A stretch of DNA of 23,645 nucleotides from a virus. The position numbers were made by a program, and so were the translations under genes. The notes below the pieces were generated by a model. It had not been told where the DNA came from, did not search any database, and saw nothing but the letters and a program-made list of their open reading frames with translations. Positions 1-23,645 of this stretch are shown in pieces. How positions within the stretch are numbered: position 1 is the stretch's first letter; the number at the start of each line of letters is the position of its first letter. The stretch is taken from IMG/VR virus record IMGVR_UViG_3300039109_000030, positions 1 to 23,645 of that record; one strand, written 5' to 3'.

Positions 1-1
1 A

Positions 2-649
2 TCAAAGAGGGGTGTCGAACCACGAGGTTTCGGCCTCGCGGCGCTTGGTTAAGCCAGCGATAACTTGGCCGCCGGCGTGGTTATATTGGAGGATGTCCGC
101 CTTGACGGTATCCCACTTCGCAGCCTTCACGGCCGCACCAAGGGACTGCTCTTCCCATCCAGAGCCGGCGTTATAGGTCAGGTCGGTGAGAGCCTGTTCG
201 ATTCCAACTGGCGTACCGGCCGGGATTATCTTCTTGACCAGTAGCCATGCGGCGTTGATCTCGACGGTCAGCCGTCTCAAAGCCTCGGCTTCATCGATTA
301 CCTCGGTCGCGAAATTGGCCTTGGTGCCATAGCCGATGGTGTATTGTTTATAATCCCAATAGGCCTTGGCGCTGTAGCCCTCCTGTTTCTTGATGAAATC
401 AACAAGGCCCTGGTCGACGACTGGCGGGACGGCGGGAGCGGGAGCCGGGGCTTGGAGAGAAGGCGCAGGGTGCGACGGGATCACCGCCGACTGCTGCTGC
501 AAAGGCACCGGCGCTGGACCAGGAGCGCTCCCCATGGGCCGTGCCACCAAGCCCAAGGCGCGCCATAGAAGCAGCCCAAAGACGATCAGTTGTGTGAGCG
601 CCAGCACAGCCAGCAGAATGACTTGCATATCTGAGAAGGCTGCGGCCAT
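2..649 (-). CDS. Membrane-anchored phage lysozyme (GH24 family endolysin)
   Basis: Probable endolysin of 215 residues that cleaves peptidoglycan glycan strands at lysis. Residues 9-29 are a hydrophobic membrane segment, residues 38-78 a Pro/Ala-rich linker, and residues about 80-215 the catalytic domain. The signature KKQEGYSAKAYWDY followed by TIGYGT places the T4-lysozyme-type catalytic residues at E90, D99 and T104. The D-to-T spacing is one residue shorter than in T4 lysozyme. The N-terminus suggests a signal-arrest-release or anchored enzyme, but the charges are unusual: none positive before the segment and two Arg just after it. The start was chosen at the ATG at 649 because AAAGGGGAA lies just upstream; the frame stays open up to 706 but has no better start. 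A conserved decamer lies 42 nt before the start. No holin or spanin gene is seen before the window edge. Confidence 0.9.
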   Translation of the reverse strand: MAAAFSDMQVILLAVLALTQLIVFGLLLWRALGLVARPMGSAPGPAPVPLQQQSAVIPSHPAPSLQAPAPAPAVPPVVDQGLVDFIKKQEGYSAKAYWDYKQYTIGYGTKANFATEVIDEAEALRRLTVEINAAWLLVKKIIPAGTPVGIEQALTDLTYNAGSGWEEQSLGAAVKAAKWDTVKADILQYNHAGGQVIAGLTKRREAETSWFDTPL

Positions 650-691
650 GATTTCCCCTTTCGGGGAGACCGTGGCAGGGTGGTGGAGTGC

Positions 692-701
692 CGCAACGCA
701 C
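692..701 (-). promoter_or_regulatory. Conserved decamer copy upstream of lysozyme gene
   Basis: Exact GTGCGTTGCG on the minus strand, in the 80-nt gap between the tail fibre stop (730) and the lysozyme ATG (649). It begins 28 nt after the stop and ends 42 nt before the start. It is one of seven copies in the window. A promoter or leader function is inferred from placement and orientation. Confidence 0.7.
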
Positions 702-729
702 CTCAACTACGGGCTTGGAATGGCGGGAT

Positions 730-2631
730 TTAGCAGCCACCCGAGCTAAGGCCACTATTTGCCACGACACCACCCGCAAATGTCGCTAACGTATTAATTC
801 CAGGGACAGAACCCGGAACTGCATTACCACTCGCGTTACCAAAAAAAGCATTGTTAAGAACGGACCACTGCCGCGCGGTGCCGAATGAGCCGGAGGTCGT
901 GAAGTTAGCATTTAAGCAACCAGTGGAATTGCTTCGCAAGGTAAAGATTTCACCGATGGTTAAACCAGCCCCGGCGATCAACGCCCCAGCAAAAGCGACG
1001 TTACTGTTATGGGCCGCGTTGACTAAACCGCCGGGAAGATTCGCTGATGCCGCGAATGTGACACCAGAATTAAAGTTTATTATACTTCCTTCATCGAGCG
1101 TGGCACCATAGTTCATTGTGCCCGCAATAATGAGCGGGCTTGCACCGACATTGATCTTACACTTGCTATCGCAAGACACGCCGTTATGGCCGACTGCATT
1201 ACCTTTGAGTGTGGTTCCCGCGTTAAGGTCCGCGCCGCTTTGCTGGTGGAATGAGATACCAACACAACCGGCGGTTCCACCTGTACAGTCCCACGTGATA
1301 TTTGTGGAGATCATGTAGGGGGCGAAGTCTGAAAGTTGAAGTACGAAACCAGCCGCTGGAGTAGTTGTAGGTTGAAGTATGGCAACCCCACCGTTGCCAG
1401 TTATGTTAATAACACTCGCGCCGACGAGCGGGCCAATTATGGACCACGAGCCAACAAATGTTTGGCCGCCGGTCGGAGAACATATCGGCTGAATGTTTCC
1501 GGCTAGATCATATTCAACCTGCAAAATAAAATAACAGGTCGCCATCGAATCCAAAGCGTTAGCTGCAGCGTTAGAAACAAACCCATCGTTAGTGGAACTG
1601 CCACCGTTATCGACAAGAAGTGTTGGCGTGAAAGCGGGATGAAAACGGCCGGGAATAACCCTTGCGGCCCATAGGCCGTTTTCGATTGCTACCGACACGC
1701 ACTGCTGCATGTAGAGGCGCCTGAAGATCGGATTCGGAAAACCGCTCAGCAGGACGGCGTGCGACGAATTGTTGTTGGGATTGCCGTTGCAAACCGATAC
1801 GACAGCATTTGAGGCAAAGCCGGTTACCGCGGGCAGCGTCACGGTGAACGGGCCGCCCGTCACGTAGATCGTCTTACCGGCATCTCCGGCAACGATCGGA
1901 TAATTGGCGGCCTGCGCATTCAGCGTGTTCGTATCAACACCGAGGGCGCCAAGGGCCGCCGGATTGACGTTGATGGCGGTAGGGTTAGCGCCGGTGAGAG
2001 TTATCGCCGTGCCGGCGATAAACGTCGATGACGGGATCGAAACGCAGTTGACCAGATTGCCGTTGCTATCGAAGCAGGCGCCTTGGCTCAGGCGATTGGC
2101 CTTGATCGGCAGCAGCGCCAGCGTTTCCCCTGGAGGCGCGAATACTCCCCGGCCGGTGAAATCGTTGGTCTTGTCCCAGAGCTCGCGCTGGGTCGCAATG
2201 ATGTCGGTGACAACCTGATTGACGTTGCGGGCCGATACGCCGGCGCCCTCGTTGAATTGCGATGTCCGCCGCGGACGGCGAGCGCCGACGATCTGCACGG
2301 TGCCGGTTTGGGCAGCGGTGAAGGTCAGCACCGCATCCGTGATCGGGCGGGCGATGAAGCCGAGCGAACCGGTTGGGCTGGTAATCGTCCAGTTGCCGGA
2401 TGCCGGGACCAGCGCACCATTGACGAACACCTCTAGCCAGTTGGCATAATCGGTGCTGTCGCCGTAGAGCGCAAATCCTACGCTGCAACTACAAGTGCTG
2501 GCCGTGAGCGAGTAGCTCGTTCGCCTTTCCGTATCGGGCAATGCAGGCACCGGCGGCGGTACTTGGGCGAAGGCCGGGAAAATACCGGCAGACAGCGCAA
2601 GGCTAAGGATCAGGCGGCGGATCAGGCTCAT
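730..2631 (-). CDS. Tail fibre/spike-like protein with apparent signal peptide
   Basis: Large 633-residue protein at the usual place of a receptor-binding fibre, between the ejection proteins and the lysozyme. Residues 1-22 look like a Sec signal peptide: two Arg, a hydrophobic core, then AFA|Q at a plausible signal peptidase I site. A Pro-rich stretch follows, then a beta-rich adaptor region that includes a helical segment (NQVVTDIIATQRELWDK). The C-terminal two thirds are Gly/Asn/Ser/Thr-rich with short hydrophobic repeats, as in beta-helical fibres. There are 14 cysteines, including the last residue. There is no convincing Shine-Dalgarno before the ATG, and an in-frame stop just upstream rules out a longer start. 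The 3' half is visibly less GC-rich than the 5' half. The enzymatic or receptor specificity is unknown; the fibre/spike call rests on position and composition. Confidence 0.7.
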   Translation of the reverse strand: MSLIRRLILSLALSAGIFPAFAQVPPPVPALPDTERRTSYSLTASTCSCSVGFALYGDSTDYANWLEVFVNGALVPASGNWTITSPTGSLGFIARPITDAVLTFTAAQTGTVQIVGARRPRRTSQFNEGAGVSARNVNQVVTDIIATQRELWDKTNDFTGRGVFAPPGETLALLPIKANRLSQGACFDSNGNLVNCVSIPSSTFIAGTAITLTGANPTAINVNPAALGALGVDTNTLNAQAANYPIVAGDAGKTIYVTGGPFTVTLPAVTGFASNAVVSVCNGNPNNNSSHAVLLSGFPNPIFRRLYMQQCVSVAIENGLWAARVIPGRFHPAFTPTLLVDNGGSSTNDGFVSNAAANALDSMATCYFILQVEYDLAGNIQPICSPTGGQTFVGSWSIIGPLVGASVINITGNGGVAILQPTTTPAAGFVLQLSDFAPYMISTNITWDCTGGTAGCVGISFHQQSGADLNAGTTLKGNAVGHNGVSCDSKCKINVGASPLIIAGTMNYGATLDEGSIINFNSGVTFAASANLPGGLVNAAHNSNVAFAGALIAGAGLTIGEIFTLRSNSTGCLNANFTTSGSFGTARQWSVLNNAFFGNASGNAVPGSVPGINTLATFAGGVVANSGLSSGGC

Positions 2632-2632
2632 G

Positions 2633-2651
2633 CCGGGAGAATGGCGCCCGG
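2633..2651 (-). other. Small hairpin in the tail fibre leader
   Basis: Arms CCGGG and CCCGG (2647-2651 and 2633-2637) with a 9-nt loop lie between the decamer copy and the tail fibre ATG. It occupies the place where a ribosome binding site would be expected. A role in translation control is only a guess. Confidence 0.3.
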
Positions 2652-2660
2652 AGGATCAGC

Positions 2661-2670
2661 CGCAACGCAC
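2661..2670 (-). promoter_or_regulatory. Conserved decamer copy upstream of tail fibre gene
   Basis: Exact GTGCGTTGCG on the minus strand, starting 2 nt after the stop codon of the 1470-residue virion protein and ending 29 nt before the tail fibre ATG. Inferred to start or control a separate tail fibre transcript. Confidence 0.75.
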
Positions 2671-2672
2671 CC

Positions 2673-5600
2673 TCAGTGGGTCGACTTGGTCGTCTCCGGC
2701 CAGTCGGTGCGGTTGAGCGGCTTGACTCCGAGATTTTCGTTCACGCCATCCTCGACATGATCGAATAGCCGGCGCACCGCGAACAGGTTTTGCAGGAAAA
2801 TCGCCTGCCTCATTTTATGGGTATCCATTGCGGTCCAAGTGCCGTGAAACGCATCATTCATGCCTCCCGCGATACCTTCCATTTTGGAATAGGTTGGTCC
2901 CAGCAGCTCGGAGAGCGCCCCGTTGGTCTGGCGTCTGGACAACGGTTTGTCGGCCCCGATCGCCTGGAACATATCGGTCTTGCCGCCGGTGAACTTGGCC
3001 TGCATCGAGTTGAGTTCGGTAAACCAGCCAAGGATGGCCGAGCGCGAGATACCCTCCTTGATCCAGTCCTGCGGTCGGTCGCTCACTGGCGCGCCAGACA
3101 ATAGGGTATAGGCCCGGTACGAGACCATGCCCATCCCGAGGCTCGCCACGAGTCCCTGAAGGGTGCGGGCATCCATCTGCTGCAAGTTCGAAATCAGCAC
3201 CTTTTCATGGGCGGCGGCGACAAAGGATTTGTATTGGCCGAGCAGCGAGACAACCGGCCCGGACATCCATAGCGGCTTCTCGGCGCCGGGCGTCAGGACT
3301 GCCATGTCGGCAGACCGACCGATCGCGGAGGTGAACACGTCGCGCGCCTGGGTATCGGTCCAGTCGGCGGTATTAGCGACATGAGTTCCCTTGCCGAACT
3401 CCTGCCCGCCGCCGTCCTTGTAGGCCGCCCAGATCCTGCCCGCCATGTTCTGGTCGATGCCGGCCTGTGCCATCCGCTGGACATCGTCCGCGGTGTGTGT
3501 GCCTCCAGCAATCCGCTCTGCCGTGCGCAGGAAGTCCGCAGCCGCAACGGTCCCAGCCACGGTTTTCATGCCGTCCGTCCATGGTCCGTGCAGGTTAAGA
3601 AGCATCGACTTGTCGGCCGCCCAGCCCAGTGCGCGCTCGAATTTCGATCCCGGCAGATGGTTGTCGATGACGTCGCCCCATTGATGCGACAGATGCCCGA
3701 TCGCAGAGTCGATGCCGACGCTCATGTCCTTCATCGACTGCCGCGACGCGGTGGCAAATCCGTCGCCCATGCCCAGCATAGACTTGAAAAACGGCAGGTA
3801 ACCGTCGCCCATGACGTTCATAAAACCGTGGCGATAGACGGCGTTGATCGAGTCCGTCATGCGGTTGAATACCGATGTTCCGAGGTCGGTGATCAGGTTG
3901 TAGTTGCGCGCGACGTTGGCGATGCGGGCTGCATTCGGTTGCGCTGCGGCAAGCTGATAGCCATAGATGCCGCGGATGCGATCGCGCGTCGCGGTTAGGT
4001 CTCGCACCATGGCCTTTTTCTCGGCGTCGAGATTGGTCTGTTGCTTGGTCGATTTGGCCTGCGCCAGCTTGGTATCGTACTCATCGTCCAGCTTGCGCAA
4101 CACGTCGGTCATCTCAACATCGCCGAAACGGTCGGTCAGGTGGATATCGGGAAGCGCGGAACGCAGATGACGGGCGATGACGTGCTCGGTGTCGGTGTTG
4201 ACGAAATCCTTGACCGACGCGGTCGGGATCGCGAAGTCGCGGGAATTGAGCGATCCGCGCACCTGCTGCGCATCCGAACCGAACGCCGACATGCCGCCGC
4301 TGGCGGTCTCATAGGGCAGCCGTCCGTCCGGCGTGGTATTGATCCGGTTGACAATCTCGGCGGCGCGGCCTTCCAGTTCCTCGCGGGACAGATCGCGGTC
4401 GGAGGCGATGATCTTGCGCACGGCCCGATCTACCGCACCATCCGCCCCGCTCAGACGATCTCCCGCTCCCTCATATGTCCCTTCCGCCATCTTCTGTTCG
4501 CGCAACTTCTCGGCCTCGCCGCGGACCTTGAGCGCAGCCTTGGCCTCCTGCGTAGTCTGCCCTTCCCAATCGGCAATTTCCTTTTCGATCTTGCCGCGCA
4601 TGGCCTTGGCGCTTTCCGTCTCGCGGATAAGCTGGTCCTCGAGATCGCCGATCTGCGCAGACCGACCCGACGCTTGATCCGCCAGCGTGTTGCCGCGCGA
4701 GCGGATTTTGCTTTCGAATACCGCACCGCCGCGGGCATTCGGGAGGTTCTTGCCCGGCACGTCGACACGAATGCCGCCATCGTTGCGGTACTGGCTTTCG
4801 CGCAGCTTCTCAGCGCGCTGATAGGCGAACTTGTTAAGCCTGGTGATTTCCTCCTGCCTGTCCTCGATGCCTTCCAGCGCATCGGTACGGCCCTGCAGCC
4901 GGGCTTCGATCTTGGCGATGGTAGCTTCGTGCGATTGCAGCGCACCATTGTAGGCCGTGATCCGCTCTTTCTGCGCCGCCTTGATCCCCTGCTCGCCCTC
5001 CAGCCAGTCGGCAAAAATCTTCTTTGCGCCGTTGTAATTGGCGGCCAATGCCTGCTTGTTCCAGACGCGCGGGAAGAACGACTTGTCGCCCTTCGGCGGC
5101 TCCAATTCCTCGCCAAGCATCGGCTTGCCGTCCGGCCCGGTGGTGCGCTGGGCCAGTTTTTTGATGGGATCGAGCACCTTGGAGCGGATTTGTTGGGCCG
5201 CCGACTGTACTTCGGGGATGGCGTGGACGTCGCCTGCAGTCATGGCGCCGGAAACCTCATCCTTGAACTTGTCGAAGGTGAGCTTGCCCGGAGCCTGCCC
5301 GCGCACGTCCTGAATACCGGCGGCGATGATCGGCGCGCGGCTGTCTGCGAGCTCGCGATATTGCACGAACTGGTCGCGCAAAATATGGCCGGCTTCCAAT
5401 TGGCCGTTGTGGGCCTGCATCTTGATGAGCCGGTCGATCGGCACCCCGCCGCGCGCCGTGGTAATGCCACTGTCGGATTGTGTGAACCGCAGCGAGGTTT
5501 CGGCCAGATCGCCCATCGCTCTCTTGGCGACTATTGAATCCGACGAGAAGATGCGCAACGTCGGGGAAAAGCCCATCATGACGCGGCTGGTATAGTCGAT

Positions 5601-7085
5601 CACGTTGCCGAGAACCGGGACTTCCTTGAGGGCCGTCATCATGTTGTCGGGCAACAGAATGCGCGACAGCTTCATGGTGCGCTCGTCGGAGGTGGCGGCG
5701 GACAGGCTGGAGGTCAGGGTTTTCGGCTCGACCGGTTCGTGCGGAACGATGGTGGTCTCGTCATGGAAGGGTAAGGTTGGCTGGCCGTCGGCAGCCGCGG
5801 CTTTGACTTCCGGCGTGTCGGGCGGGCGAACCGGCGACAGGTCTTTGCGGATAGCCTCGGTCCCGTCATTTGCCGCCGCGCGCTCGCCCCGAGACAGCAT
5901 CGACATACCACCACCGATTAGGCCCATCAGGATCGTGTTCGTGGCGATATTGTTGGCGCTTTCGGCCGGCGTGCGGGTGACCTGCGATCCTTGTAGGGCA
6001 GCTTCCGAGACGGTGGATTTCGCCAGCCCCTCGCCCATGCCGCGGAGCGCGCGGACCGCCAGCCCAGCGGCTTCCCCGGCCTTGAGCTCGCCGAGTATCG
6101 GGATGAACCATGACGGGTCGGTAGCGCCGGCGGCAATCGAGGCCACGGTGCCAAATCCGCCGGATGCCGCCAAGGTCTGCTGGTCTTTCTGCTCCTGCAC
6201 CTTCTTGGCGATCCGGGCATCGGTCTGCGCCGGGTTCACGTCGGCCAGCGACTGATCGATCAGGTCGTCATCCTTGGTCGACTTCAGCCGGGCGATCGGG
6301 TCATAACCAGGAATCTCGGTCATGTCGGGCCGCGACCGGGTGATGGCGTCCAGCATCGAGGCGACCGGGTTGTTTTGCCGGAAGGCGGCACCGATCACGG
6401 CCTCGCCGCCGGGCGCGGTGAATGGTGCGGGTTCCGGCGCGCCGGTCGGCGTCCGGCCGGCGGGCTGGCTGGGGCGACTCAAATAGCCCATCAGCTTATC
6501 GAGGTCCTCGCGCTGAGCCTGGGTGTAAGCCTTTTCGTTGAACTCGTTCGGCCACTGCTGGAATGTATAGCCACGGAAAAATGCCGGCATACCGGCCCTC
6601 GTTTTCCAATCCTCGAATGATCCGGTTTCACCCTCGTTTTTCTGGGCGTACTGATATTGATCCTTAAGAATGTCCTGCTGCGCAGGCGTCATGGATTTCT
6701 GCAACTTCTCGTAAGCCTGCTTCACTACTGGATCGGTATTAACCATGTTGTGAGATACGACGTCGCCGAGAATGTCGATCGGCCGCGTATTGGGATCGCG
6801 AATCTCCAGCCCCGGCTTGTCGATTGGCAGTTCTTTCGGCCTCAAAGAATCTAGCGACTGCGGCGAGCTAGGTGCGACGCCAGCGTCGCCGGGTTCCCAA
6901 TGTTCCAAAAACCCTGCATTTGGCCTGAAATTTTCGGTATAGCCGTAGTCTTGATTTTTTAAGATAGGATATTTTGCGCGCGCCTGTTCGAGGAGGTTTC
7001 CTTGCGGGATCGCGTTTCCTGTCGCCAGCGCGCTTGGCTGGTTCGGATTATCGAGCGGGTCCTGCCCTTCGGTAAAAATCGGCAT
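2673..7085 (-). CDS. Large internal virion (ejection) protein, T7 gp16-like position
   Basis: 1470-residue protein, the largest in the window, expected to be carried in the capsid and ejected into the cell envelope with the DNA. An Ala/Gly-rich hydrophobic region spans about residues 309-400. A typical phage polyvalent-protein motif (SFFPRVWNK) lies near 669, and a long charged coiled-coil region runs from about 700 to 870. The C-terminal third shows the pattern of podovirus internal core protein D: helical, with LLGQYKSFVAAAHEK, MGMVSYRAY and GISRSAILGWFTELN. No catalytic domain is recognised. Its ATG overlaps the stop of the upstream 1069-residue gene (TGATG), so the two are translationally coupled. 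Order (adaptor, nozzle, small protein, two large proteins, fibre) matches T7-like phages. The family call comes from order, size and C-terminal pattern, not from an alignment. Confidence 0.75.
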   Translation of the reverse strand: MPIFTEGQDPLDNPNQPSALATGNAIPQGNLLEQARAKYPILKNQDYGYTENFRPNAGFLEHWEPGDAGVAPSSPQSLDSLRPKELPIDKPGLEIRDPNTRPIDILGDVVSHNMVNTDPVVKQAYEKLQKSMTPAQQDILKDQYQYAQKNEGETGSFEDWKTRAGMPAFFRGYTFQQWPNEFNEKAYTQAQREDLDKLMGYLSRPSQPAGRTPTGAPEPAPFTAPGGEAVIGAAFRQNNPVASMLDAITRSRPDMTEIPGYDPIARLKSTKDDDLIDQSLADVNPAQTDARIAKKVQEQKDQQTLAASGGFGTVASIAAGATDPSWFIPILGELKAGEAAGLAVRALRGMGEGLAKSTVSEAALQGSQVTRTPAESANNIATNTILMGLIGGGMSMLSRGERAAANDGTEAIRKDLSPVRPPDTPEVKAAAADGQPTLPFHDETTIVPHEPVEPKTLTSSLSAATSDERTMKLSRILLPDNMMTALKEVPVLGNVIDYTSRVMMGFSPTLRIFSSDSIVAKRAMGDLAETSLRFTQSDSGITTARGGVPIDRLIKMQAHNGQLEAGHILRDQFVQYRELADSRAPIIAAGIQDVRGQAPGKLTFDKFKDEVSGAMTAGDVHAIPEVQSAAQQIRSKVLDPIKKLAQRTTGPDGKPMLGEELEPPKGDKSFFPRVWNKQALAANYNGAKKIFADWLEGEQGIKAAQKERITAYNGALQSHEATIAKIEARLQGRTDALEGIEDRQEEITRLNKFAYQRAEKLRESQYRNDGGIRVDVPGKNLPNARGGAVFESKIRSRGNTLADQASGRSAQIGDLEDQLIRETESAKAMRGKIEKEIADWEGQTTQEAKAALKVRGEAEKLREQKMAEGTYEGAGDRLSGADGAVDRAVRKIIASDRDLSREELEGRAAEIVNRINTTPDGRLPYETASGGMSAFGSDAQQVRGSLNSRDFAIPTASVKDFVNTDTEHVIARHLRSALPDIHLTDRFGDVEMTDVLRKLDDEYDTKLAQAKSTKQQTNLDAEKKAMVRDLTATRDRIRGIYGYQLAAAQPNAARIANVARNYNLITDLGTSVFNRMTDSINAVYRHGFMNVMGDGYLPFFKSMLGMGDGFATASRQSMKDMSVGIDSAIGHLSHQWGDVIDNHLPGSKFERALGWAADKSMLLNLHGPWTDGMKTVAGTVAAADFLRTAERIAGGTHTADDVQRMAQAGIDQNMAGRIWAAYKDGGGQEFGKGTHVANTADWTDTQARDVFTSAIGRSADMAVLTPGAEKPLWMSGPVVSLLGQYKSFVAAAHEKVLISNLQQMDARTLQGLVASLGMGMVSYRAYTLLSGAPVSDRPQDWIKEGISRSAILGWFTELNSMQAKFTGGKTDMFQAIGADKPLSRRQTNGALSELLGPTYSKMEGIAGGMNDAFHGTWTAMDTHKMRQAIFLQNLFAVRRLFDHVEDGVNENLGVKPLNRTDWPETTKSTH

Positions 7086-10000
7086 CAGGGCTGCACCACG
7101 GCATCAGGATTGAACGCGCCGGCGGTCCGGGCGGCCACGGCGCGCGCGGCGTGGGCGGCAAATGCCTCCGAGGGGTCGAACCTGATGCGGCGCGGCTGGC
7201 CCTGGGAGTCCTGCATGGCGCCCCAGCGCCCCGTGGCGGGGTCCTGCAGCACGATCTGGTAGCTGGGCGGCTTCTTGTTGGCGATGTCGGTCTCGGTGAC
7301 CTTGTCCGGCACGATCGCCCGGCTCGCCATGAACTGGCGGGAAGCGAAAGCCCCTGAATCGCTCATCGGACTGGCGTAGCGCGGGCCCTGTTTCGGGCTG
7401 ACGCGCTCGCCCTCGAACAGCTTGCCGCCGGTCACGATGCCCATTTCGTGGTCCAATTGCTGACCGATCCAGTCGTGGGAGCCGGCGACCTCCGGATAAT
7501 ACCGTTCGGGCGCATTCGCCATCACCCGATTGCCGTTGGCGGGTGACAGCGCATATTTGTTGTTGAGCTTTTCTATCGCGAACTTGTCGGCCATCGTGGA
7601 GTCGCCGGTGGCGGCAAAGCCGTCCTTGTAATTCTTGTCGTAATCGGCCTTGAGTGCGCCGGCGGCGAGGCCATCAGGGGCAACGGGCGCGCGGGCGCCG
7701 GTTCCAATCGGGCCCCATCCGGTGGAGAACTTTGATACCACGCTGGAGGCCGAGACGTTCTTCAGTGCCTTGTCCGCAACTTCGGTCGCCGCTTTGAGAG
7801 CCGACGATTGGGCGGGATCGTATTGCCGCATCAGGCGCTTGGCGGCCTCGTCCGGCGGGTAGAACGCCAGATTGGACTGCCACGCCCGCAGGTCTTTCAA
7901 TCCGTCCGGAAACTCCTGGTCGAACTGCAGCGGGTTGTTGCGCTGCTGGCCGTCCATGAACGAATAGGCCGCATTCATCTTTACCGGATCGCCCGAGCGC
8001 GACATGCCGGTGACACTGTCCTTGAAGCCGCCGCCGTCGATCAGCCGCTGCATTTCGTCGGGTCGCAGGCCCTGCGCTATCTGACCGAGCACTTGCGCGC
8101 CGGCCGGGCCCTGCAAGGCTGCCTGCAGCTTCGGAACATCGTCTTTTTCCAACAGCGGCGGTGGCGGCTCGTGGTTCATGGCCCCGATGCGAACGCCTAA
8201 AGAGGCGCGCTGCACCAACGCCTGCGCAATGCCGTCCGGCTGTGACGGGTCGATCGGTGCCGCAGTCTGCTGCGTCCAGCCACGATTTGCGGCCTCCGCG
8301 TAGGGATGATCCTTGAGATTCTTGTTCGAATCTGTGACCTGTTTCAGTGCGGCCGCGGCGACGTTGATGTGGTGAACGTCCTGCCCGTCATTGGCGCGCT
8401 TATAGGCCTCGACGATCTGATCCTGCTGCTCCTGCGGAACTTGCGCAATCTGCTGGCCGACAAGTCGACCGTTCATGGTTTCGGCAGTCGGACCCATCTT
8501 TTCGGGGTAAAGCGCCGCGGCTTGGTTGACCTCGGCGACCGCGGCCGGTGACGGCAGGATGCCGTTATCAAGCGCCTTGCCGACCGCTTCCGCCGTCTGT
8601 TTCGCCGATTGGACGCGCAGCTCAGGGTCCTGCGCCAGCGTCCGCACATAGGCCGATAGCAGGAAGGGGTTTTGCTTCACATCCTCTGCTGTGAAGCCAC
8701 CGCGCCCATTTGCGGCCGACGACATGAACTGTCCCGCCGGCTGCCGCCCGCCGGGCAGCGACGACCATTGGCCGGACAGCGACGGCAGCACGTCAGCGGT
8801 CTGGCCGGATTTCAGCGTCGTCAACAGGTCCTTGCCGGTCTTGGCCTTGTATTCGGTCTGCGCCAGATCCCACGCCGCGGTATCCTGATTGGCCGGCGAG
8901 AAGTCTTTCAGGCCGAGCCTTGCCTTTTGCAAATCCCATGTCGACGCAATGAACTGGTAGCGGCCCGCCGCGCTCGAACTCTTGCCGACATCCGGTCCGG
9001 AGGTGATCGGCTCGGCAATGTGCGGATGGTCGCTGTAATCCCGAAACGTCTTGTCGCCGTTGCCGCCGTAGCGGACGTTGTAGCGGCCCGCGGATTCGGT
9101 CTCGGATATGGTGTTTAGCAACGCGCGCCCTTCCGGGGGAATTGCCTGATTGACCACGCCACCGGGTATGCCAAGCACTTCGGCCTTCAGTGCATCGGGC
9201 AGCGAGTTGACAGCGCGGAACTGCTGCTTGACGGCGGCGGCGGCGGTGATGCGCTGGGCGCCCTCGGTATCGCCGATCGCGCGAGCGCGCTGAATGGCCT
9301 GACCGATCGCCGGGTCCTCCGGCTTGATCGTGCCCTTGGCCAGACCTTCCTCCATCCCGGTCGTGATCTGGCGGTTGGCATCGATATTCATCTTGGCGTC
9401 GGCGGTCAGATATGCCAGCCGCGACAAGCCTTGCGTATAGAGCCGAGAGCGATCGACCTCGCGCAGGTTCGGGTTGGTAAGAAGGCTTTGCAATTCCGCC
9501 GCGGCCTGCGCCTTGCCGCGTTTGTTAAAGGTGGCATCGACGTGAGCGACCAGCGACTCGCCCTGCAGCAATCCAGCGGTGTTTTTCTTTTCAAGTTCGA
9601 TCTGATCTGGCGGTGTCTTGAACAGCGGATTTGTGCCGAGCGCGTCATACGACGCATTCATTTTTTGCACGGCCTGCTGGAATTCCGGCGTGTTGGTACC
9701 GCCCTGCCGCGCCAGCGCTATTGCGGTATTCTTCTGATCCTCAATGACGGCGGTGATCGACTTCTTTTGATTGACGACATCGTTCGAGGCGGTCTCATTG
9801 GTGATCGAGTTGAAGTGCTGGGTTTGCAGTTGATCGGCCTGCTGCATGATGGCCTGGCCGACCTGGCCATCGCCGTGCTGTTCGGCGTATTGGGCCTTCC
9901 ATGCATCTGATGCGGTCTTGAACCCGGCCGGGTCGGTCTGGTATTTCTGATGCATGTCGTTCATCTCTTGCGAGATGACGTTCGAATGCTGGGCGATGGT

Positions 10001-10294
10001 GCCGGCTTGCACCGCGGCGTGATAGGCCTCGCCGGCCCTGCCGAAGATCAGCGAGTTGGCGGGGTTGACAACTTGCGCCGAGCCGTCGGGGCCGAGGGTG
10101 ACCTTCTGGTTCTGCAGGTCGGTTCCGGCCTGCTCCCTGGCCATCTGGGTCGCGATGTCCGACGAGGCGTCGGCGACCTTGCCCATCGCGTTCGCCATCA
10201 GATCGGCATTCTGTTGGATATCGCCGCGGGAGACCGACGACTGCGGAGCGGTCGAGGTAACGATTCCTTCGCCGACTGTGGGGAGGGCTACCAT
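7085..10294 (-). CDS. Internal virion protein with lambda-R-like lytic transglycosylase domain
   Basis: 1069-residue virion protein with a peptidoglycan-cutting domain at about residues 385-525. That domain shows the lambda endolysin (GH104-type) pattern: SETESAG with likely catalytic E398, then TFRDYSDHP, GKSSSAAGRYQF, a Trp, and LGLKDFSPANQD. This is a transglycosylase rather than a hydrolase family. The regions before and after it are long, Gln/Ala-rich and helical, as expected of an ejected core protein. Its job is probably local opening of the cell wall during DNA entry, the role T7 gp16 performs with a different SLT-type domain. The start ATG overlaps the stop of the 173-residue gene (TGATG), and the end overlaps the next start in the same way. 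Confidence 0.85.
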   Translation of the reverse strand: MVALPTVGEGIVTSTAPQSSVSRGDIQQNADLMANAMGKVADASSDIATQMAREQAGTDLQNQKVTLGPDGSAQVVNPANSLIFGRAGEAYHAAVQAGTIAQHSNVISQEMNDMHQKYQTDPAGFKTASDAWKAQYAEQHGDGQVGQAIMQQADQLQTQHFNSITNETASNDVVNQKKSITAVIEDQKNTAIALARQGGTNTPEFQQAVQKMNASYDALGTNPLFKTPPDQIELEKKNTAGLLQGESLVAHVDATFNKRGKAQAAAELQSLLTNPNLREVDRSRLYTQGLSRLAYLTADAKMNIDANRQITTGMEEGLAKGTIKPEDPAIGQAIQRARAIGDTEGAQRITAAAAVKQQFRAVNSLPDALKAEVLGIPGGVVNQAIPPEGRALLNTISETESAGRYNVRYGGNGDKTFRDYSDHPHIAEPITSGPDVGKSSSAAGRYQFIASTWDLQKARLGLKDFSPANQDTAAWDLAQTEYKAKTGKDLLTTLKSGQTADVLPSLSGQWSSLPGGRQPAGQFMSSAANGRGGFTAEDVKQNPFLLSAYVRTLAQDPELRVQSAKQTAEAVGKALDNGILPSPAAVAEVNQAAALYPEKMGPTAETMNGRLVGQQIAQVPQEQQDQIVEAYKRANDGQDVHHINVAAAALKQVTDSNKNLKDHPYAEAANRGWTQQTAAPIDPSQPDGIAQALVQRASLGVRIGAMNHEPPPPLLEKDDVPKLQAALQGPAGAQVLGQIAQGLRPDEMQRLIDGGGFKDSVTGMSRSGDPVKMNAAYSFMDGQQRNNPLQFDQEFPDGLKDLRAWQSNLAFYPPDEAAKRLMRQYDPAQSSALKAATEVADKALKNVSASSVVSKFSTGWGPIGTGARAPVAPDGLAAGALKADYDKNYKDGFAATGDSTMADKFAIEKLNNKYALSPANGNRVMANAPERYYPEVAGSHDWIGQQLDHEMGIVTGGKLFEGERVSPKQGPRYASPMSDSGAFASRQFMASRAIVPDKVTETDIANKKPPSYQIVLQDPATGRWGAMQDSQGQPRRIRFDPSEAFAAHAARAVAARTAGAFNPDAVVQP

Positions 10295-10815
10295 CAGAGC
10301 AGCAATGGTGCGGCGGCGGCTGCCACGCCGGCTACCGCCTTGACGTTACCGGCGAACAGCGCGTTGCTGGCGGCGGATTTATAATAGGCCGCGTCGTTGC
10401 GCTCCTGGGTCGACTGCTGCAGGATGGAATTGACGGTGATGCCCCTATTGGTGGTTCCGATATCCTCCTGGTTGGAGCGAAAGGCGGCGCCCGTCGGCGA
10501 GTTCGGATCGGCGTTGGCAGCGGCGCGCACCGCATCGATGTTGCCGAGCGTCTGGTTGAGATTGCGGGTCATCTGGCCGCCGGTCTGCACGGCCTTCAGG
10601 TCTCCGTAGGTCGCAGCCTGTTCGAGCTTTGCCGACTGATATTCGTCGGCGCTCGCGGTGCCCTTCGCCTGAAGCATGGTCGAATAGGCCGACAGGCCGG
10701 CGGACGCCAGCGACATGCCGCCAGCAGCAGAGAAACCGCCACTCCCGCCGCTCAATGGAGCGCCGCCAACCGATGTCGGTCCTACTGCGCCAGGCACCGT
10801 CCCAGAGCTACCCAT
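10294..10815 (-). CDS. Small internal virion protein, T7 gp14-like position
   Basis: 173 residues, with a Gly/Ser-rich N-terminus (1-40), a helical middle (STMLQAKGTASADEYQ onward) and an Ala-rich hydrophobic tail. The short hydrophobic N-terminal stretch and the Ala-rich C-terminus fit a small membrane-interacting ejection protein. It sits directly between the nozzle gene and the two large internal proteins, the place of gp14 in T7-like phages. Translation is coupled to the downstream gene through TGATG. No family signature is certain; the call is from position and composition. Confidence 0.6.
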   Translation of the reverse strand: MGSSGTVPGAVGPTSVGGAPLSGGSGGFSAAGGMSLASAGLSAYSTMLQAKGTASADEYQSAKLEQAATYGDLKAVQTGGQMTRNLNQTLGNIDAVRAAANADPNSPTGAAFRSNQEDIGTTNRGITVNSILQQSTQERNDAAYYKSAASNALFAGNVKAVAGVAAAAAPLLL

Positions 10816-10827
10816 GATGCGATCCGT

Positions 10828-13290
10828 TCATATCGTGATTTCCATGGCGATCTCGAGGATTTGCAACGGTCCCGGGCTATCCTTGATGATGGCGACGCGC
10901 GGGTCGAACGAACTTCCGATCGGCGGCCACGATTCCACGGTCTCGCGCAGCGGCGGCGGCTTGGTGGGATCGTCGCCGATATTCCATGCCGGCACCCGGC
11001 GAAACTGCATCATGGTTCCGAGCGCGGGCGACGTCGGGGTTTGCTTGGCGGAAAACAGCGTGGCGAACATGAAGCCGGTCGAGTTGATGACATAGACCGC
11101 GACGTTCGAAATCTGCCGCAGCGTCATGCGCTGATGCATGTCGGCGCCCGGCGTGGCATCGTCGGCGAATGGCTCGACCGTCATGGTCCACGGCTGGCCC
11201 GCCACCAGCGAAGCGATGGCGAGGTTCTCGCCGCCGTTGTTCTGCGGAACGATGAAGCCGTTGGCGTCGATCTGATAGGTGCCCATCGCGCGGGTCACCT
11301 GATCCATCAGCGTCACGCTCTTGGACGTGATGAACCATAGCGGCCCCTTGCCGCCGGGCGGCGCGAACGCGGCAGGCGCGGCATTCACCGGCAGCGCGCA
11401 ATCCAGATATTGCGTATCGTCGAGGATTTCGCAGATGCCGGCGCCGAAATAACCAGAAGTGAACAGCACGTCGGCATTCCACGCCGATATCCATGAGACG
11501 GCAGCACTGCCCGACCACGGACCCCATCCGATCGCCGGCTTAAGTTGTCCGTCCGCGACGGTGTATTTCCCGACCGCAATTGATCCGTCGCCGTTGAGCA
11601 CATAAGCATAGCGCTCGATGAACGTGCTATCTGATGTCGGGACTGCGATGGCCTGAATATTGTTAAACAGATGCGAGTTGAATTCGCTGAGGTTCTTGGT
11701 GTTGAACGGGCGGTAATAGGCTCCCGGCGCGATGATCGACATCACGGCGTTGCGGCCGGCATTGGCGTAAAGAATGATTTCCTGCACCGGACGCGGCTGT
11801 ACCTGCGCACAACCGTCGCTCGACAATATCTGAAAGCCGACGCTGCCGGGCTTGAGCGGATTGGTCGGTGAGATCGGGATATAATAGAGCTTGGTGTCGC
11901 AGAACACGAATTCCGAGCTCTCGGCGCCTGGCACCACGTAGTAGACCTGCACCTTGCCGGGCGCGATTTCTAACATCGCATTGTCTGGCGAGCTTGCATC
12001 GTTGGCGTAGAGATCGGTCGGTGAGTTGATTGCTGACCAAAGGATGCCGCCGGGGATTGCCGGGAAATTGCAGAAACCGACCCGGAACTGATCGACGAAG
12101 CAGGAAGCGGGATAGCCGCGAAACGAGTTCATTATCTCGTCATCCCATACCGAGATTGCCTGCGGGACCGTCGTGCTTATCGTCGAAACCTTCGCGCTGT
12201 ATGATGGAGAAGCGACAACATCTCCGACCGCAAAGGAAGCCGCGTTCGTGGTGTTCTGCAATAACTGGACCGTAAGACTGACGGGCGAAACTGTTCCAGT
12301 AGATCGGCTCCATCCGGGCCCCGTGATGGTCTCGCCAGTAATGAACGCCGTGCCCGTGCTCAAGGTGACGACGATCTGGCCATACGGCAGGCTGCTGACG
12401 ACGCCGGTAGCGCCGGAAGTAACGCCGGTCACGGCATCGCCAATACTCGGCGTGCCACCGCCGCCGGAAACATTCAATAATTGTGATGTTGGCGATGATG
12501 TTACAATTCCCTGCGCGCCGGAAGGACTTGCATCGAGAACGTCACCGATATTCAGACCTCCAACGCCACCGGAGACGCCGAGGATTTGAGCTTCCGGCAA
12601 CGGCTCGATAACGGTGGCATTCATGCTCGACGTGGTGATCAAAGTGCCTAGCTGGATCTGGCGTCCGGCATACCTTATCCTGGTGCCAACCATTCCGGCG
12701 ACCGCGATTGGCGACGAAAATATGACGGTGATGGCACCGGTCGCCGCGCTCGGAAGTGCTGTGACGTTCTGCGGGGACAACCGATAGAACGGCGTACGCT
12801 TCTGGCCGCCAGCCCTGACCGCTTCGGTGAAGTCGGCAAAACTCCACGTCGCCACGCCGTCCCATGTAATGACCTGTGGAAGCATTCCACCAGGGGCCGC
12901 CAGATAGATCGACAGGCCAAACGCCACATAGACAATCTGATTGACGTTGGCGCCGGTCCACGGCAGCGCAGCGCCATTGCCTTGCGTCGTGGATGACGCG
13001 ACGATCGTTCCCGCCGCATTGCGGATCTGCCAAAGCGCGGGGCCAAATTCAATCTTGAAGATGTTGCCGGGCGAGAGTGTCAGTTCCTCGATGCGGGTAC
13101 AGGCCCCGGTGATCGGATAGAGCGCGCGTCGCCCCGAGCGATCCTGCAACGCCCCGGAATTCAGGATACGGGCATTCGCCATCTGGCGCAGGCCGCCCTT
13201 GCGCGCCGGATGATCGTCAGCGCGCTTGAGGACGGTGTCGACTTCGCCGAAGGAAAAATCCCGCTGCGAGCCCTGGATTTGCCGCACCAT
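10828..13290 (-). CDS. Tail nozzle protein (tail tubular protein B, gp12-like)
   Basis: 820 residues. The N-terminus shows the usual opening of podovirus nozzle proteins: a FSFGEVD stretch, then HPARKGGLRQMANARILNSGALQDRSGRR, i.e. a conserved start followed by the LxNxxxxxxGgxxxRpG-type pattern. The rest is beta-rich and Gly/Thr/Ser-rich, with repeated segments such as SGGVGGLNIGDVLD and SGGGGTPSIGDAVTG around residues 238-290. It should form the distal tube of the short tail. GAGGTGA precedes the ATG. It directly follows the adaptor gene, the standard order for gp11/gp12 pairs. Confidence 0.75.
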   Translation of the reverse strand: MVRQIQGSQRDFSFGEVDTVLKRADDHPARKGGLRQMANARILNSGALQDRSGRRALYPITGACTRIEELTLSPGNIFKIEFGPALWQIRNAAGTIVASSTTQGNGAALPWTGANVNQIVYVAFGLSIYLAAPGGMLPQVITWDGVATWSFADFTEAVRAGGQKRTPFYRLSPQNVTALPSAATGAITVIFSSPIAVAGMVGTRIRYAGRQIQLGTLITTSSMNATVIEPLPEAQILGVSGGVGGLNIGDVLDASPSGAQGIVTSSPTSQLLNVSGGGGTPSIGDAVTGVTSGATGVVSSLPYGQIVVTLSTGTAFITGETITGPGWSRSTGTVSPVSLTVQLLQNTTNAASFAVGDVVASPSYSAKVSTISTTVPQAISVWDDEIMNSFRGYPASCFVDQFRVGFCNFPAIPGGILWSAINSPTDLYANDASSPDNAMLEIAPGKVQVYYVVPGAESSEFVFCDTKLYYIPISPTNPLKPGSVGFQILSSDGCAQVQPRPVQEIILYANAGRNAVMSIIAPGAYYRPFNTKNLSEFNSHLFNNIQAIAVPTSDSTFIERYAYVLNGDGSIAVGKYTVADGQLKPAIGWGPWSGSAAVSWISAWNADVLFTSGYFGAGICEILDDTQYLDCALPVNAAPAAFAPPGGKGPLWFITSKSVTLMDQVTRAMGTYQIDANGFIVPQNNGGENLAIASLVAGQPWTMTVEPFADDATPGADMHQRMTLRQISNVAVYVINSTGFMFATLFSAKQTPTSPALGTMMQFRRVPAWNIGDDPTKPPPLRETVESWPPIGSSFDPRVAIIKDSPGPLQILEIAMEITI

Positions 13291-13298
13291 GGGTCACC

Positions 13299-13982
13299 TC
13301 AATTCGGGGTGCCCGTGCCGGACCAGCCATACGGCGTCTGCCGCCACGGCTTGCGGCTGCGCCGGATCGCGGTGTAGCGCGAATTGAAGATCGCCGTTTT
13401 CGGCTTCTGCATGTCGTGGCGGGCCTTGGCGTGATCGAGCATCGCCGTCGCCTGCTTCCACAGACTGCCGGCTTCTGCATAGTCGCGCTTGAGGCCGCGG
13501 TAGATGCCCGACATGACAGCTAGTTGCAGTACCAGCACCACGGTCGGCGTCGCGAACGTCGGGTCGGAGTTGGTCGAGAAGATGCCCTTTATCGTGACCG
13601 GCAATGGCGTGGTCGGCGGGTTCGGCGGCGGCGGGCCGCCTTGCGCGTTGACGACGATCTGGTTGTTGAAGATATCCCAGACACAGGGCACATCGTTGAG
13701 CCGCACCATGATCAGGTGGACGAGATCGGCGGGCAACGGATAGGCGGTGTCGAACTGATCGTCGTCGGGCTTGGTCGGCGACGGAACTAGCGTCCGCACA
13801 TCGGTCAGCCATGACCACGGATGATCTTCGCAGACAAAGGCCAGCGCTCGCTCATAGGCCGGCGAACAGGCGCTCCATTCCACCGAGCCATCATCGGCTA
13901 CGGCGACGAGATTATCGCCGGTCTGCGACAAGGCGCTGTTGATAATTTCGAGTTTGCCGAGTGGAAATTCGAAGCTGGCCAT
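13299..13982 (-). CDS. Tail adaptor / gatekeeper protein (tail tubular protein A, gp11-like)
   Basis: 227 residues from the ATG at 13982; a TTG at 14006 would add eight residues but is less likely, because GGAAGA sits 10 nt before the ATG. The protein has the pattern of the podovirus adaptor ring that joins portal to nozzle: an N-terminal helix with ALSQTGDN, then YERALAFVCEDHPWSWLT, AYPLPADLVHLIMVRL and a conserved Trp before the strand pairs. A Pro-rich loop (GGPPPPNPPTTPLP) interrupts it near residue 115. This is the first gene of the tail unit, 29 nt behind a conserved decamer and just after a strong terminator. Confidence 0.75.
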   Translation of the reverse strand: MASFEFPLGKLEIINSALSQTGDNLVAVADDGSVEWSACSPAYERALAFVCEDHPWSWLTDVRTLVPSPTKPDDDQFDTAYPLPADLVHLIMVRLNDVPCVWDIFNNQIVVNAQGGPPPPNPPTTPLPVTIKGIFSTNSDPTFATPTVVLVLQLAVMSGIYRGLKRDYAEAGSLWKQATAMLDHAKARHDMQKPKTAIFNSRYTAIRRSRKPWRQTPYGWSGTGTPN

Positions 13983-14011
13983 GCTGCACGTTCTTCCGGG
14001 TACCAATCACG

Positions 14012-14021
14012 CGCAACGCAC
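14012..14021 (-). promoter_or_regulatory. Conserved decamer copy upstream of tail operon
   Basis: Exact GTGCGTTGCG on the minus strand, 3 nt after the T-run of a terminator and 29 nt before the adaptor ATG. Any promoter here must fit in the roughly 40 nt between terminator and gene, or overlap the terminator hairpin. Confidence 0.8.
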
Positions 14022-14024
14022 CCC

Positions 14025-14054
14025 AAAAAAACCTCCCGGTTTGTGGCCGGGAGG
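14025..14054 (-). terminator. Rho-independent terminator ending the head gene unit
   Basis: On the minus strand CCTCCCGG pairs with CCGGGAGG (8 bp, short loop) and is followed by seven T. It lies 38 nt after the stop of the 216-residue gene. It is the only clear intrinsic terminator found within the minus-strand structural region. Confidence 0.85.
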
Positions 14055-14092
14055 CTGAAGTTTAGGAAGGTACGCTATGGCCTACAGGTGGT

Positions 14093-14743
14093 TCAAAATG
14101 TCTGGGTGACGTTGGCTCCGGCGAGACGGTCCTGTTCGGCCTTCTCACGAACGATCCGCTCGTTGGTCTCCTTGGCAGCATCTTGTATACTTTGGCCGCG
14201 CCCAGTCCCCTCACGGAGGGCCTTCTCGCGCGCGGCGCGATCGCGGTCGATGAACGGCAATTCGGATCCGGTCTTCTCCCGATCGACCCGCTCTTCATCG
14301 GTCATCGCTGCGTTCTTCCTGATCTGCGCGGGCGACATCGGCCGGCGGGCATTCGGGTCGGGGCGGGGCGGTGGTGTGGCGACCAGAGCTTCGTCGGCGG
14401 CGATCTGGTCGGCGACCTTCTTCTTCTCGGCCTGCTCCTCATGGAATTTCTTCAGCCGATCCTTGGCCTCCGCGGTCGCCTTGTTGTATTCGTCGAGCGC
14501 GGTCTTTTCCTCCGGGGTCATCTCGATCGGCTCCGGAAGCGGCTCGCGGCCCTCCTCCTTGGCGCGCTCATTGAGCCGGCCGCGCGCAGCGTTCTCGTCC
14601 TCCTGGGACCATGGATCTGCGCTCCATTCCAGCGGATGATGCTGGACGGCCATATGCGCGTCGACCGAATAGGGGAAGGTGACGGGGCCGTCGACGACAT
14701 GATAGGCGACGGCGGACTGGTTGGCGGCGATCTTGATCGGCAT
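14093..14743 (-). CDS. Charged coiled-coil protein of unknown function, end of head unit
   Basis: 216 residues. Residues 1-45 look folded (MPIKIAANQSAVAYHVVDG through HHPLEW). Residues about 50-215 are extremely rich in Glu, Lys, Arg and Ala and predicted helical, with Pro breaks near 120-135 (ATPPPRPDPNARRP). AAGGGA precedes the ATG at good spacing, 14 nt after the 71-residue gene. It is the last gene before the terminator, transcribed with the capsid genes. It could be a head-completion or minor virion protein; nothing in the sequence fixes its role. Confidence 0.75.
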   Translation of the reverse strand: MPIKIAANQSAVAYHVVDGPVTFPYSVDAHMAVQHHPLEWSADPWSQEDENAARGRLNERAKEEGREPLPEPIEMTPEEKTALDEYNKATAEAKDRLKKFHEEQAEKKKVADQIAADEALVATPPPRPDPNARRPMSPAQIRKNAAMTDEERVDREKTGSELPFIDRDRAAREKALREGTGRGQSIQDAAKETNERIVREKAEQDRLAGANVTQTF

Positions 14744-14757
14744 CTTCGTTCCCTTCG

Positions 14758-14973
14758 TTAGCGTCCGACGCTCAGCATTCCAGTTCCGTAAGAATAGGAA
14801 CCGACGTTGTTGTGGTTGCGATCGAGGATCGCGGCGGATGGTTTGCCCAGGGCAACGGCGGCTGCGACCTGATGCAGCATGTCGGCCAGCGCCGCGTTCT
14901 CGGAAATCGTCCGCTCGCCGAAGCTGGAGTTGGTGTTGATGGTGAGCGTGAATGCGCCGCTGGAGACTGCCAT
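14758..14973 (-). CDS. Small conserved phage protein
   Basis: 71 residues from the ATG at 14973, which overlaps the stop of the cement gene (TGATG). The frame is open to 15003, but the coupled ATG is the natural start. The pattern (FTLTINTNSSF, then a helix DMLHQVAAAVALGK, then AILDRNHNNVGSYSYG) resembles a group of small proteins found among phage head and tail genes that end in a DxNGNxVG-like strand. Function unknown; possibly a minor head component by its place between cement and head-end genes. Confidence 0.75.
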   Translation of the reverse strand: MAVSSGAFTLTINTNSSFGERTISENAALADMLHQVAAAVALGKPSAAILDRNHNNVGSYSYGTGMLSVGR

Positions 14974-15500
14974 CAGACGTCGATCCCTGCTCTGGAAATC
15001 CACGACGTCACGGCGACGCTCGGACCGGTCCCGGCCACAACCACATACGCCTTCAGATATCGGTAGTAGATGCGCTGCATCAGGTTGGTGAACGGGAATT
15101 GCAGGATCGTGCCGGCGAGGCCCGTCGGTGGAATGGTCGGCGTGGCGCCGAGGATGGTGGCGACGTAGCGGTTGGCGGCAAGCGCGGAGAGATCGTGATG
15201 GACGAGGGACTCGACATTTCCGTTGCCGAACGCTGCGTCATTGGATCCGAATAGCGAAAATCCATAGGTCTCGTCGGTCGTCACCATGTTGACGGCTGAA
15301 ATGTCGATGCTCCAGATACCGTCAGTGCGGCCCGCCGCGGACACCGGGCTGCCGCCGCCAAAGTCGACCAACCCGGAGTTCAGGTTGTTCAGATACCCGG
15401 TCGCGGTGATCGTCTGTGCGCTGCAGAACGCCGTCATCGCGTCGAACGGACACGGGAAGGTCGTGATCTGCGAGGGAATGAGATTTGCGGTCAGGGCCAT
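14973..15500 (-). CDS. Capsid cement/decoration protein, Bbp16-like
   Basis: 175 residues, directly downstream of the major capsid gene. The pattern fits the Bbp16 capsid cement family of Bordetella phage BPP-1: MTAFCSAQTITATGYLNNLNSGLVDFG near the N-terminus, SLFGSNDAAF in the middle, then IYYRYLKAYVVVAGTGPSVAVTSW near the end. Cement proteins of this type bind the outer capsid surface and stabilise it after expansion. A strong AGGAGA precedes the ATG by 5 nt. Family assignment is from pattern memory. Confidence 0.7.
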   Translation of the reverse strand: MALTANLIPSQITTFPCPFDAMTAFCSAQTITATGYLNNLNSGLVDFGGGSPVSAAGRTDGIWSIDISAVNMVTTDETYGFSLFGSNDAAFGNGNVESLVHHDLSALAANRYVATILGATPTIPPTGLAGTILQFPFTNLMQRIYYRYLKAYVVVAGTGPSVAVTSWISRAGIDV

Positions 15501-15509
15501 GGAAGTCTC

Positions 15510-16487
15510 CTATGCCACGATCGCGGCGTTGGTGATGGAGTCGAGGCGGGCTACCGCCTTCGGGTGTTCGCGGGCGAAACCGTAATCCCATTTGATATGC
15601 GTGGAATCGAACGGCTGGCCGACGGTCGGACCCTCCGCCATCACCGACAGCGGGGTCTGCTCGATGGCGTAGAAACCGCCGGGGCGGAACGAGACGCAGT
15701 AGATCGAGGACGTCACCGCGGAGCCACCGCCGGATGCCACTTCGGAGAACGGCAGCAGATCTGGCGAATCGTCGGGCTCATAGCCGTACAGGATTGGCAG
15801 ACCCTTGAACGCGGTGACCAAGCGACCGAAATCGTCCTTCTCGACAGTGATGGTCTGATTGACCAGGCTGTTGTTGCGCGCGGCGGCGTCGAATTGCGGC
15901 ATCAGTCCGCGCGGCACGATCCAGTGTGTCGGCTTGTTCACATGCCGATACAGGATGTCCATGTTGGCCAGCGACAGCGCGCCGCCGCCAGATGCCGCCG
16001 AATTGTGGATCTGGTTGCCGGTGATCGCTGTGGTGTCGAGGCAGCGAACCTGAATGCCGTTCGGGGTGCGCGGATTGGACGAGTTATCCGACTTGATGGC
16101 ATTCTGCGAGAAGAACTGCCCGAGCGCGATGCTCTTCAGCTTCTCCTGCTTGTATTTGCCTTCGGGTCCGAGCCGGTCGATCATGGCGCGGTCGGCGAAG
16201 ATGTAATCGTCGATGAAGTAGGTATCTTCCTCGCGCAGGTTGAAGGTGCCGAGGGCCTGCTCGCCGGCCTCGTTGAAGCCGCGGAAGGCGACGACGGGCA
16301 GCGAGGCAATGTCCATGTAGGCACGCTTGCCGCGTTCGGCGGGCAGGATCGGGATCGCCCGCATTACGTCGGACTCCTCGATCATGTTCTCGACGAAAGC
16401 CCGGGTCGGATCGTTGACATCGATCGACTTCGCATATTCGACGAAGTTGGTAGGTGTCGTGATCGTGGTGGTGAGCGAGACAGCCAT
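15510..16487 (-). CDS. Major capsid protein (HK97 fold, BPP-1 Bbp17-like)
   Basis: 325 residues, expected to build the icosahedral shell. It follows the scaffold gene and precedes a cement gene. Features include an N-terminal arm (TNFVEYAKSIDVNDPTRAFVENMIEESDVMRAIP), a helix-rich axial region, and a C-terminal part with SIYCVSFRPGGFYAIEQTPLSV and the closing DYGFAREHPKAVARLDSI. That closing stretch is typical of this podovirus capsid group. AGAGGG sits 8 nt before the ATG. A conserved decamer upstream of the scaffold gene probably serves the scaffold-capsid-cement unit. Confidence 0.85.
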   Translation of the reverse strand: MAVSLTTTITTPTNFVEYAKSIDVNDPTRAFVENMIEESDVMRAIPILPAERGKRAYMDIASLPVVAFRGFNEAGEQALGTFNLREEDTYFIDDYIFADRAMIDRLGPEGKYKQEKLKSIALGQFFSQNAIKSDNSSNPRTPNGIQVRCLDTTAITGNQIHNSAASGGGALSLANMDILYRHVNKPTHWIVPRGLMPQFDAAARNNSLVNQTITVEKDDFGRLVTAFKGLPILYGYEPDDSPDLLPFSEVASGGGSAVTSSIYCVSFRPGGFYAIEQTPLSVMAEGPTVGQPFDSTHIKWDYGFAREHPKAVARLDSITNAAIVA

Positions 16488-16501
16488 TTAAGTGCCCTCT
16501 G

Positions 16502-17326
16502 TTAACCGCGACGCCGCGCGGCGTTCTGGTCCTGTGCCTGACGGCGTTGCTCGAAACTCATCTTTTCGAAACCGGGAATGCCCTGCGTGTCTGGTGCCGC
16601 GCGGTGCGACTGCGAGAAGTTCGCGGTGCCCTGTGTCGCAAGCTTCTGCATAATCTTTTCGTAGAACCGCAGATGTGCGTCCGTGACGAGCGTTGCCTTG
16701 ATCGGTGTTGCGTCGGCCTCGCCGACTTCGCCGACAAGCCATTTGCCGACCACGTCGACGCGCTGTCCGGCATTGGTTCCAGCCTTGGCGATTTCCGCCT
16801 TCGCGCGCGCGGCAAAGGCCACATCGTTCTGGGTCATGAACTCAGCGAGAATGCCAAGCCCTTCGGCAAATTCCGGCTGTCCTAAGCCCTTTGCGTTCGC
16901 CCAAGCGCGATACTTGGCGAACGCCGGATTTGTCTCGTCGATCTTGAATGCGATGCCGTCAGGTAGTTGAAGATCGGCAGGAAGCTCGGCCTTGTAACCC
17001 TCTGGCGGTGGCACGCTAAGGCGCTTGAGTTCGGCAGCGGCCTGCACGGTCTTGAGTTCGTTCCGCTCTTTGTACTCAGTTGCATATTCTTCCGGCGTGA
17101 CCTTGAGCGCGTTTGCCGTCGAGTCCCAACGATCGTCGGGAATGCCTTCAGGTCTGTTCGTCGATATCTGGGAAATCGTACCCGGCGACGCGGGTGTGGG
17201 GCCCGATGCGGCGGGTTGAGCCGGGCTCGCCGGAGACGCGGACGGCGCGGGGGCTGGGGACGACAACGGGCTGCTCACTGCCGCCGGGGCCGATGCTGGA
17301 GCCTGTGATACCGCTTCGTCCGCCAC
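16502..17326 (-). CDS. Capsid scaffolding protein
   Basis: 274 residues from a GTG start (AAAGGG lies 11 nt upstream). Residues 1-50 are low-complexity Ala/Pro/Ser. The body is helical and charged (RWDSTANALKVTPEEYATEYKERNELKTVQ...). The C-terminus is Gln/Arg-rich and basic (FEQRRQAQDQNAARRR), suited to contact with the acidic inside of the procapsid. Placement directly before the major capsid gene is typical. Its first 179 nt overlap the 3' end of the Bbp19-like gene in another frame. No protease motif was noticed. Confidence 0.75.
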   Translation of the reverse strand: MADEAVSQAPASAPAAVSSPLSSPAPAPSASPASPAQPAASGPTPASPGTISQISTNRPEGIPDDRWDSTANALKVTPEEYATEYKERNELKTVQAAAELKRLSVPPPEGYKAELPADLQLPDGIAFKIDETNPAFAKYRAWANAKGLGQPEFAEGLGILAEFMTQNDVAFAARAKAEIAKAGTNAGQRVDVVGKWLVGEVGEADATPIKATLVTDAHLRFYEKIMQKLATQGTANFSQSHRAAPDTQGIPGFEKMSFEQRRQAQDQNAARRRG

Positions 17327-17540
17327 TTTCGAAAATTCCCTTTGCCATGACCGAGATCAATTTCGCCGCGAAGGTGCGTTCGCCCTCGTCTGATCGCAAC
17401 GCACCGTCAGTTGGCGCGACCGAAATCGACATCAGTCGGCGTTGCAGAAACACGTACAGCGCAGCCCCGTCGGCGGTGCGCGCGATGCGGTCGATAGCCT
17501 CGATACAGAACTTGTTGGTGGGGTGAACTTCATCGGTCAT
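17148..17540 (-). CDS. Bbp19-like phage protein, 3' end overlapping scaffold gene
   Basis: 130 residues. The ATG overlaps the portal stop (ATGA), which argues for a real coupled gene. Residues 10-70 carry a pattern seen in the Bbp19 group located between portal and scaffold in BPP-1-like heads: TADGAALYVFLQRRLMS, a short loop, then SDEGERTFAAKLISVM. Residues about 72-130 are low-complexity (Gly/Pro/Ser/Arg) and lie wholly inside the scaffold gene in a different frame. The tail may be conserved by chance of the overlap rather than by function. A decamer copy lies inside the gene and encodes G46-A-L-R49. The biochemical role is unknown. Confidence 0.65.
   Translation of the reverse strand: MTDEVHPTNKFCIEAIDRIARTADGAALYVFLQRRLMSISVAPTDGALRSDEGERTFAAKLISVMAKGIFESGGRSGITGSSIGPGGSEQPVVVPSPRAVRVSGEPGSTRRIGPHTRVAGYDFPDIDEQT
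17395..17404 (-). promoter_or_regulatory. Conserved decamer copy upstream of scaffold/capsid genes
   Basis: Exact GTGCGTTGCG on the minus strand, 68 nt before the scaffold GTG and inside the Bbp19-like coding sequence. Its position upstream of the genes needed in highest amount fits an internal promoter-type element. Confidence 0.7.
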
Positions 17541-19156
17541 GCGGCCGGTCCCGGTGCAGCCTCGCCGGGATCGCCGACATGGCGGGCGCCGGCGAGCTTC
17601 GCCATCTGGTCGGTGGCCTTGGCAACTTCATCGACCGAACGCAGCACCAAGAGATCGCCGGTTCCGGTTTCCTTGATCCACGCTTCCATGGACTTGCGGC
17701 CATCGACATTCATCTTGAATTCTTCCGGGAACATGCCGCCGAGGGTTTGCGCGGTGTTGGCGGCCTCTGCGATGGCCTGCAATTTCGCCGCAGCCTGGGT
17801 CGGATTGATCGGCTGGGTCGAGACCGCGCGGCCATCAACCTGCACCGGCGCAATCGCGCTTGATTTTTCCAACAGGTATTTGAAGCGAATGAAAATCTGC
17901 GCCAGGTCGCGCCAGAACGGCATGCCCGGGGTGCCGATGCGACGCTGGGCGCGCGCGGCCTCGTCGAGCCATTGCGCTCGGGTCGGCGGGGTATCGCCGC
18001 TCTGCTCGGGCAGGTCGACGTAGAACAGCTTGCGCAGCTTCTTCAGCTTGTCCTCGTAGGCGTAATTGCCAACCTGCGCCGGCGGCGCCGTGTAGATGTT
18101 CTTGATCGCGCCTTCGTGGCCGGGCTCGATCGGATAGGCCATGCCGGATTCGAAGCCCTGCTCGACTGACGAGAAACTGAAACTCGGGAATGTCACCGGC
18201 GGGCGCAGCGACAATTCCATGTTCTCCCCTAACATCAGTTCGGCCTCGTCGATCTGGCGCAGCGACGGCAAGCCCTGCAGCAGCGGGCCCAGGCCGAACG
18301 GCGAATCCGGGGTCGGGTTGAAGCGGCCGACCCACAGCGGGCAGCAGCCCTCGCCCTTGATCACGACGTCATGGACGAGATGCTGGCCGCCCTCGCCGAT
18401 CATGACGACGTGCTGCCAGGTCTCGTCGCCCTTATCCTGCCACAGCCGCCAGAAGCCCCAGATCACGACGGTTCTTTTTTTAGGGCCCTCCTCGATTTCC
18501 TTGGCGACTTCGGGGCTAATCTTGGCCCAGATTTCCTCTCCGACGAGTTCGCGGACGTTGACGTTGCGGGTGTGACGCACGGCAAAGCGGTCGTCGATAT
18601 CGCCGTAGGGGCCGAGGTTGATTTCGAGCTCGCGCAACGGAATCGCGGAATTGGTGATCGGCGCGTTGGCGTGCGGTCGCTCGATCCACAGCCCGACGGT
18701 GCCGATCGACAGGTCCGGATAGAACGCTTTCGGCACTTCAGAATAGAGGTTCGACGCCTTCATGGCGTTGAAGATCGCCTTGTCGTCGTTCCTGATCTGC
18801 TTCTCGACCTTGGCCCAGACCGCGCCCTTCTCGCCGCCGGGCAGGTCCATGCCGGGTCCGCGCTTGCACCATGGCTTGTCCGGCGACATGAAGCCGTTGA
18901 CAACCTCGGTGACGAAATCGCCGCAAAGAATGAAGGCTTCATCGGTATTGAGATCGCCGGCGTCCTGAATGCGGACTGTCGTGTCGGACGACGACGACGA
19001 ACTCAATGCGCGCTGGCGGTGCGGCGAGGAGAAAAAATAACACTCCCGGAAATCCATTACCCACTGGGTTTTCCAGGCGCGGCAAGCGGCGAGCCGGTCC
19101 TTGGACTCCTGCTCGAGCGGACTGACGGCTGTTTCTTTCGGGGGCGCCTTGGCCAT
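17537..19156 (-). CDS. Portal protein (head-tail connector, podovirus type)
   Basis: 539 residues, the usual size for T7/BPP-1-type portals, which form the 12-mer at the packaging vertex. An N-terminal helix and a Ser run (six Ser near residue 55, from a GAC-type triplet repeat) come first. The wing region follows, with DEAFILCGDFVTEVVNGFMSPDKPW, then FNPTPDSPFGLGPLLQGLPSLRQIDEA and a helix ending LEKSSAIAPVQV. The C-terminus is Ala-rich. The ATG overlaps the stop of the preceding 68-residue gene (TGATG), and the stop overlaps the next ATG. Family call is from motifs, length and context. Confidence 0.85.
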   Translation of the reverse strand: MAKAPPKETAVSPLEQESKDRLAACRAWKTQWVMDFRECYFFSSPHRQRALSSSSSSDTTVRIQDAGDLNTDEAFILCGDFVTEVVNGFMSPDKPWCKRGPGMDLPGGEKGAVWAKVEKQIRNDDKAIFNAMKASNLYSEVPKAFYPDLSIGTVGLWIERPHANAPITNSAIPLRELEINLGPYGDIDDRFAVRHTRNVNVRELVGEEIWAKISPEVAKEIEEGPKKRTVVIWGFWRLWQDKGDETWQHVVMIGEGGQHLVHDVVIKGEGCCPLWVGRFNPTPDSPFGLGPLLQGLPSLRQIDEAELMLGENMELSLRPPVTFPSFSFSSVEQGFESGMAYPIEPGHEGAIKNIYTAPPAQVGNYAYEDKLKKLRKLFYVDLPEQSGDTPPTRAQWLDEAARAQRRIGTPGMPFWRDLAQIFIRFKYLLEKSSAIAPVQVDGRAVSTQPINPTQAAAKLQAIAEAANTAQTLGGMFPEEFKMNVDGRKSMEAWIKETGTGDLLVLRSVDEVAKATDQMAKLAGARHVGDPGEAAPGPAA

Positions 19157-19362
19157 CAGCGGATCGCCATCGGTGCGGCGGCGGGCGCTGCCGGGAGCGA
19201 GCCTGCACTACCGAGCGCCAGGCGGGTGCCGAAGCGGGCCATCAGCGAGGCGGTGTCGCCTGCGGCCTGCCCCTGCAGCGCCATAACCTGATCGTTCTTC
19301 GCCTGCGCCTGTTCGGCGGCGAGGTTGGGATCAGGGGCTAGCTGGGGCTGGTCGGCTTGCAT
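19156..19362 (-). CDS. Small Ala/Gln-rich protein before portal
   Basis: 68 residues from the ATG at 19362, with GGTGGAG about 12 nt upstream. An ATG at 19383 would give 75 residues and put the decamer 32 nt before the start, but no ribosome site is seen there. The sequence is an Ala/Gln-rich helix ending in GDTASLMARFGTRLALGSAG, a pattern that seems recurrent in small proteins just before podovirus portals. It overlaps the end of the 145-residue gene and is coupled to the portal by TGATG. Function unknown. Confidence 0.65.
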   Translation of the reverse strand: MQADQPQLAPDPNLAAEQAQAKNDQVMALQGQAAGDTASLMARFGTRLALGSAGSLPAAPAAAPMAIR

Positions 19363-19768
19363 CGTCGCGGAGGACTCCACCATTCGCGACGAGATGGCGG
19401 AAAAGCGCGTCGGGCCGCAACGCACTACAGCGGATGCCGATCAGGTGGGAGACCGCGGTAGTGCAGAACATCCCGAGCCGCATCCACGGCAGATCGTCCT
19501 TGACGTCGATCGTGACCGTGGCATTTCCCTTGATGATGGCGGCGACGATGGCTTGTGCGCCGGGCCCGTCGACCAGCACCTTCAACGAGGTTCGGCGAAA
19601 CCCGACATCATATACCCACCACTGGCCGAGCTCCGGTATCCACGCCAGCGCCGAGACATGCTTGAAGTGTCCGAGCGCGATCAGACGGAAGAACAGATGT
19701 TTCGACTTGCGGTGAAACACCACGGTCCAGCGCGCCGCCTCGATCCCGAATGCGGGGATCTCACGCAT
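19331..19768 (-). CDS. Conserved phage protein with His/Cys pattern of a permuted papain-like fold
   Basis: 145 residues from the ATG at 19768, which overlaps the stop of the 54-residue gene. The frame is open to 19810, but that start would run deeper into the neighbour. Near the N-terminus is HFKHVSALAWIPELGQWWVYDVG (H34/H37), and later FCTTAVSHLIGI (C102) with RPDALFRHLVANGG. This order, a His before strands and then a Cys at the start of a helix followed by a small hydrophobic helix, resembles circularly permuted NlpC/P60 (YiiX-like) enzymes. If so it could be a protease or amidase. The match is to a pattern only, and the protein may be non-catalytic. It has only a poor ribosome site and probably relies on coupling. 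Confidence 0.7.
   Translation of the reverse strand: MREIPAFGIEAARWTVVFHRKSKHLFFRLIALGHFKHVSALAWIPELGQWWVYDVGFRRTSLKVLVDGPGAQAIVAAIIKGNATVTIDVKDDLPWMRLGMFCTTAVSHLIGIRCSALRPDALFRHLVANGGVLRDDASRPAPASP
19416..19425 (-). promoter_or_regulatory. Conserved decamer copy upstream of portal unit
   Basis: Exact GTGCGTTGCG on the minus strand, inside the 145-residue gene, where the triplets AGT GCG TTG CGG encode S115-A-L-R118. It ends 53 nt before the 19362 start (32 nt before the alternative at 19383). Confidence 0.7.
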
Positions 19769-19925
19769 CAGGACTGAGCAAACGCAATTCGGCAACGCGG
19801 CGCTTCGCATCTAAAATTTTATGAACTGGATGCAGAAATTTCTCCGGCATCCCCATTTCGATCAACTTCCGGCGCATTTCCATTTCGAAAAACTTTATCG
19901 GAAACTGAATAATCTGTGCTGTCAT
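19761..19925 (-). CDS. Small basic protein coupled to large terminase
   Basis: 54 residues. GAGGAGGG sits 7 nt before an ATG that overlaps the terminase stop (ATGA), so it is very likely translated. The sequence (MTAQIIQFPIKFFEMEMRRK, then MPEKFLHPVHKILDAKRRVAELRLL) is amphipathic and basic, with no family recognised. The stretch is less GC-rich than the terminase before it. Possibly a packaging accessory; function unknown. Confidence 0.75.
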   Translation of the reverse strand: MTAQIIQFPIKFFEMEMRRKLIEMGMPEKFLHPVHKILDAKRRVAELRLLSPDA

Positions 19926-21469
19926 GCCTTCACCCTCCTCATGCTCTTGCGCCGGTTCCATGTCTGGATCGGTTTCATCGGCGCACTTCCCATCGTCACC
20001 GCCCGGCCCTCGCCACCGCCAAGGATACCATTTTCGAACGCTTCGCAGATATGGCTGTACTGGTTTTTTTCCGGCTCGTCGGAATAGCGCTCGCCGGACA
20101 CCCGCAACCGCCGCATGAAATAGCCGCCACTCATTCCCGTGATGAAGGTGGAGCAGCGCGGGTCGACCAGCAGCGACGACGGCCGCTGCCCGCCGGCGGA
20201 CCGGCGCATCAGCACGGCGTTGACCGCCTCCCAGCGGATCGAGTGCTGGTTCTGCGGATTCGGCGCCGGCAGCACCCGCATGCCATGTTCGTTGAAAATC
20301 ATGAATGGCGTCTTGTCGGTAGCCTGGCCGCGGTGCTGGCCGGCCGGGTCGCCCCAGAAGTTGAACGTGAAGCCGGGGTAGTGCTGGGCCAGGAAGCCTT
20401 TCAGCAGCGGCGCAAATTCCCCGGCCTGCATGTCCCTGCCGATATATTCGTGCTGGATAAACCAGTCGCCGCGCAAAAACTGCCCGATCGCCGCCGCCGG
20501 CTGCCGCCCGAAGTCCAGTCCCACCACCACCGGGATCCCCGGAATAATCTCGAGCGGGCGATCGCTGACATGCACGTCGCGGCGGAACTGCGGATAGACC
20601 GGGTTGCCGTCGGTCACCACCGACGAGCGGTTCATAATATTGGCGTCGATCCATGATTTGGTCTTGCCGGCGATCTTCTCATCGTAAAACTTCGGCGGCA
20701 AATATTTCAGGTTCTCGGCATTCGGGTTCGGCACATAGCCCAGCATCTTGCCCTTGTCGTCGAACCGCTCCAAAAGCCCCGGCGGCTGCATGAAAAATCC
20801 CCAGTTCGCCGGCCGCTTCAGCGCATTGCGCTTTTCCTCGGTCATCCAGTCCGGCGGCGGAACGTCGCCGCGCATGATCGGCAGCCAATGATCCGCCGGC
20901 GGCGCGTTGGTATCCGCGATCAGTCCGCCCCAGGCGCAACCGCCATCCTTGACCGCCGGAAACCGCGGCGGCGACACGCGCCCAACCGCCTCCGAGAAAA
21001 CCTCGTACTGCGCGAACTGCACCTCGTTGAACCAGATCAGCGACGTCTCCAGCGACATGAAAAACGATTTGGCGTCCCGGATGTCCTCCATCGCCACAAA
21101 CGTTACATCGAGCTCCAAGGGCCCGACCCTGACCTCATGCCGATACGGCCGCGTCTCATAGAAAATCCCGAACTCCCCAGGCCGCGTCCCCGGCCGGAAC
21201 CAATCCTTCCACGTCGGGATCGTGGTCTCCTCCAACTTCGCATACGTCTCGCGGAAAATATGCACCCGGAACCGCTGCCGCCCATCCCGCTGCGCCGGCT
21301 GCTCCAGCGCCCGCTGGAAAATATGCAGGCAACACGCCGACGACGTCCCGGATCCCTGCGGACCCTGAATGATCTTCACCCGGGAAGTCTTGTCCCGCAT
21401 GAACTCCCGCAGCACCTCACCGTCAGGCCGAAATATCGGGAACCCCGTGGTCGGGTCATGCTCGATCAT
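19922..21469 (-). CDS. Terminase large subunit (packaging ATPase-nuclease)
   Basis: 515 residues; the motor that pumps DNA into the procapsid and cuts it. The P-loop is at residues 36-43 (GPQGSGTS), the Walker B-like SLIWFNE has its acidic residue at E149, and the coupling region has LIADTNAP near 183-190. The RNase H-type nuclease shows acids in GLDFG (D319), FWGDPAG (D374) and VDPRC (D436), plus SHICEAFEN near 472. The canonical Walker A lysine is replaced by T42; K32 just before the loop might substitute, as in terminases with a shifted lysine. The ATG overlaps the stop of the 67-residue gene (ATGA). Packaging type (cos, pac or terminal repeat) cannot be told from this. Confidence 0.9.
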   Translation of the reverse strand: MIEHDPTTGFPIFRPDGEVLREFMRDKTSRVKIIQGPQGSGTSSACCLHIFQRALEQPAQRDGRQRFRVHIFRETYAKLEETTIPTWKDWFRPGTRPGEFGIFYETRPYRHEVRVGPLELDVTFVAMEDIRDAKSFFMSLETSLIWFNEVQFAQYEVFSEAVGRVSPPRFPAVKDGGCAWGGLIADTNAPPADHWLPIMRGDVPPPDWMTEEKRNALKRPANWGFFMQPPGLLERFDDKGKMLGYVPNPNAENLKYLPPKFYDEKIAGKTKSWIDANIMNRSSVVTDGNPVYPQFRRDVHVSDRPLEIIPGIPVVVGLDFGRQPAAAIGQFLRGDWFIQHEYIGRDMQAGEFAPLLKGFLAQHYPGFTFNFWGDPAGQHRGQATDKTPFMIFNEHGMRVLPAPNPQNQHSIRWEAVNAVLMRRSAGGQRPSSLLVDPRCSTFITGMSGGYFMRRLRVSGERYSDEPEKNQYSHICEAFENGILGGGEGRAVTMGSAPMKPIQTWNRRKSMRRVKA

Positions 21470-21669
21470 TTACCGGACAGCTCAGTCCCCGGCACCAGCC
21501 ACGTACTTGATGATGGACTCGCGCCTTCAAACTTATCCTCAGGGCGGTAAAACCGCCGCAAATCCGGATGGTTGATTACCGGATCGTTCGTGTAGTCCAC
21601 AAACCGCCCGTCAGGATCCGGAACTACGAGCGATTTTTCCTTTGGCCAGTTCCAAAACCAAAATTTCAT
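21466..21669 (-). CDS. Small protein upstream of large terminase
   Basis: 67 residues (MKFWFWNWPKEKSLVVPDPD...), with a perfect AGGAGG 5 nt before the ATG and an ATGA overlap with the large terminase. The N-terminus has four aromatic residues in seven, then a Pro/Asp-rich stretch, and it ends STWLVPGTELSGK. No family recognised. The ribosome site and coupling make it a confident gene of unknown function. Confidence 0.8.
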   Translation of the reverse strand: MKFWFWNWPKEKSLVVPDPDGRFVDYTNDPVINHPDLRRFYRPEDKFEGASPSSSTWLVPGTELSGK

Positions 21670-21848
21670 GGCAACCTCCTAAAGGTTTGAAAAATAATCG
21701 GGAGGGGGTAACGGGAGCTCGCGCGGCGAGACCTCGATTTTCCCCCCGGCCCTCCGCTGGCTGGATCCCCAGGGATGGTCACCCGGCGCCGCCGTCCATC
21801 CGTATCAGCCATGTGACTATCAATCATGTGGTCAGTATACCTAACCAT
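21666..21848 (-). CDS. Doubtful 60-codon frame between terminase subunits
   Basis: An ATG at 21848 opens 60 codons ending in an ATGA overlap with the 67-residue gene, like most junctions here. Against it: the product is low-complexity (Arg/Gly/Ser/Pro), there is no good ribosome site, and no fold is recognisable. It fills the 193-nt gap 21670-21862, where no terminator or decamer is seen. It may be a real small gene or a leader. Confidence 0.3.
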   Translation of the reverse strand: MVRYTDHMIDSHMADTDGRRRRVTIPGDPASGGPGGKSRSRRASSRYPLPIIFQTFRRLP

Positions 21849-21862
21849 CTGTCATCACTGCA

Positions 21863-22333
21863 TTATACCGCATCTATAACCTTGTGTGTGGGCACTGTGT
21901 GGACAGTTCGCGCCCCAGGCTCTGGACTGATGTCCACCACGTATCCTGCAGTTATGTTCATGTTTACAGATACTTGCGCGTCTGCGGATGGCTTGATGCC
22001 GGCAATGGCTGCGATGTGCTTCGATACGTCGGCGCTGACGTGTTCCGACTCGGCATCGATCAATTCAATGAGCCTGGCTGACGCTCGAAGACCACCAATT
22101 GCGATGATTTCGCGCATCCTTCGAGCGATAAACACCTGTATTTGCGGTTTCTTCAATTCGCGTGAGAGATGGGATTCGCTCATTCCGGCAAGCTTTGCGG
22201 CCTCTCGTTGGCTGACGCCCTTGGTGGCGAGGTTGGTGAGAACTTGCTGCATCCGCTTTGAGATGGGGCGTTCTTTGACGACTATTTGCTCGGCTTCGGC
22301 TGGAATTGGCGAGATTGGTTTCATTCGAGACAC
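21863..22333 (-). CDS. Terminase small subunit (HTH DNA-recognition protein)
   Basis: 156 residues from a GTG at 22333; an ATG at 22324 (153 residues) is the alternative. CAAGGG lies 3 nt before the GTG and 12 nt before the ATG, so the start is undecided. An HTH sits at about residues 38-60 (KGVSQREAAKLAGMSESHLSRELKKP). Next comes a helical region (FIARRMREIIAIGGLRASARLIELI), then SKHIAAIAGIKPSADAQVSVNMNITAGYVVDI, which is typical of small terminases that form rings and bind the packaging site. It precedes the large terminase unit. A decamer copy lies 107 nt upstream. Confidence 0.75.
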   Translation of the reverse strand: MSRMKPISPIPAEAEQIVVKERPISKRMQQVLTNLATKGVSQREAAKLAGMSESHLSRELKKPQIQVFIARRMREIIAIGGLRASARLIELIDAESEHVSADVSKHIAAIAGIKPSADAQVSVNMNITAGYVVDISPEPGARTVHTVPTHKVIDAV

Positions 22334-22440
22334 ATGCCCTTGTTGGTCTCGCTCGCTGCGGGCGGTCGCCCTTGCTTGCTAGAGAAAGGCACGCGCGCAA
22401 TGCGGGACGCGCGGGATTGATGGGCGGTTTGGATTTGGAT

Positions 22441-22450
22441 CGCAACGCAC
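22441..22450 (-). promoter_or_regulatory. Conserved decamer copy upstream of terminase genes
   Basis: Exact GTGCGTTGCG on the minus strand, 107 nt before the small terminase GTG. It is the first copy encountered by leftward transcription and so could drive the packaging genes. Confidence 0.7.
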
Positions 22451-22514
22451 CGTGGACTTATGCAGCATTGGCGGGCATTGGGGCGGGATTGACGCTGCTA
22501 CAGGTTTGATAGCA

Positions 22515-22524
22515 GTGCGTTGCC
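22515..22524 (+). promoter_or_regulatory. Decamer copy (one mismatch) facing right, before HTH gene
   Basis: GTGCGTTGCC on the plus strand: nine of ten bases of the motif, and the only copy in this orientation. It lies 30 nt before the GTG at 22555 of the only rightward gene nearby. The orientation switch with the direction of transcription is the best evidence that the element acts directionally. Confidence 0.65.
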
Positions 22525-22554
22525 GGGTCGAAATTGTCGCTTTACGCTCGTAAA

Positions 22555-22872
22555 GTGGAAAAGGATGACGAAGCACGATCTGCTGCCTTGAGCCTATTGG
22601 CGCGCGGCATGATTACACCAGGTCAGGCGGCCGAGCTCGCCGGCGTGTCGCGGCAGCTTGTGGCCTATTGGCTCAGGCACGCGGATATCAATTGGCGCCG
22701 GGCATGGGCCCGACGGCAAGCTGGCATGTGGCGGCGCGAGATAGCCGCGCTCAATGGCAAGGTGTTGCGACCCCCGACCAGGAAGCAACTGCGGCGCAAG
22801 CTGGCGAAGGGCATGAGGAATTGGGATGAGGCAAACACTAAGCACTTGCCACCAGGTCCGAAGGGCCACTGA
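22555..22872 (+). CDS. Small basic helix-turn-helix protein
   Basis: 105 residues from the GTG at 22555; a TTG at 22534 would add seven. No ribosome site is clear for either. The GTG is preferred because it puts the decamer 30 nt upstream, as at other copies. Residues about 17-40 form an HTH (ARGMITPGQAAELAGVSRQL, then VAYWLRH). The rest is very rich in Arg/Lys/Trp (NWRRAWARRQ, TRKQLRRKLAKG), so DNA binding is likely. As the first rightward gene beside the divergent control region it is a candidate regulator of the phage. A fragment of a recombinase-like HTH protein is possible. Confidence 0.6.
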   Translation: MEKDDEARSAALSLLARGMITPGQAAELAGVSRQLVAYWLRHADINWRRAWARRQAGMWRREIAALNGKVLRPPTRKQLRRKLAKGMRNWDEANTKHLPPGPKGH

Positions 22873-23023
22873 GCCGCCATACATTGATGATGTGCGCTGG
22901 TGGATATTGACGTGCGAAGAATGCGAGCATGTTGGATCGGTCGAGATCACGCTGCGACGATTGCGCTCTGCCAACCTGATTTGCAGCGAATGCGGCGTGC
23001 CTATCACGCGGAATAGCCGTTGA
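22826..23023 (+). CDS. Small zinc-ribbon protein
   Basis: 65 residues whose ATG lies inside the end of the HTH gene (47-nt overlap, different frame). Two CxxC knuckles (C30/C33 in TCEECEHVG and C53/C56 in ICSECGVP) are separated by 19 residues, which is a zinc-ribbon arrangement common in small phage proteins. A basic stretch (LRRLRSAN) lies between them. The start is uncertain because the ribosome site is weak. Role unknown; binding to nucleic acid or a transcription partner is plausible. Confidence 0.6.
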   Translation: MRQTLSTCHQVRRATEPPYIDDVRWWILTCEECEHVGSVEITLRRLRSANLICSECGVPITRNSR

Positions 23024-23060
23024 TACCAGCTATTTCCCACAATCTTCATTTATTTTGCAT

Positions 23061-23074
23061 TTGACCATTGACAA
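23061..23074 (+). repeat. Operator-like 14-bp repeat, copy 1
   Basis: TTGACCATTGACAA. It contains the -35 hexamer of the predicted promoter. It matches the second copy at 12 of 14 bases, with an A/T swap at two positions. Confidence 0.6.
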
Positions 23075-23095
23075 ACGTTTCGGATGGTGTATCTT
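23068..23095 (+). promoter_or_regulatory. Predicted sigma70-type promoter for rightward small genes
   Basis: TTGACA (23068-23073), a 16-nt spacer, then TATCTT (23090-23095), about 50 nt before the ATG at 23145. The -35 is perfect and the -10 matches four of six. It lies in a locally AT-rich gap (23024-23144) with no gene. Confidence 0.6.
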
Positions 23096-23107
23096 GTCCA
23101 TTGTCAA
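23094..23107 (+). repeat. Operator-like 14-bp repeat, copy 2
   Basis: TTGTCCATTGTCAA, starting in the -10 and covering the expected transcription start. It is the same orientation as copy 1, 33 nt away, which is about three helical turns. Repressor binding is inferred. Confidence 0.6.
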
Positions 23108-23144
23108 GCACGGTTGGCGCCGTGAGACACAACAGCGAGGATTC

Positions 23145-23417
23145 ATGGCATTCGATTCAAACGCAATGCGGGAGCTGGCACACCTTGCCAGCGACCGATA
23201 CCAGCGAGCCGGCTGCGGCGGGGCAAGCAAGGTCTACAACACCGCGCAGGCCTATTACACCGCGATCGGTCACAACGAATTGCCAGCATGGTCGCGCCTG
23301 CTGGTCGAGACCCGGACTAGATGGGAACAATCCAAATCACTCGCCGCAGAGCAATTCCGCATTGCCTGCCTGACGTCAAAGGAGGGTTGGTATCATGGCG
23401 ATTCGATACCGTTCTGA
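23145..23417 (+). CDS. Small protein of unknown function
   Basis: 90 residues from the ATG at 23145, with GAGG about 5 nt upstream; the frame is open from 23055, but that start lies in the promoter. The sequence is helical (SNAMRELAHLASDRYQR, AYYTAIGHNELPAWSRLLVE, KSLAAEQFRIACL) with a GCGGASK loop. No family recognised. It is the first gene after the predicted promoter and repeats, and it overlaps the next gene by 23 nt, suggesting co-expression. Confidence 0.65.
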   Translation: MAFDSNAMRELAHLASDRYQRAGCGGASKVYNTAQAYYTAIGHNELPAWSRLLVETRTRWEQSKSLAAEQFRIACLTSKEGWYHGDSIPF

Positions 23418-23598
23418 TGGCCCTACGCTGCCCGGCTGCGCGTCCGATATCGGAGGGCTGCTCCGCATCAAGGCCGCGGCGCCGATCAAGCCAGCCAAGC
23501 CGCAACAGGCCTGCGATATCGGTCTATTCAGCGACGAAGCGGGCCAACTAGACTTGTGCGAAATGTTCCAGGGCCCAGAGGATGACGACGCTTTCTAA
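23395..23598 (+). CDS. Small acidic-tailed protein of unknown function
   Basis: 67 residues. AAGGAGGG lies 8 nt before the ATG, the strongest ribosome site in this part of the window. The N-terminus is MAIRYRSDGPTLPGCASDIG, followed by a Lys/Ala/Pro stretch, and it ends in an acidic EMFQGPEDDDAF. Three cysteines are present but not in a metal-binding spacing. No family recognised. The gene is followed by a strong hairpin. Confidence 0.7.
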   Translation: MAIRYRSDGPTLPGCASDIGGLLRIKAAAPIKPAKPQQACDIGLFSDEAGQLDLCEMFQGPEDDDAF

Positions 23599-23605
23599 AC
23601 GACGT

Positions 23606-23633
23606 GGCCCGGCAGATTGGCGTCTGCCGGGCC
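23606..23633 (+). terminator. Strong hairpin after the rightward genes
   Basis: A perfect 11-bp stem (GGCCCGGCAGA / TCTGCCGGGCC) with a 6-nt loop, 8 nt after the last stop. Only 12 nt remain in the window and no T-run is seen, so termination is likely but not proven. The hairpin could also act on leftward transcripts. Confidence 0.6.
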
Positions 23634-23645
23634 GTGCCGCCTTCC

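Follow-up and report, generated by a model that had tools for sequence, protein, structure and literature searches.

A ten-base word, GTGCGTTGCG, recurs across the window, i.e., the whole 23,645-nucleotide stretch of viral DNA analysed here, and it was asked what this word does and which protein reads it. Six exact copies and one copy matching at nine of ten bases were confirmed, all at the positions and on the strands first claimed (Table 1). Counting both strands of the window, a mononucleotide model predicts ~0.09 exact copies, not the 0.05 given earlier for uniform bases, and this is still far below the number seen. Each copy had been described as standing at the head of a module; this holds for them as late-module promoters, but two of the copies lie within upstream coding sequences.

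Table 1. Predicted promoter elements and genes in the window
Feature	Position	Strand	Remark
Lysozyme promoter -35 box, GTGCGTTGCG	692..701	-	exact copy
Lysozyme promoter -10 CACGGT, spacer 16	669..674	-	predicted TSS ~662, short leader, ATG 649
Endolysin (lysozyme) gene	2..649	-	
Tail-fibre promoter -35 box	2661..2670	-	exact copy
Tail-fibre promoter -10 CATTCT, spacer 16	2638..2643	-	predicted TSS = A of ATG 2631, leaderless
Tail fibre-like gene	730..2631	-	without PHROG match
Tail tubular protein A promoter -35 box	14012..14021	-	three bases past intrinsic terminator T-run
Tail tubular protein A promoter -10 GAACGT, spacer 17	13988..13993	-	predicted TSS ~13981-13982 = ATG, leaderless
Tail tubular protein A-like gene	13299..13982	-	
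Major head protein gene	15510..16487	-	
Putative scaffold gene	16502..17326	-	by position: portal on one side, major head protein on the other
Scaffold promoter -35 box	17395..17404	-	within gene 17148-17540
Scaffold promoter -10 CACCTT, spacer 17	17371..17376	-	predicted TSS ~17364
Conserved gene	17148..17540	-	internal late promoter
Portal (T7 gp8-type head-tail adaptor)	17537..19156	-	
Small pre-portal gene	19156..19383	-	75 aa, predicted leaderless
Pre-portal/portal promoter -35 box	19416..19425	-	within gene 19331-19810
Pre-portal promoter -10 CATCTC, spacer 18	19391..19396	-	predicted TSS ~19384 adjoining ATG 19383, leaderless
Conserved gene	19331..19810	-	internal late promoter
Terminase large subunit	19922..21469	-	
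Terminase small subunit	21863..22333	-	
Terminase small subunit promoter -35 box	22441..22450	-	
Terminase small subunit promoter -10 CATCAA (weak), spacer 17	22417..22422	-	predicted TSS ~22410
Divergent HTH gene promoter -35 box, GTGCGTTGCC	22515..22524	+	
HTH promoter -10 TACGCT, spacer 17	22543..22548	+	predicted TSS 22555 = GTG start, leaderless
Perfect inverted repeat CTTTACG-CT-CGTAAAG	22540..22555	+	spans HTH gene -10 and start
Small HTH protein gene	22555..22872	+	105 aa

A probable bipartite late promoter

In a de novo search, the hexamer CAYNNT was detected 27-29 bases past the first G of the word, with a log-likelihood of 196 compared to 33-52 in shuffles; 131 of the 191 sites scored >2 at this offset, compared to 16-59 sites at other offsets. 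The whole element, GTGCG[TTGCGR]-N16-18-[CAYNNT], has the geometry of a sigma70 -35/-10 promoter, with TTG in the -35, A2 and T6 in the -10, and a spacer of 16-18 bp. When ranked by combined -35/-10 score in the window, the seven sites took ranks 1-7 (26.4 to 18.2), and the next-best scored 13.7. The first-pass annotation had seen no shared -10; every copy was found to be followed, at a fixed distance 3', by a hexamer whose second base is A and whose sixth is usually T. Only two or three of its bases are strongly kept, and certain copies of it, such as those of TerS and HTH, are weak. The plain logo of 74 sites failed to reveal a -35/-10, since the place of the -10 varies over three positions, and nothing was found in a scan for TATAAT/TTGACA.

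As a late promoter, the element is well supported by sequence analysis. GTGCGTTGCG would be the extended -35 region of this phage-specific promoter, the -10 would be read by the RNA polymerase of the host carrying the primary sigma70-type factor, and we infer that initiation takes place at the predicted starts. The promoter had been listed first among four candidate roles; its phage specificity and its place ahead of late modules were upheld, and a phage RNA polymerase as its reader was dropped. The structural genes are T7-like, as would suit the promoter of a T7-like single-subunit phage polymerase, but PF00940 was unmatched in 16 records (T7 as positive control, 1e-109), and the largest non-structural ORFs in two fully listed contigs, ~350 and 414 aa, are far under polymerase size. 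This reading was rejected, its probability being negligible. As a whole, the first reading had recognised the promoter core and overlooked the -10 half and the leaderless starts.

Conservation among relatives and in the host

The interpretation had been made dependent on retention of the motif in relatives and its scarcity at random positions. In ~70 relatives, the eight-base core GTGCGTTG was present in 5-10 copies per genome, nearly all on the late-gene strand, and the motif was kept at the same syntenic places. Almost no copies were found beyond the late genes, nearly all sites being in the late halves of complete contigs, and copies in host DNA were few. These outcomes favour the interpretation. 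In most genomes tested, GenBank phage Mwe-JY08 included, the word or its genome-specific variant was among the top over-represented 9- and 10-mers. Two conserved slots are intragenic, and the word falls in different reading frames there; the leucine codon at the intragenic word was TTG in 29 of 29 genomes, against a usage of 11%, which together indicate selection on nucleic acid. The internal promoter of gene 17148-17540 was nearly always located 136 bases from the gene start in relatives. In BcepC6B, a distant TerL relative, TAGCTACC was present as two repeated pairs plus a lone copy, not as a late-promoter series, and contig G017 was without the word, its repeated 9-mer being a tandem repeat; neither was accepted. 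Among the 15 listed of 133 literature matches, none described this word in a phage, and no paper was found for Mwe-JY08.

The group is a large one of temperate soil phages with prophage contexts and integrase-like genes, and one host is Bradyrhizobium. It is rather improbable that GTGCGTTGCGR-N17-CAYNNT is recognised by a host sigma factor without the help of a phage activator. The TTG and the 16-18 spacing do match the Bradyrhizobium RpoD consensus, TTG-N16-18-TATA (PMC4842269). However, a Bradyrhizobium genome of 9.7 Mb contained only 5 matches to the bipartite pattern, one of which was in the prophage, and a host-wide promoter was rejected on this ground; eight near-invariant bases also exceed the usual demand of sigma region 4. 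The word variants are genome-specific and take the same form across the slots of one genome, and such concerted variation implies a phage-borne reader.

Start codons and predicted leaderless mRNAs

At 72 of the 191 sites, the ATG of a long ORF was located at +39 to +42, i.e., at the predicted transcription start and ~5-8 bases 3' of the -10, and therefore the mRNA is predicted to begin at the AUG, leaderless. Shine-Dalgarno sequences were found at 8% of these ATG starts, compared to 62-63% in other genes, and were present at most other late genes. Leaderless late mRNAs are thus predicted at many copies; in the window, the predicted genes are fibre, tail-tube, pre-portal, and HTH. The 29-nt gap to the start codon noted earlier is recurrent and not arbitrary, because with it translation and predicted transcription begin at the same place. 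The mycobacteriophage start-associated sequence, previously offered as the nearest analogy, sits directly 5' of the start codon. That analogy is weak: here the start comes ~39 bases or further from the word, and the -10 lies between them.

The word is nearly always on the sense strand and close to starts, as would also be seen for an RNA element of late transcripts (a translation enhancer, or a processing or antitermination site) with no promoter. This is very improbable: terminators stop a few bases 5' of the word, including one directly 5' of the tail-tube gene promoter in 14 of 20 cases, and the leaderless-type starts are without Shine-Dalgarno. Both the spacing of the two boxes and the coincidence of start codon and predicted TSS suit initiation.

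Candidate reader of the promoter

The invariant eight-base -35 word would most likely be read by an XRE-type phage protein encoded by the last early gene, directly before the terminase genes. Recruitment of the polymerase by this protein would turn on all structural and lysis modules together. Its family was found in every motif-bearing genome reaching the locus, with weak matches in four; the homologue was weakly matched in G013 (E 0.5) and modestly in G015 and G018 (~2e-5). The N-terminal half is similar to HipB and P22 c2. The place of the XRE gene was taken by analogy with relatives, because the gene is not seen in the window, the last position of which is 23645. As a scan query, the XRE alignment proved too divergent, and viral scans with single XRE proteins gave no contigs beyond those in the set. 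The XRE-type protein is the likely reader, and we infer that it activates rather than represses. Joint activation of the late modules by host sigma70 at the -10 and the XRE-type protein at the -35 is considered probable from the sequence data.

The XRE fold is typical of repressors, the phages are temperate (prophage contexts, integrase-like genes), and the word is asymmetric and aligned with transcription, as are L5 stoperators (PMC9283540). The word could then be an operator at which an XRE (or HTH) repressor, bound to late -35s, shuts the late promoters off in the prophage, similarly to L5 operators/stoperators. This is unlikely, although less so than reading by host sigma alone. L5 sites are genome-wide (PMC9283540), short intergenic spaces included, whereas the present sites are nearly limited to late genes, at a fixed distance to the -10 and often to the start codon. 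The candidate XRE gene also closes the early region, adjoining the terminase genes. Late activators usually sit at this place, beside the terminase genes.

A second conserved HTH gene, 22555-22872, encodes an alternative candidate reader to the XRE-type protein. It was judged less likely, having its own palindromic operator-like repeat, probably the operator of the HTH protein (22540..22555), and no homologue found in Mwe-JY08. A phage sigma factor was rejected: sigma region 2 (PF04542) was absent from 16 records, with positive controls. Small sigma region 4-like proteins were found in G008 and G019, and shorter HTH matches elsewhere; they are not universal.

With the XRE-type protein as activator, a new mode of phage takeover may be suggested tentatively, in which it replaces the sigma region 4 contacts at the eight-base -35 word at ~7 late promoters, many of them leaderless. 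The same tentative standing applies to this reading jointly with the proposal that other Bradyrhizobium integrated elements have the same promoter, inside the XRE gene, and the XRE family. Some of the Bradyrhizobium integrated elements with the promoter and the XRE family are primase-bearing and without T7-like genes.

Implications

The element offers a readable late-promoter code for widespread, almost uncharacterised temperate soil podoviruses, with both a candidate regulator (XRE-type) and a host genome (Bradyrhizobium sp. Arg816) named. With this code, start codons and operon heads as well as prophages can be located, and it points to a site of recombination between phage modules. Leaderless translation is predicted for major particle genes, e.g., tail fibre and tail tube, and the extent of phage leaderless translation in alphaproteobacteria becomes directly testable.

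Comparison with known systems

In T4 middle promoters (MotA box and sigma70 -10), where sigma is appropriated by AsiA/MotA, a phage box likewise takes the -35 place and the host -10 geometry is kept (PMC7403470). Here, the box sequence and the host group are different, the genes are late, and many starts are leaderless. Bradyrhizobium RpoD-type promoters share the TTG, the 16-18 spacer, and a -10-like box, and leaderless starts are documented in Bradyrhizobium, with 320 start sites 0-10 nt 5' of start codons (PMC4842269). In contrast to them, the -35 here is extended to the nearly invariant GTGCGTTGCGR, the -10 is CAYNNT instead of TATA, and the element is limited to phage late genes. Leaderless phage mRNAs are shared with Thermus phage phiYS40, for which an extended -10 TGnTA motif is described (reference 64 as cited in PMC4842269), whereas specificity here is in the -35.

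L5 operators/stoperators are also short, asymmetric, multicopy words along transcription, but these repressor sites are genome-wide, and the passages of PMC9283540 consulted describe no -10 or start codon at a fixed distance. Sites extending into the early region, as for L5-type stoperators, were not found here. GafA and GafY/GafZ of gene transfer agents are dedicated DNA-binding activators of an alphaproteobacterial phage-type late operon, and host RNA polymerase is recruited by them at a -10/-35 promoter (PMC9638019, PMC11150451); there, the promoter is that of the main cluster, whereas ~7 dispersed copies are present here.

Copies of the repeat and a second element

The window, a 23,645-base IMG/VR phage fragment, carries a T7-like structural module that reads leftward, in the order terminase, portal, major head protein, tail tubular proteins, internal virion proteins, fibre-like gene and endolysin. 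The six exact and one nine-of-ten copies of GTGCGTTGCG ("the word") that the first-pass annotation had placed at module heads were all recovered at their reported coordinates; base composition predicts ~0.09 exact copies in the window, and the seven occupy its top ranks by combined score.

A plain logo of the sites revealed the word alone; once the sites were split by slot, i.e. syntenic place, an A around +29 and a T around +33 (counted from the word's first G) were hinted at. Expectation-maximisation on 135 non-redundant sites recovered CAYNNT (C.74, A.87, T/C, N, N, T.78), whose first base falls at +27, +28 or +29, with a log-likelihood of 196 versus 33–52 in shuffles. The pattern A-N3-T, its A at +28, +29 or +30, was found at 62% of sites combined, against ~2.5% per position elsewhere. 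The spacer to CAYNNT is 16–18 if TTGCGR is taken as the -35 hexamer, which is the textbook sigma70 spacing. Bradyrhizobium RpoD promoters have been reported with 16–18 spacing (PMC4842269). A -10-type hexamer was present at all seven window copies (weak at TerS and HTH); the first-pass annotation had overlooked the -10.

Conservation in relatives

Approximately 70 related loci came from scans that targeted the portal, the major head protein and TerL, and 18 whole contigs were retrieved. Slots common to relatives lay upstream of TerS, in the 3' part of the pre-portal gene, inside the 130-aa pre-scaffold gene and upstream of tail tubular A, with the exact word at 45–57% per slot versus 1–4% in the null. 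Nearly all genomes carried the 8-base core GTGCGTTG 5–10 times; the copies lay almost exclusively on the late strand, and few were in the early half. The word series was absent from the distant contig G017, which starts with a 27-base tandem repeat in five copies. Flanking positions -1, +8 and +9 differed between genomes and matched among sites within one genome (T preceding the word in G013, C in G018, GTGCGTTGTG in G015, and GTACGTTG in place of the core in G020), as would be expected from a co-evolving reader of the site. Burkholderia phage BcepC6B carried TAGCTACC in close pairs 12 bases apart and as one single copy, possibly an operator or iteron.

Two slots fall in coding sequence. The reading frame of the word in the pre-portal gene differed among relatives. 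Its Leu codon in the 130-aa gene was TTG in 29/29 distinct sequences (TTG being 11% of Leu codons), and one relative group had GCG changed to ACG (Ala to Thr), retaining the GTACGTTG variant of that genome. Selection at these slots therefore acts on the nucleic acid, not on the protein.

Predicted transcript starts and module junctions

The ATG of an ORF of 80 codons or more was located at +39 to +42 in 72/191 sites, and mostly 0–6 were counted at other offsets. This position is ~5–8 bases past the -10, at the predicted transcription start. A Shine-Dalgarno 4-mer preceded 8% of these starts, under the random 14%, and 62–63% of other late genes. Four window starts fit the leaderless pattern, and the independently annotated GenBank phage Mwe-JY08 had two starts at +40. 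At tail tubular A, 14/20 relatives had a terminator hairpin with a T-run that stopped a few bases upstream of the word (T-run frequency at random positions, 2.4%), so the next RNA probably begins past the terminator.

The window and locus L012 were 99.6% identical over 5.4 kb downstream of the TerS promoter copy; similarity broke exactly at that copy, and the upstream sequences were unrelated. Breaks of this kind occurred in 7/113 comparable pairs. The window/L012 break is a mosaic boundary located right on the motif, and the promoter is therefore also a joining place of modules.

Candidate reader

The records searched encoded neither a single-subunit RNA polymerase nor a sigma region 2. Just before TerS lay the gene for a protein family of ~170–190 aa with an XRE-type N-terminal half and a basic helical tail; the window stops short of the expected position. 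The best structural matches of the N-terminal half were HipB and P22 c2 (weak E-values, high probability). The family was detected by profile in all motif-bearing genomes covering the locus (with weak hits in G013, G014, G015 and G018) and also in Mwe-JY08; G017, without the word series, had the N-terminal half only. On Bradyrhizobium chromosomes, XRE relatives were found in two prophages (Arg816 and G213), each carrying several copies of the motif, and at eight loci without T7-like genes, possibly phage satellites or remnants. At these eight the XRE gene itself contained the word, which fell in two reading frames and mostly had a fitting -10 (chance, ~1% per gene). In some, the upstream neighbour was a phage-type primase or AAA ATPase, and two small genes plus a beta-helix tail-spike-like gene followed downstream. 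The XRE protein appears tied to the word by association, short of proof.

Small stand-alone sigma-region-4-like HTH proteins were seen in the early regions of G008 and G019, and a LuxR-type 74-aa HTH adjoins the XRE gene in G008. A perfect inverted repeat, CTTTACG-CT-CGTAAAG, lies across the -10 box and the GTG start codon of the window's HTH gene and is identical or similar in G021, G003, G012 and G015; it is probably an autoregulatory operator.

Coordinates of features in the window and related loci
Feature	Record	Position
Predicted leaderless start, fibre	window	2631
Predicted leaderless start, tail tubular A	window	13982
Predicted leaderless start, 75-aa pre-portal gene	window	19383
Predicted leaderless start, HTH gene	window	22555
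HTH-gene inverted repeat	window	22540-22555
Region similar to L012, from this position leftward	window	22450
Region similar to window	L012	311-5700
Starts at +40	Mwe-JY08	25555; 36866
Tandem repeat (G017)	L101	17-133
TAGCTACC sites (BcepC6B)	L120	1272-1291; 25248-25267; 25480-25487
Small HTH proteins (G008/G019)	L081	~15868-15972
Small HTH proteins (G008/G019)	L082	~1923-2027
Small HTH proteins (G008/G019)	L111	~7930-8013
GTGCGTTG word within XRE gene	L152, L153, L155, L157, L158, L160, L161, L163	

Lifestyle and assignment

Prophages were located by TerL profile in Bradyrhizobium sp. Arg816 and one metagenome-assembled genome, and integrase-like genes were assigned by inspection in several contigs, which makes a temperate lifestyle most likely for the group. 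The 9.7-Mb genome of Arg816 held 39 exact copies, seven of them in the prophage region and all seven pointing the same way, and five full bipartite patterns, one of them in the prophage.

Judged from sequence, the finding is real and represents a predicted phage-specific late promoter, with the visible word as -35 plus a -10. We infer the identity of the regulator and an activator mechanism. The late promoter would work like T4 middle promoters, which have a phage box at the -35 position; this likeness does not establish membership of the T4 system.

Follow-up and report, generated by a model that had tools for sequence, protein, structure and literature searches.

Our analysis suggests that soil phages related to Bradyrhizobium prophages encode a T7-like tail fibre with an export signal and an almost always even number of cysteines, pointing to a fibre that folds beyond the cytoplasm and is added to the particle late. 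The usual view places the folding and attachment of tailed-phage fibres in the cytoplasm. The gene lies in a virus record of 23,645 bases, classed as linear, the whole of which we call the window; it spans 730–2631 on the minus strand, a strand assignment absent from the sequence-only reading of this DNA, starts with ATG and encodes a preprotein of 633 residues according to the open reading frame list and translation. We favour, with moderate confidence, the interpretation that the product is a virion tail fibre of a T7-like podophage whose host would most likely be Bradyrhizobium or a close relative, and that it is made as a Sec preprotein, folds with disulfides in the periplasm and is attached at lysis. 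What was computed is the signal and how well it is conserved, the fold of the domain, the order of the genes, the bias towards even cysteine counts and the distance to the start codon; from these we infer export, cleavage, disulfides, location in the virion and late attachment. The observation made in the sequence-only reading is confirmed, and its interpretation is partly supported.

Gene order and fold of the putative tail fibre

In T7, the fibre gene comes after that of the last internal virion protein. The minus strand of the window carries, in order, terminase, portal and capsid genes (assigned by position and size), a Tail tube A-like gene (13299–14006, phrog_394), a Tail tube B-like gene (10828–13290, phrog_376), a gp14-like gene (phrog_418), a gene for a lysozyme-like protein, a gene for a gp16-like internal virion protein (2673–7085, phrog_342 and phrog_16310), the fibre gene and a lysozyme-type endolysin gene (2–706, PF00959, 1.6e-17). 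Matches to Pfam and PHROGs give the succession gp14-, gp15- and gp16-like proteins, fibre and endolysin, which places the fibre gene between the internal virion and lysis genes of a phage that has both tail tubes; by analogy with T7, these are probably part of the tail that binds the fibre. From its listed start, the endolysin begins with a hydrophobic stretch preceding the lysozyme domain, possibly of the signal-anchor-release type, and an alternative ATG with a Shine-Dalgarno-like sequence is found at 649.

In a Pfam search allowing E values up to 1, the fibre protein matched no family, PF03906 included, and PHROGs gave no match either. A tblastn search of 50,697 phage records with the protein gave no match, and a 78-residue domain query gave two weak matches (E 0.9). 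Since there is no sequence match to PF03906, kinship to T7 gp17 rests on fold and gene order. An AlphaFold2 model of the N-terminal part, built from 47 sequences (pLDDT 77.5, pTM 0.59), indicates that residues 33–161 (2149–2535, minus strand) fold like the domain by which T7 gp17 attaches to the tail. They superpose on gp17 residues 4–120 (7ey9_a) with a Z of 8.3, in itself a middling value, and an rmsd of 4.5 over 105 residues, and model residues 29–158 match a chain of phage LME-1 (9efk_AE; Z 8.1, top rank in Foldseek with E 3.9e-5). The next nine rows of the structure comparison are also phage fibre or tail-complex chains, making the top rows mutually consistent.

The full-length model is poor (pLDDT 54.4), notably in the variable C-terminal fibre or receptor region (residues 200–633; 733–2034, minus strand), which holds most of the cysteines and ends in one. 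The C-terminal halves of 43 relatives fall into 31 clusters, so that a conserved N-terminus is combined with an exchangeable C-terminus. Together with the fold and the gene order, this modular C-terminus supports the previous assignment as a tail fibre or spike product, specifically as the tail-fibre type. In its N-terminal domain fold, late-gene place, variable C-terminus and single gene the protein resembles T7 gp17-type fibres (PF03906; PDB 7ey9, 7boz, 8e4g), from which it differs in having a Sec-type signal, about threefold the cysteine density, even cysteine counts and no Pfam match. T7-type fibres are usually made without an export signal, a usual rather than a strictly defining trait, and it is from this that the window protein departs.

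The same observations bear on the main rival to a virion fibre, namely that a fibre gene has been turned into an exported non-virion protein, such as a secreted or surface adhesin, a decoy or a superinfection-exclusion factor. We regard this as unlikely, since conservation is highest in the tail-binding domain, the gene occupies the place of T7 gene 17, the C-terminus is exchanged in the manner of receptor-binding fibres, and no outer-membrane secretion or anchoring domain was recognised with Pfam or PHROGs. Moreover, a profile search found only one gp17-like gene in each of the 19 records or genomes searched, with no second one in any of them. On the other side, such an exported protein would be expected to carry a signal peptide and to have its cysteines in pairs, and the same phages encode other signal-bearing proteins, one of them with BNR, sortilin and Ig-like matches. 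A precedent also exists in Bdellovibrio, whose mosaic adhesive trimers are described, in the accessible part of PMC10769870, as exported phage-fibre-like adhesins with a signal peptide followed by a conserved, β-rich domain of ~130 residues; likened here by that description, they differ in being bacterial surface proteins encoded outside any phage late operon. Finally, one relative (L041) retains the signal and linker without the tail-binding domain. Of the exported roles suggested in the sequence-only reading, those of decoy, superinfection-exclusion factor or enzyme acting on the host surface may still apply.

A conserved signal peptide precedes the fibre domain

Residues 1–22, MSLIRRLILSLALSAGIFPAFA (2566–2631, minus strand), comprise a basic n-region, a hydrophobic core and an AxA site, A20-F21-A22|Q23. 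The Sec signal with an AFA|Q cleavage site that had been proposed from the sequence is therefore present, and the signal-peptide check suggested alongside it, made here with an in-house rule rather than SignalP, found all three elements, including small residues at -3 and -1. The rule was fixed and asks for a net positive n-region, a hydrophobic window and a small-x-small site without charge.

Relatives were collected in several ways. The protein alone retrieved five viral contigs and an alignment 26; among genome contigs, the single protein found nothing and the alignment scan two Bradyrhizobium loci (B. cajani, B. manausense). A profile matched 12 of 265 Bradyrhizobium genomes, nine of them over nearly the full profile length, and 7 of 397 genomes in the order, mostly weakly. 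A large family of temperate podophages in Rhizobiales is described in the accessible part of PMC10386132. Because the pattern of the first alignment scan spanned the cleavage site and so favoured signal-bearing relatives, our frequencies are based on a domain-only search of viral contigs (patterns IVGARRPRR and RE[TLN]WD[KR][TIL]N; 43 loci), the prophages and two loci of the single-protein search. Five further loci tried gave no domain match (L041, L048, L049, L050, L058), and three (L042, L043, L047) are distant profile matches. The merged set of 58 domain-bearing rows was reduced to 54 non-redundant ones by dropping duplicates and near-copies (L031, L097, L102, L071), and to 51 for the signal count by also dropping three that are too distant (L116, L059, L115). 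As controls we used 34 other T7-type fibres from Alphaproteobacteria, comprising 30 of the 37 places at which PF03906 was found (in 31 of 385 genomes) and four further signal-less or doubtful relatives; 32 of the 34 are complete and longer than 200 residues, and two of them, L178 and L179, are closely related.

By this rule, 48 of the 51 relatives carry the signal and none of the 34 controls does (48 of 54 with the three distant rows, or 49 by eye with L095, which fails the rule solely through an Arg near its site). Among the 49 signal-bearing members, the signal is mostly 18–28 residues long and the site is near-invariant, with Ala at -1 in 48, Ala at -3 in 41 and Gln at +1 in 46; A20, A22 and Q23 are invariant in five relatives, and A22 and Q23 in 16. 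These comparisons support a signal that looks real and cleavable. With no Cys at +1, a lipoprotein was rejected, and Tat export was judged unlikely, as RR occurs within the first 12 residues in just 27 of 49.

Solved podophage fibres start at about model residues 29–34. The signal therefore appears to sit before an otherwise normal fibre, since the N-termini of these virion fibres fall close to that of the mature protein and signal-less relatives agree with this in sequence. An N-terminus that stays uncleaved, as a hydrophobic helix docking the fibre in the tail or tethering it to the inner membrane during assembly, is in our judgement improbable. Residues 2–15 are drawn as a helix in the model, and the same kind of T7-like domain follows a hydrophobic N-terminus without a clear cleavage site in a 166-residue open reading frame (L115 and L181, the latter in G690), both in favour of this reading. 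Yet an anchor that stays uncut would have no use for a near-invariant small-x-Ala|Gln site, which only signal peptidase requires, an uncut signal would add some 29 residues relative to the solved fibres, and the parity of the cysteines would be left unexplained. The previous suggestion of a membrane-like anchor into the tail is thus the less supported one.

Four relatives, L093 and L109 and the distant L059 and L116, are truly without a signal, their start codons lying at the mature part; L059 begins MSTSPIPPVLDQDRY where the window protein has PPPVPALPDTERRTSY. A phylogeny of the domain from 53 rows, most of its branches weakly supported, requires two or more changes of the signal label on starred branches, and signal-less L093 pairs with signal-bearing L094 (91/73, weak support). 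A simple reading would be a single gain close to the base followed by loss in L093, with long branches making the base unsure. The same signal and PPPVPALPDTERRTSY linker are fused to a spike-like region, with the T7-like domain absent, in L041 and L058 (Bradyrhizobium genome G108), which may be read as a prophage remnant or a domesticated exported protein; its neighbour in that genome is what we take to be an FkbM-like methyltransferase. Outside these bacteria, the gp16-like protein of Microcystis phage Mwe-JY08 is 38.7% identical over 62% of the query; its gene is near that of these alphaproteobacterial phages, and the phage might in fact infect a bacterium living in that cyanobacterial culture. 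The T7-type fibre that follows the gp16-like gene in this phage (L147, PP395640.1) has no signal and starts MSIQITQARDVTY.

The start codon keeps a fixed distance from an upstream element

As the sequence-only reading had noted, the fibre gene has a decamer of its own, GGTGCGTTGCGG at 2660–2671 on the minus strand, and no clear ribosome site, by eye, in the sequence ...GGGCGCCATTCTCCCGGC-ATG that leads to its start. The GTGCGTTGC part of the element begins 39 nt before the fibre ATG, with a weaker second box in between. In 30 of the 54 loci, GTGCGTTGC starts 39–42 nt before the chosen ATG (at exactly 40 in 18), and in signal-less L093, L109 and L116, whose ATG comes later, it lies 40, 40 and 39 nt upstream of that codon. 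Signal-bearing and signal-less loci share this spacing, so that in either kind the start goes with an element at a set distance upstream. The element looks like a phage promoter with a leaderless or near-leaderless start. The window holds GTGCGTTGC sites at 2660–2671, 691–702, 14011–14022, 17394–17405, 19415–19426 and 22440–22451, all on the minus strand and preceding several genes, among them the tail tube A gene, with an ATG 39 nt downstream, and the endolysin gene, before its Shine-Dalgarno-led ATG.

This spacing helps to judge whether the hydrophobic stretch arises by chance or from a mis-called start, the true fibre beginning at the mature part and staying in the cytoplasm. Signal-less relatives do start about there, and the window start lacks a Shine-Dalgarno sequence; indeed, homologues with a downstream start, which had been named beforehand as telling against the signal, exist in L093, L109, L059 and L116. 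These are nevertheless genuinely signal-less genes, three of which share the upstream element at the same spacing, so that they do not show the window start to be mis-called. The signal is moreover kept in 48 of 51 relatives. In the 30 of 54 loci with the decamer at 39–42 nt, the ATG so placed is, in signal-bearing members, the one that precedes the signal. From residue 1 to the domain the window offers no further ATG, only one GTG and one TTG codon. Conservation of the signal and spacing of the decamer largely refute a mis-called start, to which we give very little credence.

Cysteines occur in even numbers

Translation confirmed the 14 cysteines counted previously in the window protein, all in the mature part and one of them the final residue. 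Mature cysteine counts are even in 40 of 43 complete signal-bearing fibres (binomial p 1.5e-9), a set that leaves out 3'-open rows, duplicates, signal-less rows and two proteins below 250 residues (L114, with 245 residues and five cysteines, and L115, with none). Among signal-less controls 15 of 32 are even, or 9 of 26 without zero counts (Fisher p 1e-5 for 40/43 versus 15/32). Shared descent does not explain the bias, since 28.8 of 31 remain even when weighted by C-terminal cluster. Cysteines are also denser in the relatives (1.72 per 100 residues, versus 0.51 in controls), and the gp16-like proteins of the same loci, including that of the window, have none (n=11). Three complete members have odd counts (9, 15 and 17).

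Pairing of cysteines should lead to even counts, and the bias is thus evidence for disulfides in the fibre and, indirectly, for its export; disulfides could also arise after lysis, without export. The pattern lends support to the earlier view that the cysteines fit an exported, disulfide-bonded protein. A CxC motif in the first strand of the domain (Cys47 and Cys49; 2485–2493, minus strand) is invariant in the first five relatives and absent from a signal-bearing STGPF-type subgroup and from the signal-less members.

A possible route of fibre assembly

Returning to the favoured interpretation, a virion fibre exported through Sec, the protein would be translated from the annotated ATG and directed by its signal peptide to Sec, where signal peptidase would cut at AFA|Q. 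Trimerisation and disulfide formation would follow in the periplasm, an oxidising compartment, with head and tail assembly going on meanwhile in the cytoplasm. Once lysis breaches the inner membrane, the fibres could bind the tail-tube proteins via the gp17-like domain; attachment at this stage would be needed because, until lysis, periplasmic fibres and cytoplasmic virions are kept apart. Several observations count against the proposal: the signal-less L093, L109, L059 and L116 show, as judged from their sequences, that this fibre type works without export, the signal-bearing STGPF-type subgroup lacks CxC, three members have odd cysteine counts, and neither Pfam nor PHROGs gives a match.

Sec export of late proteins is known in tailed phages from endolysins; in the accessible part of PMC6116005, endolysins with a signal peptide or SAR domain, such as Lys44 of fOg44, are Sec-routed and held outside the cytoplasm before lysis. 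These are late proteins of tailed phages like the fibre, differing from it in being lysis enzymes and not virion parts. Filamentous phage coat proteins, from phages unrelated to tailed ones, are virion proteins with signal peptides and in this resemble the fibre; they differ in that their virions are assembled at the inner membrane and extruded. In the literature searched, with most subscription journals and bioRxiv outside its coverage, we found no tail fibre reported to carry a signal peptide, including in the accessible parts of PMC10386132, PMC3556154, PMC12309495, PMC12656738, PMC6102473 and PMC5567305. If the proposal holds, part of virion assembly would take place in the periplasm, receptor-binding fibres would contain disulfides, and their sticky ends would be kept from cytoplasmic particles until lysis. 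The question of where fibres are added becomes directly testable, and filters based on signal peptides may throw out true virion fibres as host secreted proteins.

Further signal-bearing proteins in these phages

A broader proposal, which we put forward tentatively and hold to be a little less likely than its alternative, is that the virions of one tailed-phage lineage are finished outside the cytoplasm, with the fibre and further fibre- or spike-like proteins made through Sec, given disulfides in the periplasm and joined to fibreless particles at lysis. In 19 viral loci, the signal rule finds 18 fibres, five lipobox proteins and 21 further open reading frames (uncurated) on the coding strand and none on the other strand; of the 19 further ones with cysteine, 17 have an even number. 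Three signal-bearing proteins match tail families, namely a 357-residue protein of L009 (tail fiber protein, phrog_11393), a 439-residue protein of L023 (tail protein, phrog_17312) and a 245-residue protein of L063 (minor tail protein, phrog_2106). No tail-family match in PHROGs was obtained for five of eight signal-bearing proteins tested together, a test that included those of L009 and L023, and signal-bearing L063:9081-10361 had no tblastn match in phages. No such signal was seen in recognisable head, tail-tube or internal virion genes of the window and three longer records; among genes of these kinds, G004 encodes a 191-residue signal-bearing protein. Near the fibre, L060:12911-15556:+ encodes a signal-bearing protein of 882 residues with sortilin/BNR and bacterial Ig (Big_7) matches. 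In another phage record, L068:2325-4460:- encodes a protein of 712 residues with a twin-arginine-like N-terminus (RRKFLAG) and 14 cysteines in all.
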